Positions 1 through 64,000 of a stretch of 64,000 nt of DNA are shown piece after piece (position 1 is the stretch's first letter; the number at the start of each line of letters is the position of its first letter). The DNA is from Candidozyma auris. Lineage: Eukaryota; Ascomycota; Pichiomycetes; Serinales; Metschnikowiaceae. The stretch covers positions 1 to 64,000 of the forward strand of contig NC_072812.1 in assembly GCF_003013715.1 (NCBI RefSeq). The letters are read 5' to 3'. The position numbers and the translations under genes are program-made. The notes beneath the pieces are model-generated. The model was not told the origin of the DNA. It ran no database searches and saw nothing but the letters and a program-made list of their open reading frames with translations.

Positions 1-371
1 AACCCAGACACCACCTAGAAAAGCAGACACCACCTAAAGCAGACACCACCTAAGAAAACCCAGACACCACCTAAGAAACCCAGACACCACCTAAGAAACC
101 CAGACACCACCTAAGAAACCCAGACACCACCTAAGAAACCCAGACACCACCTAAGAAAACCCAGACACCACCTAAGACACCACCTAAGAAAACCCAGACA
201 CCACCTAAGAAAACCCAGACACCACCTAAGAAACCCAGACACCACCTAAGAAAACCCAGACACCACCTAAGAAACCCAGACACCACCTAAGAAAACCCAG
301 ACACCACCTAAGAAAACCCAGACACCACCTAAGAAACCCAGACACCACCTAAGAAACCCAGACACCACCTA
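1..371. repeat. Telomeric tandem repeats (20-21 bp unit, C-rich strand)
   Basis: About 19 head-to-tail copies of a unit reading AAGAAACCCAGACACCACCT, either 20 bp (AAACCC) or 21 bp (AAAACCC), with one truncated copy near 175-185. The outermost three copies are degenerate, with GCAGACACC in place of CCCAGACACC. The core ACCCAGACACC resembles the yeast Rap1 telomeric site (ACACCCAGACATC type), and the C-rich strand runs 5' to 3' from the left end as expected of a left telomere. Long, non-TTAGGG telomere units are known from Candida and Kluyveromyces. The exact repeat belongs to this lineage; I did not match it to a named species. The alternative is an internal minisatellite at a contig end. Confidence 0.88.
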
Positions 372-668
372 GCTAAACCACGTAGTCTATGGTCTTCCAG
401 CCATACATATCACTCACATGGTGTGATCGCCAACGGAACGGAATTTGACGTTCCCAACCCACTATCTGGCGATCGTAGCACATTCCTTGAAATTTCTTAA
501 ATCTATTTTATTGTCTATCTTTTTCAGCTTGAGAACTTTCACCATCCAGCCAATCCAAACTTCTTCTATCCCTTCTGGGATTATTTTGCAACTAGGGACT
601 GATAAGAAGTGCGGCTGCGAATCTCTCTATCTACATCACCTCACTTCAACAAAAGTCAGACATTGGCA
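372..668. other. Unique subtelomeric sequence and promoter of the VPS70-like gene
   Basis: Roughly 300 bp separate the last telomeric unit from the first gene's ATG at 669. No subtelomeric repeat family, Y'-like element or transposon is seen. Pyrimidine-rich stretches lie at 490-580. The short ORFs here are not convincing. Confidence 0.6.
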
Positions 669-3041
669 ATGGAGAAGCAGCTTTTCGACCTAAACCCTCG
701 GCCAAGTTTACTTCAGCGGGTAGCCAGGCTCACAGTTGCTGCTCTCGTTTTCATAGTCTTGGTATCCAAGCTCAACTGGCTTGAGGAAGCTGAAAACACT
801 AAGGACCCAAAGGAAGTCGTATTGCAGTCGCTAGAGACGAACCACGCTCGCAATTGGTCAAGAATATACACCGCAGAGAAGCATTTGGCAGGAACAAATT
901 ATGGGTTGGTGGAGTTTACTCGAAGCAAGTTTGCTGAATACGGTGCTAAAGCGACCGTAGACGACTACCATGTGCTTTTGAGCTACCCTGAGGATCACTC
1001 TTTGTCGTTAATGGATAAGCACGGAAATGTGGAGTTCAAGGCATCCTTGAGAGAGGATGAGGTCAAAGAGGACCCCACTTCTGTTGGGAATGACACTGTG
1101 CCCACGTTCTTGGGCTATGCAGCTAATGGCAATGTGACTGCTCAGTATGTGTATGTGAACTACGGCACCATTGACGATTTCTTATGGATGGAGGAAAACG
1201 GGGTTTCAGTAAAAGGGAAAATTGTCATTGCTCGTTACGGACGAATCAATCGTGGCATTAAAGTCAAGTTTGCACAAGACTTCGGTGCTGAGGGAATATT
1301 GATTTATAGTGATCCGGCTGACGATGGTGACATCACCACAGCTAATGGCTACAAGCTGTACCCACATGGCCCAGCTAGACAGGAAAGCTCGGTTCAGAGA
1401 GGCAGTGTGATGTTCTTGGGTGCTTTGGATGCTACTCCTGGAGACCCAACAACACCAGGATACGCATCTAAGAAGGGAGCTAAACGAGAGGATCCGCATA
1501 ATAGTATTTGCAAGATTCCTGCTCTCCCAGTGTCTTACAAAGAAGTCAAACCTCTCTTGGCAAAGTTGAATGGTCACGGAAAGAATGTGCCAGAGTCTTG
1601 GAAGGGTACATTGGAGGGTGTAGACTACAGCACAGGTCCACATCCAAGCGCAACGCTAAACCTATACAATAAGCAAGAGTACAAGATTACTCCGATTTGG
1701 AATGTCTACGGGGAATTTGAAGGTAAAAACAAAGATGAGGCTATTGTGATTGGTAACCATAGAGACGCTTGGATCAAAGGCGGAGCTGGAGATCCTAACT
1801 CGGGATCCTCGGTACTTATTGAAATAGCTAGGGCTTTGGGCGATTTAAAGCAATCTGGCTTCGAGTTCGAGAGAACTATTATTCTAAAGAGCTGGGATGG
1901 GGAAGAATATGGTCTCATTGGATCGACCGAATTTGGTGAGTACGCTGCAAAGAGACTACAAAAGAATGTTGTGGCGTATATCAACACCGATGTAGCTGTA
2001 CAGGGCCTGCTTTTAAGCTTGGGCGCTTCTCCAGTCTTGAACAAAGTGTTGCGCAAGGTGGCTAAGTGGCTACCATATCCTGGAAAGGATGACATCTCTT
2101 TGTATGATCACTTTGTCAAAGAAAAAGGTGACATAATCAGGAATTTGGGGTCTGGATCGGACTATACTGTATTCTTGGAACATTTAGGTATACCCTCTGC
2201 GGATATATCTTTCAAAAGTGGGAAGAAAGATCCCATCTATCACTATCACTCCAACTATGACTCGTTCCATTGGATGGATGAGTTTGGCGATCCAGGATTT
2301 GTCTTTCATAATCTCGCTGCAAAGTATCTCGCCCTCTTAGCTTTGGAGTTGTCCCAGCACAAAGTGATTGAGTTCTCACTACACGACTACGCCAAAGATT
2401 TGCTATTCTACTTTGAGCTAGCTAAGGATACCATACCCAAAGATTGGCTTGATCGAAAGGTATCTCCACATTTAATGGCAGAGTACATTGCTAGGGATCA
2501 CAAGAACGATGCTGCCATTGATAGAGCATCACAAAATCTATATGCGGAGAATACTGATGTGGTTTTCCCGGAGTTTTTGTTGCCTTTCCAATGTAGGCAC
2601 ATGAGAAGAATGATGAAAGAACATGAGCATCATAAAACTGTCACACTTGGTGAGATCGTGAATCACACTCAGCAACAGTTGGAGCAATTAAAAGAAAAAA
2701 CACTGTCGTTTGATTATGCAAGTGCAAAGTTGCAAAGACGATACAACGACAGAAGGGACCTTCATTGGTGGCAGAGAGTAAAGCTACATTTCAGGATCAA
2801 GCACCAAAACAAGCTCATTCAGTATTTTGAGAGAAACTTTTTGCATGAGGAAGGGCTCCACAGACGACCATGGTTTAAGCATATTGTTTTCGCCGTCGGC
2901 CGCTACGCCGGATACGCTGGTCAGACTTGGCCGGGCATAAGAGAGGCGGTTGAGGATGAAGATTTCAACGGTACTGTCAAGTGGCTCGGAATTGCTGCAA
3001 GAGCTGCCAGAAGGGTCTCCTTGGGATTGCACGTTGCATAA
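669..3041 (+). CDS. VPS70: Vps70/transferrin-receptor-like M28 metallopeptidase, type II membrane protein
   Basis: A 790-residue protein of the glutamate carboxypeptidase II / transferrin receptor family, close to yeast Vps70 in length (about 811) and layout. A single membrane segment lies near residues 17-37 after a short cytosolic tail. It is followed by a protease-associated domain (about 140-290), an M28 peptidase core, and a C-terminal dimerisation domain. The di-zinc ligands are all present: His364 (GNHRDAW), Asp375 (GAGDPNSG), Glu412/Glu413 (WDGEEYG), Asp441 and His527 (YHYHSNYD), so catalysis is plausible, unlike transferrin receptors. Yeast Vps70 takes part in vacuolar protein sorting; that role is carried over from the family. 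The ATG at 669 is chosen because the frame upstream opens only with GTG. A CTG at 2007-2009 should be read as Ser. It is the telomere-proximal gene. Confidence 0.82.
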   Translation: MEKQLFDLNPRPSLLQRVARLTVAALVFIVLVSKLNWLEEAENTKDPKEVVLQSLETNHARNWSRIYTAEKHLAGTNYGLVEFTRSKFAEYGAKATVDDYHVLLSYPEDHSLSLMDKHGNVEFKASLREDEVKEDPTSVGNDTVPTFLGYAANGNVTAQYVYVNYGTIDDFLWMEENGVSVKGKIVIARYGRINRGIKVKFAQDFGAEGILIYSDPADDGDITTANGYKLYPHGPARQESSVQRGSVMFLGALDATPGDPTTPGYASKKGAKREDPHNSICKIPALPVSYKEVKPLLAKLNGHGKNVPESWKGTLEGVDYSTGPHPSATLNLYNKQEYKITPIWNVYGEFEGKNKDEAIVIGNHRDAWIKGGAGDPNSGSSVLIEIARALGDLKQSGFEFERTIILKSWDGEEYGLIGSTEFGEYAAKRLQKNVVAYINTDVAVQGLLLSLGASPVLNKVLRKVAKWLPYPGKDDISLYDHFVKEKGDIIRNLGSGSDYTVFLEHLGIPSADISFKSGKKDPIYHYHSNYDSFHWMDEFGDPGFVFHNLAAKYLALLALELSQHKVIEFSLHDYAKDLLFYFELAKDTIPKDWLDRKVSPHLMAEYIARDHKNDAAIDRASQNLYAENTDVVFPEFLLPFQCRHMRRMMKEHEHHKTVTLGEIVNHTQQQLEQLKEKTLSFDYASAKLQRRYNDRRDLHWWQRVKLHFRIKHQNKLIQYFERNFLHEEGLHRRPWFKHIVFAVGRYAGYAGQTWPGIREAVEDEDFNGTVKWLGIAARAARRVSLGLHVA

Positions 3042-3178
3042 GTGTATTTTTTCGAATTTTACATCGATGAAACCTAATTACATACTAATCACCATACTTA
3101 AATAGTCCTCTTCAAATCACTTCATCATATTTGCATGCAAAACCTGTGGAAACGAGACGGTTTCAACTAAAAATGATA
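3042..3178. terminator. Convergent 3' region of VPS70-like and aldehyde dehydrogenase genes
   Basis: 137 bp of AT-rich sequence between two convergent genes, with TACATA/TAATTACATACTAA-like stretches that could serve as efficiency and positioning elements for 3' end formation in both directions. No other feature is seen. Confidence 0.4.
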
Positions 3179-4717
3179 TCATACGTTTGTACCATCGAGA
3201 GGCCATGGGATCTCCTCACCATAGTTCCAATGAACAGCCTTGGTCTGGGTGTATTCCTTCAAGCCCTCGATACCCAACTCACGGCCGAAACCGGACTGCT
3301 TCATGCCTCCAAATGGAACAGCATTGCTCAATGCCATGTATTGGTTGCACCACACGGTACCAGCCTTGATTGCGTGGACCATTCTCATACACTGGGAAGC
3401 GTTTTGAGAGAAAATACCACCGCCGAGACCGTAGGCAGTGTCATTAGCCAACTTGACTGCCTCCTCCTCGGTGGTGAAGCTCTGCACCGCAAGAACGGGA
3501 CCAAAGATTTCGTCGTCAACGATTTTCATGCCCTTCTTGCATTCAGTGAACACAGTTGGGGTCACAAAGTAACCATTCTTTAATTTATCAGCCAAGCTGA
3601 CTGCCTTGGCTGAGCCTCCAGTAAGCAACTTGGCGCCCTGTTCCTCACCGTATTTAATATACTGCTTGACCTTCTCGTGCTGAGCCTTCGACACAAGGGG
3701 GCCCATGAATGTCTTTATGTCGCTTGGATCGCCAATCTGGATCTCCTCCACTTTGCGCTTGAGAACCTCCAAGAACTTGTCCTTGATGGTGTCCTGAATG
3801 AAGAGACGTGACCCAGCACAGCAGTCCTGACCATGGTTAAACAAAATAGCCATACACACCCAGTTGGCGGTCTGGTCGATGTCAACGCTGTCGAACACCA
3901 CCACTGGAGACTTACCTCCGAGCTCGAGCGTGACCTTCTTCAAGTTACTGTTAGCAGCAGAAGCCATGATCTTGCGCCCAGTGACAGTAGAGCCGGTAAA
4001 GGCGATCTTGTCGATGTCCATGTGGTTGGCAATGGCACTTCCCGCCACAGCACCGAGACCATTGACTATATTCAACACACCTGGAGGAAAGCCAGCTTTC
4101 ACTGCCAACTCAGCCAAACGAAGTGCACTACAAGGAGTTTGCTCAGCAGGCTTCATGACAATGGTGTTACCGGCAGCAAGCGCAGGAGCAACTTTCCACG
4201 CAAACATCTGGATCGGGTAGTTCCATGGGATGATCTGGCCGCAAACACCAATGGGCTCTGGTCGGGTGAAGGCTACCTTGACCCCTTCTTGTAACTCGAT
4301 AGTACGGCCCTCAATCTTGTCAGCAAGACCAGCGTAGTAGCGAAGACACCCGATGGAGTCTACGATATCAACGTCACGAGCCATCCAGATGGGTTTCCCG
4401 TTGTCCAAGCTCTCCAACTGGGCAAGGTTCTCGATATCCTCCTCGATCAAGTCGGCCCACTTGTTCATGATTTCAGCTCTCTCGCCAGGAGTCGAGTTCT
4501 TGCCCCAGACGTTCTCAAACGCTTCACGAGCAGCAGCAACAGCAGCATCGATGTCCTTTTCAGTAGCGGCGCTGAGGGTAACGAGATCCTCGCCAGTAGC
4601 TGGGTTGGGAGTAGTGAAGGTAGAACCGTTGCTCGAGGGACGGAACTCGTTGTTGATGAACAACCCGGTGGGGAGGTCAATGGAGGTGTTATTGTACAAA
4701 TTGATTTTGGCAGACAT
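3179..4717 (-). CDS. NAD(P)-dependent aldehyde dehydrogenase, probably cytosolic
   Basis: A 512-residue class 1/2 aldehyde dehydrogenase (Ald2-Ald6/ALD5-like in yeasts), oxidising aldehydes to carboxylic acids. Key residues are visible: Asn166 in PWNYP, the cofactor-site GSTVTG (242-247), general base Glu265 in LELGGKSP, and nucleophile Cys299 in GQDCCAGSR. The N-terminus lacks a basic amphipathic presequence and the C-terminus (GTNV) is not a PTS1, so a cytosolic location is inferred. The ATG at 4717 is chosen because a TATA box (TATAAA on the minus strand, about 4768-4774) lies 50 bp upstream, inside the longer non-ATG frame. A CGGA-N5-TCCG element at 4814-4826 sits about 40 bp before that TATA box and links this gene to the neighbouring cluster. 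Confidence 0.92.
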   Translation of the reverse strand: MSAKINLYNNTSIDLPTGLFINNEFRPSSNGSTFTTPNPATGEDLVTLSAATEKDIDAAVAAAREAFENVWGKNSTPGERAEIMNKWADLIEEDIENLAQLESLDNGKPIWMARDVDIVDSIGCLRYYAGLADKIEGRTIELQEGVKVAFTRPEPIGVCGQIIPWNYPIQMFAWKVAPALAAGNTIVMKPAEQTPCSALRLAELAVKAGFPPGVLNIVNGLGAVAGSAIANHMDIDKIAFTGSTVTGRKIMASAANSNLKKVTLELGGKSPVVVFDSVDIDQTANWVCMAILFNHGQDCCAGSRLFIQDTIKDKFLEVLKRKVEEIQIGDPSDIKTFMGPLVSKAQHEKVKQYIKYGEEQGAKLLTGGSAKAVSLADKLKNGYFVTPTVFTECKKGMKIVDDEIFGPVLAVQSFTTEEEAVKLANDTAYGLGGGIFSQNASQCMRMVHAIKAGTVWCNQYMALSNAVPFGGMKQSGFGRELGIEGLKEYTQTKAVHWNYGEEIPWPLDGTNV

Positions 4718-5687
4718 TGTGGAAGAGTGCTGGAGAAAACAGTAGTGGGGGCTATGAGGGTTACGTGATTTATACAAGGGTGGTTTTTGTGATCGGAACC
4801 TGTCCGGTGGCCTCGGACGAGCTCCGTGAGCGCGCCCGGTTTCCCTGAGGCCTCCTGGTTACGAGCACTGCGTGTGGGTCTTACCCCAGATTTATCCCGC
4901 ATCTCGTTTTTTGCAGCACCTCGATTCCGTCGGCCACCGCCAGAAAAGGAAGGTCGGTGAGTGAAAAAATTTCTAGTCTCTTGTGGGTCGTCATCTTTGT
5001 GTTTGGACTCGGTGGTCGTCCTGCAGCCCGTGGCAACGGCAAAGATGTATGCGTCTAGAGATTCTTCATGTTTAACAAGGAAATTGAGGAGAATCTCTAA
5101 GTTTGGAGGCTCACTCCCCATCACTTCACCGAATGTTGGGGCTGGGGTTTTGAGGTGGGAACTATCTTTGTCAGATATGTAGCTGCTAACAGAGATCACA
5201 AAATGTGGTAGGTGCACGGGTGTACTTTTGGCTCTCCCCCGCGAAATCAACGCAGACGAGTATCCGTTAGTGTAAATTCAAATTGAATATCGCTCAAAAA
5301 AAATGACCATGCTGGGTACTTTTTCTTAAAATCAGCTCCTGAAACTGTATTCAGGGACTCTGAATGAAACAGAACTATGTACCAGGTCAGCATAAGGTAG
5401 GTTTGTATTCTATACCTAAAAGAAATTGATTTATCCCTACTTGAAAGACTAAGTGCTCGGTTGAGTTGATCTTTTCGTGGACAATAGCTTCAAGGTTTCT
5501 ACGGTCACTTGACAGGCTGTTCGATATTTTGTGGGGTACCTAATCTTCGGTTTCTTTGATTCACAATATAGGTAAGGTATCTTTTCTTTTATGACTTAAT
5601 TTACTGCCGTTGTGTTCAAGTTTACTGCTACAGTGTCATTTGAAGATTTTTAAAAAACAAAAAAAAGTATTGGGCATAGAAACTTTT
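4718..5687. other. Intergenic: ALDH promoter and SAP 3' region
   Basis: 970 bp. The ALDH-proximal half is GC-rich and contains the CGGA-N5-TCCG element plus a further CGG pair (CCGGTGGCCTCGG, 4804-4816). The distal half is AT-rich, with A-runs near 5290-5300 and 5650-5667 close to the SAP stop. A long minus-strand frame across 4465-5250 overlaps the ALDH start and has no recognisable protein features, so it is not annotated. Confidence 0.5.
4814..4826. promoter_or_regulatory. CGGA-N5-TCCG inverted repeat, aldehyde dehydrogenase promoter
   Basis: CGGACGAGCTCCG, 97 bp upstream of the ATG at 4717 and about 40 bp upstream of its TATA box. CGG triplets in inverted orientation with 7 bp between them are the usual target type of dimeric Zn2Cys6 regulators. 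Confidence 0.65.
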
Positions 5688-6872
5688 TTAGGCACTGACT
5701 ATGTTGGAGGCGTTGGTGTACTTGGCTTGAGCAATCGAGATTTCATCCAGAGTGAGGTCGTAGTAGACGTAAGCTGATCTCAAGAAGACGTCACCAAGGA
5801 TGAAAGTCTCTTCATTAGGCTGTACGCCCAAAACACATTCCGATTCCGAGAGGTGGAACACGAGATCATGGTACGAGACGTTGATCTTGTTGTTGCCGAA
5901 GTCAAACGTCAAAAACTTATCTTTAGGTTGGTCGCAACTAATACAGTAAAACTCAAAGCAGTAGAGACCACCAAGTGCCTTTCCGACGGCATTGATAAGT
6001 GGACTAGGCCACAAGTTTAAAGAGGTTCCTGAATCCAATAGAAATGGCTTGTTCAAGGCAACACTCTTACCATCAACCTCAGCACTCTTTACTTCGAGAG
6101 CCAATCCATCAGAGCCGGAAACAGGATATTTGGTTAATTCGCCTTCGTACTTCTCAGTGTCAATACCACCAAAGATAATCGAGCCCTTGCCAGACTCTTC
6201 AGATCCCAAGAATAGCGAATAGGACGCCTTTGGTGTGATGCCCTTCTTCTGAAAGGCCCAGGGTAAGTTGTCGTAGTGGGAAGAAACAGCTTCGGTGTTT
6301 TTGTTGCCCACACCCAAGACGCCCTCAGAGTTTGGCTCTCCTCCATCCACCACTGCAAACCGAAAGTCTTCCAAAAGTGTCTTGCCATCAGCAAAAGCAA
6401 AGTCGTCGGTCACATATTCACCTTCAGCGCCAGAACCATCCAAGTAGGAGATGGAAAACGCTTTTCCTGTGTCCTTGTCATCAGAAGACTTCGAGGGGTC
6501 AAAAGAACCACCTTGGGCCCCTGGCGTGGAGACGTTGTAGACCCAAAGGTCAGATGAGCCTGTATCCAACTCCACAGTGACAGGCTGCTTATTGGAGCCG
6601 AGCTTCACGTCTAACAAGTAGCTTATATCGTTGTCATTAACGATGGGGGAGCTAGTTGCCCTCTTCTTCCGGTTATAGCGGGACTTAAGCGCATGGGCTC
6701 TTTCTGAGAGGTCAATGATATCAGAGGACTTGTTGAGTGTCTTTCTGATGTCAAAGTCAAGCTTAATTGGAGCAGGCTCTCTTTTGTCGAGAGCCAGAGA
6801 GTCTTCGTGGGGAACCACCAAAGCGTTGGCACAAGCCAAGGCAAAAGAGAGGAGAGTCACGAAAGAAAGCAT
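5688..6872 (-). CDS. Secreted aspartyl protease (candidapepsin-like, SAP family)
   Basis: A 394-residue pepsin-family (A1) prepro-protease. The N-terminal hydrophobic signal peptide covers about residues 1-18. A Lys-Arg at 30-31 and a KKR site before the mature start (RKKRATSS, about 68-75) fit Kex2 processing. Both catalytic aspartates are present: DTGSSDLW and, later, DSGTSLNLW. A disulfide pair is likely in the CFEFYCISC segment. It ends in a SIAQAKY-type strand as in other Candida SAPs. There is no clear GPI signal, so it should be released. A TATA box (TTATAAAT on the minus strand, about 6907-6914) lies some 35 bp upstream. The gene sits inside the CGGA-N5-TCCG cluster but no such element is seen in its promoter. 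Paralogue: the disrupted gene at 29658-30869. Confidence 0.93.
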   Translation of the reverse strand: MLSFVTLLSFALACANALVVPHEDSLALDKREPAPIKLDFDIRKTLNKSSDIIDLSERAHALKSRYNRKKRATSSPIVNDNDISYLLDVKLGSNKQPVTVELDTGSSDLWVYNVSTPGAQGGSFDPSKSSDDKDTGKAFSISYLDGSGAEGEYVTDDFAFADGKTLLEDFRFAVVDGGEPNSEGVLGVGNKNTEAVSSHYDNLPWAFQKKGITPKASYSLFLGSEESGKGSIIFGGIDTEKYEGELTKYPVSGSDGLALEVKSAEVDGKSVALNKPFLLDSGTSLNLWPSPLINAVGKALGGLYCFEFYCISCDQPKDKFLTFDFGNNKINVSYHDLVFHLSESECVLGVQPNEETFILGDVFLRSAYVYYDLTLDEISIAQAKYTNASNIVSA

Positions 6873-6941
6873 GAAGATTGATTCAAAAGACTGAGAATTG
6901 ATCAGTCATTTATAAGATTGGATATCTCGAACCTTTGACAA

Positions 6942-6953
6942 TTTGCAGCCAAG
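6942..6953 (-). promoter_or_regulatory. GGCTGCAAA motif, SAP promoter copy 1
   Basis: TTTGCAGCCAAG, about 70 bp upstream of the SAP start codon at 6872. Shares the 9-base core GGCTGCAAA with several other promoters in the window. Confidence 0.4.
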
Positions 6954-7168
6954 TGGCCATACGGCTTCGGCTGCTTGCATCGCAACGTGTTAAGCGCTAC
7001 ACTCTGTTGAGAGCGTTTTGCGCTGTTGCCATACATGGAGAAGGAACGTCTAGAAAAAAATATTCTGAAGATTTTTGCCGAAGTGTAGATTATAGAATGA
7101 TTGTGACTACATTTTTTCTCACTCGAATTAGCTGAGTTGGGTTTTTGCTTTATCTCTAATTCAGTCAA

Positions 7169-7180
7169 TTTGCAGCCAAT
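7169..7180 (-). promoter_or_regulatory. GGCTGCAAA motif, SAP promoter copy 2
   Basis: TTTGCAGCCAAT, about 300 bp upstream of the SAP start. Second copy in the same promoter and the same orientation as the first. Confidence 0.4.
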
Positions 7181-7761
7181 CGAACATATTTGACATATTA
7201 TGCGAAGCCAAGCTCAATGCGGAATTTGACACTTTTCACGTAATTGCCTTTGACGCATAACCGTCGGTACCCGGAAGCTACTCGGACCCACTACATGTTG
7301 ATGACGGAGCTGCCATTGCCGTTGCTTTCTCTTTTTTGGAAGTGGCTCGCTGAGGAGCCGTACGCTTACACACCTTAAATGTTGTCGGCTAGGATTACGT
7401 AAAACACCAATCTCAAACCCCAGTCTTGATCCCCAGTCTTGAGCCTCAGCTTGGCAAATTCATGCCTCTTTCTTTAAATCCTCCACCTCTTCTTGTGAAT
7501 AATCGAGATCAATATGAGTATAATGTAGCTCCGTGGGGTTGTTATAACGCTCGTGGATGTATACGTTAATCAATTTAGTTCATTCTTTAAACGCATACTC
7601 ATTATTTGAGTCATCCAGTTCTATCTTCGCCAGTTAATTTTGTCCAAGCTCAATTCGACTGCGAAGACTCGCTTGCCTGGGTTATTTGTATCAGTACTAC
7701 AATGACACCTTAGTCTACAAGAATCTCACTGAAATCAATACATTGCATCTACGTCGTTCAT

Positions 7762-8955
7762 TTAAAGCTTGGCTGGCAAGTTGACTGTGGTGCTGTCGAC
7801 CACCTTGTCAAGAATAGCTCTAGTCTTTGGCGGCACATTAACGTGGACTTTGTGGAGGGCTCCATCGGGGCCCATCCTCGCCAAATGTTCAGGCCTGATA
7901 TCTTCCACCTTTGTGCATCCCATGAGAGCCATCACGGTTCTGAATTCGTCATGCAAAATGTTGAGGGCAATGCTGACACCCTCCTCTCCCTTGTAGGCAA
8001 GACCCCACAAAGGAATGCGTCCCACCCAGCAGTGGTCGGCGCCTAAAGCCAACGCCTTGAAGATATCGCTGCCTCTTCTGATACCTCCATCAATGTGCAC
8101 GGGGATTCTGCCAGCAACAGCCTCAACCACGTCAGGCAAGGCGTCTAAGGTGGACATGGCGCCATCCAATTGCCTGCCTCCGTGGTTCGACACAAGGATC
8201 CCATCAGCGCCCGCCTCCACAGCCAATGCTGCGTCTTCTGGAGTGAGGATGCCTTTGAGCCAAATCTGCATTGTTGTCTTGGTCTTGAGGTACCTGATGT
8301 AATCCCATTTGAGCGATGGGTGGTACTGAGTCCTGTCGTCGTCGCTGACCATGTTATCGCTTTTGATCCATGGGTAGCTGGGGAAGTTGAGGTGGTCGGG
8401 AAGCCTGAAGTCATTTTTCATTTCGTTCAACCTTCTGCCAAGCCATGGGCAGTCCACGCTAACAAAAAGCGCCTTGTATCCGCAAGCCTCGGCGTTTTTT
8501 ATGATGGACATGTTGGTTGGGTCGTGTTTCACCACACTCAATTGTTGGCCGTAAGCGTTTCCTGAGTTTTTGCCCTGGTCAATAACGTCTTTCGACGAGG
8601 AGTTGGACCAGCTCGAGAGAATCATGTTGACACCTTTTTTGGCAGCTGCTCTCGATGTTCCCAATTCGGCATCAGGGTGTGCCATTCCGTGGTTGGCTGC
8701 TGGAGAAAAGCCCAAAGGGAAAGCGACTTTTGCACCCAAGCATGTGGTGGTCGTATCGACGTTGCTGACATCCACCATCACCCTTGGACGAAGTCTGTAC
8801 TTGTCATAAGATGATTGGTTTTCTCTGACAGTGCCAAGGTCCATTGACCCTCCACTGTAGAAATCACGGGCCATAGGCTCGAGGTTCTCATTTGCAACTT
8901 TTTCCAAGTCTGCAATGCAGTGAACTTTGTCGTCGTAGTTTTTTGCACGGTTCAT
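7762..8955 (-). CDS. FMN-dependent (S)-2-hydroxy-acid oxidase/dehydrogenase, likely peroxisomal
   Basis: A 397-residue alpha-hydroxy-acid oxidase (glycolate oxidase / lactate oxidase / flavocytochrome b2 catalytic-domain family), which converts 2-hydroxy acids to 2-oxo acids with FMN. Active-site elements are in place: Tyr33 (DFYSGG), Tyr135 (AYGQQL), Lys234 (WLKGILT), catalytic His258 and Arg261 (SNHGGRQLDG), and the phosphate-binding region near GGIRRGSD. It lacks the N-terminal cytochrome b5 domain and mitochondrial presequence of Cyb2, so it probably uses oxygen. The last residues are Ala-Lys-Leu, a standard PTS1 peroxisomal signal, which strongly suggests peroxisomal oxidation with H2O2 release. 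The substrate (glycolate, lactate or longer) cannot be read from sequence. It is divergent from the permease at 9594; a CGGA-N5-TCCG element lies 116 bp upstream. Confidence 0.88.
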   Translation of the reverse strand: MNRAKNYDDKVHCIADLEKVANENLEPMARDFYSGGSMDLGTVRENQSSYDKYRLRPRVMVDVSNVDTTTTCLGAKVAFPLGFSPAANHGMAHPDAELGTSRAAAKKGVNMILSSWSNSSSKDVIDQGKNSGNAYGQQLSVVKHDPTNMSIIKNAEACGYKALFVSVDCPWLGRRLNEMKNDFRLPDHLNFPSYPWIKSDNMVSDDDRTQYHPSLKWDYIRYLKTKTTMQIWLKGILTPEDAALAVEAGADGILVSNHGGRQLDGAMSTLDALPDVVEAVAGRIPVHIDGGIRRGSDIFKALALGADHCWVGRIPLWGLAYKGEEGVSIALNILHDEFRTVMALMGCTKVEDIRPEHLARMGPDGALHKVHVNVPPKTRAILDKVVDSTTVNLPAKL

Positions 8956-9071
8956 GAGAAAGGGCGATAGTGAGCTTGCTGATTAACCTAATGGAGTAGG
9001 ATCTATGAAAACTCGGGCCGTTTTTATGTGTAATCGGAATTGATCTCTCCTTCTCCACCATCCCTATCTAT

Positions 9072-9084
9072 CGGAGGCGCTCCG
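9072..9084. promoter_or_regulatory. CGGA-N5-TCCG inverted repeat, oxidase promoter
   Basis: CGGAGGCGCTCCG, an extended perfect palindrome apart from the central three bases, 116 bp upstream of the oxidase ATG in the divergent promoter shared with the first MTR-type permease. Confidence 0.65.
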
Positions 9085-9399
9085 AAGGCGCCCCGATACC
9101 GATTCCGCATACTCGAGTCGGGGCCCCCCACAACGGCCCGTCGGTTAAAGTGGCCCATTCTTGTAAGTGGGGTCCTCAAGGCTTTCTCAAATGTCTTTAA
9201 AAGAACTTTTCCTCTCTTTTTCACAGCAGATTTTGCCTTTCGAGATAGGCGCTTCCAACACTAGCACTGGCAGTTCCGGCATTTTTTTTTCTACTTTTTA
9301 AAAAGAGTGAACTCAATCACAAATTATCTCTTCGTCTTTAGACAGATTCTCCATCCTATTGTGTACTTTCCAAATTCCAGATAGGTTCTCCACGGCGAT

Positions 9400-9412
9400 C
9401 GGAGCGTCTCCG
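9400..9412. promoter_or_regulatory. CGGA-N5-TCCG inverted repeat, permease A promoter
   Basis: CGGAGCGTCTCCG, ending 181 bp before the permease ATG at 9594. The same 181 bp distance separates the element from the ATG in the paralogous permease B promoter. Confidence 0.65.
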
Positions 9413-9593
9413 AGTGCGACAATATTTTTCAACCTACGCCTAAGCATGTCTCCACAGTCTCCAAACCAATACATATGATGGTCCACCCGCGATTATATTT
9501 CCGCGAGGGGTCTGGTAGCGCTTCTCGGCGTTTGATCTGAGTATATATTGCAGCCATGATGATGTTGATGTTGATGTTGTTGTTTGTCAAACA

Positions 9594-11036
9594 ATGTCAG
9601 ACGAAAAACATAAGAAAGAGCTCAACGTGGTGATATCTCCCCTGGTCAGTCGCTTCAGCGAGTTCGATGCGGGAGAGCACGCTGTGTTTGTGGTGCAAGA
9701 GGAAGGACCAGACTTTCGTGGTGTGACGTGCTTGGGAGCTGCTGTGTTGATCGCCAAAGCTCAGTTTGGGTTGGGTGTGCTTGGTATCCCAGAAACATTT
9801 CTGGCCTTGGGCGTGGTACCGGGCCTCATTTGTCTTCTTGCCCTTTGCGCCTTGAGTACTTGGACTGGTTACATTGTGGGCCAGTTTCGTCTTCACCACC
9901 CTCACGTCTACAGTATTGGAGATGCCGCCGAGATCATGTTCGGAACTGCTGGCAGGGAGTTCATGGGCGGCGCTTTCTGGTTATACTATGCGCTTGTGTA
10001 CGGAGCTTCACTTCTTACCTTGTCGATTGCCTTCAACACTTTGACAGAACACTCTCTTTGCACAACTGCTTTCGTGGGAATAGGTGCAGCTATGACTTTT
10101 GTGCTTGGAACTGCCATCAGAACCATGAAGGTGATGTCGTGGTGCGGATACATTGCCCTTGCTTCAGTGTTCGTCAGCTCGTGGGTGGTTGCAATTGCTT
10201 GTCTTACGCAGTCAACTCCTGTTGCTGCTCCAAAAGGTGAGCCCGTGGTCAAGGGAATTGTTGCTGTGGCCACAGGGAAACCGTTCTCAACAATCTCCAG
10301 TGCCATTGGTGTCCAGCTCTTGAGTCTTTGTGGCACTGCTGCCTACTTTAACATCCACTCGGAAATGAGAGACCCTTCCCAGTACACGAAGTCGTTGTTG
10401 CTTGGCCAAGGGTTCGTCATTATCAACTATATTATCCTCTCGTGCATGATCTATGGTAAGGTCGGCAACTACGTCACCTCGCCAGCTTTGGGGTCGGCAG
10501 GCCGGCTCTTCCAGAAAATCTCCTACGGCATAGCTTTTCCTGGTTTGATTTTTTCGTGTTTCTTCCACTCCCATTTGGCGGGCAAGTATGGTTTAGTTCG
10601 CATTCTCAGAGACACAAGGCATCTCCAAAAAAATACCAAAACCCACTGGATCACCTGGGTGGGCAACATGGTCTTATCGGTTGTGTTCGGGTTTGTCATT
10701 GCCAGTGCCATTCCTTTTTTCAACGACTTGTTGTCGCTTGTGGCTTCTTTAATAGGCACCAGCTTCATGCTCATTGTGCCCGGATTTTTGGCTCTTTACG
10801 AAATGTGCTTGTACGTACGCAAGCAAGACGACCCGCTTTTGGCGTGGGTGAGCGAGTGCAAGAGGAATTGGAGAAGAAGCAGATATAGCATCATCACCAC
10901 CGTGCTTGCGTTCATTGCTATTGCATTTGGCCTCTTCATCTTGGTGGCTGGAACCTACGGATCAGTGCAGTCGATCATCAACAATTACAAGGCTGGAGTG
11001 GTCGCTGGTGCCTTTGATTGTGGCGATAACAGTTAA
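9594..11036 (+). CDS. MTR-type (AAAP family) amino-acid permease A
   Basis: A 480-residue membrane protein with about 11 predicted hydrophobic segments, of the amino acid/auxin permease family. The start of the first membrane region (GPDFRGVTCLGAAVLIAK) and the segments around IPETFLALGVVPGL and FGTAGREFMGGAFWLYYA resemble Neurospora mtr-type H+/neutral amino-acid symporters more than vacuolar Avt proteins, so plasma-membrane uptake of an amino acid or related compound is inferred. The cytosolic N-terminus is about 45 residues and acidic. Start: ATG at 9594, a TATA box about 45 bp upstream, MSDEKHKK. Its tandem paralogue B follows at 11666 and a damaged third copy C lies at 19507. The promoter CGGA-N5-TCCG element joins it to the ALDH, oxidase and aldolase genes. 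Confidence 0.88.
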   Translation: MSDEKHKKELNVVISPLVSRFSEFDAGEHAVFVVQEEGPDFRGVTCLGAAVLIAKAQFGLGVLGIPETFLALGVVPGLICLLALCALSTWTGYIVGQFRLHHPHVYSIGDAAEIMFGTAGREFMGGAFWLYYALVYGASLLTLSIAFNTLTEHSLCTTAFVGIGAAMTFVLGTAIRTMKVMSWCGYIALASVFVSSWVVAIACLTQSTPVAAPKGEPVVKGIVAVATGKPFSTISSAIGVQLLSLCGTAAYFNIHSEMRDPSQYTKSLLLGQGFVIINYIILSCMIYGKVGNYVTSPALGSAGRLFQKISYGIAFPGLIFSCFFHSHLAGKYGLVRILRDTRHLQKNTKTHWITWVGNMVLSVVFGFVIASAIPFFNDLLSLVASLIGTSFMLIVPGFLALYEMCLYVRKQDDPLLAWVSECKRNWRRSRYSIITTVLAFIAIAFGLFILVAGTYGSVQSIINNYKAGVVAGAFDCGDNS

Positions 11037-11450
11037 ATAGTGTGGGGATGATTATGTAACGACTTACGAATCCTACAGCAGATAAGCGACTACACGTTAA
11101 ACGTAATGTAGATGTATGCGAACAAGACACCAAGACAATGCCTCACTAAATTTTATTTTTTTTTTTTCTTTTTCTTTACTGTTCTTTTCTATTCCTCTCA
11201 AAAGTTTGCTTTCATTCTTGTATCACCACACTCGGACTTTCATGTCCAGTGAATCTCTCCATCGGATCACAAAACGCTGTTACCCTTTTCCCAACCAATC
11301 AATATATTCTACTGCCCACTCCCTTCTATGCGACAGGCATAGTGGCGCCCCTCATTCTTTAGGACTACGTAAACCGATCCAAAAAGAATTTGCTGCAAAA
11401 TCGCCATGGAGGTATCTCAAGAACGTACTTTCCCCACGCCGGGCAACGTG

Positions 11451-11463
11451 CGGAGCCGCACCG
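11451..11463. promoter_or_regulatory. CGG-N7-CCG element, permease B promoter (distal)
   Basis: CGGAGCCGCACCG. The inverted CGG triplets have the same 7 bp spacing as the other cluster elements, though the flanking T of TCCG is replaced by A. It lies 8 bp upstream of the full-match element. Confidence 0.5.
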
Positions 11464-11471
11464 AACATGTT

Positions 11472-11484
11472 CGGAGATGGTCCG
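11472..11484. promoter_or_regulatory. CGGA-N5-TCCG inverted repeat, permease B promoter
   Basis: CGGAGATGGTCCG, ending 181 bp before the ATG at 11666, the same spacing as in permease A. Confidence 0.65.
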
Positions 11485-11665
11485 AGGGGTCTTTTTCACT
11501 AGGTAAGTTAATCTGGTTTCGGGCTACCTCTCGCGATCACGTCCAACAACTTACAGATGACGATGACTTTTGCATGAAAGTACTGGAAAACAAATTCGGT
11601 AGTTATAAGCAGTGTAGGCTCCGAGATTTTTGTTGTTGTGTTTTAGTCTTTCTATATCTTACGTG

Positions 11666-13108
11666 ATGTCTGCCGACGATCCCAAAAAAAACCACACCAT
11701 CGTGGTGTCTCCACAGATCAGCCACTTCAGCGAGTTTGACACTGGAGAACACGATGTGTTTGTTGTCAAGGAAGAAGGCCCCGACTTTCGTGGCGTCACC
11801 TGTATTGGTGCTGCTGTGTTGATAGCCAAATCCCAGTTTGGCCTCGGTGTACTTGGACTTCCCCAGACGTTTCTGACGTTGGGTTTCGTTCCTGGTTTGA
11901 TTTGTCTTGTGGCCTTGTGCGCCATAAGTACATGGACAGGATACGTGGTTGGCAAATTTCGGCTTCGGTACCCTCACATCTACAGTATAGGAGATGCTGC
12001 CGAGATGATGTTTGGCACTGTGGGCAGAGAGTTCATGGGCGGGGCGTTCTGGCTATTCTATGCTCTTTGCTACGGTGCTTCTGTGCTTACATTCTCCATT
12101 GCTCTTAACACGTTGAGTAATCACGCTATTTGTACTACGGGGTTTGTTGGAATCGGGGCTGCGATCAGTCTTATTATCGGCACCAGCGTGAGAACCATGA
12201 AAGTCATGTCGTGGTGTGGGTATGTTGCTCTTGGCTCGATTTTCTTATCCACTTGGATAGTGGTCATCGCCTGCTTGTCACAGTCTACTCCAGCAGCCGC
12301 TTCCAAAGGTGTGCCTATCGACAAGGGTATTGTGGCGGTTTCATCTGGGAAGCCTTTCTACGCTATTGCCAGTGCCATTGCAACTCAGCTTCTAGGGCTT
12401 TGTGGAACCGCTTCTTTCTTCACCATCCACTCCGAAATGAAGGACCAGACCCAATATATCAAGTCTTTGTTTCTTGGACAGGGTTTTGTGGTTTTCAACT
12501 ACATGATAGTTTCTTGCATCATATACGGGAAAGTTGGTGACTACGTCACCTCTCCAGCGTTGGGATCGGCTGGTCCGCTATTCCAAAAAATTTGTTACGG
12601 CATTGCTTTGCCTGGGTTGATCTTCTCCTGCTTCTTTCAAGCTCACTTGGCAGGAAAGTACGGTTTGGTTCGTATATTGAGAGGTACAGAAAACTTACAG
12701 ACCAATTCATTCACCCACTGGTTGACTTGGATCTCAATGATGGTGATTGTAATTGTTTTTGGTTTTGTGATTGCCAGCGCAATTCCATTTTTCAACGACT
12801 TGTTGGCACTTATAGGTGCCTTTATAGGTACGAGCTTCACCCTTATCGTTCCGGGCTTCCTCGCATTGTATTTAATGAGCAGATACATGACAAAAAAGGG
12901 GGATGGAACTTTGTCGTGGTTGAGGAAGTGCACAAGAAAGTGGTCGAGAAGTAGATCCAGCGTCATTACCACAGTGTTGGCTCTCTTCGCCATAGTGTTT
13001 GGGTTTTTCATTTTAGTGGCGGGTACATATGGTGCCGTGCAATCGATTATCAATGGTTACAAGAACGGTACCGTTTCCAAAGCTTTTGATTGTGCAGACA
13101 ACAGTTAG
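11666..13108 (+). CDS. MTR-type (AAAP family) amino-acid permease B
   Basis: 480 residues, same length as permease A and clearly its tandem duplicate: the N-terminal SPQISHFSEFDTGEHDVFV, the first membrane segment (GPDFRGVTCIGAAVLIAK), the FGTVGREFMGGAFWL segment and the C-terminal VAGTYGAVQSIINGYK all align. Predicted plasma-membrane H+-coupled amino-acid uptake, with about 11 membrane segments. The ATG at 11666 (MSADDPKK) is chosen; the frame upstream opens only at a TTG. It follows permease A in the same direction after 629 bp and carries its own pair of CGG-N7-CCG elements, so it is likely controlled by the same regulator. Substrate difference from A cannot be judged. Confidence 0.88.
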   Translation: MSADDPKKNHTIVVSPQISHFSEFDTGEHDVFVVKEEGPDFRGVTCIGAAVLIAKSQFGLGVLGLPQTFLTLGFVPGLICLVALCAISTWTGYVVGKFRLRYPHIYSIGDAAEMMFGTVGREFMGGAFWLFYALCYGASVLTFSIALNTLSNHAICTTGFVGIGAAISLIIGTSVRTMKVMSWCGYVALGSIFLSTWIVVIACLSQSTPAAASKGVPIDKGIVAVSSGKPFYAIASAIATQLLGLCGTASFFTIHSEMKDQTQYIKSLFLGQGFVVFNYMIVSCIIYGKVGDYVTSPALGSAGPLFQKICYGIALPGLIFSCFFQAHLAGKYGLVRILRGTENLQTNSFTHWLTWISMMVIVIVFGFVIASAIPFFNDLLALIGAFIGTSFTLIVPGFLALYLMSRYMTKKGDGTLSWLRKCTRKWSRSRSSVITTVLALFAIVFGFFILVAGTYGAVQSIINGYKNGTVSKAFDCADNS

Positions 13109-13331
13109 GTAGGTTTCTTCTGTATTATGAACAGATGTTTTATGGCTTGGTTTCAGATTAATTAGTCAGTAAACTCATTTTCAGGACCAAAGATAAAAAA
13201 ATAGCTTTTACAGAGGCCGATTCGTAACAACAGCTTATACATATGAACAGTCAACTCATCAACAGAAAACAAAACCAAGGTTTATATAAGACGCTCAAGT
13301 CATCAATTAAACAACCAACACTATGAACTAC

Positions 13332-14219
13332 CTACTTAGAGGCAAGATAAGCCCGGTAGTAAACTGGCAAACCGTCAATCAATGAAGGCTTCACTGGGTT
13401 CCATCCAAGAAGCGTCCGACCCAAAGTACCTCTCACCACACTGGTGTTGGACAAGGCTCTCTCAAAATCGTTCGAGGGTTCTTTGTAGCTATAACCGTCG
13501 ACGTTACTCAACTTAGCAAGCTGCGACAAGAGAGTGTCAACGCTTTCGGTCGAAAAGTTGCTGCCTTCAAGTTTGAGACCCTTAACTAGTGGGTGCTTCT
13601 CAACAGCAAGTCTATACAACTCGCCAAGGTCATCAACGTGAATAGTAGCGTATCTTCCGCCTGGATGCCCAGGCCACTCAATTTTTCCCTTATTTTCCTG
13701 ATCAAAAAGCATACCAACAACGTTGGACTGTCTTCCGTATACGAGGCCTGGACGAATGACAATACCATCAAGCTTAGTGCTCAGAATTATCTGGTTCTCC
13801 ACTTCCGGACGCCATTGAACCTTTGCAGGAGGATGGGACACCTCAGTTCCGTCTGTGACAATCTCGAAACGGTCATCACCGTGAATCCATACTCCAGAAG
13901 TCCACACATAGACTAACTTTGCAGCCGTAGGGTGTCTCCTAGCTTCCTCGGCTTTGGTCACAAGCTTAGAGCTGATCTGGCCTAGTGGAGCAGATCCCCC
14001 GAGACAGTCTACCACCACGTCCACGAGAGATAATTTCTCGACCCATTTGTCATCTGCAACAGGGTCACTCTCGAGCACTTCCATCTCATCCTTCTCGAAC
14101 TCCTTACCCCATTTGCTGGCGTCTCTAGTCTGGGCAAGAACAGAATGTCCAGCCCGAACCAAAGCATTTGCAACACTATTGCCAATGTAACCACTTGCTC
14201 CAAGGACTAAAACTTTCAT
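13332..14219 (-). CDS. NAD(P)-binding epimerase/dehydratase-like protein (atypical SDR)
   Basis: A 295-residue atypical short-chain dehydrogenase. The N-terminus has the dinucleotide-binding GASGYIG motif (residues 7-13) following a KVLVL strand. The order of elements (DCLGG segment, YVWTSGVWIHG segment, IVIRPGLVYGRQ, then HVDDLGELYRLA) is that of the NAD-dependent epimerase/dehydratase and NmrA-like families. There is no canonical YxxxK pair in the usual place, so catalysis may differ or be absent. Substrate unknown. A TATATG box lies about 45 bp upstream, and a CGGA-N5-TCCG element 78 bp upstream, so it probably belongs to the local regulon. It is divergent from the Zn2Cys6 regulator and convergent with permease B. 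Confidence 0.8.
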   Translation of the reverse strand: MKVLVLGASGYIGNSVANALVRAGHSVLAQTRDASKWGKEFEKDEMEVLESDPVADDKWVEKLSLVDVVVDCLGGSAPLGQISSKLVTKAEEARRHPTAAKLVYVWTSGVWIHGDDRFEIVTDGTEVSHPPAKVQWRPEVENQIILSTKLDGIVIRPGLVYGRQSNVVGMLFDQENKGKIEWPGHPGGRYATIHVDDLGELYRLAVEKHPLVKGLKLEGSNFSTESVDTLLSQLAKLSNVDGYSYKEPSNDFERALSNTSVVRGTLGRTLLGWNPVKPSLIDGLPVYYRAYLASK

Positions 14220-14297
14220 CTTGAGATGTGTATTCTACTGACGTGAGGTTGGGTCAGGGGTGTTCATATATGTATTGCGGGGACATACCGAGGGCTT

Positions 14298-14310
14298 CGG
14301 AAAAGGTCCG
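14298..14310. promoter_or_regulatory. CGGA-N5-TCCG inverted repeat, epimerase promoter
   Basis: CGGAAAAGGTCCG, 78 bp upstream of the epimerase ATG and roughly 25 bp beyond its TATATG box. A CCG triplet 7 bp before it (14288-14290) makes a further overlapping everted pair. Confidence 0.65.
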
Positions 14311-14618
14311 AAAGTAGACCAAGTCAAGTGACCGCATAATTTGGTACGCGATTAGACAACTGATGTTTGGAATGAAATTATACTTTGGCTGGTAGCCGTT
14401 GTCCATTCTCGTTAAAGCCGTTTATGAATAACGTCTATGATATAGGTTGTCACATCGATTCATGCACCGAATTAGTAAGATTCTAACTGAAATTGAAACT
14501 AGATCTTGGAAATCATTTTGTCCAACTCACCTGAGTAGTGTCAGAATTGACCAACTTGAAGCGCTTGGGCTCCTAATATATTACTTCGTCTCTATTCCCT
14601 TCAGTCGAAGGCACTCTG

Positions 14619-14632
14619 AATGGCTGCAAAAT
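14619..14632 (+). promoter_or_regulatory. AATGGCTGCAAAA motif in the regulator's upstream region
   Basis: AATGGCTGCAAAAT, about 237 bp upstream of the regulator ATG. One of at least nine copies of the GGCTGCAAA core in non-coding DNA of the window. Confidence 0.4.
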
Positions 14633-14772
14633 ACGTGCATGAAAAGTACACAACGTAACTTCCCTAGCAGCTCATCAAATGACTCGAGACGTCAATATGA
14701 TATACTCTTTGGGAGAAAAATTACACTCCCATCTCCATCAATCATAATATAGCCTTCCTGGAGGCATCCCAG

Positions 14773-14783
14773 CGGACGCTCCG
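14773..14783. promoter_or_regulatory. CGG-N5-CCG element, possible autoregulation of the Zn2Cys6 gene
   Basis: CGGACGCTCCG, inverted CGG triplets with 5 rather than 7 bp between them, 85 bp before the regulator ATG. The shorter spacing may mean a weaker site, another factor, or chance. Confidence 0.35.
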
Positions 14784-14868
14784 GCTCCCACTGTTCTTGA
14801 GCACCTGTACACAACCACACTACCCCAAGAAAGATATCACCAACCAAAGTTCCACTTGTGGCCCAAAA

Positions 14869-17163
14869 ATGTCAGTGGCAGCTCCTCCTCAGCGGCTTCG
14901 TGCTTGCCAGAGGTGCCGATCCCGCAAGACCAGATGTGACCACACTCTCCCGTCGTGTCTGAGCTGTGCAAAAGCTGGAGTTCCGTGTATGAGCGATGAT
15001 AAGGCTTCGGGACGGACTTTGACGAGAGCAGAGGCGTGGGCGTTGGAGCAGAGAATCAAAACGCTCTCGGAGTCGATTCAGGCACAAGATAATATACCCA
15101 ATTCGACCGAAGCAATGAAGAGTTCGGCCGATTGCGAGCCCACCGAATCCAAGAAGCGTAGGCTTTCGGAGGACTCGCTGAGCAGTGAAGAATTGGATTC
15201 CGGAAACGAGGGTGATAACAGCAGCCATTACAACGGATTGCATCTTCTTGGATCGGTTATTTCGGACAATGGCAGCTCCCACGTGAGTGAAGACATCAGA
15301 AGAGAAATTCGACGATACTCTCACTCCATGACCCCTCAGGGAGCTAGAGAAACGTTCATTGCTACAGAAAACTTGGCCATAGGAAAGTTGGGAAGAGACT
15401 TCTTGAAAGCTCTGCGGAAAAATATTGTCCGCAACAGGGCTACAGATATCACTGCTTACAATATGTCCATCTTGTCTAGAGTCTCAAGAAGGTACTTCTC
15501 ATGGTTCAATAGTGCTTACCCGGTGATGCACGAGAAGCAATTTAGTGATCTTCTTCAAAAGTGCCATGACTCTCCCGATAGTGCTTCTGCACTATCCTTA
15601 TTCCAGGTAAGAATCGTCATTGCCATCTCTCTAGCATCCATCAGTCGTCCTCACCTATCTACATCCGAGCTAGGTCACAGTTCCCATGCCTTTTGGAAGT
15701 CAGCGACCAGACTACTATCTCGTTCTATAAACGAGGCGTCAGGCATTGTTCATTTACAGATATCTTTGCTTCTTTTACAGTACACGCTTCTAGTGCCCAA
15801 AGCAGGTAATTTGTGGCAGCTAGCTGGCTCTGCCATGAGGATCGCTACAGAGCTAGGTTACTACGCTGAGCCCACACCAGGTAAAAACCTTGATCCGCTC
15901 ACGCTAGACCTTCGGCGTCGTCTCTTTTGGACGTGCTACTGCATTGACAGAACCCTAAGTACTATCATGGGGCGTCCAACGAGTATTCCAGATGCGTGGA
16001 TCACCGCAGAAATGCCTTCACTTGTGGAAGACGCCCTAATCAGGCCCGATGGCGTTCATCTGGGACCAACATGCCATTTAAAAATTGCATCGATTCATCA
16101 TGTACATATATGCCGATTACAGTCGGAAATACATGGAAGGCTATATGCTCCAGGGCACAACCCAGCACTAGACCCAGAGAGTCTCTCGAAATGGACATGG
16201 CACACGTACGACCAACTAAGAGCTTGGCGTCTGTCTCACTTATACCCGACGCCTTTAATAACAAGGGAATGGACTGAATTCCAATTTCACATAGCAGTCG
16301 TTCTTCTACTAAGACCCTCTCCGAACAGGGCAAACCCTACTCTTGAGGAATTGCACGTTGCATTCCACTCTGCTGGCCAGGCTATGAACCTCGTGAAGAT
16401 TATGCACCGTGAAGCCTCTGCAGTGTTTGCCTGGCTCACTGTTCAGAGTCTATTCATGTGTGGATTAACGTACATTAGGTACTTGCGTACCCTTTCTAAT
16501 GCTAATCAAATTCAATTGTGCAAGCCGTTTGTTGAGATAATCCTAGAGGTGCAAGCGTGCTCCTCGATGCTTGAAACGCTAGCAGCTTTGGATAGTGGTG
16601 ACCATGAGCAAATTCGGAACGTGTTTGAAGTGGCGTCTTCGAATGTGCTTCACGAATTGGCCAACTCGTGCAACATCACTAGTCAGGCCAATAAAGGCAA
16701 TGTCTGTATTTGGGATAGGCTTGCAAAGTCTAGTAGTCCTTCTTTGCAGCGACCCATCAACATTCCGGGCTGCAGCCCAGTTGAATTACAAAGAGAAACG
16801 AATATCCATCTAATTTCAAAACTTCAAGAAAGAGACAATTCCTTACTTGACGATGATCATTTCTTCCATCATGACGTCGATGCCTACCCTTCTTCGGGCT
16901 ACTCACATCGACAAGACAATTCCAATGATTTACATGTACCTGCAAACCCTCGATCATGGCGCCAATCTGAGGAATTTACAAGTGTGACTCCCTTCAGAGA
17001 CTTTCCTCGAGACGACGGTCTCGAGAGAGGATTTACTTCTCAACCAACTCCGGGTCCGTTTGCATCTCCTATGCAAGACAGCATACACACAAGCGGACTT
17101 GTGCCCGATATTCCCGATGACACAAGTGCCGATTTGGAGAGATGGTTCCTATACCCAATCTAA
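14869..17163 (+). CDS. Zn2Cys6 transcription factor, candidate regulator of the cluster
   Basis: A 764-residue fungal zinc-cluster regulator. The binuclear cluster is at residues 13-40 with spacing C-X2-C-X6-C-X6-C-X2-C-X6-C, followed by a linker with a potential dimerisation segment and a fungal-specific middle homology region (about 200-550; RRRLFWTCYCIDRTLS near 349 is typical). The C-terminal tail is acidic and rich in Ser/Asp and may activate. Codon 31, inside the cluster, is CTG (14959-14961) and should be read as Ser. Such proteins bind CGG pairs as dimers; the CGGA-N5-TCCG elements in front of neighbouring genes are the natural candidate targets, which is inference. The ATG at 14869 is the first in frame; the frame upstream opens only with TTG. 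Closest named relative not identified. Confidence 0.87.
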   Translation: MSVAAPPQRLRACQRCRSRKTRCDHTLPSCLSCAKAGVPCMSDDKASGRTLTRAEAWALEQRIKTLSESIQAQDNIPNSTEAMKSSADCEPTESKKRRLSEDSLSSEELDSGNEGDNSSHYNGLHLLGSVISDNGSSHVSEDIRREIRRYSHSMTPQGARETFIATENLAIGKLGRDFLKALRKNIVRNRATDITAYNMSILSRVSRRYFSWFNSAYPVMHEKQFSDLLQKCHDSPDSASALSLFQVRIVIAISLASISRPHLSTSELGHSSHAFWKSATRLLSRSINEASGIVHLQISLLLLQYTLLVPKAGNLWQLAGSAMRIATELGYYAEPTPGKNLDPLTLDLRRRLFWTCYCIDRTLSTIMGRPTSIPDAWITAEMPSLVEDALIRPDGVHLGPTCHLKIASIHHVHICRLQSEIHGRLYAPGHNPALDPESLSKWTWHTYDQLRAWRLSHLYPTPLITREWTEFQFHIAVVLLLRPSPNRANPTLEELHVAFHSAGQAMNLVKIMHREASAVFAWLTVQSLFMCGLTYIRYLRTLSNANQIQLCKPFVEIILEVQACSSMLETLAALDSGDHEQIRNVFEVASSNVLHELANSCNITSQANKGNVCIWDRLAKSSSPSLQRPINIPGCSPVELQRETNIHLISKLQERDNSLLDDDHFFHHDVDAYPSSGYSHRQDNSNDLHVPANPRSWRQSEEFTSVTPFRDFPRDDGLERGFTSQPTPGPFASPMQDSIHTSGLVPDIPDDTSADLERWFLYPI

Positions 17164-17192
17164 AGTAGTATTTGATTCCGTTGTGGAGACCT

Positions 17193-17205
17193 CGGAGGTG
17201 CTCCG
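17193..17205. promoter_or_regulatory. CGGA-N5-TCCG inverted repeat, aldolase promoter
   Basis: CGGAGGTGCTCCG, 165 bp before the aldolase ATG, in the 207 bp gap between the regulator stop and the aldolase. Confidence 0.65.
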
Positions 17206-17223
17206 GAAAGCGCGGTTGGTCTT

Positions 17224-17236
17224 CGGACAGCCACCG
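17224..17236. promoter_or_regulatory. CGG-N7-CCG element, aldolase promoter (proximal)
   Basis: CGGACAGCCACCG, 18 bp downstream of the full-match element, keeping the 7 bp spacing between CGG and CCG. Paired sites are also present before permease B. Confidence 0.5.
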
Positions 17237-17370
17237 AATCTCTCGCGCATAACGCCTGGATACGCTCGGGCGCCTTCCGTGTGGGACCCCATTTCTGCAA
17301 AATGATTTAAAGGTCGACAATTGCAGATGATTAAGCTCTGCTAATTTTCAAACTATCAAATTATACGACA

Positions 17371-18261
17371 ATGGTCCACAAGAAGATCGAGGGAATCATC
17401 GCTGCCGTTCCTACACCACTCACTGCTGATGCAAAGGCAGTGGACTTGGAGAACATAAAGGCTCAGGTCGAACGTTTGGCTGAAGCCGGTATCCATGGAA
17501 TTGTTACCACCGGTACCACTGGTGAGTTTCCAGCTCTCTCGCTTGAGGAGCACAAGAGTGTTATCAAGGCATACGTTGACGCAGTCGCAGGAAGGTTCCC
17601 TGTGATTGCTGGTCTTGGCTTCAACAGCACTCAGTTGGCCATTGAGATGGCTCAGTACTCTGAAAAAGTCGGTGCTGACGCTTGCATGATTGTCCCACCA
17701 TTCTACGATCCTCTCCCATTCAAGGCTCTCTACAAGTTCTTTGAGGACGTGTGTGGGTCCATCTCGATTCCCGTTATGTACTACAATTTGCCTGGTGCTA
17801 CTGGAGTCCACCTCACAGCCGAGCAATTCAGAGAGCTCTCCAAGATCAAGGGATTTGACTACATGAAGGACACTTCAGGTAACGCCAAGGAGTTGGGTGA
17901 CCTTTTGACTAACCCTCCAGACGGGCTCCAGCCATTCAATGGTTGGGACACCCTTACTTTCTTCGCTATGTCCCACGGTGCTAGGGCGAGTGTCTGGGGA
18001 GTGGCATCCATCGTGCCCAAAGAGTGTGTCGAGTTGTGGAACACCTTCACCAAGGAGAAAAACTTGGAGAAAGCCAGAGAGCAGTGGAAGTTCCTCTGGG
18101 AGGTAAGTGACTTCCTCGAGAGCGTTTGTTACCCAACAGGTATCAAGGCCGGTCTTGAGATTATTGGCCATCCAGCAGGCCCAGTTAGGGCACCCACATT
18201 GCCATTGGAGCAGAAGGATTACGACAGGTTGAAGAAGATTCTTTCCAAGAGAAAGTATTAA
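17371..18261 (+). CDS. DHDPS-family (class I) aldolase/lyase, not a true DapA
   Basis: A 296-residue TIM-barrel enzyme of the dihydrodipicolinate synthase / N-acetylneuraminate lyase family. The Schiff-base lysine is Lys166 (YMKDTSGN), the proton-relay tyrosine is Tyr138 (YYNLPG), and the carboxylate-binding GTTGE loop is near residues 48-52. The arginine that DapA uses to bind aspartate semialdehyde (YNVPSRTG) is replaced: this protein reads YNLPGATG. Fungi make lysine by the aminoadipate route, so a pyruvate-forming aldolase (4-hydroxy-2-oxoglutarate, 2-keto-3-deoxy acid) or a dehydratase/deaminase is more likely. Exact substrate unknown. About 26 Leu codons include no CTG. Two CGG-N7-CCG elements lie upstream, joining it to the ALDH and hydroxy-acid oxidase genes. 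Confidence 0.88.
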   Translation: MVHKKIEGIIAAVPTPLTADAKAVDLENIKAQVERLAEAGIHGIVTTGTTGEFPALSLEEHKSVIKAYVDAVAGRFPVIAGLGFNSTQLAIEMAQYSEKVGADACMIVPPFYDPLPFKALYKFFEDVCGSISIPVMYYNLPGATGVHLTAEQFRELSKIKGFDYMKDTSGNAKELGDLLTNPPDGLQPFNGWDTLTFFAMSHGARASVWGVASIVPKECVELWNTFTKEKNLEKAREQWKFLWEVSDFLESVCYPTGIKAGLEIIGHPAGPVRAPTLPLEQKDYDRLKKILSKRKY

Positions 18262-19506
18262 ATGACTCAATACAGCTTTCTGGGATGAAATCGTAGCAAG
18301 AATTTTTTTTCATATGTAGACGAATCAGGATCATAATGGACGCTTGCGCCTGACTCTGTGACGATGAGAATAAATAGACATATTGAAGCATGCCACCAAG
18401 AAACATTGATGACGTTGGTGTCCCTTCAGAACTACTTCACTGTCTCTCTCGATCTCATTTTAGGCAACTTGCTAACCTACTGATGAGCTACGAGTTCTCC
18501 AAACTCCAGTTTCTTATAAATGAAGTCTCCCACTTTATGCTGTAATCGTTACAAGTTCTGGCCCAATCGGCTCATACCGTATTTGATCTTCCGTGTTTGC
18601 AGCCATTTCTCAGGCCACCATTTGATAAAATTGCCTTTGACAACGATGCAAATAGGTAACTAGAAGTAGAATCAAAAATTTTAACAAAAATGACAGAAGG
18701 TAATTGTGACACGAACAGCAATTTGGGGCGACCACGAATTTCCCCAGCTTTTTTAGGACCAACTTATTTGGTCCATTGCATGGTGCGCATAACAAATACC
18801 AGGAAATTTCGGTGGAGCCCGAAAAGAAAGTGGAAAAAGCAAAGCCGGTGAAAGGAGAAATTCACGAAATCAATCGCAATACAAAGCTGAACATTCAAGC
18901 GATAAGAAAAATTCACGGGAATAGTTATCGCCATTCCGTTCCACTTATGCCGAGTCTTTTTTGCTACGATCTGGGGAAATTCTTCATGTGGTGACGCACT
19001 GAAGATTTGCACTTCTTCTTGCTTTCTTTTTCGCAGCAAGTGCGCCAAAACAGCGCTTTTTCAGGTAACTATGCCACCCGCCAGCGTCACTAAAACTCAC
19101 CAACCAAAGCCAAATTTCATGATTTTTCAATGGACCTCGATCACTTGGGCCTTTCTCATTTTCTTCAATCTGCAATCTTCCTCTCATCTTTCGGTGTTCC
19201 TCACTCGCTCCTCCATTTTCCGTCACCTGTTTCCCCAGTTTTTCACTACGGCATTTGTTCCACCCGCGAGATTCCTTCACAAATTGGACCTCTGCTCTTC
19301 GATATCGCCGTTTCCCTGTATCGTGATAGGATGCAACTGCCCACGTCTTGGCCAGGAATATCATGACTCGTGATTTTGACTTTTTCACTTTTTTTCTCGA
19401 CTCGTACTTCTTCTTCTCCATTCCTAGTTCTTGTCAGTGAGTAGCTGGCAAATCATGTTCATCGCCCTCCGGGCACTTCCTTCTATTTCGCTGCGTGCTT
19501 GATTTT
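18262..19506. other. Intergenic, about 1.2 kb, no gene recognised
   Basis: AT-rich near the aldolase 3' end, then mixed sequence with a TTTGCAGCCATTT motif at 18596-18608. Several ORFs under 150 codons on both strands have no recognisable features. It would contain the promoter of permease C, but no CGGA-N5-TCCG element and no clear TATA box near 19450 are seen. Confidence 0.45.
18595..18608 (-). promoter_or_regulatory. AAATGGCTGCAAA motif (intergenic)
   Basis: GTTTGCAGCCATTT on the plus strand, in non-coding DNA about 330 bp after the aldolase stop. Nearest downstream start in either direction is far, so its target is unclear. Confidence 0.35.
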
Positions 19507-20938
19507 ATGTCTGAAAAAAAAAGACCCCACCTCTGAAGACTCGCCGTCTTTGCTCGAGGATCTCCAGATCGAGGACCAGAATGTGTTCAAGATCACTGAC
19601 AAGGGCCCTGACTTTCGTGGGCTCACCTGCTTCGGAGCTGCGGCTTTGGTGGTGAAGACCCAGTTCGGTTTGGGCATCTTGGGGCTCCCACACACTTTCT
19701 ACATTTTGGGGGTCATTCCTGGCCTCATATCGTTGATAACGCTTTGCATTCTTACGACGTGGAGTGGCGTGGTGGTGGGCCACTTCCGTCTCCGTCATCC
19801 TCATACTTACAGTATTGGCGATGCTGCAGAGATCTTGTTTGGGCCTGCTGGAAGAGAGTTCATGGGCGCTGCTTTCTGGCTTTTCTACACTTTGGCCTAC
19901 GGCGCCACCGTTCTTACGGTTTCTATTGCGTTCAACGCTATCACATCTCACGCTGCTTGCACCACAGTCTGGACGGCGGTGGGTGCCATTATCAGTCTTA
20001 TATTGGGAACGGCTACAAGAACCTTGAAGGTTATGTCGTGGATGGGTGTGGCCGCCATTGTGTCGTTATTCGTCAGTGTTTGGATCGTGGCCATCGCTTG
20101 TCTTACTCAAGACACGCCCTCGGCGGCTCCCAAGAATGAGGCAATTGAAAAGGGCATTGCCGCCGTTGCCACGGGGAAATCGTATGCGGCTGTTGCTAGC
20201 GCTGTGGCTACTCAGCTTGCTGGTCTTAGTGGAACGGCTTCCTTCTTCACAATCCACACAGAAATGAGAGACCAGCGTCAGTACAACAAGGCTTTGTACC
20301 TTGGGCAGGGCTTTGTCGCTTTCAATTATATTATCATCACTTGCATTGTTTACGCAAAAGTTGGCAAGTATGTCACATCTCCCGCCTTGGGGTCTGCTGG
20401 TCCGCTCATCAAGAAGATCTGTTACGGTATCGCCTTGCCTGGACTCATCTTCTCGTGCTTCTTTCTTGCTCACCTTGCTGGGAAGTACTGCTTGGTCAGA
20501 ATACTCAGAGGTACTAGGCACCTTCAAATGAACACTCCAACACACTGGACCACCTGGATCTCAATGATGCTCTTGGCTATTGTGTTTGGTTTCGTCATTG
20601 CTAGTGCCATTCCCTTCTTTGGTGACTTAGTGGCGCTTATTGCCGCCTTGTTCGGTACCACGTTCTCCCTTATTATTCCTGGCTTCATTGCGGTCTACAA
20701 CTTGGGCAGCAATGTCAAACGCGAAGGCGACGGTACGTTGTGGTGGTTCAGCGGCTGTATTAAAGCATGGAAAAAGAATCGCTGGAGTGTGATCAACACT
20801 TTGACAGCGGCGTTGTCAGTTTCATTGGGAGCATACATCTTGGTGACCGGAACTTACGGCTCCGTGCAATCCATCATAGATGGCTATAGAAATGGTACTG
20901 TTTCTCACGCTTTCGCTTGTGAGGATAACAGTGGTTAA
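19507..20938 (+). pseudogene. MTR-type permease C with an apparent +1 frameshift near the start
   Basis: A third paralogue of permeases A and B. The body is intact and aligns throughout from GPDFRGLTCFGAAALVVK to GTYGSVQSIIDGYRNGTVS. The expected start, ATG TCT GAA (19507; compare MSDEK and MSADD in A and B), is out of frame with it: a run of nine A at 19514-19522 would need eight to read into the DPTSEDSPSLLEDL sequence that continues in frame. The next in-frame ATG lies deep inside the protein. Possible explanations: natural inactivation, a length-variable run, programmed slippage, or a sequencing error in a homopolymer. Unlike A and B, its promoter lacks the CGGA-N5-TCCG element, which favours loss of function, but the otherwise clean frame argues for a recent event or an artefact. 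Confidence 0.7.
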
Positions 20939-21301
20939 AAAGTATTGCAATGATTTTATGATAGTTTTGGAATGCATTCACGAAAAAGATTACCAAATTA
21001 CTTGTAGTGAACTTGTAACTCTTGACATAGACATCCAAGACGCATCAGCTGAAGCGGCTGGTACTTGTATCTTCTTAACTCTACTTGGGTGGCGGGCTGA
21101 TTGGATCTGAGCTGACTTCTCTCGCAATGAAACCTTTAAGAAGAAACTCAGCAAGGCTCTCAATCTGGATTACTTGAGTACTAGAAGCTGACATTTGCTA
21201 ACTTCCATCTTCGAGTCACTTTACGTTCATGTCGCCAAATCTACATGTAAACATCATTATTCATATTAACGAAAACTGATTCCCTTAAGACTCCACTAAA
21301 T
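20939..21301. terminator. Convergent 3' region, permease C / siderophore transporter A
   Basis: 363 bp between convergent genes; nothing beyond AT-rich 3'-end sequence is seen. Confidence 0.35.
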
Positions 21302-23332
21302 TTACTTCTTTCCAAAGGGCCATAACTTTTTCAAGTATATTAAAATGTAGTCCTTGTCGTCAGTGAAGACCACACGGGACTTGTTGCGGATGGCAGCCTC
21401 CTTGGCTTGTTCAGGATCACTGGTCTTCATGTCGGCGTCTCCCAAGTTCTGGCTCTCTGGAAGTACGTGGTCTCTCAATAAGAGAACACACACAAGCAAC
21501 ACCACGCAGAGACAAACACCGACAATGGAGAGCTTTCTCTGAATCTCAGCGTAAGCCATACTAACTGCTCTTCTCGCTGGTGTACCCCAAGGACTAGTCA
21601 TAATAAAGGTGTAAGGCTCGGCATAAGCATTCATTGCGAGGGTTGGGTCTACGCCCAACTCTGTCATCTTTCTAGCAATGGTTTGATACATCTGCTGAGT
21701 CCAAATGGCACCAGAAACACTGTTCGATATAGCCAAACCAATGGTGTAACTCATGGAGAAGATAGCCGTCACAACACCCATGTATTCGTGATTGGTGCAT
21801 GATTGAATCGAAGCAGCAGCTACTCTAAGGAGACATGCGTTGGCAACACCGAGGAAACACATTGAAATGGCGACACCGTCACGGAAATATTTGTCACGGA
21901 TTCCATCATTGGATCCTCTAAAGTGGACGAAGAGGCCAGAAGATAAGAAAATCAACACCACTCCAAAAAGAATAATGGCTTTGGTTCTCCTGATTCTGCT
22001 GATAGCAAGACCAAATATTGGAATAGCAATAGCCTCCGTAAATCCCTTGAGAGCAGGGGTTCTGGTTGCAACAGTAATCGTAGCGTTCATACCCACTAGC
22101 ATTACCGGGTAAGCGTAGTCATTAGGCATTCCGTAGATAAAGCAGGTGAAGAGCCCAACAAGAAAGCCTGCCCAAATACCACGGTCCTTCATCACTTTCC
22201 AAGGAAGTAAGGGACGTTTGGTGATTTTTGTTTCCCAAATAATGAACACAGCGAGTGCAACAATGGTCATCACAAGAGGGACAATTATAGATGCTTTTTT
22301 CCACTTTGTCAGCATTCCGCCAGCAAGTGTCAATGGAACTAAAAGAAGTCCAAGAGACACTGCAAGCAAGAGGCAGCCCACAAAATCGACCTTCCAAAAG
22401 AACGCATGGAGGTTATCGAGTCCACGAAGACAATACCACTTTGCGTAGCCCTTCAATTTCCCTATAACACTGTCACTGGTGCTGAGCTCAAGGTGGTATC
22501 TTTCTGCCCTGGGACTTCCTTCGATGAAGCTTGCGTGTTCCTCCTGGTTGATCTGCTTCCAAGCGTCTGTTCTTCTTGCTTTTAAGATCAAAACGAGATA
22601 CATCACAGCATATAACAAGCAGACCAAGGAGGAGACATAAGCCCAGAGAGCAATACCCCAAGCCCAAGTGTGGTGTGTCAAAATTTCATCGTTGATGTCA
22701 CCAATCGCCCAGGTGTTAATGATTTGGGGCATACTCATGCATGCAACAGCCAAAACCCTGTATTTCAAAGTCGTAGCATCAGACAAACTAAGCTGCCACA
22801 AAACAGCCAAGCCCGAGTTTCCCAAAGCATAGAACACCGTTCCAGCACCATACTTCTGGATATCGGTAGCGTGGGCCTGAACAACGAGGCCAATAAGCTT
22901 GAAAATCAACGCAAACATATACAATGGGAGACGGCCAAAGTTGTCGGCAGCTCTAGCGTAAAAGGGCATCGATGCTCCAGCAGCAACACCTCTTATCACC
23001 CCAATTGTGGACATCAATGAGTGCTGTTTGTATGAGTTTGTTGCATAGCCAACGAACACAGCAACCGCAGAGTTGTCAACCGAGATGATAAACATTCCGA
23101 AAAAGATGAAGAAACAGAACAACACCTTATGCCATGGGCGAGTCATTTGAGCCATAATGAGTTCGACCCTGCGAATGCCAAACGACTTGATCACCACCTC
23201 AGAAGGAGCATCTGAAGACACCGACAGGGAGTCGTTGACCTCCTTGTGGTTGAGGCTCTGAGCCTTTTCCTCAGCGGATTCCTGAGTGTTCAAAGTGTTA
23301 GCCTCCTGAGAGGCAGTTCTTTGGTCGGCCAT
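21302..23332 (-). CDS. ARN/SIT1-like siderophore-iron transporter A (MFS)
   Basis: A 676-residue major facilitator of the siderophore:H+ symporter group, with 14 predicted membrane segments. Typical segments: N-terminal KSFGIRRVELI before the first helix, SYKQHSLMSTIGVIRGVAAG in the second loop/helix, YARAADNFGRLPLYM, and CTNHEYMGVVTAIFSMSY near the C-terminal helices. The N-terminus is a Ser/Glu-rich cytosolic tail, and the C-terminal tail ends in KKLWPFGKK. Role by family: uptake of ferric hydroxamate siderophores at the plasma membrane or endosome. Paralogue B lies at 31774-33798 on the same strand. The ATG at 23332 starts MADQRTASQ. I see no well-defined iron-responsive GATA site cluster near it. 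Which siderophore is used cannot be told. Confidence 0.9.
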   Translation of the reverse strand: MADQRTASQEANTLNTQESAEEKAQSLNHKEVNDSLSVSSDAPSEVVIKSFGIRRVELIMAQMTRPWHKVLFCFFIFFGMFIISVDNSAVAVFVGYATNSYKQHSLMSTIGVIRGVAAGASMPFYARAADNFGRLPLYMFALIFKLIGLVVQAHATDIQKYGAGTVFYALGNSGLAVLWQLSLSDATTLKYRVLAVACMSMPQIINTWAIGDINDEILTHHTWAWGIALWAYVSSLVCLLYAVMYLVLILKARRTDAWKQINQEEHASFIEGSPRAERYHLELSTSDSVIGKLKGYAKWYCLRGLDNLHAFFWKVDFVGCLLLAVSLGLLLVPLTLAGGMLTKWKKASIIVPLVMTIVALAVFIIWETKITKRPLLPWKVMKDRGIWAGFLVGLFTCFIYGMPNDYAYPVMLVGMNATITVATRTPALKGFTEAIAIPIFGLAISRIRRTKAIILFGVVLIFLSSGLFVHFRGSNDGIRDKYFRDGVAISMCFLGVANACLLRVAAASIQSCTNHEYMGVVTAIFSMSYTIGLAISNSVSGAIWTQQMYQTIARKMTELGVDPTLAMNAYAEPYTFIMTSPWGTPARRAVSMAYAEIQRKLSIVGVCLCVVLLVCVLLLRDHVLPESQNLGDADMKTSDPEQAKEAAIRNKSRVVFTDDKDYILIYLKKLWPFGKK

Positions 23333-25286
23333 TGCTGGATTTGAACTTGAATTTCAATTTCGCCAAATCTTCCCCCACTTATACCTGACGCTGGGGGGAA
23401 AAGTTCTTCCCAGAACGTCAACGAGACATACGTCAATGCGTGCTCTATTGTTTCTTCGGCAGCAGCGTACATCCCCTACATTTTTTGGCCGTAATTATGA
23501 AAGACGGCTACCTGGGCTCTTGGCACAAAAGATATGTGCGAGAGTTTTTTACGAGGCTGCAAATCAGAGGCCGCCTTCTCGCTTGTCCGTGAACGGTGAG
23601 CAGGAGCCGCACAAAATGAAGGGCGGCCGCTCTCCCGCCAAACTGCTCAGTAACGGTCTGCGCTGTAGAAAGTAAGGCAAAGCTTTCGAATTTCTTTAAG
23701 TTGAGTGGTCTGAAAATTTTCGTCAATTGAGTTTTGTGACTCTCTCATTATCACTGCCAGTCTTGAGTGCCCATTTTGACATAGCCGTTTATCGGAACCA
23801 TCTAATCTAGAAAATCGCCATGCCACCGCCTGCATGTTCTTTAGAGGGTGACATGTACGTTAAGCAGTATTGTGCTTCTGCGTGCATGCTTAAAGATGAG
23901 CTCTCCTCCTCAAAAGTATGCTTATTGTTGTGAGCACAATGCTAGCGCTCTTGTGGATCAGCGCCTCACCGGGACTCGGGTATCACAATTTTCATCCAAG
24001 TTTCCATACGCAAAAAAGTTGCCAAAATTGCTATGCATCCTTACTTTGTGTTTTATTCCCCTCGCAACTTTCTGGGCGAGGCTTGAGAAAGACTAGATTC
24101 AAGCCTGTGATTGTGAACAATCCTGAGCTGATCCTGCCAAGAGGTATCCACACGAGCTCAAAATGAAAGACGTCCTTTTCCCTCTGGTCTGTAGTTAACC
24201 GACGAATCGCCTTTCACCTGTGTGCACATGCCTCTTACAGAGAAAGCTTCATTGTTCGCCTAACCATTGTTGCATCCAAATCACGCCAAATGCAAATTTT
24301 TCTCAATAAGGCTGTCAATGAGACTTTCAGCTCTCAGACGAGACTCTGGGAAATTCCGTGCAGTTGCATTGAGCTAGTTGCGTGTTAGAGTTGCAGCCTA
24401 CACAGAAGTTAAACTCCGGGTCGTTGTTGTCAATGGAGATATCTCTGGTTTAATCGAGCCAAAAAGATCTCCGGTGGCCACTCAACTTGCTATCTGTTGT
24501 CACACGAATCAGCATAGGTTTGTTCTATTCTGTGCATACAAAAGTCAGCCTCTTACCTTGGGATGAACTCACACTGCTCATTATTGAATTTGTGGGGTTT
24601 GGCACGAGTATACTCACAGTAGATTCGCCCTCCTTCCGCTTTTTTCAGTAGATGTGTCGTGTTAAACTGCTCCAGAGTTACTCCCAATGTTTTAGAATTG
24701 AAGTGGTAGATAGGCTCCAAAGAATACTTGGGATCCCACAGTAGAGATGAAGTTAGTTTTAAATCTGCTTGATTGCACTTCACCGCCCTCGGCTATTCCA
24801 CCGGCTGCCGCATTGTTCTTTACGAAAAGAGCTCATCCACTCAATTGGTAAAATCTACAGTAGCTCGGGGTGCTGATCACTTGTCTCAATGCAGAAACTC
24901 TTGTGATTTTCATGGCAGTCATCGATATGGTTGATCCTCTCGCAAGTATCTTCAAAGTACCATAAAATTTGATATGATATACCTCTGTCTAACTTTTGTT
25001 TCGAGGCGGTTGAAACTAAACGATTGTGCTCTCTGACTCCGCATAAACTTTTTATGCGAGACCTCTTTTGGGCAAAAAATGTGGTCTTACAATGAGCGTC
25101 AAAATCAGCCAAACAAAAAAAAAAAGCCCTCCTCAAATGCCTTTTACTGTCGTCTTTAATTCTACGTCAGAGGCTTCTATGAAAGTGAAACTCTTATCGG
25201 TCTATATGCGTCTGTTGACCTGGTAGTGCATGCTTCCACCAAAGGCTTGATGCTCATCTCGGTAGTACTACTTCCCAACCATCACC
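23333..25286. other. Intergenic, nearly 2 kb, no gene recognised
   Basis: Divergent region between siderophore transporter A and DPH5. Short ORFs (all under about 100 codons) show no recognisable domains, and no tRNA B-box, LTR or transposase remnant is visible. Its length is unusual next to the tight spacing around 25.3-27.4 kb. Confidence 0.45.
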
Positions 25287-26186
25287 ATGTTATACTTGAT
25301 CGGCTTGGGATTGTCCCACGAAACGGACATCACTGTCCGTGGGCTTGAGACCGTCAGAAAATGTGAAAGAGTCTACCTCGAAGCATATACATCGATTCTT
25401 ATGGCCGCAGACAAGGAGTCTCTTGAGAAGTTCTACGGTAAAGAGGTGATTCTTGCAGACAGGGAGTTGGTGGAGACGGGAGCTGACCAAATTCTCAAGG
25501 ATGCAGACAAAGTTGACGTTGCGTTTTTGGTGGTGGGTGATGTTTTCGGTGCTACAACCCACACTGACTTGGTAATTAGAGCCAACGAGCTCGGCATCCC
25601 ATACGAGCTGATTCACAACGCCTCAGTGATGAACGCTGTGGGTGCTTGCGGCTTGCAACTATACCAATTCGGCCAGACTGTGTCGTTGGTGTTTTTCACT
25701 GAGACCTGGAAACCAGACTCCTTCTACGCCAAAATCATGGAAAACAGAAAAATCGGACTCCATACCTTGTTGCTTTTGGACATCAAGGTAAAGGAGCAAA
25801 GCATAGAGAACATGGCCCGCGGAAGACTAATCTACGAGCCCCCCAGGTACATGGACATCAAAACTGCTGCCCAGCAGTTGCTAGAAGTTGAGGAGACCAG
25901 AGGTGAGAACGCTTACACTCCAGACACTCCTTGCGTGGCTGTATCTCGTCTTGGATCTCCTACGCAGAAGTTCAAGGCTGCTTCATTGAAGGAATTGGCT
26001 GATTACGACGCTGGTGAACCTTTGCATTCATTGGTCATGTTGGGTAGACAAGTGCACGAGTTGGAGTTGGAGTATTTGTACCAATTTGTAGACGACAAGG
26101 AGAAGTTTAGGGCACTTGTGGAGGCCGATCAGGAGTTCTTCAAGCCTCCACCCTACGTTCCTCCAGAGGAAAATTTGAGCGATTAA
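25287..26186 (+). CDS. DPH5: Diphthine methyl ester synthase Dph5
   Basis: A 299-residue SAM-dependent tetrapyrrole-methylase-fold enzyme that multiply methylates the modified histidine of elongation factor 2 during diphthamide synthesis in the cytosol. The N-terminus [19 protein letters not shown] is the family signature (GxGL loop that contacts SAM), followed by YLEAYTS, the [12 protein letters not shown] motif, [20 protein letters not shown] and the C-terminal [16 protein letters not shown]. Length fits the eukaryotic family. It ends 36 bp from the convergent PER1 stop, so the 3' ends of the two transcripts probably overlap. Confidence 0.97.
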
Positions 26187-26222
26187 AAGAAAAATTATAG
26201 TATGTAAAGTGAATACATAGAG

Positions 26223-27398
26223 CTACTGGTTCTTTTTCTCCGCCACGGGAGCCACGTCGTCCCACACATTTTTCGAGATATCCCAAACCATCCAGTCGTA
26301 CCAGCCAAAGAAGGCAGGGAAGAATGTGACCAAGTGCCATAATGAGTGAGCATCCACTAAGTCAAAGAATATTGGTGGGAAGTCAAAGATCTCGAGCGAC
26401 ATTCCCAATATAACGATGAAACAAAGCAACAAAGGATAAAGTGAGTAGAGTTTGGGAGACTTAGCGTAGAAACTTCCCAAGATTATGCGATTTGAGCGGA
26501 TGTAGTGAAGGTGATCTAAGATGATGACGTTGCTTTCGGCTTTTTCCAAATCGTAATACTTTGTATAGAGCTCAAAGCATGTCAATCCCCAGAAGATATT
26601 TTGCAAGATTCCCACAAATATGTTTGTTTGCATATTGTATGTGTACAGCCAGTCTGTCTCTAGGCGGTAGATGTGAGCAGCGTAGGCGCCAACGCATGTT
26701 AAAAGAAAAAAGTACTTGTAAATGACGCGCAGGGGAAGATATAGCTTAAAATACCTGAAAGCAATGCCGTAGAAGCCAGTTAGGACGGTCAATCCAGCAA
26801 AGTAGTAATCAAGCTTTTCCGTGAACATCACGTCCCTTATGTGAAAAATCGTCAGAGAGAGCCACGCTCCTATGGCAACAAACGCAGCAAACTTGACATT
26901 TCTGAACGGGCCTCGAAGAAAAGCCATTTGTTCGGAGGGAAGCTTCTTGATGCATTCACTTATCTGATGGTATCCAAGGTAATGTGGGATGAGGTTCAAG
27001 AAAGAAAACAACATCAGCGCCACCTCCTGAACACCAAATATACGCCAAAACGGCCATTTGCCGTGAAATTGAAGCACCTCCTCTCCCGCAGCGACTCTCT
27101 CCTTGGTAATGATCTGCTGACACTGGTAGTCGCAATTGGCCGGGCAGTCCCATTGTAGGATCTTCATGGGCAAGCTGAGCTTGCCTGAAGTAAAATGCCA
27201 CAGCGGCTCGTACCTCTTGTATTCGCCTGCGCTCTTCAACTCTTCTTCGAACTGGTCTTGAAGCAAGTAGTATGGGTTGTAGTAACAGGTCAATTGCTCA
27301 CATTGGAACCTGCAATCATTAAACTCGTCCAAGTTATCACCAGGAGATGCCAATACCAAATTGGCAATCCAAACAGTTATCAACAATGGAGATAACAT
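26223..27398 (-). CDS. PER1: Per1, GPI-anchor lipid-remodelling phospholipase A2 (PGAP3 family)
   Basis: A 391-residue endoplasmic-reticulum membrane protein that removes the sn-2 acyl chain from GPI anchors. It has a signal peptide (about residues 1-18), a Cys-rich lumenal segment (CRFQCEQLTCYYNPYY, then CPANCDYQCQQI), and seven membrane segments; WHFTSGKLSLPMKILQWDCPANCDY and the later HYIRSNRIILGSFY are family hallmarks, and conserved histidines in HLHYI and the SLWHL segment match the proposed hydrolase site of the CREST superfamily. The C-terminus EKKNQ is a KKXX-type dilysine signal for ER retrieval. Two small GPI-anchored wall proteins encoded further on would be among its clients. Start: ATG at 27398. 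Confidence 0.95.
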   Translation of the reverse strand: MLSPLLITVWIANLVLASPGDNLDEFNDCRFQCEQLTCYYNPYYLLQDQFEEELKSAGEYKRYEPLWHFTSGKLSLPMKILQWDCPANCDYQCQQIITKERVAAGEEVLQFHGKWPFWRIFGVQEVALMLFSFLNLIPHYLGYHQISECIKKLPSEQMAFLRGPFRNVKFAAFVAIGAWLSLTIFHIRDVMFTEKLDYYFAGLTVLTGFYGIAFRYFKLYLPLRVIYKYFFLLTCVGAYAAHIYRLETDWLYTYNMQTNIFVGILQNIFWGLTCFELYTKYYDLEKAESNVIILDHLHYIRSNRIILGSFYAKSPKLYSLYPLLLCFIVILGMSLEIFDFPPIFFDLVDAHSLWHLVTFFPAFFGWYDWMVWDISKNVWDDVAPVAEKKNQ

Positions 27399-28678
27399 AG
27401 ACAGTAGCTTGGGGCAAAGGAAAAGGTGCTAAAGAGAAGATTCACTGTGGAAGAACATTTTCGCGAACGAGCAAAGGTGCGTATAGAAGCAACATAGATC
27501 AACCTGGTGAAACAATGAAAGGGGCTAAAGCTGAAAAACGCTGTTGATGAAAGAGCATTTATGATGTGGCAATGAACCTCTTTAGTCCAATCTCCTGCTG
27601 TGTGGTTGCCTTTTCTAATAAGAATAGGTTTCTTCATGAATGTGGAATGATCTCGAGTCTCATTTGTGGGGCACACTCACGGAAAGATCTCGTGATTTCC
27701 GGCAAGTTCATAGCCAAAAAATCTAAAATAGAATAGCGATGAGATCAGTGACTGAGAGCAAGGCTCCTTTTTAAGTTGACTATTTTGCCTTCTATGAGGA
27801 TGTTACCAGTGCTCATTCTAGTTTTGAGTATGGTGAATACTTTTTCACGAGTCAAACTGCTGCCTCACTGCTCGATGGATGAGTTTTTGGGTATTATAGA
27901 AGACTTGAAATACAATTGTATCATGCGTTACACTCCCATTCTCAGGGTCAGCAGTGTAACTAATATCCGACCTCATACTCCACATCCTCCAAGTTTCAAG
28001 TTAGGAATATTAATGATCTCCGGTTCGGCTCTGTAATTGGCCTGATGTATCTACAGCCTGTACCACTTCTATCTTGTACATGATAACAGACTAATGTCTG
28101 CTGGTGGTATATTGTGACATTTCCATCATCTCAGTATATGGATGTTCAAGTTGATTGTCATTAAAAGAACTCCCTTCCCGATACTACACTTAGCAAATCT
28201 AAGGGCAACGCTAACCGCCTCATTCGGCTAATCTTCATTCTTGGTAATTGTCTCTTCTGTTTTTCCAAAGTGTTATAGTTTTCAAACGCATTTGAGTCTA
28301 CGTTTCCGCCTTCCCTAACTAAGCATAAAGCACTTGTCTAAAAGGAGACTATTCACAAAGGGAACAAAACCTTGAGAAGGCCTTATCGATGCGGGATCAG
28401 TACGCTATACACTCTTCATCTACCATATTAAATCCTTATCATATCCCAATCGCCATTTTGCAGCCATTTCCTCATATGCAGCTCTGATGAAGGACGGAAT
28501 TGAGATTATCTTTAATGGCAAGTGCCCGCGATGGATCTCCAGGTAAAAGCCGATTGTCTGCAGTACGGTCAGTGCTATCGCCTACTGCCTAATCAGTGCA
28601 GCGCTAGAGTATATAAGGAGAACGTCTTCCTCATCTATTCTCCACATTTCAAGTTTTTTTTGTTCATTACACAATATC
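27399..28678. other. Intergenic, about 1.3 kb, divergent promoters of PER1 and the class II aldolase-like gene
   Basis: Contains an exact TTTTGCAGCCATTT motif at 28456-28469 and a TATATAAGG box (about 28608-28616) before the aldolase-like gene. Short ORFs (for example around 27776-28036, opened by TTG) are not supported. Confidence 0.5.
28456..28469 (-). promoter_or_regulatory. AAATGGCTGCAAAA motif upstream of the class II aldolase-like gene
   Basis: TTTTGCAGCCATTT on the plus strand, an exact reverse complement of AAATGGCTGCAAAA, 209 bp before the ATG at 28679 and about 140 bp before its TATA box. Confidence 0.45.
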
Positions 28679-29542
28679 ATGCCTCCATCACAAACAGAAG
28701 TAGTCACCGACACAACCTCCAAAGAGTACAAGATGGGCACAAGAGGCTCCCACAACATCGCCAAAGGATTGCCTCATCCATACCCAGTGCCTACATTTGC
28801 CAGGAAAGAAGATGAGAGAAAATGGGCAAAACAGCACATGGCAGCAGCCTTCCGTGTGTTTGCCCGGAAGGGTTTCACCGAGGGAACGGCTGGTCATATT
28901 TCCTTGAGAGACCCTGTGGACCCCACGACGTTCTGGTTGAACCCATTAGCTAAGCACTTTGCCTTGATCAAGGCTTCTGACTTGGTCCATGTTGATGAAG
29001 AAGGTAACGTGTTGCCAGACGGGCCACAGAGTGCCGTCAATGCTGCAGGTTTTGCGATTCATGCTGCCGTTCACAAGTATAGGCCTGACGTGAATGCAGC
29101 ATGCCACACTCACTCTGTGTATGGAAAGACGTACAGTGCCTTGGGCAGGCCCTTGGACATGATCAACCAGGACGTTTGTATGTTCTACAAGAGTCACGGG
29201 GTGTATACTGACTTTGGGGGTGTTGCTCTTGAGGAGCAAGAAGGTAAAGATATCGCCGATGCCTTGGGTGACGGTAAGGGAATCATTTTGCAGAACCACG
29301 GACTTCTCACTGTTGGCCAGACAGTGGATGAGGCCGCTTACTTGTTTTGTCTCATGGAGAGAAGTTGCCAGTGCCAGCTTATGGCCGAGGCGGCATTGAG
29401 ACCTGGCGAGAAGTTGAAGGTCATTGGCGACAAAGTGGCCGCCTACACCGAGCATATGACCGCTGACCCTGAGACGCTTTATACGGAATTCCAGCCCGAT
29501 TTTGAGATGGAGCTCAAGTACGATGGCGACTTTATGAGCTAA
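28679..29542 (+). CDS. Class II aldolase/adducin-family protein
   Basis: A 287-residue member of the class II aldolase/adducin head-domain family (fuculose-phosphate aldolase, ribulose-phosphate epimerase). Zinc-ligand histidines are visible in ACHTHSVYG and LQNHGLLTVG, with an upstream GTAGHISLRDP segment that contributes the substrate pocket, so it is likely enzymatically active. Proteins of this subgroup are common in filamentous fungi and Candida but have no settled substrate. A strong TATA box (GTATATAAGG) lies about 65 bp upstream and an AAATGGCTGCAAAA motif about 210 bp upstream, suggesting a regulated gene. It converges on the disrupted aspartyl protease gene with 115 bp between stops. 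Confidence 0.88.
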   Translation: MPPSQTEVVTDTTSKEYKMGTRGSHNIAKGLPHPYPVPTFARKEDERKWAKQHMAAAFRVFARKGFTEGTAGHISLRDPVDPTTFWLNPLAKHFALIKASDLVHVDEEGNVLPDGPQSAVNAAGFAIHAAVHKYRPDVNAACHTHSVYGKTYSALGRPLDMINQDVCMFYKSHGVYTDFGGVALEEQEGKDIADALGDGKGIILQNHGLLTVGQTVDEAAYLFCLMERSCQCQLMAEAALRPGEKLKVIGDKVAAYTEHMTADPETLYTEFQPDFEMELKYDGDFMS

Positions 29543-29657
29543 TTGAGCTACGATGCGGATGAAAGTTAAAGCATAATTTTGAGTACTTAAAGGAAGACTG
29601 AAGCTATTGACACTTCGTAGATGGCAAAATTTCTTAGGCGGTGCTTACCTGAAGCAT

Positions 29658-30869
29658 CTAGGCGGGAACGATGTGCGAGCTGGTCGAATACTTGGCTTGA
29701 GCAATCGAGATGGTGTGGTCAGTGAGGTCGTAGTAGACGTAGGCGCTTCTCAAGAAGACGTCACCGAAAATGTATGGGTCATAGTCGGTGGCCTGGGCAC
29801 CCAAAGAACACACTTTCTGGCCATTTTCACCAACATTAACAATGAGGTCACTGTATGGGATAGAGATGGTGTTCTCGCCCAAGTCGAACGAGATGGACTT
29901 GTCAGATGGCTGGTCGCAGTTAACAATGTAGAGACCTTGCTGGTAGCTGATAAGACCGAGCTCCTGAGCCACCGCTTCGGTAAGATCAGTGGGCCACAAG
30001 TTCCAAGAAGTACCCGAGTCCAAGATGTAGCTCTGGCCCAAAGAAATGGACTTGCCTCCAACAGTAGCGCTTTGGGCAGTGATACCCAACCCTTGGTCGG
30101 TGGAGACCTGGTATTTCTTCAAGTCGCCCTCGTACTTATCGGTATCGATACCGCCAAAGATGATGGAGCCTTTACCCTCCAGTTCAGAGCCCAAGAACAA
30201 GGAGTACGATGCCTTTGGCGTGACCCCAGACTTTTGCAAAGCCCATGGCAAGTTGTCGTAAGTAGGCTCGCCTTCGACAGCCTCCTGGCCTTTGTCGGCG
30301 ACACCCAAAATACCGGTACTGTCTGCGTTGGCCAGGCTGACCACAGCAAATTGAAAGTTGCTGACGAGTGTCAGGCCCAGGTTGAAGGAGAAGTCGTCAA
30401 GGTAGTAGCTGCCTTCAGCACCCGAGTTATCCAAGTACTGGATGGAGAAACTTTCACCGGTGGACTGGTCGTGAGATGATTGGCTTGGGTCAAAAGTGCC
30501 GCCTTCGGCACTGCTGACACCAGGGCCGTACACCCAGAGGTCGGAGGAGCCGGTGTCAAGGAGCACGGTGACCTTGTCGTGCTGAGAACCCAAGTACACG
30601 TCAAGAATGTACGAGATGTCTCTGTCGTTGGTGATGGTGGTTGACGTGGATCTCTTGGCGTGATTGGCTCCTCTGGCCGCACGGAGATTCTCGAAGTATC
30701 TCTGAGGGTGATAGAGGGTGGAGTTCTTGCTGGTGTCCTTCACGATGTCGAAGTCGAGCTTCAATGGCTATGCCCCTCTTTTGGCAACAGAAGCGTCGTC
30801 GTTTTGAGGAAGCACCAAGCCGCTCACGAGAGACATGGCGAGGGTGAAGATGGTCAAAAAGGGAAGCAT
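29658..30869 (-). pseudogene. Secreted aspartyl protease gene interrupted by an in-frame TAG at codon 34
   Basis: A paralogue of the protease at 5688-6872. From the ATG at 30867-30869 the frame encodes a signal peptide (MLPFLTIFTLAMSLVSGLVL) and a Lys-Arg pair, then meets TAG at 30768-30770 (codon 34). Directly after it, in the same frame, the rest of the protease runs without a stop to 29658: PLKLDFD, the KRST propeptide cleavage region, the catalytic DTGSSDLWV and DSGTSWNLW motifs, and the SIAQAKYSTSSHIVPA terminus. The paralogue reads APIKLDFD at this place, so only one codon is wrong. Either a recent nonsense mutation, a strain polymorphism, a sequencing error, or stop-codon readthrough. 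The downstream part alone would lack a signal peptide and an ATG near its start. Confidence 0.85.
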
Positions 30870-30983
30870 TGGTTCAATGTTAGAGGATGGTGGTGGAGAA
30901 CGAAAACTGGTTGCAAATGGCGCCCCTTAAGTATCTCGACGTACCTACCTTCAAACGTGCTAAATCCATGCTACCAACCACGT

Positions 30984-31009
30984 CCACGCGACCGCGTGGC
31001 TGCAGCCAC
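30984..31009. promoter_or_regulatory. Overlapping palindromes upstream of the interrupted protease gene
   Basis: CCACGCG-AC-CGCGTGG (30984-30999) overlaps the perfect palindrome GTGGCTGCAGCCAC (30996-31009), about 115 bp upstream of the ATG. Looks like a compound binding site; the factor is unknown. Confidence 0.4.
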
Positions 31010-31547
31010 ACCTGGCAGCTATTGTTTTGAAAATCCGGAAACAACCCAGCGAAAACCTTCTTCACCGTTCGTGCATATCTTGTACCAATCAAACGAGTGG
31101 CTCAATTGCGTTTCTACGTCATTGCGTAATGTACGCAATAACAACCCCGGTTTCCAACGAATCAAGTACAAAAAGGAATCTTATTATAGATACAAATGTG
31201 ATTATGATTTAAGCACAGTATTGCTTTGTTTATCGTATATTGTACTCAGTGGCAGATCACAAAAACTTCTTCGACCGTTGCCAAGACCGTTCACGCATAA
31301 TTTGACACCCGCGTGCGTCGGGTATACGAAAGGTACCTGAATGTCGCTCGGATCAAGTCGGCCTTTCATCTACGCGGCTTCCATGTGAAGCCACGTTTGC
31401 GCTTGAACGAACACTGATAAGACGAGCCATATGGGCTACGGCCCGTGGCTTCAGAGCAAGCCACATTATTACTGGAGGGCAGGGTTTTTTGATAATCGCA
31501 GTTATTCTAGCAAAGTCCAATTGCTGCTCACGATAAGTTTGGGTGCC

Positions 31548-31578
31548 ACGGCTTCACGGCTCAACGGCTTCACGGCTC
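31548..31578. repeat. 16 bp tandem duplication built on ACGGCTTCACGGCTC
   Basis: ACGGCTTCACGGCTC occurs at 31548-31562 and again at 31564-31578, each itself made of two ACGGCT half-units. It lies between the protease promoter and the 3' end of transporter B. Confidence 0.7.
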
Positions 31579-31590
31579 CGGTGCATGAGA

Positions 31591-31607
31591 GTGCCGTTTC
31601 ACGGCAC
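31591..31607. repeat. Perfect short hairpin GTGCCGT-TTC-ACGGCAC
   Basis: 7 bp stem, 3 base loop, 12 bp after the tandem duplication. Function unknown; no T-run follows it. Confidence 0.5.
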
Positions 31608-31773
31608 TGCTGCCCTGCTCAAGTGCTTAGGTTAAACGGTTTTCAACGGTCGGAACGAAACACTCAGGAACATCATTAATATCAATTATATTATCGTAAA
31701 CAAAAGCTAAATTAGGCTCATTATTAAAATCCCTTTTCTTTGTGGAAATCTTGATCTCCTTGCATCTCTCGGT

Positions 31774-33798
31774 TTATTTTTTCCCGACAAGCTTTTTGAG
31801 GAAATCAAGAATGTAGTCCTTGTCCTCAGTAAACAACATCCTGGATTTGCTACGCTCTGCAACCTTCTCGACACCTCCCTTCTCAAGCACAGACTCGTCG
31901 TCCAAGTTCTGGGCGTCGCTCAAGCGGTGGTCTCTCAAAAACATTATCCAAATAAGCATGGGCACACAAAGACAAAGACCCGTGATGGAAAGCTTTCTTT
32001 GAATGTCTGCATACGCCATACTAACGGCCCGTCTTCCGGGTGTGCCCCATGCATGTTTTTCGATGAACTTGTATGGAGATTGATAAGCAAGCTTTGCCAA
32101 AGATGGGTCGACGCCCAACTCCTCCATCTTATCGTAGATGACCTGATACATCTGCTGTGTCCAAATGGCACCAGAGACGGAGCTGCCAATAGCTGATCCA
32201 ATCTGATACGTAGCGGCAAAAATCGCAGTGACTGTGGCCATGTACTCGTGGTTAGTACAGGCCTGGACAGACACAGAGGCCACTCTTGTGAAGAAGATGG
32301 TAGCGAAACCTTCAATACAGTAAGCGATGGCAACACCATCACGGAAATACTTGGCACGGGTACCGTTGCTGTCTCCTCTGAAGTGGACAAATAGACCCAT
32401 AGCGATGAACATAACGGCGTCACCAAAAAGAATGAAACCTTTAGTTCTCCTCACACGAGACAACACAAAACCCAAAATGGGCATGGCAATACCCTCGACG
32501 AAAGAGTTCAAGAGACCCGTACGAGTAGCCACAGTTTTGGAAGCGTTCATACCAACAAGCAAAACTGGATAGGAGTAGTCGTTAGGCATAGATGTAATCA
32601 ATGTACTGAACACACCGACTAAGAACCCAGCCCAAATACCTCTGTCTCTCATGACTTTGAAAGGGAGCATTGGTGTCTTCGTAATTTTCTTCTCCCAAAT
32701 GACGAAAAGAGGAATACACACGACAAATCCAAGCACAATTGGGACAATCGTGGAAGCTCTTTCCCATTTGTGGCTGGTGCCACCAGCTAAGGTCAATGGC
32801 ACCAAAATAAGGCCGAAAACTAATGCGATTAAAATACAACCAATGAAATCAACCCTCCAAAACGTGTCAATCAACACCTGCTTTGTGCGAACGCCAAGGT
32901 ACTTGGTGTACCCAAGGTATCTCCCAGACGCCGTAGGACTTGCAAGAACCTCGTCATGGTATCTCTTGGCGTCGGCATGCTTGGCAATAAAAGCCTCTTT
33001 TTCATCGCTCTTGAGCTTCTTCCAAGCATCAGTTCTTCTGGCCTTCAAGTACAAGAAGAGATACATGGCCATGTATGGCACACACACCAATGGGGTGGTG
33101 AAAGCCCACATGGCAATACCGAAACTCCAGCTGCGGTTATCCAAAAGCGCGGTGTTCACCTCACCACTCGACCAGGTGGTGATGATAGTAGTCAAACTCA
33201 AGACACCAATGGCAGCAAGTCTCCATCTTAACGAAGAAGCATCTTGCAAATTGATCTGCCACAAAATTCTCATGCCAGCCACACCGAAACCGTACAACAC
33301 AACACCGGCTGCATATTTGTTGATGTCGGTGGCCTGGGATTGAATAATGAGACCGACGATTCTGAACACCATACCCACAAAAAACATCTCAATTCTTCCG
33401 AACGTGTCGGACATTCTTGCGTAGAAGGGCAACGACGCAGCAGCAACTACACTTCTAATCACACCAATGGTCGACATGAGCGAGTGCTGCTTGTAAGAGT
33501 CTGTAGCATAACTTGTAAACTGTCTCACCGCCGAACTCTCCATCAGAGCAATGTACATACAAATAAAGATGGTGAAGAACAAGAACGCCTTCTGCCACCC
33601 GTGCTCGATCTGGGCAAAGATGAGCTCAGACTTGCGTATACCAAACGACTTGGTCACCACTTCGGAGCTGGCTGTGGTGGCAGAGTCCTGAGACAAGGTT
33701 CTTTTGAGGTCGTGGGACTCCTCTGACTGCACCTTCTCGTAAGGAGACTCATTGGACTCAGCCGTAGACCTTTTCTCGATGTCCTTAGGTTGGGACAT
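31774..33798 (-). CDS. ARN/SIT1-like siderophore-iron transporter B (MFS)
   Basis: 674 residues, 14 predicted membrane segments, clearly paralogous to transporter A at 21302-23332: KSFGIRKSELIFAQ before helix 1, SYKQHSLMSTIGVIRSVVAA, YARMSDTFGRIEMF, CTNHEYMATVTAIFAATY, and the SGAIWTQQMYQVIYDKMEELGVDPSLA loop are shared in order. Role by family: proton-driven uptake of ferric siderophores. The ATG at 33798 (MSQPKDIEK) is the first; the longer upstream frame opens with GTG. Two GGCTGCAAA motifs (33936-33947 and 34319-34333) lie upstream, both different from anything seen in front of A, so the two copies may be regulated differently. A long non-coding region follows upstream. Confidence 0.9.
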   Translation of the reverse strand: MSQPKDIEKRSTAESNESPYEKVQSEESHDLKRTLSQDSATTASSEVVTKSFGIRKSELIFAQIEHGWQKAFLFFTIFICMYIALMESSAVRQFTSYATDSYKQHSLMSTIGVIRSVVAAASLPFYARMSDTFGRIEMFFVGMVFRIVGLIIQSQATDINKYAAGVVLYGFGVAGMRILWQINLQDASSLRWRLAAIGVLSLTTIITTWSSGEVNTALLDNRSWSFGIAMWAFTTPLVCVPYMAMYLFLYLKARRTDAWKKLKSDEKEAFIAKHADAKRYHDEVLASPTASGRYLGYTKYLGVRTKQVLIDTFWRVDFIGCILIALVFGLILVPLTLAGGTSHKWERASTIVPIVLGFVVCIPLFVIWEKKITKTPMLPFKVMRDRGIWAGFLVGVFSTLITSMPNDYSYPVLLVGMNASKTVATRTGLLNSFVEGIAMPILGFVLSRVRRTKGFILFGDAVMFIAMGLFVHFRGDSNGTRAKYFRDGVAIAYCIEGFATIFFTRVASVSVQACTNHEYMATVTAIFAATYQIGSAIGSSVSGAIWTQQMYQVIYDKMEELGVDPSLAKLAYQSPYKFIEKHAWGTPGRRAVSMAYADIQRKLSITGLCLCVPMLIWIMFLRDHRLSDAQNLDDESVLEKGGVEKVAERSKSRMLFTEDKDYILDFLKKLVGKK

Positions 33799-33935
33799 TT
33801 TGCTTTGATGAATTGCCAGAGATGAAGTGAATAGATAAAAAAAGGAAGGAAGAGGAGAGCTTGTGGAAATTGGTCTTCTTTTATAGACTTTGCCTCTACA
33901 AAAGCTCTTCACTTGTTCGTAAATCCATTATGCGG

Positions 33936-33947
33936 GTGGCTGCAAAA
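33936..33947 (+). promoter_or_regulatory. GGCTGCAAAA motif, transporter B promoter
   Basis: GTGGCTGCAAAA, about 138 bp upstream of the ATG at 33798. Confidence 0.4.
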
Positions 33948-34318
33948 GGGCCCGACTCTTCACAGGCAGTCCTGCATTTGAGGGTCTGGGTGTACCCCGT
34001 CAAAGGTGTCAATCTCCTTGACAGCTTTGACAGAATGTTCCAAAATTTGACATTTTCTGTCCAGACAAGATCTTCAAAATGCACAGTATGTTCTATGATA
34101 TTTTGGTGCATGGAGCAACACCCGTGGATGCTCCATTGCCTTATCTGATCCCATCAGTTCCTTCTGTATATGAAGAGATGCCCATAGCCATCGCGCGCCA
34201 AGAAATCCTCTTTGGGCGACGCTGAGTAGAAGCCGAGCTCTGAAGTCGTTTTCTCATTGGCTCGCTTTGGCTTGTCCTCAGTTCCGAAGAACTGTGTATG
34301 CGACGTTACGGAAGTGAG

Positions 34319-34333
34319 AAATGGCTGCAAAAT
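34319..34333 (+). promoter_or_regulatory. AAATGGCTGCAAAAT motif, transporter B upstream region
   Basis: Full match to AAATGGCTGCAAAA, about 520 bp upstream of transporter B. The embedded ATG opens a 75-codon frame with no recognisable features; I read it as a motif, not a start codon. Confidence 0.4.
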
Positions 34334-35706
34334 GGAAGACTCTCCACGTAATGGAACTTTTCAGGCCAAAATGTTATTTTCTGATTGGCTCATCGAAAGC
34401 GGCCGTTGAAAGAGTTGCACCTTCTCGCTTGAGCGAGGCTTCAGCCTTCAAAATTGACACATTTTCTGCGAAACGGAGAAACGGAGTGAACAGGTACGGC
34501 TGGTATAGTATAGCTCACGCAATTGTAAGTGCCCTAAATCTGTTGTGATACAAAGGGAGAAAACATGTGTTTTCGGAATGAAGCAAACAAGTTCTGAAAC
34601 TTTTTGAATGGCCTTATTTCTAGCCAGTAGTCATTTAACGGCCTCTTGCTTGCGTTTGATTAATATCACCCACTTTTTAATACTCGCGCTAAGATCTAGT
34701 CCAGCTGCTAATTTAAGAATGGCAATATTGGTCGGCACCGACTAGAAATTTTTACAACGATTATTCATAGCCAGAAAGAGCAAGAAGTTCGGAAGTTTCG
34801 GGGGTGATGACGACTTCAAACAGAGTATTCAGTATCTTGGAATTTTTACTAATATGGCTGAGTGCATGTCAAAATTGTTTTGCTTCCTCTAATGGCATGA
34901 ACTCATTGGCTGGGACGAAAGTATAGTTCAACCTTCCAACTCAAATGCTTCACATTATTTCATCGAATTCTGTGTTTGAGTGGCTCTCTCGGATGTGATT
35001 ATATGAACCATGCATGGATCTTGTTGCGCTCTAGTCCACCCCTTGTTCGACATGAAAGCTCACACTCAGCCATGATACTAATGCTTCCGACGTTGTCGAT
35101 GTCCTTTAGATTTGCTCGCTGGGTGAACCTGATGTTGTGGTGGTGCGTCCCTTTATCACATTGATGCTGCCTAACAATTCATCATTTCTTAATCTTGTTT
35201 TCTTGTGCTTACTTCACAGAAGCATTCTTGGACTTCTTTCATAGATAAATTATCATTTGCTTGTAAGTGTCATACGCCAGTGGAATCCTTTGCTCCCTAC
35301 GCACTATTCTAGCAAGCTCACTTAAAAAAATGAGGGGTATTTGCAATTATATCTTGATCAATGGTTGTTGTGACCTTTTATTTGCTGTGATATTCATATG
35401 AGCAGCTTTTTAATTCTTTTATTTTCTTCTTAAGTCATTCGTATCTGAAAGGAGTGCCGAGAGTACCTAGTATGCGCAGTGAGAAATCCATCAAATCTAG
35501 CTCTCTCACCACCGCAGCCTCATTTGATATGAAATGGATTGAATAACTCATCTTATTCTATTTGAAGTTGTCTACCTCCCTCTCAGGGGCAAAGTCGGTT
35601 ATGTTGATTTTTCATGCCACTTTCAAATTTTGTAAATTCTAGGGCTTATCGAGTGCGAAATGTAAATCTGTTGTGATGATGTGAGTCTTATTAGAAGCAA
35701 AGTTAA

Positions 35707-35734
35707 GAATTCAATTCGGTGAATTCAATTCGGC
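35707..35734. repeat. 14 bp tandem duplication GAATTCAATTCGG(T/C)
   Basis: Two adjacent copies differing only in the last base, in otherwise unremarkable AT-rich DNA. Confidence 0.65.
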
Positions 35735-36067
35735 GAGCAAGACAGTTTAGATTTCAAATTTACGATCAAACTTAATACTACGTGGCTCACTCTCTAGTAT
35801 GACGGTCAGTGAAATGAGGTGAACAGATAGCCTCGACTTTAGTATCTTGCTGTACCTTGGGATACCTTGCGGTTGCAAATTCTTGCTAAGAGACAGAAGC
35901 CTCAGATAATCTACATTTTGTGATAAAGTTTGAAGGTACCGAAGGCAGCACAGATGTTTATTCGAATAAAATGAAGCCTAAGAAGAAAAGAAAAGGTGTA
36001 GAATTTCAGCATCCAATGAGGGTCAACGCTTAGGGAGTCTTGTTCAGAACACGAATCGTCCGAAAGA

Positions 36068-36526
36068 TTAGATGAACATAGCAGCAACACCAGCGAAGCC
36101 AGCAACACCAGCAGCAACACCAAGGTTACCAGCAGCACCCTCGTATGAGGAGACTTCAGCGGAAGAAGTCTCAGCAGCGGCAGAGTATGAGGATTTATCC
36201 CCAGAAGACACAGCAGCAGAGGAGGTCTGAGCGGCTGAGGAGTCCTGAGCGGCAGCAGCGGGGGAGGAAGCCTCACCCGTGGAGGCAGCCTCAGCGGAGG
36301 CAGTGGAGTAGTAACCAGTGGACCAGATGGTCTTCTCATAGGTGTGAGTCCCCTTGGTACCGGTAATGAGCTTGTAGGTGATGTAACCTCCTTCTGGGGT
36401 GGACATGTCCTCGGCGTCCTTGATAGTCTCGACATAGGTGTCATCGCCGTTGGTGACGGTGATCAATCTAGCGGCAGAAACCATAGAGGCAGCCATAGAG
36501 GCGAGGATAACGGAAGAAAACTGCAT
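36068..36526 (-). CDS. Small Ser/Ala-rich GPI-anchored cell-wall protein
   Basis: 152 residues with the three parts of a GPI-anchored wall protein: a signal peptide (about 1-18), a Ser/Ala/Thr-rich stalk (about 70-130) suited to O-mannosylation, and a C-terminal hydrophobic tail (GVAAGVAGFAGVAAMFI) preceded by small residues (likely omega site in the SYEGAAGN segment). Between signal and stalk a short conserved-looking domain (TVTNGDDTYVETIKDAEDMSTPEGGYITYKLITG) has alternating hydrophobic and polar residues. A TATATAA box lies about 75 bp upstream. No named orthologue is recognised. The Per1 protein encoded nearby would remodel its anchor. Confidence 0.85.
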   Translation of the reverse strand: MQFSSVILASMAASMVSAARLITVTNGDDTYVETIKDAEDMSTPEGGYITYKLITGTKGTHTYEKTIWSTGYYSTASAEAASTGEASSPAAAAQDSSAAQTSSAAVSSGDKSSYSAAAETSSAEVSSYEGAAGNLGVAAGVAGFAGVAAMFI

Positions 36527-36751
36527 TTGTTTGGAGAAATTAAGCGAGAGAGTGGTGATGAAAAATTAAAGGAATAGTTGAAAGTGGAGGAGAAGCAGAG
36601 TGATTATATAGTGAGAGATGGAACTGAATGGCCGCACATCGGGCGAATTGATGAAATAGATAAAACCAGAGGATTGGCTATATCTGTTTCACGACGCTAG
36701 CTTGTACTCTTCGAGTGGTCGGATAGCGATCCGAGGGCCCTTCCGACAGCC

Positions 36752-36771
36752 AAAAAAAAAAAAAAAAAAAA
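36752..36771. repeat. Poly(dA) tract of 20
   Basis: Uninterrupted A20, about 225 bp upstream of the GPI protein ATG; such tracts exclude nucleosomes in yeast promoters. Confidence 0.8.
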
Positions 36772-37227
36772 TTAAAAAGAGGTGATGTTTTCGCCTGCAA
36801 GAATAATCGCCATGCGTTCGCCATGCGAGTGTAGACGACACGAGGGACTCATTTGCAGGGACATGAACCCAAAAACAGTAAAAAACGCCTATAAAAGCCT
36901 TAGATCAGTGGATATAGTTCAGCTCTGCCATCTTTGCCTCATTCTTAGTTTGACAGGATCCAGACAATAGGAAAAACTCGATCCGTCGCCTCGCGCATTT
37001 CCGAGACGTGCCAAGCTTTATAGGTTCTGCTATCCAACAAAATAATTGCTTCCGAAAAATGCAAGCTTCCTGCTTTGGGTATCCAGTTGCAAAGTTCGGC
37101 TGCACTATTTGGTGAGTCTTGAAGTGACGCCTACAGCAAGCAATTAAACCTGTCTCAATCAAGAAACCCATATGCCAAATGGGAATGAGTAGTAGGAGGA
37201 CGCGGTTTGAGGTGAACTTCGCAGCGA

Positions 37228-37283
37228 GCGAGAGAGATAGTAAGATAGAGAGAGAGAGAAAAAGAGAGAGAGAGAGAGAGAGG
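37228..37283. repeat. GA-rich microsatellite
   Basis: Imperfect (GA)n with GATA and GAAAAA interruptions, between the ferric reductase 3' end and the GPI protein promoter. Likely length-variable between strains. Confidence 0.8.
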
Positions 37284-37402
37284 GAAGAGATAAAATCTTC
37301 TTTTGATTGTCTAATTGTTGCTATATTTTTTCAATCGATGTTATTATGTGCTTTAGCTGCAATTAGTACTGCCCCCCATTGTCAATGGAAAGAGTAAGCG
37401 GC

Positions 37403-39256
37403 CTATAAGGAGAAGCTTTCAGCCACAAACTCCACATTGTTCTTTTTTGTCCACTCCTTGCAATCTTCCAACAATGAAGTTGGTCCACATGCAACCACAA
37501 CGCTTGACCGTTCTTCCAAATGATGGTGATAACTGTCTAAGACTGTGGCCAAGTGTGGCCTGCCTTCCTTGGCTTGGATTATTGCATCCACTTCGACGTC
37601 GACAGAGCCGATTGCTTTTGACAGCAGCCCAGTGCTGCTCGACTCGAGCATAGACTGTTCAAGGTCTTCCATCTGGTAGTATTGGGTTTCCAGCACCCCT
37701 TTGCGGAAGTTCATTACGGCGTTGCCAACACTCTTGAACACATCTTTGAATCTTGAAAACTTAGACATTGGCTCGACATCACTGGTACCTGTTACAAAGA
37801 TATCGATTTTAGCTTCTCTGAATTCCGAAGTGAGCTCCAATACACTGGAGTCAGGATTTTCCTGATGTTCGAGAATGCCTGCTCCCTTCAATACGAAGAT
37901 ATCCTCAATTGTTCTAACGACCACGCAGAATCTCAATTGATGGGTTCGAGGGTGCTCGTCAAATTCAGCTTTTTTATTTCTCAAGTGGAAGTATTTGAAT
38001 ATTGGTAAGCCAAAAGCTAACCCTGAGCCACCGCTCACGATGGTTATATTGTCATTTGAGTTACGCGTGAAGAAGAATTCATCAAGGGCTGAGAACGGTT
38101 GTGACAAGGTGTAGCAGAAGTACTTTTGAGAAGCCAAGTGGCGTGCAAATTTATTTGACTTCTTGATGATCAAATCGACGTACTCGTCGGTGTCTAAAGA
38201 TGCAATGGTATAGGGATGTGTGGCAAACAACCAAGCTTTTGGGTTTAAAAACGACGGAGATATCCGAATATGGGAACCTGGTGAGAAGTATGTAAGCATA
38301 GAATTGTCTTGCTCCCTTCTGAACTTGGTAGATGCCTTAATGACCTTTTCAATTGGAATTTTCACCAAAATCAAATTGCTCCCGGGGACCGTAGTGCAGT
38401 AGTAGCTGTTGGTATCATCAATTTCGTCTCTAATATTGAAGCTTAAATAGATCTTCGCTGCAGTGTGGTATACCAATAGGTACAAGCTGCCGAATATGTA
38501 TAAGTTTGCCTCTGGCATACTGTGAAGGTACATTAAGGGAAGAGAAGCCCAAGCGGTGATGATGTGTAAGCAGTAAAAGACTCTGTAGCAACGTTCTCTG
38601 ATGCCTTTGATGCTGAATATGAAAACGAGAACAAGGAGCACGAAGTTGACAACACCAGGAAACATCATCTTTTCGAAGGATCTGTGTAGTTCGTTCTTGT
38701 GAATCCAAAAACCATAGAATCCAATGCAGTGGATGAAGATAGATGATAAAGCGACCCATGAGATCCACTTGTGGAAAGGAATCAAGTGCATATACAACAC
38801 ATTGGGCAAAGGGTTCGGTTTGAGGGACAAGAAGATAATCAACGGGTACAAGGCAAGACCAATTCTGCCTGAACGTTTGAGCATTCCAAGCCCAATCTTG
38901 AAATGAATATAGGAGGGAGTAGTGCTAACACCCTGATACCACGGAATGAACAAGAGCAATATCATGAACACAGCCCATATGAGAATCTGGAGCAGAAGAG
39001 GGAAGTACACCCACTTCCGTAAAAGCTTCGTAACTTTTCCATCATTTCTGGATGGAGTAGGTGGTAACCTCACTTTCAAGCTGCTGTTGACCCATATGGT
39101 GACGATGTTCACACAAGAAAGCGCAAACATCATATAACCATACTTCTTATTAATATTGAGCCAAGGAGAGCCGGCGCCGTCCCATCTTTTGTCAAGGTCA
39201 GAGGACATTGCCATCTGGAGATTCACGAGCTCTTTAAAAGCAACGTCGACGCTCAT
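37403..39256 (-). CDS. FRE-type ferric reductase (Fre7/Frp-like)
   Basis: A multi-pass flavocytochrome that reduces extracellular ferric or cupric ions. From the ATG at 39256 it is 617 residues, a length like Fre7. Features in order: about seven membrane segments, with haem-ligand histidines in PFHKWISWV and IFIHCIGF and in the YCLHIITAW and YLHSMPE segments; the FAD-binding HPYTIAS; the NADPH-binding SGGSGLAFG; and VVACGPTSLLEDC near the C-terminus. An in-frame ATG at 39535 would add 93 residues, but that region has no clear domain and contains the promoter-type motif AATGGCTGCAAAT just before 39256, so the shorter form is preferred with modest confidence. It would supply ferrous iron, complementing the two siderophore transporters. 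Confidence 0.85.
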   Translation of the reverse strand: MSVDVAFKELVNLQMAMSSDLDKRWDGAGSPWLNINKKYGYMMFALSCVNIVTIWVNSSLKVRLPPTPSRNDGKVTKLLRKWVYFPLLLQILIWAVFMILLLFIPWYQGVSTTPSYIHFKIGLGMLKRSGRIGLALYPLIIFLSLKPNPLPNVLYMHLIPFHKWISWVALSSIFIHCIGFYGFWIHKNELHRSFEKMMFPGVVNFVLLVLVFIFSIKGIRERCYRVFYCLHIITAWASLPLMYLHSMPEANLYIFGSLYLLVYHTAAKIYLSFNIRDEIDDTNSYYCTTVPGSNLILVKIPIEKVIKASTKFRREQDNSMLTYFSPGSHIRISPSFLNPKAWLFATHPYTIASLDTDEYVDLIIKKSNKFARHLASQKYFCYTLSQPFSALDEFFFTRNSNDNITIVSGGSGLAFGLPIFKYFHLRNKKAEFDEHPRTHQLRFCVVVRTIEDIFVLKGAGILEHQENPDSSVLELTSEFREAKIDIFVTGTSDVEPMSKFSRFKDVFKSVGNAVMNFRKGVLETQYYQMEDLEQSMLESSSTGLLSKAIGSVDVEVDAIIQAKEGRPHLATVLDSYHHHLEERSSVVVACGPTSLLEDCKEWTKKNNVEFVAESFSL

Positions 39257-39999
39257 TGTAAAGACTTCCAAAGGTTGTTGGAGGAATGGCTGCAAATTTG
39301 ACAGGTCGCGATGAATTAACACCTCATCAAAAAGCCTTGTTTTCCAGACAAAGTAGATGGCTCTGGTCGCCTGCACACCTAGCCAATAACATGCTCTGCT
39401 TTTGTTCTTGCGGGACACCACTGTTTGTACAGTAAGAAGCAAAACGATCCGAAGTGCCAAGACTCGGATAGTGTCAGATGAAATAGATATCCTCACAATT
39501 TGACGCACAAAAGTGCACAATATGCACCACTGCATCGGAAAGACCTTGCATGAATGTGCGTGAACGACTAATCAGATTCATCAGCCAACAGCTTTTCGTG
39601 CCGCCGTGGAGGTCTGCAAATAAGGCAAATTGCAGTTGAAATGGCACATTATTAGAAGAAGAATCATAAGGTTCGGGCCGATGTCCACCGACAATCCGAG
39701 AAATTAAAAGAGCACCTAGACTGAAAGATGAATGGGCCAGAACATGTATGAAAGGCTGAAGAGCGACCCCGGATTTGTCGTGGCCATTCCGGGGTGTAAT
39801 GGCTAGACTTTTGGGCTCTTAGCTGAGCTTTCACATTCCTGTCCATAGGCTCTTCATTGAGAGTTCGTAGTTCTCCGAAAGTACAGTAATATGGATTGGT
39901 AACTCAGGCTTCAATCCAAATGCTATATTAATTTGTTATTCTACAGTATGAACCAGTTTAATTCAACTATCAAATTCGTAAGCTATGTAGTCAATTCGC
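39257..39999. other. Intergenic / alternative 5' extension of the ferric reductase
   Basis: 743 bp. The first 279 bp stay open in the reductase frame up to an ATG at 39535 and may be coding if the long start is used. The remainder, to the GPI protein stop, is AT-rich and shows nothing recognisable. Confidence 0.4.
39285..39297 (+). promoter_or_regulatory. AATGGCTGCAAAT motif close to the ferric reductase start
   Basis: 28 bp upstream of the ATG at 39256. Its presence here, as in other upstream regions of the window, supports the shorter reductase start. Confidence 0.35.
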
Positions 40000-40449
40000 T
40001 TACAAGAGCATCACGGCAGCGGCAGCAGCAGCAACACCACCAACAGCAGCCACATGCCCAGCGCCACCCGTAGACGAAGAAGACTCAGTGTGGGTCAGGG
40101 CGACAGACTTAGCGCTCGAGATGGCAGAGCTGTTAGGCACAGCGGTAGAGAGAGTCTTGGTATAAGTGGCAGAATCCTGCTTGACAGTCAAGTGTGTGGT
40201 GGACACAGACACCAAACCGTAGGTCTCGGTGGCGGTCTTTGTGTAAGTGGCATCTTCACCCTCAATAACGATGGTGGTGGTGTAAGTACCAGAAGTGGGC
40301 GTGGTGGTGGCCTGACCAGTGTACTTCTCAGTTCTTGTCTTGGTGTAGGTAGCACCGTTAGCAGTAACAACCTTCGTGACGGTGAGCGAAGTGTCAGCGG
40401 CAGCGGCAACTGCAGCAAGACCAGCGACGGCAACGATAGAGAGCTTCAT
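40000..40449 (-). CDS. Small GPI-anchored protein with three ATYTKT repeats
   Basis: 149 residues: signal peptide (about 1-18), a Thr/Ser-rich body, and a C-terminal hydrophobic tail of small residues (GGVAAAAAAVMLL) after a Ser-rich stretch with a probable omega site near SSTGGAG. The body contains three imperfect repeats around ATYTKT (GATYTKTRTE, DATYTKTATE, SATYTKTLST) spaced about 33-37 residues apart, with further T-V-T-type strands between them. A TATAAAAGG box lies about 60 bp upstream, suggesting strong regulated expression. Predicted to be an O-mannosylated wall or membrane-anchored protein. No named family is recognised. Confidence 0.85.
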   Translation of the reverse strand: MKLSIVAVAGLAAVAAAADTSLTVTKVVTANGATYTKTRTEKYTGQATTTPTSGTYTTTIVIEGEDATYTKTATETYGLVSVSTTHLTVKQDSATYTKTLSTAVPNSSAISSAKSVALTHTESSSSTGGAGHVAAVGGVAAAAAAVMLL

Positions 40450-41054
40450 TATAAATCGTTGATGAAAATTGGAAGATCAAAGAATTTCATGGGTTCCCTC
40501 AGCCTCCTTTTATAGTACAATTTTTTTTTTTGGTACTCCTCTGCAATGCAAGCTAGTCCTTTTACTCTCTCAAAGCGCATAACTCACTTTCACTAGTCGT
40601 TGCTTGTATGGCTCCGAGGTTCCGATGCCGGGCCGACCAGTCGTCCTCATCGATTTCCTGTCCAAGATGAGTTGATGCATAGTGACGCGGGTACTGCGGA
40701 TTATTTTTTGTTTGCCGCTATGCCTTCCTTCTGGAGCTTGCATTTTGGCAGGAGCAATTTGCAAAAATTCTTAAAATGGTCAGTCACTTATTCTCTGTGC
40801 ACGGTTTAGGAATGTCAATGATCCATGGGACATCATATAACGGAATAAATTACTTGCTTATTACCGAGCCAGTGATCTTCGCAATGAAATCTGAGCGAGG
40901 CATCTCAACTGCACACACAAAATAATCTGGGGTCCCTCATTGACATGTCGACTATTGCAATCAAAATATCTGATACCTTAATCAAGCCTAGTTGAAATCT
41001 CCATAGGCAACTTCGATGGATCTGATAAAGCATGCTTAAAGCATGACTGTGGAA
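40450..41054. other. Intergenic, about 0.6 kb
   Basis: Holds the TATAAAA box of the GPI protein gene (about 40506-40516) and a T10 tract (about 40520-40532). The rest, towards the arrestin 3' end, shows nothing recognisable. Confidence 0.45.
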
Positions 41055-42443
41055 TCAGATTCCCCATTCCATTGGCTCACTATTCTTTTCATCACCGTAC
41101 TCTGGAGGCGCTACACCGTATCCAGGTGGTGGCTTCTCGGTCTCATCATCCAGCTCTGATGCGAAGCCCTTTTGTAGGACGATGGGGCACTCGACTTTGA
41201 GTTTCAACTCGTTGGATAGATCTTCCGAAGCAGCGATCATTACCGAGATTTCAAGGTGGAAGTCCCTCTTGATATTGCAGGTCACAAACGACTGTCCCAC
41301 GTCGGTGATGTCACAGTCAAACCACGATGGATCTAAATCAAGCTTGTAAAGCTCTTTTTTGCGGAGGATCGATGAGCCTTTCTCCTGAGGCACAGGCTCA
41401 AAGTCCGTGAAACTCACCTCATTGTCGAGTGCTTTATTTAAAAGTTCATATTTGTGGGTCTTGCGTGATTGCTTCACAGCAAGATAGCGGATTCTCAGCA
41501 AGAGCTTGACTTTGACTCCAGAGATTCGAATCTTGAATGAATCGCTGGGTCGGTCGCCCTTCGCTACATTGTTGTCTCCAGCTAAATCCCGCAAGGTACC
41601 TCCAGAAATTGGCGTTTGCAAACTCAAGTGAACGTACCTAGAAAGCTTGTTGTTGCTTTTAATCACACGTTTCGTCTTTCCTTCCGGGGTGTCTACCTCA
41701 TCACCTATAAAATTCACCATTAACTCCATTGGCAACTCAATGCCACTGGACGAGAAAAGTCTCGTGAAAAAACCCTCCACTTTCATTGTGCCGTCAGGAA
41801 GGTACTTCAAATCCTTCACGCACGAGTCAAAGTCAGGCTTAAGCGCCCATTTGTCCAGCAAGTGCTTGGTCGAGAAGGTCAAGTCCTCGTTTTGTGGGTA
41901 GAACTTGATGATCTCAGAAACCTTTGTATCGAATTTGAAAAAGGACGGATTATGTATCGCAACATTCACCGAGTACTCCACACGGCAGTACTCATCAAAA
42001 CTCCACTTATAAGAGTACGTGGGCGCTAACGCCACCGATTCAATGTTCTCTCTTCGTGTAAACCCGCGAGAATGAAAGAACTTCTTCTCGACTTTGCAAT
42101 CTGCCTCGTGGCTTTTATCAGGAAACGTGAATGCAAAGGGGTATGTGTATTCGCCCTCAGTCAAGGTGTACTGCCCCTTGGTGGAAATACTTTGGATATC
42201 TGGTGGTGGAAACACTGTGTTCACAAGTTCTAACAACGTGTGTTTCTCGAGCTTGGTAACATAACCTTGACCAGTATGAACTTTATTTCTTGATCTCGAT
42301 TGACCATACAAGGTGACGTCAATTGATGTGAGATCTACCTTGTCGTCGACGGTGAGGTGAACTTTACCCGAGACAATGTCGCCGGTGGTGTAAACTTTGT
42401 CATGATCAATCTCGAGTTTTAGGTTCGTCATTTTTTGGTGCAT
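41055..42443 (-). CDS. Arrestin-related trafficking adaptor (ART family)
   Basis: 462 residues with arrestin N- and C-domains (about 5-160 and 185-400): the N-terminal LKLEIDHDKVYTTGDIVSG, the SIDVTLYG strand and VEYSVNVAIHN strand are typical. The C-terminal tail has two PPxY motifs, PPGY and PPEY (about residues 441-452), which recruit WW domains of the Rsp5 ubiquitin ligase. By family it guides ubiquitination and endocytosis of plasma-membrane transporters; which cargo cannot be told, though permeases and transporters are abundant in this window. A second ATG at 42431 (MTNLKLEI) is an equally good start and would be 4 residues shorter. Confidence 0.88.
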   Translation of the reverse strand: MHQKMTNLKLEIDHDKVYTTGDIVSGKVHLTVDDKVDLTSIDVTLYGQSRSRNKVHTGQGYVTKLEKHTLLELVNTVFPPPDIQSISTKGQYTLTEGEYTYPFAFTFPDKSHEADCKVEKKFFHSRGFTRRENIESVALAPTYSYKWSFDEYCRVEYSVNVAIHNPSFFKFDTKVSEIIKFYPQNEDLTFSTKHLLDKWALKPDFDSCVKDLKYLPDGTMKVEGFFTRLFSSSGIELPMELMVNFIGDEVDTPEGKTKRVIKSNNKLSRYVHLSLQTPISGGTLRDLAGDNNVAKGDRPSDSFKIRISGVKVKLLLRIRYLAVKQSRKTHKYELLNKALDNEVSFTDFEPVPQEKGSSILRKKELYKLDLDPSWFDCDITDVGQSFVTCNIKRDFHLEISVMIAASEDLSNELKLKVECPIVLQKGFASELDDETEKPPPGYGVAPPEYGDEKNSEPMEWGI

Positions 42444-42841
42444 TAATCAGGGAAGAAGCCTCATATTTATATTCAAGATACAATGATTCAACAATAAGGC
42501 AAGTGTGCTGAACAACGCTCCAAATTACGACAGTCGTTAGATCTCTGTGCAGGAAGTCATTGGTGGTGTTTGCCGTTTTCTTGATAAATGTTGGCAAAAT
42601 TGGCGGACTTTGTTGCGGAAAATTGAATGGGTTGACTTCAGTAAACGCAATCATCCAGGATATGCCCTCAATCCCTTGCGTATCCATCAGCATCGTCGTT
42701 TTCTTCTAAAAGTGTCAAAGTGCGCTTACATAAGCAGACCAATAATCCTGCACACGCGCGCGCCAGGGTTTTAGTTTTTATCCTAAGTTGATAAGAGAGC
42801 GGCTGAGTGAACGTTCTCTGCAGCTATGAAGTCACGAATTG
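42444..42841. other. Intergenic, about 0.4 kb
   Basis: Promoter of the arrestin gene and 3' region of BTS1. It has a short CACACGCGCGCG alternating purine/pyrimidine stretch near 42750; nothing else is seen. Confidence 0.4.
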
Positions 42842-43897
42842 CTACATACTCGGCTTAACCACATCGCCCAAGTGCGTGATCACACCAACCAAAAGCGCGT
42901 CTGACGGCGCACCTGCCTCTTTCAAGTATGCTAATGCCTTCGCCACATATTCCTTTAAAAGCTTATATGTGAGCATCAATGCCTCGGTTTCATTCCTCAT
43001 ATAGTCGAGGGCCTGAACAACCTTGTCGCTGTTCTCCAACCTCTCCTTTGCCAGACCGTAGTCAAAGAGAGCTGTATGAAGAGGAGAATTGCATGGTGCT
43101 GTTTGCAACGCAAATAGTATGGGAAGCGAGAGTTTTCCTTCTGCTAAATCCTCTCCTCTCACACCTTTCATCTCCAGGTACCGATCGTCGACCAAGTTCA
43201 TGTAGTCATCTCGGATTTGGTATATTATGCCTAGTAGATTTGAGAACGGCACCAATTTGTCCGTCTCCGCGTCGGAGAAGTTGTCAGTGAATAGCGCTAA
43301 GAGTTTAACGGCGAGCCGGAACAACCCGCCCGTTTTGTTCATAACCATCCGTAAGTACTCTTCTACCGACGGAAGTTCACACTTGCCCAAATTCCACTCC
43401 CTCAAACGTACATCTCTCCAGTAGATATCGAGGCCCTGGCCATGATGGAGGTTCAACATCTCGTCCACAAGGATCTTGTTTGTTTTGGTCAGAATCTCGC
43501 TCAAATCTCGTGAGCCATGCTCTTCGAGGTTGGGAAGCACGTTGGTGGCCCTGTGAAGCGCTTCAAAGTACATCAAGTTGCCACAGTTGATGGTCAAGGG
43601 AGTCCCGTACTTGATATGAGCACATTCCTGCCCCCTTCGTGTATCTGAGGAGTCCTCAATGTCATCGATCAACAAGGACAGATCATGAAATATCGAAATA
43701 ATGGTACCGATCTCACTAAGGATCTTTTTTTTGTCGTTCTTGAAGAACATCTCGTTGAAGGCCACCAAGAACCGGTACCTCATGTTCTGGTTATTTCCAG
43801 GAATATTAGATATGTATGTATAGGGCTCGATAAGTGCTCTGGGGATTTCCCCTGGTCCACTTTCTCTCGTGAGCTCATCAATGCTGAAGCTGTCCAT
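42842..43897 (-). CDS. BTS1: Geranylgeranyl diphosphate synthase
   Basis: A 351-residue trans-prenyltransferase of GGPP-synthase type; it condenses farnesyl diphosphate with isopentenyl diphosphate to make the lipid used to prenylate Rab and Rho GTPases. The first Asp-rich motif is D78-D79-I-E-D82 followed by SSDTRRG, the second is DDYMN after the QIRDD segment. The early NMRYRFLVAFNEMF segment corresponds to the region upstream of the first motif whose bulky residues set chain length. Length matches Bts1 (about 335). It is divergent from DER1 with 128 bp between ATGs, so the two share a compact promoter. Confidence 0.95.
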   Translation of the reverse strand: MDSFSIDELTRESGPGEIPRALIEPYTYISNIPGNNQNMRYRFLVAFNEMFFKNDKKKILSEIGTIISIFHDLSLLIDDIEDSSDTRRGQECAHIKYGTPLTINCGNLMYFEALHRATNVLPNLEEHGSRDLSEILTKTNKILVDEMLNLHHGQGLDIYWRDVRLREWNLGKCELPSVEEYLRMVMNKTGGLFRLAVKLLALFTDNFSDAETDKLVPFSNLLGIIYQIRDDYMNLVDDRYLEMKGVRGEDLAEGKLSLPILFALQTAPCNSPLHTALFDYGLAKERLENSDKVVQALDYMRNETEALMLTYKLLKEYVAKALAYLKEAGAPSDALLVGVITHLGDVVKPSM

Positions 43898-44025
43898 CTA
43901 AACGTGGATCAGAGTATGGTGGTGGTAGTAGTAGTACTTAGTCAAGTAATGTGCGCGAAATCACCAAATCTCTCCAGCTACACCTTTTTAAGTCGATCCA
44001 CTAAACTTCCACAAATTGAGCCCCA

Positions 44026-45039
44026 ATGGATATCTTGCCTATAATAAACACACCTCCGGTCACCCGCATGTGGCTAGGATCAATTCTTATGGTGTCTTCG
44101 TGCATCAGCTTGTCGCTTGTTAATCCAGTGAAGCTATACTACGTGCCAGGCTCTACTCTGTGGCTACGTATATTCAGCACCTTCAGCACGTGGAATCCGA
44201 TAGGCTTTACCCTTTTGGTACAGATGATGTTTTTGAACAATGTCTGTGGGAACATTGAGCGCTCTTACATCTTGGAATTGGGGATGTTTCCCAGAAAAGT
44301 GGTGCGCCAGCTAGATGGAGCGAAGCGGGTCAGAATGAAGCAGAAGTTCGAGAGGTACCGGAGCCTTGACTTTGCGTGGTTCCTCATGCAGCTAGCAATA
44401 TCATGTATTGTGGCTGCTCACCTTCAGCAGAAAGTCACGGGTATGTTTCACGTACCTCCATGGCTCATGGGACATGTTCTTGACAATGTGCTTTTGTACA
44501 TTGCAGGCAAGCTCACACCGGAGGAAGGCCTCACCATGGTCATAATAGCAGTGAAGAAAAGATACGCTTTCTGGGTATTCTCCGTGGTGAATTACGTGTT
44601 CTCCCAAGAAGTGGCTGATGTTCCGGTGATGTGGACTATGTCTGGGACAATGGCAACGATCAAGTACATTCTCCAAGGCCAGGTTCTCTGGTGCACCATA
44701 TCGAAGGTGATTGTGGGCCATTTCTGGTGGTTTCTTCGATACTTCATCTTGGAGGATGTGTACAATGAGAGCAAGACAGAGTCAAGAGAGCAGTGGCTGG
44801 TGGCATTTGAGCAATTTGAGACGAGAGATCCCGTGAAAGAGAAATTTCAGAACATGGTGGGAGACTTTATTCGGTTCCTTGTTATTCCTCCGTGGTACGC
44901 CATCGAGATCAGAAAGCTTCTCAACGAAGAGCCACAGGAGCCCCAGGAGGAGCCGGTCGAGCAGAGGGAAGTTCAAGAAGACCTTGCTCAGGAGGTTCCA
45001 GTTCAGGAGGAGCCCGTTCAAGAGCTAGATGCTAGGTAG
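44026..45039 (+). CDS. DER1: Derlin-family ER-associated degradation protein
   Basis: A 337-residue Der1/Dfm1-like rhomboid pseudoprotease of the ER membrane, part of the Hrd1 retrotranslocation machinery. The N-terminal PPVTRMWLGSILMVSSC and LYYVPGSTLWLRIFSTF-TWNPIGFTLL-MFLNNVCGNIE segments are the derlin signature; about six membrane segments follow. The catalytic Ser/His of active rhomboids is not evident, as expected. It is longer than Der1 (211) and close to Dfm1 (341), with an acidic Pro/Glu/Gln-rich cytosolic tail (residues about 302-337) made of imperfect QEEPV-type repeats. I see no SHP box for Cdc48 in the tail, so Der1 rather than Dfm1 is favoured, with some doubt. Confidence 0.85.
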   Translation: MDILPIINTPPVTRMWLGSILMVSSCISLSLVNPVKLYYVPGSTLWLRIFSTFSTWNPIGFTLLVQMMFLNNVCGNIERSYILELGMFPRKVVRQLDGAKRVRMKQKFERYRSLDFAWFLMQLAISCIVAAHLQQKVTGMFHVPPWLMGHVLDNVLLYIAGKLTPEEGLTMVIIAVKKRYAFWVFSVVNYVFSQEVADVPVMWTMSGTMATIKYILQGQVLWCTISKVIVGHFWWFLRYFILEDVYNESKTESREQWLVAFEQFETRDPVKEKFQNMVGDFIRFLVIPPWYAIEIRKLLNEEPQEPQEEPVEQREVQEDLAQEVPVQEEPVQELDAR

Positions 45040-46142
45040 ATGAGAGAAATCGAAGAAGGTGGCGACATTGTATATAGATATTTTGTGAGAAGGGAGGCTC
45101 TTCAATACCAGGTTCGTCGTGCACGGAATCATTGGGAAGAACCCAATTCAAAGCATAGACAACACGTCAGCCAGAGTTGACCAGCGTGGAATGCTGCGGA
45201 AGAAAATTGGCCAATGACAGGAAAAAGGGGACACGCAAGGGAAGCCCATGTATGTACCCTGCTTTGAGCGCTTGGTAGCTAGTTACAGTGGTTTGATTCC
45301 TAAGGCGCATATCAAGCTCTTGAGATTGAATTGTTCAACTCATATCCAGACGCTCGTGAGCTAGGCTATGCTGCAAACCGGAATCCGATCTGGGTCTTCT
45401 GATTTTGTGATTTTACATCTTCTCGCTTACGAGGCTGTGATGCGAAAAATGGCTGCAAAACGACACTATGGGGCCAGACTACGACTGAAGTGAAATGGAC
45501 ACCCACACAAACATCCAGGTTTGGAAAAGCATTTTACGTCATTCATATCTTTCTTCCCCTGCCCCTACTGAAGAGACGTAACTTCCAGTTTCCCTGCTTC
45601 CATTCTCACTCCCACTCGTCCTGTCACCGCCTGGTTTCTCACACACCTCCTGTTCGCATCGCACAGCCAATGTGAGCAGATGAACGACGTGGGGCAAGAT
45701 TAGCTTAAATATGAGAGGATCCGCGAAGCCAACAGATTCTTTGTTATTTGGCGTCCTTTTTTTTCTTTTCACGGCGAGAAATCAAGAAAAGCTCCCCAAA
45801 TCTTACTTCTATCCACATTTTTCTTTTCGTTCCATTTTTGCGGCCATTTCCGTCCTCTTCCTTGAGCGCCTGGGCCCTTGAACCTGCCTCCGCTACTGTG
45901 CAAGACCTGCCTGCGCCATTGCACTTTAAGCGATCAAACCACCGATTACCTACTCAGTCACATTACATCGCTTCCATTTTTTTTTTTACCCTTTTAGCTC
46001 AAAACTCCCATTTTTTTCTTCTCGGATCGCCCTGCCAGCAAGAACTATTTTTGCACTTATACACGAGTGCTTGTTATTGGCGGTTCTTTGCATTTCCCCC
46101 CTCCCCGGCCACCCCCTGCCACTTTAAGAAACACCCCCCTTG
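45040..46142. other. Intergenic, 1.1 kb, long 5' region of the VPS9-domain gene
   Basis: Contains an exact AAATGGCTGCAAAA (45447-45460) and a near match TTTTTGCGGCCATTTC (45836-45849), T-rich and C-rich pyrimidine tracts from 45745 to 46140 typical of a TATA-less housekeeping promoter with a long leader, and several short upstream ORFs. Confidence 0.5.
45447..45460 (+). promoter_or_regulatory. AAATGGCTGCAAAA motif, upstream of the VPS9-domain gene
   Basis: Exact 14-base match, same as the copies at 28456 (other strand) and 34319; about 680 bp before the ATG at 46143. A one-mismatch copy in the other orientation lies at 45836-45849. Confidence 0.4.
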
Positions 46143-48503
46143 ATGTCCATATTAAAGGCGATCTCGACAGAGGTCCACGAAAACGTCTCGGGCGGGATCC
46201 ACCCGTCGGTGCTGGCGCTTGTGGATGCTTTCATCATGTACTTGAAGGAACCTCGGTACCTGAACCCTTTGGGCCTTGCGGAGCTCAGCCAGTTGTTCGC
46301 CAACTTCTACGCAGACCTCAACTCGTTGGTGATCTACATCTACACGCAGCTGAACTCCAACAAGCGACAGCTCTTGCAAAATTCGGCGATATTTCAAAAT
46401 GACCAGAAGACTTTTGACTACTTGGTGGCGTTGTCGCAGTACTCAACGCTGTCGATTAAACGACTGCGTCGGACCGACCCGCATGCGCTTTTCCAGCTAC
46501 GGGTTTTTGCTCTCTACAAGTTCATGACCATTGTGGATACGATTGAAAAGGCCCAGTACGACCTATTCAACTCAAGCAGCCCGGGTGACAAGTCCACGTT
46601 GTTTGATAAGATCTTCCGTTTCGACGAAAAGGATATCCGTGCCCAGCAGCTCTGGACAGAAAAGATCAAACTCCTCAAAAATTTGAACTTGCCCTTGAGC
46701 TCCTTTTGCGAGTCCCAGAACGACGCCGAGGCGGCCAAACTCGACGAGTACTTTTTGACGTTGGATACTTCGGAGTGCGCCACCTTGCAGGAGATCAAGA
46801 AGAACTTCAAGCTCCTTAACATCGTCAAGACGCCTTCTACCAAGCTCAAATACTTGGTCAACACGCAGAAGTTGATTGTGCGTCTCTTGTCGAACTTTTA
46901 TAACGACGCCTCGAAAGTCAACAACGATATCTTGCTTCCCGCACTCATCTACATCATCATATACCATCTACCGGAAGACGTACCAGAGAATCCCGAGCTT
47001 GAGACCGTCACCGAATCATACGACTTACTTCTCAACATCACCTTCATAAAGAACTTTCTTAACGTCATCGATGCACATAAAGTGGATATCACTACTTTTA
47101 CGCTCAACACCTCATTAAGCTCATACAAACCAACAGGCAAGAAACGCCCCTTCTCTCGCGGTGATCGCAGGAACTCCAGCACGAACCTTTATGACTTGAT
47201 CAATCTCAAGGAATCTGCAGAATGCGAGCCTGTCGACGATGACGAGGGCAACCTGATATACTCCACAAAGGGTCTCCAGAATGACAAGGCATTGATAGAT
47301 TACATTCAAAAGAATTTTCTCAATCATGGCGAGCTACAGTACTATCTCACGAATTTCGAGGCTGTCATTTACTTTCTACTGAACTCAACGCTCGATGAAC
47401 TCGTTCCAGATGGATTTCTGATTCCCGAATCTTCCAGAGATCACAAATTGGTTACTAAACCGTTGCATAAAATTTTGGAAGAGGAGTTTGCATCTGCAGC
47501 AATGAAGGACAAATCTGACGTCGACGCTGATAAACTATCTAGAACACTCGACGAGGAACTCGATGCCAACAGGTCCAGATCAGGTTCACTATTCAACACG
47601 ATATCAAGCGCTGTCCAGTCCTCCGTGAACAGATCTCGTTCCAATTCTGGCGCGATCAAATCCAATAAAGAGAGCAATGGCCACAATGATTTCGAGAACT
47701 CCTTATACGGCGGCCCACTTGGGAACAATGAAGCTTACGGATTCGGCCGCATGAAGAACATATTGGGGAAGCTTGGATCCTCAGCTATCCAATTTCGCCA
47801 GGGCTTCGAAGAAGAGCTTAATTCTGGAATGTTGTCTGACCCTCAAGTGAACGAAACAAGACAAAAGAGGGCCAGCACCCTTTTCGATAAACTCTCACCA
47901 AATCATACCAGAATGCGGTCTGAGTCACTTGATGCGGTGGGCAACAGCAGTAACCCCCTGGTCCATACACATTCACGCAAACCAACCCTCTCGCTGAAAT
48001 TCTCAACAGCAGCGTCTGAGTTCATGACGAAGTTCAGTGCGGCTGCGAATAACCCGACCGGACCTGCCCCTACGCTGACATCAAACCCAGGCCATGCATC
48101 CAATCCATCTCTTCACTCACTAGAAGAACAATCGCCTTTCGAAGAAAGACCGCCTATAGGAGAACGTTCTGCCAGCCTCCATACAATGGACAGATGGTTC
48201 AATAATTTTACGAACGAGGAAAGCGCCGCCATTGGTGCCACAAATGCAAGTCTGAACCACCAAAGTACCAGCAGTGCAGCAAGCAATGCTTTCACGAACA
48301 ACGAAGACTCGGTTTTTAGTTCTAGTGCCGAGGAATTAACCAAATTCCAACATATTGATTTCGACTCACTCACGATCAACGACTTGAAGCTAATGAAGAA
48401 TTACTACGATCAGCTATGCTCGGAGTTTATTGCTTCCAAAACAGACTCGAAGACAAGCAACGAGTATCTTCCATTGGATGCAAAAGATCAGCCAAGCATA
48501 TAG
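46143..48503 (+). CDS. VPS9-domain Rab5 guanine nucleotide exchange factor (Muk1-like)
   Basis: 786 residues. The VPS9 catalytic signature is NNDILLPALIYIIIYHLPEDV, with the key Asp262, in a helical domain spanning about 60-330; LLLNITFIKNFLNVID closes it. The C-terminal half is Ser/Asn-rich and low complexity, with basic Ser-rich stretches (RSRSGSLFNT, RKRASTLFDK type) that look like kinase targets. No CUE ubiquitin-binding domain is seen at the C-terminus, so this is more like Muk1 than Vps9. Role by family: activates Vps21/Ypt5x GTPases in endosomal transport. The ATG at 46143 is the first; a TTG one codon upstream is ignored. Confidence 0.8.
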   Translation: MSILKAISTEVHENVSGGIHPSVLALVDAFIMYLKEPRYLNPLGLAELSQLFANFYADLNSLVIYIYTQLNSNKRQLLQNSAIFQNDQKTFDYLVALSQYSTLSIKRLRRTDPHALFQLRVFALYKFMTIVDTIEKAQYDLFNSSSPGDKSTLFDKIFRFDEKDIRAQQLWTEKIKLLKNLNLPLSSFCESQNDAEAAKLDEYFLTLDTSECATLQEIKKNFKLLNIVKTPSTKLKYLVNTQKLIVRLLSNFYNDASKVNNDILLPALIYIIIYHLPEDVPENPELETVTESYDLLLNITFIKNFLNVIDAHKVDITTFTLNTSLSSYKPTGKKRPFSRGDRRNSSTNLYDLINLKESAECEPVDDDEGNLIYSTKGLQNDKALIDYIQKNFLNHGELQYYLTNFEAVIYFLLNSTLDELVPDGFLIPESSRDHKLVTKPLHKILEEEFASAAMKDKSDVDADKLSRTLDEELDANRSRSGSLFNTISSAVQSSVNRSRSNSGAIKSNKESNGHNDFENSLYGGPLGNNEAYGFGRMKNILGKLGSSAIQFRQGFEEELNSGMLSDPQVNETRQKRASTLFDKLSPNHTRMRSESLDAVGNSSNPLVHTHSRKPTLSLKFSTAASEFMTKFSAAANNPTGPAPTLTSNPGHASNPSLHSLEEQSPFEERPPIGERSASLHTMDRWFNNFTNEESAAIGATNASLNHQSTSSAASNAFTNNEDSVFSSSAEELTKFQHIDFDSLTINDLKLMKNYYDQLCSEFIASKTDSKTSNEYLPLDAKDQPSI

Positions 48504-48646
48504 GTGATGTCGCACTATGTGCGCACTCACTGGCAGATGGTCCGGACTGCACTCAATGCCCTAAGGGTTCCAGAAAAATCCGAGATAGATCTATATAAAG
48601 TGTGGAGATTCCGTACATCACCTTCTCATAGCAACGGGTCCCAAGC

Positions 48647-49366
48647 ATGGCTACGGTTATGTCTCCCAATACTCAGCCCATCTTTGGGAAGAGGAGAGCA
48701 CATGATGGTCTAGAACACGAGCATAAAAGAGTGAGACTTGACAAGTTGCTCTCTAAACTCAGCCTTGAGCAAGACGAACCTCCTGCAAAGAAACCATTTA
48801 AGATTGAGCCTGATAATATCGACATCAACCCATTGCTTGTTTTTTCAAACGAAGACGCAAGACCGAAGACCACAATAGACACGTACATCAGCGAAAGGTT
48901 GATGGCCAGCATGAGGCAAAAGGCTCAGGAGGGACTCGCTGTAGGGCGGTGGTATGTGCCAGCTGGGATTGTGATATTGCATTTCCAGCGGTGGGTTCGC
49001 CGATTATTTAATGCCTTCATCAAGCGGTACAATGCTGGTCACCCTGAACAGCCTCCTGTGAAGCCATTTCGGAGCTATAAAAAGGTGTTGAATCTTGTTC
49101 ACTCTGGAGATGTCAACTTCACATTTGAAGATCTACGGCAAATACTCAATGAGGAAAACGATAGGGAGTATCGGCGGCTAGTAGAAAGAAAAGAGGCACG
49201 GGAGAACAAACGGCAAATTGAAGAAATTAAGGAAGAAACGAGCATATACGCGAACTCAGGATACACCTATTGGGATCGCTTCGCACAGGTAAGCGCAGAC
49301 ATCGACATGGAACTGCTGTCTGCGATGAGTTCCGAGGGGCTGGACCTCGAGATGATGGACATTTAG
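48647..49366 (+). CDS. Uncharacterised basic, probably nuclear protein
   Basis: 239 residues; I do not recognise the family. The N-terminus carries basic patches suited to nuclear import (GKRRAHDG, EHKRVRLDK, PAKKPFK). The centre has a hydrophobic/aromatic block (residues about 103-150: GRWYVPAGIVILHFQRWVRR) that looks like a folded helical unit with an IQ-like FQRWVRRLF segment. A highly charged helix follows (about 175-205, EEENDREYRRLVERKEARENKRQIEEIKEE), likely coiled coil, and the C-terminus is acidic (MDMELLSAM, LEMMDI). A TATATAAAG box lies about 52 bp upstream, supporting the ATG at 48647. It lies in tandem between the VPS9-domain gene and SPT6, 143 bp and 226 bp from them. Confidence 0.75.
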   Translation: MATVMSPNTQPIFGKRRAHDGLEHEHKRVRLDKLLSKLSLEQDEPPAKKPFKIEPDNIDINPLLVFSNEDARPKTTIDTYISERLMASMRQKAQEGLAVGRWYVPAGIVILHFQRWVRRLFNAFIKRYNAGHPEQPPVKPFRSYKKVLNLVHSGDVNFTFEDLRQILNEENDREYRRLVERKEARENKRQIEEIKEETSIYANSGYTYWDRFAQVSADIDMELLSAMSSEGLDLEMMDI

Positions 49367-49592
49367 CACGGCAAGTTATAGAAATACAAATACGAGAAAC
49401 GTATGTGTAGTGGTCTTATTCATGTTAGGTGGTGGTGGTTAAGGTATCAGTAGTAGTACGACTGGTGTAGACACCCGTGCACCAGGAGTGAGGTGAAAAT
49501 ATACCAAAAAAACAGCCTCAAGCGTTCAGGTCTCCAACTCCTACAGAACCTCCTCGACAACACATTTGAAGGCAAATCAACAGCATCAAGGC

Positions 49593-52500
49593 ATGTCTTT
49601 GGAGCAGGAGCAAGATGCTCTTCTAAAAGAGGAAAGCGAGATCCGCATTGACGCTTCAGACAACAATTCGTCAGAGGAAGGCGACGATGTCATGGACGAC
49701 TCTTCAGAAGAAGAAGATGACGATAACGATGAAGAAGCGATGCAGAAAGTCAGAGAGGGCTTTATTGTTGACGATGACGAAGACGACGAAATTCTGCGCA
49801 AGAAGAGAAGAAAGCATAAAAGAAAGAGAGAGAAGGAGAGGAGCCAGGATGAGCCTAACGATGCGCTAGATGAAGACGACTTAGAGCTTCTCAGAGAAAA
49901 TGCCGGTGAGGCGCCACTGAAACCATCGCAGAACAAGTTTAAACGTCTCAAACGAGCCGCTGGTGAGGAAGATGGCGTGGAAGATGGATTGGCCGAGGAC
50001 AGTACGGCTGCGAAACCAAGAGACAGGCTAACTGACTTTTTCTCTGATGATGAAGAGGACGATGTTGGCGAAGCAGTGGGTGGCGAGGAAAACGTACGTG
50101 GCAGAGACGAGGGCAACATCTTGGACGAGTTTGAAGATTTCATTGAGGAGGATGAATACTCGGACGAAGAAGAGGCCAAGGCACACAAGTTGCAGCAGCA
50201 GAGAGAACGGGCAAAGAGAAAGGGTCCGAAGTTGGACACACTGAAGCTCTCGAGCGTCGACAGGGAGAGTTTGCAGCAATTGTTTGAAGTCTTTGGCAAT
50301 GGTGCAGACTACGACTGGGCGTTGGAAGCACAGGATCTTGAGGATGAAGGTAACAACGAGCAAGAGCCTACAGCATTGGATGAGGTGTTCGAGCATTCCG
50401 AATTGAAGGATCGAATGCTCACAGAGGAAGATAATTTGATTCGTATCATTGATGTGCCGGAGAGATTTCAGAAGTACAGGGCTAACCTCAACTACATGGA
50501 CTTGGAGGGTGTGGAATTGCAGCGTGAAAAGAAGTGGGTTGCCGACATTTTGTTTACAGAAAAGCGCCAGACGTATGACGGGCCACTCAAGGAGCCCTTC
50601 TACGAGGCGGTGGGCAAAGTGGTGGAATTCATTTCTAAAGACAATTGGGAGGTTCCCTTCATCTGCGCTCACAGACGTGACTTCTTGATCCACACCGAAG
50701 AAATACAAGAACCGGACGGATCTGTTCGCAACACAGTGCATAAGTTGCTTTTTGAGGACGACTTGTGGCGTATAGTGCGTCTAGACATCGAGTACCACAC
50801 TCTCTACGAGAAGAGAGTCAATACAGAAAAGTTGATCAATGAATTGAGCCTTGATGACGACCTAGTGAAGGACATCCAATCCGCTGACAGCATGGTAGCT
50901 GTTCAGGATTTACAGGACTACATCAACTTCACCTACTCTGCTGAAATCAAGAAGCTTAACGACAGCAAAGAACAGGAACAGGATGGCCAGGAAGATGAAG
51001 ATAGGAAACTGGGCAAGAAACACTCAAGATATGCCATCTTTGAGCGTATCAGAGAAAACGTCTTGTACGACGCCGTCAAAGGATATGGTATCTCTGCAAA
51101 AGAGTTCGGAGAAAACGTCCAGGATCAATCTCTCAAAAATTACGAAGTCCCTTATAGAATTCACGCTACGGACGACTCGTATGAGACTCCAGAGGATATG
51201 ATCGAGAGGCTTGTTGAGGACGACGAAATATTGTTCAAGGACCCTAAGAACGCCTTGAGTGCCGTGAGAAAAACTTTCGCCGAAGAGATCTTTCACAACC
51301 CTAAGATAAGATCTGAGGTCAGACAAGTCTATAAAAACTTTGCATCCATCTCAGTCGCATTAACCGAAAAAGGTCGTTCAAGTATTGACAGTCATAGCCC
51401 CTACGCCCTTATTAAATACGCTAAAGGCTACTCTCCTGCTGACTTGGTGAGCAGACCTGATGTCTTCCTCAAAATGCTTGCCGCCGAAGCGAATGGATTG
51501 ATTGTTCTAAAGATCGAAACTTCCGATTACGACAGCTGGTTCCAGTCTATTCTCAATTGTTTGACCTCGGATGGAACATCTGAAGTTTCTGAAAAATGGA
51601 ACAAGGAGAGAGAAATCACTTTGTCCATGGCTTTCAAGCGTTTGACTTCTATGGTGGCAATGAATACAAAGGAGGACTTACGTCGTGAATGCGAGCGTCT
51701 TGTCGCAGCTGAGCTCAGAACCAGATTCTTGGCCAAAGTGGATCAGGCGCCGTTCACTCCCTTCGGTTACGATAAGGGAACCAAACCTAACGTTTTGGCA
51801 TTGTCTTTCGGCAAAGGTGACTTCGACAGCGCCGTTGTTGGAGCATTTGTTAGAGACAATGGAAGAATCAGTGAATACTTCAAATCTGAGAATAATCCAA
51901 CAAGGGACAGAGAAAGCGGTGAACGTTTCATGGGTCAGCTCAAGGAATTCTTCGACACAAGACTTTATAACCACAAGCCAGATGTCATCGTTGTTTCTGG
52001 ATACAGCGCTAATACTAAGAGGCTCTTTGATGTGATCAAGAACTTTGTTTCAAAGTACGAAATTCTCTGCAATGTCGAAGATCTACAAGATCCAGCTACG
52101 CCACCTTTGCTTCCTGTAATATGGGGACAGGACGAGACGGCGAGATTATATCAAAATTCAGAAAGGGCCGTCCTTGAGCTCTCCGATAAGCCTCCTTTGG
52201 TCAAGTACTGTGTGGGTTTAGCAAAGTATGTTCAAAGTCCTTTATTGGAGTACGTTTCTCTTAAAGAAAACATAATGTCATTGACATTTTATGAGCATCA
52301 AAAACTTCTCCCTGAGGATGCTATTCTAGAGGCATTTGACACAGTGTTTGTTGATATCGTCAATATGGTGGGTGTTGAGATCAACGAGGCACTCCGTGAC
52401 CCGTATTATGCCCAGCTTCTACCCTATGTTGCTGGTCTAGGTCCCAGAAAAGCTTCCGGCTTATTGAGAAATATAACTGCTAAACTCGGCACTTTGACCA

Positions 52501-53918
52501 CAAGAAGTGACTTGATTGAGAACGAACTCTCTACAGCGAACATTTTCTTCAACTGCTCGTCATTTTTGAGCATTCCATATGATGAAGGAGTTACTGTCAT
52601 GGACTCCTCCATTGAGTTGCTCGATGCCACTCGTATACATCCTGAGGACTACAGTTTGGCCAGGAAAATGGCTGCCGACGCGCTCGATTTGGACGAGGAG
52701 GACATGGCTCATATTGACGAGCAAGGTGGTATTATCTACCAGTTGATGCAAGAAGGTGTGAACAAGGTCGATGACCTAAACTTGACTGCTTTTGGTAAAG
52801 AGTTGGAATCTAAGTTCGGCAAAAAGAAATACGCCACCCTTCAAAGTATCAAGGAAGAGCTTGTTAACAACTTTGAGGAATTGAGAAGATCATTCCATCT
52901 CCTTGATCTCATCGAGGTGTTCAGAATGTTAACTGGTGAAAGCGCTGAAACCTTCAACAGAGGCACAATCTGTCCGGTCACTATTAACCGTGTGGGTAAG
53001 AATTTCCGTGACGAGAATGCAAGAGTTAAGTTCTTGCGAGTCTCGACGCCGTCTCAGATTAGTGGTACAGTTGAGGAAGGTCACATATTGAAGAATTCAG
53101 ACTATCAACAAGGCGATGTCATTCAGGTTGTCGTTTTGGACGTCAACTACGAGTCTTTCTCAGCAACTTTCAGTGCGCTTCCTGAAGACATAAAGAAAGC
53201 GTCAGGACCGAAATTTTTCAAGGATCCTGCAAAATGGGACTTTCAACAGGAAGAAGCAGACAGACAGAAAGAAAAGGCAAAAGAGAATGCTAAGCTTGCC
53301 AAAACCAGAAATGTTCAGCACCCATTATTTCACAACTTCAATGCAAGACAAGCAGAAGAGTACTTGGCACCACAGGCTGTCGGTGATTGCGTGATTCGTC
53401 CATCATCCAGAGGCCCAGAGTACTTGACTGCAACTTGGAAAGTCGCAAACAATTTATTCCAGCACCTCAGTGTCAAGGAAATCACTCACAATGCTGGAAA
53501 AGAGTATGTGGTTGAGGGCAAAAAATACGCTGACTTGGATCAAATGGTGTTCCAGCATGTTCAGGCCATTGCCAAGCATGTGAATGAAATGTGCCGTCAT
53601 CCAAAGTTCCGTGAGGGTACCCTTCAAGAGGTCCATGAGTGGTTGGAATCGTACACCAAGGCCAATCCTAAGAACAGTGCCTACGTTTTCTGTTACGACC
53701 ATAAGGCACCAGGGTGGTTCTTGCTTCTATTCAAGGTCAATGTGAAGACGCCAGTGACAACGTGGCACGTGAAGACAGAATGCAACGGGTTTGTGTTGAA
53801 GGGGTTCTCGTACCCCAACATGATGAGATTATGTAACGGTTTCAAGCAAACATTTAAGAGTCTTGTCAATGACAAGTCTAGGGGTCACAGTCAGCCTTAC
53901 GGAGGTTACGGCTACTAA
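49593..53918 (+). CDS. SPT6: Transcription elongation factor and histone chaperone Spt6
   Basis: 1441 residues. Layout as in yeast Spt6: a very acidic N-terminus (about 1-230), a Tex-like core with a degenerate RNase H/YqgF-like domain (about 735-880), a helix-hairpin-helix (PYVAGLGPRKASGLLRNI near 945), an S1 RNA-binding domain (from about 1115), and tandem SH2 domains (HPLFHNFNARQAEEYL from about 1242, with the phosphate-binding GDCVIRPSS) that bind the phosphorylated Rpb1 linker. It acts in the nucleus with elongating RNA polymerase II. The ATG at 49593 (MSLEQEQD) is chosen because the frame upstream opens only with TTG. It converges on the dioxygenase gene with 74 bp between stops. Confidence 0.97.
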   Translation: MSLEQEQDALLKEESEIRIDASDNNSSEEGDDVMDDSSEEEDDDNDEEAMQKVREGFIVDDDEDDEILRKKRRKHKRKREKERSQDEPNDALDEDDLELLRENAGEAPLKPSQNKFKRLKRAAGEEDGVEDGLAEDSTAAKPRDRLTDFFSDDEEDDVGEAVGGEENVRGRDEGNILDEFEDFIEEDEYSDEEEAKAHKLQQQRERAKRKGPKLDTLKLSSVDRESLQQLFEVFGNGADYDWALEAQDLEDEGNNEQEPTALDEVFEHSELKDRMLTEEDNLIRIIDVPERFQKYRANLNYMDLEGVELQREKKWVADILFTEKRQTYDGPLKEPFYEAVGKVVEFISKDNWEVPFICAHRRDFLIHTEEIQEPDGSVRNTVHKLLFEDDLWRIVRLDIEYHTLYEKRVNTEKLINELSLDDDLVKDIQSADSMVAVQDLQDYINFTYSAEIKKLNDSKEQEQDGQEDEDRKLGKKHSRYAIFERIRENVLYDAVKGYGISAKEFGENVQDQSLKNYEVPYRIHATDDSYETPEDMIERLVEDDEILFKDPKNALSAVRKTFAEEIFHNPKIRSEVRQVYKNFASISVALTEKGRSSIDSHSPYALIKYAKGYSPADLVSRPDVFLKMLAAEANGLIVLKIETSDYDSWFQSILNCLTSDGTSEVSEKWNKEREITLSMAFKRLTSMVAMNTKEDLRRECERLVAAELRTRFLAKVDQAPFTPFGYDKGTKPNVLALSFGKGDFDSAVVGAFVRDNGRISEYFKSENNPTRDRESGERFMGQLKEFFDTRLYNHKPDVIVVSGYSANTKRLFDVIKNFVSKYEILCNVEDLQDPATPPLLPVIWGQDETARLYQNSERAVLELSDKPPLVKYCVGLAKYVQSPLLEYVSLKENIMSLTFYEHQKLLPEDAILEAFDTVFVDIVNMVGVEINEALRDPYYAQLLPYVAGLGPRKASGLLRNITAKLGTLTTRSDLIENELSTANIFFNCSSFLSIPYDEGVTVMDSSIELLDATRIHPEDYSLARKMAADALDLDEEDMAHIDEQGGIIYQLMQEGVNKVDDLNLTAFGKELESKFGKKKYATLQSIKEELVNNFEELRRSFHLLDLIEVFRMLTGESAETFNRGTICPVTINRVGKNFRDENARVKFLRVSTPSQISGTVEEGHILKNSDYQQGDVIQVVVLDVNYESFSATFSALPEDIKKASGPKFFKDPAKWDFQQEEADRQKEKAKENAKLAKTRNVQHPLFHNFNARQAEEYLAPQAVGDCVIRPSSRGPEYLTATWKVANNLFQHLSVKEITHNAGKEYVVEGKKYADLDQMVFQHVQAIAKHVNEMCRHPKFREGTLQEVHEWLESYTKANPKNSAYVFCYDHKAPGWFLLLFKVNVKTPVTTWHVKTECNGFVLKGFSYPNMMRLCNGFKQTFKSLVNDKSRGHSQPYGGYGY

Positions 53919-53992
53919 AATGGGTAGCATTGTGTTATATATCTATAATTAAAAAGTACTTTTAAGGAATAAATCATCAGTAGCTTTTGCTT

Positions 53993-55270
53993 TCATTGTG
54001 TCTCGTTGACTTTACGAAGTTTAGAACGATAACTGTCACCGTCGACGTAGGTGCCCATAAGCCAGCGGTCACCGCCATTGGAATCCGAAAATTGATTTCT
54101 TGAGTGAAGAACACGGCGGTTATCGAATATGACACAGCTTCCCTCCGGCAGCTTAACTTCATACTGGTTCTGGGGATCGTTGATGAAATCCTCAAAAAGC
54201 CTCAAGCCACGCAAAAATTCCTGCCAAAGTTTTGGATCCTCTGCTGTGGTAGCATTGAGTTCAAAGGGCCCTTGAAATGGTGGAGCGTAGTTCACCTCTT
54301 TTATCTGTGGTTCACCAGTAGTGAAATTCTTCACGTATGGGTCTTCCACCACGAGCGGACGCATGTAGTAGTAGTACTCGTTGTTGTTATTGTAGTGGTA
54401 AGTGATGGGCACTTTCTTGAGCGCTTCGTACGCCTTTGGGTCTCTGTCTCTGATGGAGTAGGCAGCTGCAAAGGAGTCTGCAAAGATGTTTTCACCACCT
54501 AAAGTGGTGTTTTGAATAAAATGCAAGAGTTGTAGTCCAGGAGGTGACTCGTAGTAGAGCAAATCCATATGCAATGGAAGGAAAACATTTGTGTTGGCGA
54601 TGTTCTTTGCGTTCTTCTCGTTCTTGACATCAAAGAGCACCCCGTAGAAAGTTTTCTTGATGTACCCAAATCGGGAGGCTAGTTTGGCCACGGGCCACAA
54701 ATATTCATTTTCCGGTTTTATTGAGCCCAACTTGGGGTCATTCTGAGGATCTTCCACGTTCTCGATAAACGAGAGTCCATACTTATTCAAGTTGTTCACC
54801 ACTTTTTGAAATACGTTGTCCTTTGCAAAATAATCGTTGTAGTCCACTTTAAGCTCACTCAAGTTTGGCACAAGGTCAGTTTTTTTCCAATAGACTTTCT
54901 CCTCAGGAAAGAATTTACCATTGAACCTCTCCTTCAAGCTCAGAGACTTCTGCAAAAAATACTCCAGGTACCTTGATTCGTGTATTTTATTGCCTTGCTT
55001 CCACTTCACAAGCAAATTCTGCTCTCCATTTTCATTCACCACCTTTGGCGGCTCGGCAATTTCGAGGTTTCGGGTAATACTTGCGGTGGTGAAAGACTTC
55101 TGTCTCGTTGAAGCATCAACGGAATCTGGCGAATCACAGGAATCTCTAAGAAAAACGTTGTCAAAGGAAACAGTCTTATCCTTCAAGTTTACAGTGATGG
55201 AAGCATTATTGAATGATTTGAGCGATAATTGACGAAGACTTGTTACACGTCGTGTGGTTCTTGAAAACAT
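53993..55270 (-). CDS. Mitochondrial gamma-butyrobetaine/trimethyllysine-type dioxygenase
   Basis: 425 residues, Fe(II)/2-oxoglutarate-dependent dioxygenase of the BBOX1/TMLHE family, used in carnitine synthesis; yeast Aim17 and Candida Bbh2/Tmld1 are relatives. The iron ligands are visible: His and Asp in LPLHMDLLYY, and the distal His in RRVLHSRNQF. The N-terminal DUF971-like zinc module is reduced (LRDSCDSPDS, lacking most cysteines). The ATG at 55270 gives an Arg/Ser/Thr-rich, acid-free N-terminus (MFSRTTRRVTSLRQLSLK), a good mitochondrial presequence. The longer frame to 55360 opens with GTG and runs into the adjacent tRNA gene, so it is rejected. Whether it hydroxylates gamma-butyrobetaine or trimethyllysine cannot be told. 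Confidence 0.87.
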   Translation of the reverse strand: MFSRTTRRVTSLRQLSLKSFNNASITVNLKDKTVSFDNVFLRDSCDSPDSVDASTRQKSFTTASITRNLEIAEPPKVVNENGEQNLLVKWKQGNKIHESRYLEYFLQKSLSLKERFNGKFFPEEKVYWKKTDLVPNLSELKVDYNDYFAKDNVFQKVVNNLNKYGLSFIENVEDPQNDPKLGSIKPENEYLWPVAKLASRFGYIKKTFYGVLFDVKNEKNAKNIANTNVFLPLHMDLLYYESPPGLQLLHFIQNTTLGGENIFADSFAAAYSIRDRDPKAYEALKKVPITYHYNNNNEYYYYMRPLVVEDPYVKNFTTGEPQIKEVNYAPPFQGPFELNATTAEDPKLWQEFLRGLRLFEDFINDPQNQYEVKLPEGSCVIFDNRRVLHSRNQFSDSNGGDRWLMGTYVDGDSYRSKLRKVNETQ

Positions 55271-55354
55271 GGGGTAAGAAGAATCTCCAGGTTGTTGCGA
55301 AAAATGTGGGGCGATTCCGCGGGAACATTGGGGGAAGCGAAAAAAAAAAGATAT

Positions 55355-55452
55355 TGACACCCACGAGGTTCGAACTCGTGCCTCCGAAGAGACCAGGAAT
55401 GTATGGTAAGGTGACCTTACCCTGGCGCCTTAGACCACTCGGCCAGAGTGCC
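55355..55452 (-). tRNA. tRNA-Leu(AAG) with 16-nt intron
   Basis: 98 nt. Acceptor arms GGCACTC and GGGTGTC pair, with discriminator A. The D arm contains GCCGAGTGGTCTAAGGC (A box), the anticodon stem is CCAGG/CCTGG, the variable arm is long (class II), and the T arm is ACGAG-TTCGAAC-CTCGT (B box). Anticodon AAG is at 55416-55418. A 16 nt intron (55399-55414) starts one base 3' of the anticodon, and its CCTTAC pairs with the anticodon GTAAGG region as in other yeast pre-tRNAs. The A discriminator, A box and AAG anticodon identify leucine; it is not the Ser-tRNA(CAG) of CUG-clade yeasts. CTT/CTC codons, which it reads, are common in the window. Confidence 0.95.
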
Positions 55453-55572
55453 AATTGTTAAATAGGGGCATATTTTTCTAAATCATATAGTACAAATATG
55501 GCACCTTCACAATACGCTATTTTTTTCATTTTTAGCTTTCTAAAACCCTTTTTTTAGTCTATTTCTATTTAA

Positions 55573-58446
55573 CTATAATGTAAAGAGCGAAGTTCGCCTC
55601 TTGCCGAATGGATAAACGATCAAGGCGGCTGCAAACAATCCAACGGAAATTCCTATCGACACTTCCACCATGGTGGCACCAAAACTCAATGAGCTTGAGT
55701 CAGAATCACCAGCAGATGCCCTACTTGAGTTTGTGATCCTGTTGGCAGTATCAACGCCGGCTAATAATGTACTTTTAGAGGCGATACCCGAAGGCACTTG
55801 CACAAAAATAGCTGGAAGCATGGCACTGACTGCCATTCCCCGTCCAATACGCGAATACATGTTACCCAAGATACCAATGATAAAAGAACCAATTGCTGCG
55901 GTAAATTCAGTAACATTCAGGAAGTGCTTACCTGCAAAGTAAGTACCCACGTATGCGGTGCACGAGATGAAGAGCATGATTGGCAATTGCCTAAAGCGAG
56001 CTTGATTGATCAAACCCAAGCATGTGGTGAATAATGGAACGAACAAAATTCTCCATTTGTGATTAACTTCGTGATCTGTTGTACATTGCGCCTGATCTGT
56101 GGCATTCTTGTCAACCCAACCATATAAGGCAGCTCCGAGAGTGATGCCAAATCCCAAAAATAACGAATAAATAATCGCGTAAAACATTCTGACTGAGCCT
56201 GCAACAATGTTTTTTGATTGCAATTCCAAAGAACCACATAGAATGATATAACCAGGTAAAATTAACGCTAATGAGCCTTGTGCAATAGCTCCAAAGCAAA
56301 ATGTTTTTCCTCTATTGATTGAACCGATGCCTCGTGCTGCAAATGACACCACAATCGATGAGGTCACCTCAAACACCGATGAGTACAAATGAGACTTAGA
56401 TGACACAAAAAACTGCAAATAGCCGACGATTGAGCCTATACCAAAGGCAATGGGTACGTCTAGCCAGCCACCACCAAAACCAAAAGTACAAACCGCACAT
56501 GAACCAAGGGCATAGAGGAAAACGCACATCCATGGTGCATACTCATTTCTTCTGCGTAACAAATCCTCAAGCTTCCTTGTAGCCTCGTCTACACTGATCA
56601 AGTCATGAATGACGTCCTTATAAATCCTGTGTGTGTCAGAAAGTTTTGACAAATTAAGACCCTGTGCACATCTGACCAAGTGAACTTCAGATGTTCTCGT
56701 GGCTGCGTCACCGAATGCAATAAGCATGGTACCAGGAAAATATACAAACTGGCCATCGATCTCAAGCACACGACTTGTCATCACCATATACTCCTCCAAT
56801 CTATGAGTGGGTGCTCCATACAACATAAGTGCACGGCATATTCTGATGATGAAACGTTGTCTTTGAAGAATATCAGCAATGTGAACGGTAATGCGGAGCT
56901 TCTGGTCCTTGTTTTTTTTGAGTTTTTTCCCTAAGCGGTTAGAGCTATTTGTCTTTGGGGCCTTAGGACGAGCATTTTGGAATGACGGAAGCTTTGCGGC
57001 AGTCTCATCGAGGTCCTGTTCGTCTGAATCCGGCGTTGTTTCTTTTTCCTCAGACTTCTTATTTTTAAATTTGTTGGCCAACTTCTTTGGTCCCATCTTG
57101 ATATTGTTTTTGAGTTGTGTAAAATCGCTTTGACTAACGTTCTTCGATGTGTAACCACTATCGTTGAACTGCTCATCGGCTAGCATGCCAGATGATTGGA
57201 ATGATGATGCGGACTTGGAAGCTCCTGGGTTTTGGTACAATTTCAACAACGATGAGAGCACACCCGCATGCACTTGCTTCGGAGGAGCAATGTAGTCATC
57301 TGAGCCCTCTGCAAGAAGCATATCGTCGTCCTTGAGATCTTCGTCGAGATCGTCTCGAAGCAAGTCAGGGTTGGGTTGGTAGAATGGGTTCTCCGAGGCC
57401 TCTGGGGTTGCCAGATGACGCTTGAGATGGCGGTCTTCGTGCTCCATAGATGAACCCTCCTGCGCCTCATAATCCATTTCGTACTTTTCGTCTGGCATAT
57501 CAAAGGCTACTTTATTCATGCGCTCGGCCTTTTTGAGTTCGGGAGCGTGGGCCTCGATTAGCTCCTGAGCGGCCTCATTGAGTTCGCTGTAGTTCAAATT
57601 CTTCATCTCGATAGCGTGGTCCTCGGACTCGCCGCCCACGGCCTGCTCTGGATCGCGTCCTTCGTAGTCACCGCTCTTACTGGCCCCTGGAACAAGTCCG
57701 CCCCCGCTCAAACCGCCTCCACCCATATTGAGAACTTTGCCAATGAACGTGTCGGACCGCGAGGGCCCGTCGTCACCATCTAGCAACGATTGTCTTCTAA
57801 AGATGTTCTTGATGGAGCTCTTGCGGCCCGAGGTATGCGAGCTGTGCGTGGAAGTCTTGCCAACGTCAGCAATGTCTATTTCATCTGAGTGTCTTGATCC
57901 ACGGGATCTGCGGGACCCATGGGATCCACGGGACTGGCGGGAGCCAATGGAGCTTCTGCCACGCAGAGTAGGAGGAGGCCCCTGTGAGCGTGCGGTCTCT
58001 CGCAGCATCTCCTGGGGCTGCTGATCGTCGTCGTCGTCAGAGGAGTCTTCGATTTCCACAGGCATTGTAGCGTGGTGATCATCCTCCTCGTCGTCGTCAT
58101 CGTCACTATCATGCTGCGGCATGTTGAAGGCAAAGTTCGGGAGGTTCAGCGCGTCCTCGTCGTTTCTGGCCCTCGCCAACGAGGACATCGATACCGAGTC
58201 CAGGTCGGAAGAAGACAGGTCTATTTGTGAGGAAGTCGAGACGATGGTGTTTCTGTTGTAAGGGGTATCGTCGCCTGGGGACCTCGTGTTCTTGTTGCCG
58301 GTGAACTTCTTCTTAGCTTTGGCCAAGTTGGTCTTCGCAGTGTTCTTCTTGTTGTTCTTGCGTAAACTGGCCAAGTTGACGGCCGGCACGTTGAAGTTGT
58401 GTTGGAACTGGGACTCGTCTTCCGACAGGTCCAGCGAATGTGACAT
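55573..58446 (-). CDS. PRM10: Prm10-like membrane protein with ThrE domain
   Basis: 957 residues. The N-terminal half (about 1-520) is hydrophilic, Asp/Ser-rich and low complexity (RSRGSHGSRRSRGSR-type stretches). The C-terminal half from QRQRFIIRICRALMLYGAPTHRLEEYM (about 525) is the ThrE/DUF1212 domain, with about ten membrane segments, related to bacterial threonine/serine exporters; FVYFPGTMLIAFGD and APWMCVFLYALGSC are typical. Yeast Prm10 is pheromone-regulated and of unknown transport activity. Start: ATG at 58446, about 45 bp after a TATATATAG box (about 58489-58497 on the minus strand). The upstream TTG-opened frame runs across that TATA box, so it is rejected. A near match to AATGGCTGCAAAA lies at 58532. 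Confidence 0.92.
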   Translation of the reverse strand: MSHSLDLSEDESQFQHNFNVPAVNLASLRKNNKKNTAKTNLAKAKKKFTGNKNTRSPGDDTPYNRNTIVSTSSQIDLSSSDLDSVSMSSLARARNDEDALNLPNFAFNMPQHDSDDDDDEEDDHHATMPVEIEDSSDDDDDQQPQEMLRETARSQGPPPTLRGRSSIGSRQSRGSHGSRRSRGSRHSDEIDIADVGKTSTHSSHTSGRKSSIKNIFRRQSLLDGDDGPSRSDTFIGKVLNMGGGGLSGGGLVPGASKSGDYEGRDPEQAVGGESEDHAIEMKNLNYSELNEAAQELIEAHAPELKKAERMNKVAFDMPDEKYEMDYEAQEGSSMEHEDRHLKRHLATPEASENPFYQPNPDLLRDDLDEDLKDDDMLLAEGSDDYIAPPKQVHAGVLSSLLKLYQNPGASKSASSFQSSGMLADEQFNDSGYTSKNVSQSDFTQLKNNIKMGPKKLANKFKNKKSEEKETTPDSDEQDLDETAAKLPSFQNARPKAPKTNSSNRLGKKLKKNKDQKLRITVHIADILQRQRFIIRICRALMLYGAPTHRLEEYMVMTSRVLEIDGQFVYFPGTMLIAFGDAATRTSEVHLVRCAQGLNLSKLSDTHRIYKDVIHDLISVDEATRKLEDLLRRRNEYAPWMCVFLYALGSCAVCTFGFGGGWLDVPIAFGIGSIVGYLQFFVSSKSHLYSSVFEVTSSIVVSFAARGIGSINRGKTFCFGAIAQGSLALILPGYIILCGSLELQSKNIVAGSVRMFYAIIYSLFLGFGITLGAALYGWVDKNATDQAQCTTDHEVNHKWRILFVPLFTTCLGLINQARFRQLPIMLFISCTAYVGTYFAGKHFLNVTEFTAAIGSFIIGILGNMYSRIGRGMAVSAMLPAIFVQVPSGIASKSTLLAGVDTANRITNSSRASAGDSDSSSLSFGATMVEVSIGISVGLFAAALIVYPFGKRRTSLFTL

Positions 58447-59866
58447 GGTGTGGGTGGTGGAAAAAGAACAGACTGGAGCTGGAGCCCTTCTATATATGGG
58501 ACGGAGCAATGGCTAGTAGCAGGCGCGCAGGAATGGCTGCGAAAAGTTGCAGGAGAAGAAGGAGGAGGGAGGGAGGAAGGGTTGAAGAGGCAAAGAGGAA
58601 AGTGGGAAGATGAGAGTGACTCGAGGGACAGATGAGGGAAAGTGGACCAAGAGTTTTGGTGTTTGGGAAGTGAACTTTCAATACTTGGTGATTTTATGGT
58701 CTGTTCTCGCCAGCTTTACCTTTCGACTTGTGCCTGGAAACTGCTGCATGTACCAGTGCAGAATGAAGCTAGCAAGGTGAGAGAAAATACACATGTGAAG
58801 ACATGGTGAAGGAAAAAAATGGCTGAGGGAAGAAGATGACTGAACAGGAAAGGAACATTGGAGAGCGAGATTCTCTAACTTTTTCTCCATCGAGCTGGAC
58901 TAGTCTGGCCAGGTTCCTGATTTCTGGCCAAGAGGTATTCCGCCCTGCAAGAGATTGTGCGAAGAGGCAGAGGAAGAGAAGCTGGACGAGACGAACATAC
59001 AAGAGGAGGAAGGAAATAAGATAAAAGCAAAAGACATTCTAAATGAATCCTGCCACCTTGATATGGTAATTAGAGGGCTGCACACTGCCAATCTCTTCCT
59101 TTGGCAACTTGCGCTCTTTTAAAGGTTTTTCCGGTGGGTGCAATTTTTCACGCCTACGCCTGGTTTCTGACAGGCACCCTCGGCCAGAACCAGATGATGG
59201 ATATTTGATTGGCTCTTGTAAGTTCTCACCGGCCTGATACTATTAACCTTCTGGGCCTTCTTTGATGGTTGCTACAGCGCCTCGCAACCACTTTTATTGT
59301 GATACTCGCCATTGTGGAAATTCTACATGCCCAGCTTCCACCTGTGCCAGCAATTGAAACCGGCATGTTGAGCGTCGCGTTTCCTTTTTTTTCCTTTTTT
59401 TTTTAGTGCTGCAATTTGTGGCCTCTAACTTACGTCACAGGAAACGTGAAGTCCTTTATCTTCGCTGCAAAGCGCCTCAACTACCGTGCCTGTGTCGTCA
59501 GCCTGAAACGGCACTCGCCTGATCTAGACAAACGGCGCTGTCGCATGTGGATACAGAGATGAAACCAAAGTTCTTTTACTAAAATTACGCTGTATATTGT
59601 TTCAGAGATTATTTACTATTACTAGGCTGTATGTTGTTCCTGCAATTTATGGCGCAACTAGTGCTGTTGCAATTAGTCAAGCGCTTTGTATTGTGTAGCT
59701 GGATCAGGAACTGAGAATTCGCAGCTAATTCATAGAGGCTACTCTCTGCCAGTCACAAGTTGTCCCATACTTTTCCATCAGAGCGACAAATGATACATTG
59801 GCTTCATTTGTTACTGAACAGAGCTCTTGCATCTCTTACTCCTGTCCATGTATTCTCTTTCTTCTT
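58447..59866. other. Intergenic, 1.4 kb, PRM10 upstream region
   Basis: TATA box near 58493, a GA/GGA-rich purine stretch at 58545-58620, T-runs at 59385-59404, and a TGTTTCA at 59598-59604 that matches the yeast pheromone response element on the other strand but is far from PRM10. Short ORFs on both strands are not supported. Confidence 0.45.
58532..58545 (+). promoter_or_regulatory. AATGGCTGCGAAAA motif, PRM10 promoter
   Basis: One mismatch to the AATGGCTGCAAAA consensus; 86 bp before the PRM10 ATG and about 35 bp beyond the TATA box. Confidence 0.3.
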
Positions 59867-61189
59867 CTATTCGTCGCTGGCGCCTTGTTGGGCACGCTCT
59901 ACGCTCTCTTCCCACTGCACACCACAGTACTCTCTCACGTATCCAACGTGATGTTCGTCGACACTGGGCATGTAATCCTCCTCATCAGTGTACACTATGA
60001 TTGTTCCCCAAGACATCCCGTTCAAGATGTCGGCCACGGAATTGGCGTTCTTCTCAAGATCCATGATCGTCTTGGGCATCAACTGTAGCTCAAACCGTCT
60101 TCTCGAAGAGGGGTTGTATGCTGGATCAGGGATGGTTCCTTCGTTAACTTGCTTTGCAACCTCGTCCTTCCCGCTGTAGAGAACAGGCTTTCCGTCTAGA
60201 TCGTAGCGAAGAACTTGTGTTGGATTGTGATTCACCACAGAGGTGAAGCTCTCGAAAAACTTGTCCTGGAGCATCTTGGAGATCTGATTTGTCTGGGTGT
60301 TCACTGCAGCTGACGACGAGCTGGACGACGATAAGCTTCTTTCCTTCTTGCCGCTTTTGCCTTCGCTGTCTCCCTCCTCTGCAGAATTTTCTATCAAATG
60401 CTTATACTTCTCCAACTCTGGCTCAAGCGTCACTTTCTTTAACTTCTCCTTCTCCGTGAAGAGGATATACCCGGGATATTCAGGCAACTCTGCCAGCACT
60501 GGCTTTGATGCTTTTGCTGGGGGTTTAGCAGATTTGCTGACGTCGGCGTAACTTTTGACGCTGCTCTTGTTGTGACTGATCCCTTCCGTCTTCTCACTCG
60601 ATCCAAACGAATTCGTTCCTGTGAAAGGATTTGTTTCTCCAAACGGTTGCAGCGAGCTGAACGGGTTGCTGTTCAGAAATGGGTTCCCTTTCCCATCGCT
60701 GGGCTTCGTCACATCAAAAAGGTCCTTGGTCATCTCGATCTGGATCTTCTTCTTGTTCTCCAAACGAAGCTTCTCATCCAAAGCCTTCTGAGTTTCTTCC
60801 TGTTGCTCCTGCAAGATTCGTTCTGCTATAGCAGGGTCCTTATTCACAGCACGAAGGGCTTTGACGCTTCCTTTCTTGCCTGAGCACTGGGCAGTATTCT
60901 TACATGCAAATATATAAATCACTCTGTCGTAGGTCTTGCCGTCTAGAGGAGCAAACGCTTGTAGTAGCAAAGCCATAAGTTTGCCACAGTTGTCACATTT
61001 CATGTCTTCTTCCTTGGGCTTCAGTTGTGGATGGGGCCAGATGGGCTGTCCTCCAATGAAGGTGTCTTCAATTGTAGGGTACTCATCATCTTCTCCTATT
61101 CCGATATCCACAAACCCGAGAAAAACATCTGACTTCTGCGAGTCGAACAAGCTTTCTTCGTCTGAGGAATACTCGTCGTGACTGGACAT
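59867..61189 (-). CDS. TSR4: Tsr4/PDCD2-family ribosome assembly factor
   Basis: 440 residues. N-terminal FLGFVDIGIGEDDEYPTIEDTFIGGQPIW and the zinc-binding CDNCGKLMALLLQAFAPL with YDRVIYIFACKN are the PDCD2/Tsr4 signature; the C-terminal PDCD2_C domain holds PTQVLRYDLDGKPVLYSG, RRRFELQLMPKTI and the MSWGTIIVYTDEED segment. Yeast Tsr4 is a dedicated co-translational chaperone of ribosomal protein uS5 (Rps2) in the cytosol. A Lys/Glu-rich central region and an Asn/Phe-rich stretch (NPFLNSNPFSSLQPF) separate the domains. Start: ATG at 61189 (MSSHDEYSSDEE). Confidence 0.95.
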   Translation of the reverse strand: MSSHDEYSSDEESLFDSQKSDVFLGFVDIGIGEDDEYPTIEDTFIGGQPIWPHPQLKPKEEDMKCDNCGKLMALLLQAFAPLDGKTYDRVIYIFACKNTAQCSGKKGSVKALRAVNKDPAIAERILQEQQEETQKALDEKLRLENKKKIQIEMTKDLFDVTKPSDGKGNPFLNSNPFSSLQPFGETNPFTGTNSFGSSEKTEGISHNKSSVKSYADVSKSAKPPAKASKPVLAELPEYPGYILFTEKEKLKKVTLEPELEKYKHLIENSAEEGDSEGKSGKKERSLSSSSSSSAAVNTQTNQISKMLQDKFFESFTSVVNHNPTQVLRYDLDGKPVLYSGKDEVAKQVNEGTIPDPAYNPSSRRRFELQLMPKTIMDLEKNANSVADILNGMSWGTIIVYTDEEDYMPSVDEHHVGYVREYCGVQWEESVERAQQGASDE

Positions 61190-61333
61190 AATGGTTTGGG
61201 CTAGCTTATCTGAAATGGTATAGTCTGCGATGAGCTGCTTTTTCAGTGCGCAATAGGTGCATATTATTGTGTACTACAAGTTGTTTCTCACCACCAAATC
61301 CATGCCTTGTATAATATTTATACCTATTTACAA

Positions 61334-63739
61334 TTACAAGTAGCGTGGAATCTCGTGTTCCTCGTATGCTTCTATCTTGTCACCCTCCTCAAATTTGTCC
61401 CAGTTGGTGAATGCTAATCCACACTCGGTGCCCTTCTTGGCCTCCGAGATATCTTGTTTCACGTGTTTGAGGGAAGAAAGTGCTCCAGAGTAGACCACCT
61501 CTTCTCCTCTTACAACTCTCACCTTTGCTGATCTTTTTAAGTTACCGACGTTCACCTTGCAACCAGCAACCTTGACTTGAGTCTTGTTCTTGCCAGTAAT
61601 CTGGAGGACCGTCTTTATGTCAGCCTCAGCAAGAATCTTGATTTCGATGTGAGGCTTCAATTTCGACGTTAACTCCTCAGTGACGTGCTCGATCAACCGA
61701 TATATCACATTATCTTCCACAACCTTTACACCAGCTCTTTCGGCTTTTAGGTGAATCAGCCTAGGAACTTTTACGTTGAAACTCAAAATGCTACCATTGA
61801 TTGTGGCAGCGGTATCAACATCTGAGTCCGTAGGAGGACCGGCATCGTACGAAACAACCTTCGCCTTGACCTCCTCGTTTCCAAGCCCATTGATACTATC
61901 CTTGATTGCTTCCGCTGACCCATAGACATCGGACTTCACAATGTAATTGACAGTAACTGTCTTGATTTTATCCTCTTCCTCCTTCATAAACTCCAGAGGG
62001 TCAAGTCCCGCCAATTTGAGCTCGTTGATCTTCTCCTGTCTCTTGAGCTCATTGATCTCCTCCTGTCTCATCTCATTGATCTTTTCAATGTCCTTCGACT
62101 GTTGTATGATAGCATTTCTTTCCTCTCTGTTCTTCACAACCTTACGACATAGTTTTTCAGAATCAGCTGCCAAAATTTGGTCACCCGCCTGAGGAAGACT
62201 CTTCCAGCCCCAAATCTGAACCGGAGTGGATGGTCCAGCTGCCTTAACTGTCTTGCCGTTTTCATCTTTCATGCCTCGTACTTTGCAGTAAGTTGTCCCA
62301 GCCACCAAGAAGCTTCCCGGTTTGACAGTTCCTCTTTTGATCAACACAGTGGAGACGTTTCCAAGTCCTTTGACAACTTGACTTTCAATTACCCATCCCT
62401 CTGCCGGGACGCCTTTACTTTCGGCTTTAAACTCACTTAGTTCACTGAGAGTGATAACTGCCTCCTCTAGTTTGTCCATGTTCATACCAGTCTTTCCACT
62501 AACTCTGACAGTTTGTGTGTCACCACCATAGTCTTCAATATCAATATCATGACGAGACAAGTCTGCCAAAACCTTGTCTAGGTTGAGACCAGGCTTGTCA
62601 CACTTGTTGATGGCGACTATGATAGGAACCCCTGACTTCTTTGCATGCTTGATAGCTTCGATCGTCTGTGGCATCACAGAGTCATCACCGGCAACAACAA
62701 GAATCACGATATCAGTGACTATGGCGCCTCTTTCACGCATACTCAAAAACGCAGCATGGCCAGGAGTATCGAGAAATGTGATTTTCTTCTTCGATATGGG
62801 TGTTGTCACGGAGAAAGCACCTATATGCTGAGTGATACCACCAAACTCGCCTTGCACCACTGAAGATTTCCTCAAATAGTCCAAAATTGTGGTCTTACCA
62901 TGATCCACATGTCCCATGATGGTGACCACTGGCGGTCTGGGCTCAAGAAGCTCCTCCTTTACAGGTGCTGGGAAGAGATCCATACCGGTTTCATCGCTCA
63001 TGGTGACATCAAACCCAAACTCGTCTGCAATAAGAGAAGCATTTTCCTTATCGAGAATGTAGTTGTGGCTCATGTTTTCGAACCCAAGACCCTCAAGTCT
63101 GGTAAGCATGTCTGACAATGGAACACTCATGATGTTAGCCAAATTAGATACCGTTGTGAATGTTGGAATGTTGATTTTGATGTTTTCTTTCTTCTTCTCT
63201 CTTGGCTTGCTCTGTACCTTTTTCTGGGGCTTCTTTGCTTGGCTCTGACTAGCTGTACCCTGCTGCTCCTTCATTTGCTGGTTCAACTTCAGCCTTATTT
63301 GTGCATACCTCTGTATACTTCCACCCGATTCATTACTTGTGGCTTTGGTTTGGTTCTTGTTAGTCGGCTGCTGCTCTCTTCTGGGCTGCTGCTCTCTTCT
63401 GGGCTGCTGTTCTCTTCTGGGCTGCTGTTCTCGTTTGGCAAAAGGAACTTGCCCTTCTGTGTCTCTTCTCGATGGCTTGCCGCTCTGGTCAACAAACTTT
63501 CTTTGTGACTTGAAATTTGCATTTTGGTTTGTCCTTTTGAAGCCCCGTGGTCCTGAGTCCGCGTTGCTGTACATCTGAGCGAAGCGGTTTGGTTTCTTTG
63601 CACCGCCTGTAGCACCCAGTGGGTTACCCTCTGTGCCTTTGACGTCACCAACTTTGGGCAAGTTTCGAAGGGTCGATAGCTGGCATCTTTGTAGTATACA
63701 TCTTTGGGCCTGGTGAAGGTTGCGTAGCCCGATACTCAT
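61334..63739 (-). CDS. IFM1: Mitochondrial translation initiation factor IF-2
   Basis: 801 residues. GTPase motifs are GHVDHGKTT (G1, about residue 275), DTPGHAAF (G3) and NKCD (G4). IF2 domains II, III and IV follow, including the C-terminal [19 protein letters not shown] and [16 protein letters not shown] segments. It brings formyl-Met-tRNA to the mitochondrial small subunit. The ATG at 63739 yields a presequence rich in Arg/Gln/Leu with no acidic residues ([20 protein letters not shown]); the longer frame opens with GTG. The N-terminal linker holds a tandem repeat of REQQPR (nucleotides 63366-63433). Yeast Ifm1 is 676 residues, so the N-terminal linker is long here. Confidence 0.95.
63366..63433 (-). 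repeat. 18 bp coding tandem repeat in IFM1 (REQQPR)
   Basis: Almost four copies of GGCTGCTGCTCTCTTCTG in the IF-2 N-terminal linker, encoding repeated Arg-Glu-Gln-Gln-Pro-Arg. The unit is a multiple of three, so copy-number change keeps the frame. Confidence 0.85.
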
Positions 63740-63886
63740 TACGTCTATAAATGCTCTATGTGAAAAGTTTATGAGATAGATAATTGACTGCGAATTTTTA
63801 TGTTGATGGTACACCGCACAACTACTACCACGAATTCTACTACTACCTCGTTCAATATAGTGGAACTATCGATTCGTTTATGCTTT

Positions 63887-63922
63887 GGAACCCCTCCCCC
63901 CATATAGGAGGGTTCCTTTTTT
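63887..63922. other. Hairpin followed by T6 near the right edge
   Basis: GGAACCCCTCC pairs with GGAGGGTTCC (10 bp with one bulged C) around a CCCCATATA loop, followed by TTTTTT at 63917-63922. It resembles a hairpin terminator or a Pol III end, about 150 bp upstream of the IFM1 start. The gene it would belong to is not visible. Confidence 0.4.
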
Positions 63923-64000
63923 ATACTCTATGCAATTATCGTGACAGAAATGCTATGAAGATGCAAAACACCTTTCAGGTAAAAACGCTACTCGTAATTG

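Follow-up and report, generated by a model that had tools for sequence, protein, structure and literature searches.

A subtelomeric gene cluster of Candidozyma auris with a shared CGGA-N5-TCCG promoter element: a putative hydroxyproline regulon combining direct FMN oxidation with a laterally acquired deaminase

The window analysed here, which is the whole 64,000-nucleotide stretch of Candidozyma (Candida) auris DNA, carries a gene cluster near one chromosome end (Table 1), a subtelomeric position marked by a telomere-like repeat with a unit of about 20 bp that fills the first ~370 bp of the contig. The gene calls of the initial annotation were correct in outline, including the Zn2Cys6 gene in the middle of the group; its enzyme names were generic and the assignment to a specific pathway is an addition of the present analysis, while the gene it had called epimerase-like encodes an NmrA-like Rossmann protein that does not belong to the proline racemase family. 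Two genes without the element, an aspartyl protease gene and a third permease gene, are not counted in the putative regulon. The latter has no in-frame ATG before 19862 and is either a paralogue in decay or affected by an error in the local sequence.

Table 1. Genes and promoter elements of the cluster, with two neighbouring genes that lack the element
Feature	Position	Strand	Remarks
Aldehyde dehydrogenase, 512 aa	3179..4717	-	Pfam Aldedh, 584 bits
Two full CGGA-N5-TCCG elements, 20 bp apart	4794-4806, 4814-4826		Before aldehyde dehydrogenase gene
Aspartyl protease, between aldehyde dehydrogenase and oxidase genes	5688..6872	-	No element; not counted in regulon
FMN-dependent oxidase, 2-hydroxy-acid oxidase / FUB9-like family, 397 aa	7762..8955	-	Pfam FMN_dh, 400 bits
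Full element before FMN oxidase gene	9072..9084		Centre to ATG 123 bp
Full element before permease A gene	9400..9412		Centre to ATG 188 bp
Amino acid permease A, Aa_trans/AAAP family, 480 aa	9594..11036	+	Pfam Aa_trans
CGG-N7-CCG (11451) and full element (11472), 21 bp apart, before permease B gene	11451..11484
Amino acid permease B, 480 aa	11666..13108	+	72% identity with permease A
NmrA-like / NAD(P)-binding Rossmann protein, 295 aa	13332..14219	-	Pfam NmrA, NAD_binding_10, Epimerase
CGG-N7-CCG (14278) and full element (14298), 20 bp apart, before NmrA-like gene	14278..14310
Zn2Cys6 transcription factor, 764 aa	14869..17163	+	Pfam Zn_clus and Fungal_trans
Full element (17193) and two CGG-N7-CCG (17224, 17267) before deaminase gene	17193..17279
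DHDPS-family deaminase (proposed)	17371..18261	+	Pfam DHDPS, 199 bits
Third AAAP permease, 61% identical to A	19544..20938	+	No element; not counted in regulon

The window contains seven full CGGA-N5-TCCG sites, all intergenic and confined to 4.8-17.2 kb, and, as previously noted by eye, none in the other intergenic regions. Six of these had been listed at their correct positions, the seventh (4794-4806, 20 bp from 4814) having been overlooked, and similarly the two additional CGG-N7-CCG sites already recorded (11451 and 17224) are accompanied by two that were missed (14278 and 17267). The sites lie upstream of six genes at centre-to-ATG distances of 65-209 bp: 83 and 103 bp for the aldehyde dehydrogenase pair, 65 and 85 bp for the two sites ahead of the NmrA-like gene, and 188 bp for the full element of permease B, which is equal to the permease A distance.

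The expectation of one copy per 65 kb given earlier is an equal-base figure, and the measured frequency is lower, at 59 copies in 12.25 Mb or about one per 208 kb. A genome-wide scan for copies in unrelated promoters, the check named in the initial annotation, returned 52 sites outside the cluster, of which 36 fall inside and 16 outside ORFs (mechanically called, at least 100 codons), leaving the regulon reading in place; a companion site within 60 bp was found for only one of the 52. With these 52 sites as background, the Poisson chance of seven sites in 18.3 kb is 3e-12. Dinucleotide shuffles of the window gave a mean of 0.39 full sites and never seven or more (0/100), and 5,000 shuffles restricted to the five promoter regions yielded, on average, 0.037 full sites (maximum 2; 7 observed) and 0.41 CGG-N7-CCG (maximum 4; 11 observed). 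When CGG-Nk-CCG spacings were compared, enrichment was seen for N7 alone, with 11 copies in 2,526 promoter bases versus two elsewhere in the window (27051 and 46193). As a spacer control, CGGA-N6-TCCG has 54 genomic copies, approximately as many as the N5 sites outside the cluster, none of the places listed in the genome scan being in the cluster. Direct CGG-N8-CGG repeats occur five times in the promoters, where two of them overlap with full elements, and five times elsewhere. Eight fixed bases make a short motif, which could invite an explanation by chance or by the base composition of a GC-rich subtelomere, but the promoter shuffles, the spacing specificity and a flat GC content (0.45-0.48 across the first 30 kb of the contig) make this extremely improbable, the counts already contradicting it.

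An element of fixed spacing built from CGG triplets, shared by the pathway gene promoters and not widespread outside them, together with a local Zn2Cys6 gene that also carries a fungal trans domain, corresponds to what is expected of a GAL4-type Zn2Cys6 regulon. The closest solved structure to the DNA-binding domain of the 14869 protein, by sequence, is Ppr1 (1pyi), and the C. auris element resembles the targets of Ppr1/UaY-type regulators in its inverted CGG triplets and short spacing. It differs from them in having seven rather than six bases between the triplets, six being the spacing at both Ppr1 and UaY sites, and in that none of its putative targets is a pyrimidine or purine gene. Put3, whose sites are CGG-N10-CCG, likewise places imino-acid use under Zn2Cys6 control in the yeast proline regulon. 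We propose, from sequence features, that the 14869 protein may be a pathway-specific regulator, which as a dimer would most likely bind TCGGA-N5-TCCGA-type inverted repeats and would switch on six genes, those of the two permeases, the FMN oxidase, the DHDPS-family enzyme, the aldehyde dehydrogenase and the NmrA-like protein. The element closest to the regulator gene itself lies 565-585 bp from its ATG.

Other fungi provide a further line of evidence. Relatives of the deaminase and oxidase share eight contigs, those of the deaminase and regulator nine, those of the oxidase and regulator seven, and all three occur together on three, while both controls gave zero; sharing was deduced from equal contig sizes and locus tags, and two of these contigs measure 635 kb and 1.4 Mb. 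Concordant locus tags include TRVA0_064S00188 with TRVA0_064S00276, PSN45_002649 with PSN45_002656, and TRICI_004369 with TRICI_004361/4364/4367, although this last species, Trichomonascus ciferrii, has its listed DHDPS protein (TRICI_005777) on a separate 3,289-bp contig, away from that of the oxidase and regulators. The deaminase-oxidase pair is also present in basidiomycetes, e.g., Violaceomyces palustris. The self-contained regulon suggested earlier is thus supported by this contig sharing between regulator and enzymes, by the N7-only enrichment, by the placement of the sites and by the genome scan. That the elements are instead targets of another Zn2Cys6 regulator, with 14869 as a bystander, is conceivable given 13 further Zn2Cys6-type match pieces in the genome (some covering the middle domain only), but is quite improbable in view of the Ppr1-like DNA-binding region of the 14869 protein and the presence of its relatives on contigs with the same enzymes.

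The protein encoded at 17371-18261, previously described as an aldolase, shows 55-59% identity to named actinobacterial proteins and has one match only in the C. auris genome. Lys166 and Tyr138 (window numbering), which we take to be catalytic, are invariant across 23 aligned sequences. A true 4-hydroxy-tetrahydrodipicolinate synthase (DapA) was considered and rejected, the score of 181.6 bits being below the NCBIfam dapA cut-off of 206.15. In the tree, the window protein falls in a 19-row clade (100/100) that holds every named fungal row, and outside this clade every locus of known organism is actinobacterial. We propose that the fungal deaminase was acquired laterally from Actinobacteria, the topology suggesting this direction of transfer.

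Among the 78 loci fetched for the nearest non-fungal, bacterial relatives, where some contigs are shorter than the operon, a proline-racemase-family gene is found nearby in 68, a D-amino-acid dehydrogenase in 62, both in 57 and neither in five; an aldehyde dehydrogenase is nearby in 57, in 35 of those at 40% identity or more. For loci L062-L082 (n=21) the corresponding neighbours number 19, 20 and 17. In Arthrobacter sp. SW1 the best NCBIfam matches of the neighbours are trans-3-hydroxyproline dehydratase / proline racemase / 4-hydroxyproline epimerase, D-amino acid dehydrogenase and aminobutyraldehyde dehydrogenase, of which the last alone scores above its cut-off. According to the available text of two papers, the published hydroxyproline pathway is made up of the same superfamilies as seen beside these bacterial relatives (PMC4113996, PMC6608401).

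A complete bacterial-type hydroxyproline pathway is not what was found in C. auris, where the searches returned neither a convincing racemase-family 2-epimerase nor an in-cluster D-amino-acid dehydrogenase or oxidase. The single proline-racemase-family match in the genome (29.6 bits, Pfam cut-off 27) covers 72/325 positions and belongs to a PhzF-family protein, scoring 194 bits as such. There are 14 DAO-family matches, 13 of them above the cut-off (14 of 22 candidates scored), none of which lies in the cluster or within the initial 500 kb of C1. The same regulon could serve the same substrate class through the D-epimer, cis-4-hydroxy-D-proline being the intermediate in the bacterial operon, if an unrecognised epimerase were present, a DAO encoded elsewhere made the pyrroline and the FMN oxidase had a side job. 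The DAO-family genes and the marginally above-threshold racemase match speak for such a route, but the short span and PhzF identity of that match, the absence of a DAO gene from the cluster and the FMN oxidase being on contigs with deaminase and regulator in other fungi make it unlikely.

The FMN oxidase keeps seven of the eight catalytic positions compared, whose roles we assume from FMN oxidases in general; the exception is Tyr129 of glycolate oxidase, replaced by serine (Ser140), and a standard glycolate/lactate oxidase with the full catalytic set was therefore rejected. Of 8,000 scored relatives, the 120 listed all have Ser, Cys, Thr or Asn at this position, and many relatives carry the name FUB9. 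Ser140 alone is no sign of hydroxyproline, because the clade without Tyr129 is large and for the most part has no shown linkage to the deaminase. The C-terminus, AKL, is of the peroxisomal targeting signal type, and a strict peroxisomal end is kept in 19 of the 40 nearest relatives. FUB9-type fungal oxidases belong to the same subfamily by sequence, none of the 120 listed relatives having Tyr at this position, but FUB9 itself, as far as the available text of PMC10967133 goes, catalyses the final oxidation step of fusaric acid synthesis within a biosynthetic cluster, in contrast with the C. auris gene, which lies among catabolic ones. The enzyme is proposed to be an L-hydroxyproline oxidase.

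The aldehyde dehydrogenase, the nearest paralogue of which found in the genome is 49% identical, scores 395.9 bits with the gudD-type alpha-ketoglutarate semialdehyde dehydrogenase model (NCBIfam cut-off 770), 555.7 bits with the betaine-aldehyde model (cut-off 668.6) and 288-328 bits with glutamate-semialdehyde models. Because the first two scores are below their cut-offs, its substrate is assigned from position, and we propose that it may catalyse the last step, from alpha-ketoglutarate semialdehyde to alpha-ketoglutarate. Since this activity is said to have evolved repeatedly within the superfamily, the low gudD-type score does not exclude it. Similarly, the position of permeases A and B suggests a role in hydroxyproline uptake.

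In mammals, hydroxyproline is broken down through a DHDPS-family aldolase, whose product is acted on by a hydroxy-acid oxidase. This precedent, together with the presence of glycolate oxidases among the top-scoring solved structures related to the FMN enzyme, could suggest that the DHDPS protein is a 4-hydroxy-2-oxoglutarate aldolase, releasing pyruvate and glyoxylate, with the FMN enzyme as a glycolate/glyoxylate oxidase. We consider this route distinctly improbable: none of the 60 entries listed, out of 147 solved relatives, bears the name of that aldolase, listed solved relatives reach 161 bits versus 360-382 for listed actinobacterial ones, the oxidase has no Tyr129 equivalent, and the aldehyde dehydrogenase scores higher on betaine-aldehyde-type than on glutamate-semialdehyde models. 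Degradation of another cyclic or small amino or hydroxy acid under the same regulator, e.g., pipecolate, cis-4-hydroxy-L-proline or a sugar acid, is rather unlikely; the three enzyme families each have a broad catalytic range and FUB9-type oxidases also serve secondary metabolism, but the neighbourhoods of the bacterial relatives are mostly of the hydroxyproline type.

We therefore favour, with moderate confidence, a subtelomeric hydroxyproline regulon in which the L-form is oxidised directly by the FMN enzyme and processed by the laterally acquired deaminase and then the aldehyde dehydrogenase. The permeases would import the likely substrate, trans-4-hydroxy-L-proline, which the predicted peroxisomal oxidase would convert directly to delta1-pyrroline-4-hydroxy-2-carboxylate; the deaminase would yield alpha-ketoglutarate semialdehyde and ammonia, and the dehydrogenase alpha-ketoglutarate. 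Like this cluster, the bacterial trans-4-hydroxy-L-proline operon (LhpA/C/D type; Streptomyces coelicolor HypR regulon, SCO6289-SCO6293) combines a DHDPS-family deaminase with an aldehyde dehydrogenase, genes for amino acid uptake and a local regulator. The C. auris cluster differs in lacking the racemase-family epimerase and DAO-family genes and having an FMN oxidase, and in having fungal permeases and a Zn2Cys6 protein in place of an ABC transporter and a regulator that we take, by sequence type, to be of the GntR type. One fungal oxidase would thus stand in for two bacterial steps, those of the epimerase and the D-hydroxyproline dehydrogenase. That C. auris and scattered yeasts share such an epimerase-free route, formed by a FUB9-type L-4-hydroxyproline oxidase and an actinobacterial deaminase under a Zn2Cys6 regulator reading TCGGA-N5-TCCGA, is a tentative proposal, with close to even chances of being correct. 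In the open-licence papers searched, neither a description of an epimerase-free hydroxyproline pathway nor hydroxyproline use as a C. auris trait was found.

Hydroxyproline is a hallmark of collagen, and its inducible use, if true, would be a nutritional trait of a skin-colonising pathogen, in contrast with Candida albicans, whose proline regulator Put3 is not induced by hydroxyproline compounds according to the available text of PMC10621835. It would also give functions to a yeast regulator family, to an FMN oxidase clade whose present names often refer to a toxin pathway and to fungal proteins now labelled "dihydrodipicolinate synthase", and would clearly exemplify a chimeric pathway, with one bacterial gene and fungal enzymes placed under a fungal switch.

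Seven full copies of the element CGGA-N5-TCCG were found in the cluster (at 4794, 4814, 9072, 9400, 11472, 14298 and 17193), with no other copy in the window, against 0.39 expected, and with the looser form CGG-N7-CCG the cluster gains four further sites, at 11451, 14278, 17224 and 17267, and the rest of the window two. The five promoter regions analyzed, 2,526 bases in total, contain 11 CGG-N7-CCG sites; for triplets in this orientation with any of the remaining spacings between 0 and 16, the count is 0 to 2. Dinucleotide shuffles of these promoters gave means of 0.41 loose and 0.037 full sites, and on the basis of these means, of an enrichment confined to the N7 spacing and of a flat GC content (0.45-0.48 over the first 30 kb), an origin by chance or as an artefact of GC content was rejected. 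The highest count for any other orientation of the CGG triplets was 5, for CGG-N8-CGG direct repeats (2/5 overlapping full elements), with 5 more elsewhere in the window. A T precedes all seven full cluster sites and an A follows four of them (together 11/14 flanks); around the 52 other full sites of the genome such flanks number 24/104. Sites are grouped in 4/6 promoters, at distances close to whole helix turns, and in both permease promoters, which otherwise show little likeness (alignment judged by eye), the full element lies 188 bp from the ATG.

Genes of the cluster, the third permease and distances within groups of element sites
Feature	Position	Basis or remark
Aldehyde dehydrogenase	3179-4717	Pfam
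FMN-dependent dehydrogenase	7762-8955	Pfam
Aa_trans permease (permease A)	9594-11036	Pfam
Permease B	11666-13108	72% identical to permease A
NmrA/NAD-binding protein	13332-14219	Pfam
Zn2Cys6 regulator	14869-17163	Pfam
DHDPS-family protein	17371-18261	Pfam
Third permease	~19507-20938 (frame from 19544)	61% identical to permease A
Site pair	4794/4814	20 bp apart
Site pair	11451/11472	21 bp apart
Site pair	14278/14298	20 bp apart
Sites	17193/17224	31 bp apart
Sites	17224/17267	43 bp apart

The initial annotation had proposed, as its simplest reading, that the cluster genes form a self-contained regulon of the Zn2Cys6 gene among them, and this reading withstood a scan of the whole genome (12.25 Mb, 7 contigs; 59 full and 643 loose sites) for the element in unrelated promoters. 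Of the 52 full sites outside the cluster, 36 fall within ORFs of 100 codons or more, leaving 16 that lie in none, and on this ground, together with the distance of the 13-mer site described below from the nearest start, a genome-wide promoter element was rejected; the control spacer CGGA-N6-TCCG has 54 genomic copies, so that beyond the cluster the N5 form and the control spacing are of about equal frequency. Just one of the 52 has a companion site within 60 bp, this being C1:182285 on the contig whose first 64 kb form the window (C1:182266-182297, with a CGG-N7-CCG companion 19 bp off); next to this site lie a SurE-family gene (638 bp away) and a Peroxin-3 gene (818 bp away), the latter noteworthy because the oxidase of the cluster has a peroxisomal signal. 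The one site that shares its 13-mer (CGGAGCGTCTCCG) with the element of permease A at 9400, C2:14850-14862 near another contig end, stands 931 bp before the nearest start found, that of a carnitine acyltransferase gene. Pfam analysis of 17 proteins adjoining 13 of the 16 non-ORF sites revealed no hydroxyproline-type gene, and further regulon members among these neighbours were therefore rejected; the families found were, besides those already named, Vps5/PX, PX, two cytochromes P450, D-2-hydroxyacid dehydrogenase, an adenosine deaminase family member, glycosyltransferase, DUF1687, Pam17, PIG-P and a sugar transporter, with three proteins without a family.

Among solved structures the regulator matches Ppr1 best (residues 11-96, 50 bits, with no length change to residue 82), with Lac9 and Leu3 next. 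Its Zn2Cys6 region, where complete, and its middle domain are retained in 18 aligned relatives that are 44-75% identical, and the remaining matches in the genome are distant (best 98.7 bits, 29%), so it has no close paralogue. In the intergenic region shared with the NmrA-like gene the sites are 565-585 bp from the regulator ATG, and they are therefore more likely to act for the NmrA-like gene. In Debaryomyces tyrocola and Trichomonascus ciferrii a single contig carries two or three members of this regulator family.

Translation was performed with CUG as serine (code 12), since the genome is that of Candidozyma auris, which decodes CUG in this way. A telomere-like array of about 370 bp (window 1-371; unit about 20 bp, CAGACACCACCTAAGAAAC...) opens the window, and contig C1 therefore extends to the end of the chromosome or close to it. 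Chromosome ends differ between C. auris clades. Beside this repeat lies an M28/TFR-dimer peptidase (669-3041) and inside the cluster an aspartyl protease (5688-6872), both without the element; the two might possibly help to free collagen peptides.

Beyond the three permeases of the window, one further genome match was found, a distant one (26%). The third permease is an open frame whose first in-frame start is not reached until 19862; an ATG stands at 19507, but nine consecutive A separate it from the open frame and it is read in a different one. The gene is either a decayed copy or the product of a local sequence error. The NmrA-like gene had been called epimerase-like, and a role as hydroxyproline epimerase was rejected, the family being wrong by Pfam; its match to a bacterial operon protein is weak and confined to the nucleotide-binding start. 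The aldehyde dehydrogenase scores 395.9 on the alpha-ketoglutarate semialdehyde dehydrogenase model, below the cut-off of 770.

The DHDPS-family protein, a putative deaminase previously read as an aldolase, has no second match in the genome and scores under the DapA cut-off and far under the NCBIfam cut-offs for sugar-acid, N-acetylneuraminate and KDG enzymes, on which grounds a sugar-acid (KDG/KDA-type) aldolase was discarded. Its top relatives are from other yeasts (nearest other species 84-85%) and then from Actinobacteria (named ones 55-59%). A public C. auris model of this gene shows one substitution, a gap of 19 internal residues and another C-terminal end, and since the window reading frame is uninterrupted this suggests that the public model is mis-spliced.

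The neighbourhoods of bacterial relatives (37-59% identical) were compared at 78 loci by tblastn with the neighbouring proteins of Arthrobacter sp. SW1, several of the contigs being too short to show a whole operon. A proline-racemase-family gene was found near the deaminase relative at 68/78 loci, a D-amino-acid dehydrogenase at 62/78 (both at 57/78, neither at 5/78), an aldehyde dehydrogenase at 57/78 and a substrate-binding protein at 32/78. The best NCBIfam models of the three SW1 neighbours were trans-3-hydroxyproline dehydratase / proline racemase / 4-hydroxyproline epimerase, D-amino acid dehydrogenase and aminobutyraldehyde dehydrogenase, with the model cut-off exceeded in the last case alone. 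This gene combination is that of the published bacterial hydroxyproline route, which comprises an epimerase, a D-hydroxyproline oxidase/dehydrogenase, a DHDPS-family deaminase and an alpha-ketoglutarate semialdehyde dehydrogenase (PMC4113996, PMC6608401). Because 22 of the 57 aldehyde dehydrogenases are just 29-36% identical to the Arthrobacter one (e.g., at locus L082), recruitment of the final step may have happened repeatedly.

In a midpoint-rooted tree of 55 deaminase sequences, the window protein falls in a clade of 19 rows (100/100), in which the 10 rows of known fungal origin are all included along with 9 others, and outside it every locus of known organism belongs to Actinomycetota. 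This topology fits a transfer whose direction we infer to have been from bacteria to fungi.

The literature searched yielded no account of a hydroxyproline cluster of the present kind in fungi; A. fumigatus is reported to use hydroxyproline as nitrogen source for growth (PMC2526178), and genes related to the use of 3-hydroxyproline occur in fungi (PMC5144071). Linkage in other fungi was assessed by equal size in bp of the longest contig per protein across protein lists, most rows being metagenome assemblies. The deaminase and oxidase rows have 8 sizes in common, deaminase and regulator 9, and oxidase and regulator 7, and all three share three sizes (8,988; 25,931; 635,343); two control lists gave 0 shared sizes, and the 635-kb and 1.4-Mb shared contigs are by themselves insufficient proof of nearness. 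Locus tags back a common contig or nearness in Trichomonascus vanleenenianus (TRVA0_064S00188, S00276) and Yamadazyma tenuis (PSN45_002649, 002656). In T. ciferrii they place the oxidase TRICI_004369 on a common contig with, or near, the regulators TRICI_004361, 004364 and 004367, the deaminase listed being on a different contig, and in the basidiomycete Violaceomyces palustris a contig size of 68,427 bp appears in deaminase and oxidase rows alike. Orthologues of the cluster genes are present in Candidozyma duobushaemuli, C. pseudohaemuli, Debaryomyces tyrocola, Yamadazyma tenuis and Trichomonascus vanleenenianus. No relative was found in viral contigs.

As to how the presumed deaminase substrate, delta1-pyrroline-4-hydroxy-2-carboxylate, might be formed, the single proline-racemase-family match in the genome scores 29.6 bits against a Pfam cut-off of 27, covers 72/325 positions and belongs to a PhzF-family protein (194 bits over its full length), and none of the scored DAO-family matches of the genome lies inside the cluster. 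The cluster oxidase is an FMN enzyme that retains 7/8 catalytic positions of glycolate oxidase; the Tyr129 position is Ser, and the 120 relatives listed of 8,000 scored have Ser, Cys, Thr or Asn there. Elsewhere the genome has two more long FMN_dh-type matches, which are 33-35% identical and have longer frames (592 and 576 codons). The oxidase ends in AKL, a peroxisomal signal, and among the same 120 a strict signal of this type ends 19/40 of the nearest relatives and 71/80 of the farther ones. Many relatives bear the name FUB9, an enzyme whose substrate is a cyclic imino acid. FUB9 is described as an FMN enzyme that carries out the oxidation with which fusaric acid synthesis ends (PMC10967133). 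The literature searched showed no assay of an FMN hydroxy-acid oxidase with hydroxyproline. In old work, a kidney L-amino-acid oxidase was reportedly identified with an enzyme of the FMN hydroxy-acid oxidase type. Given the PhzF assignment of the racemase match, the lack of a DAO in the cluster and these features of the FMN enzyme, its action as a direct L-hydroxyproline oxidase would be the simplest closure of the pathway.
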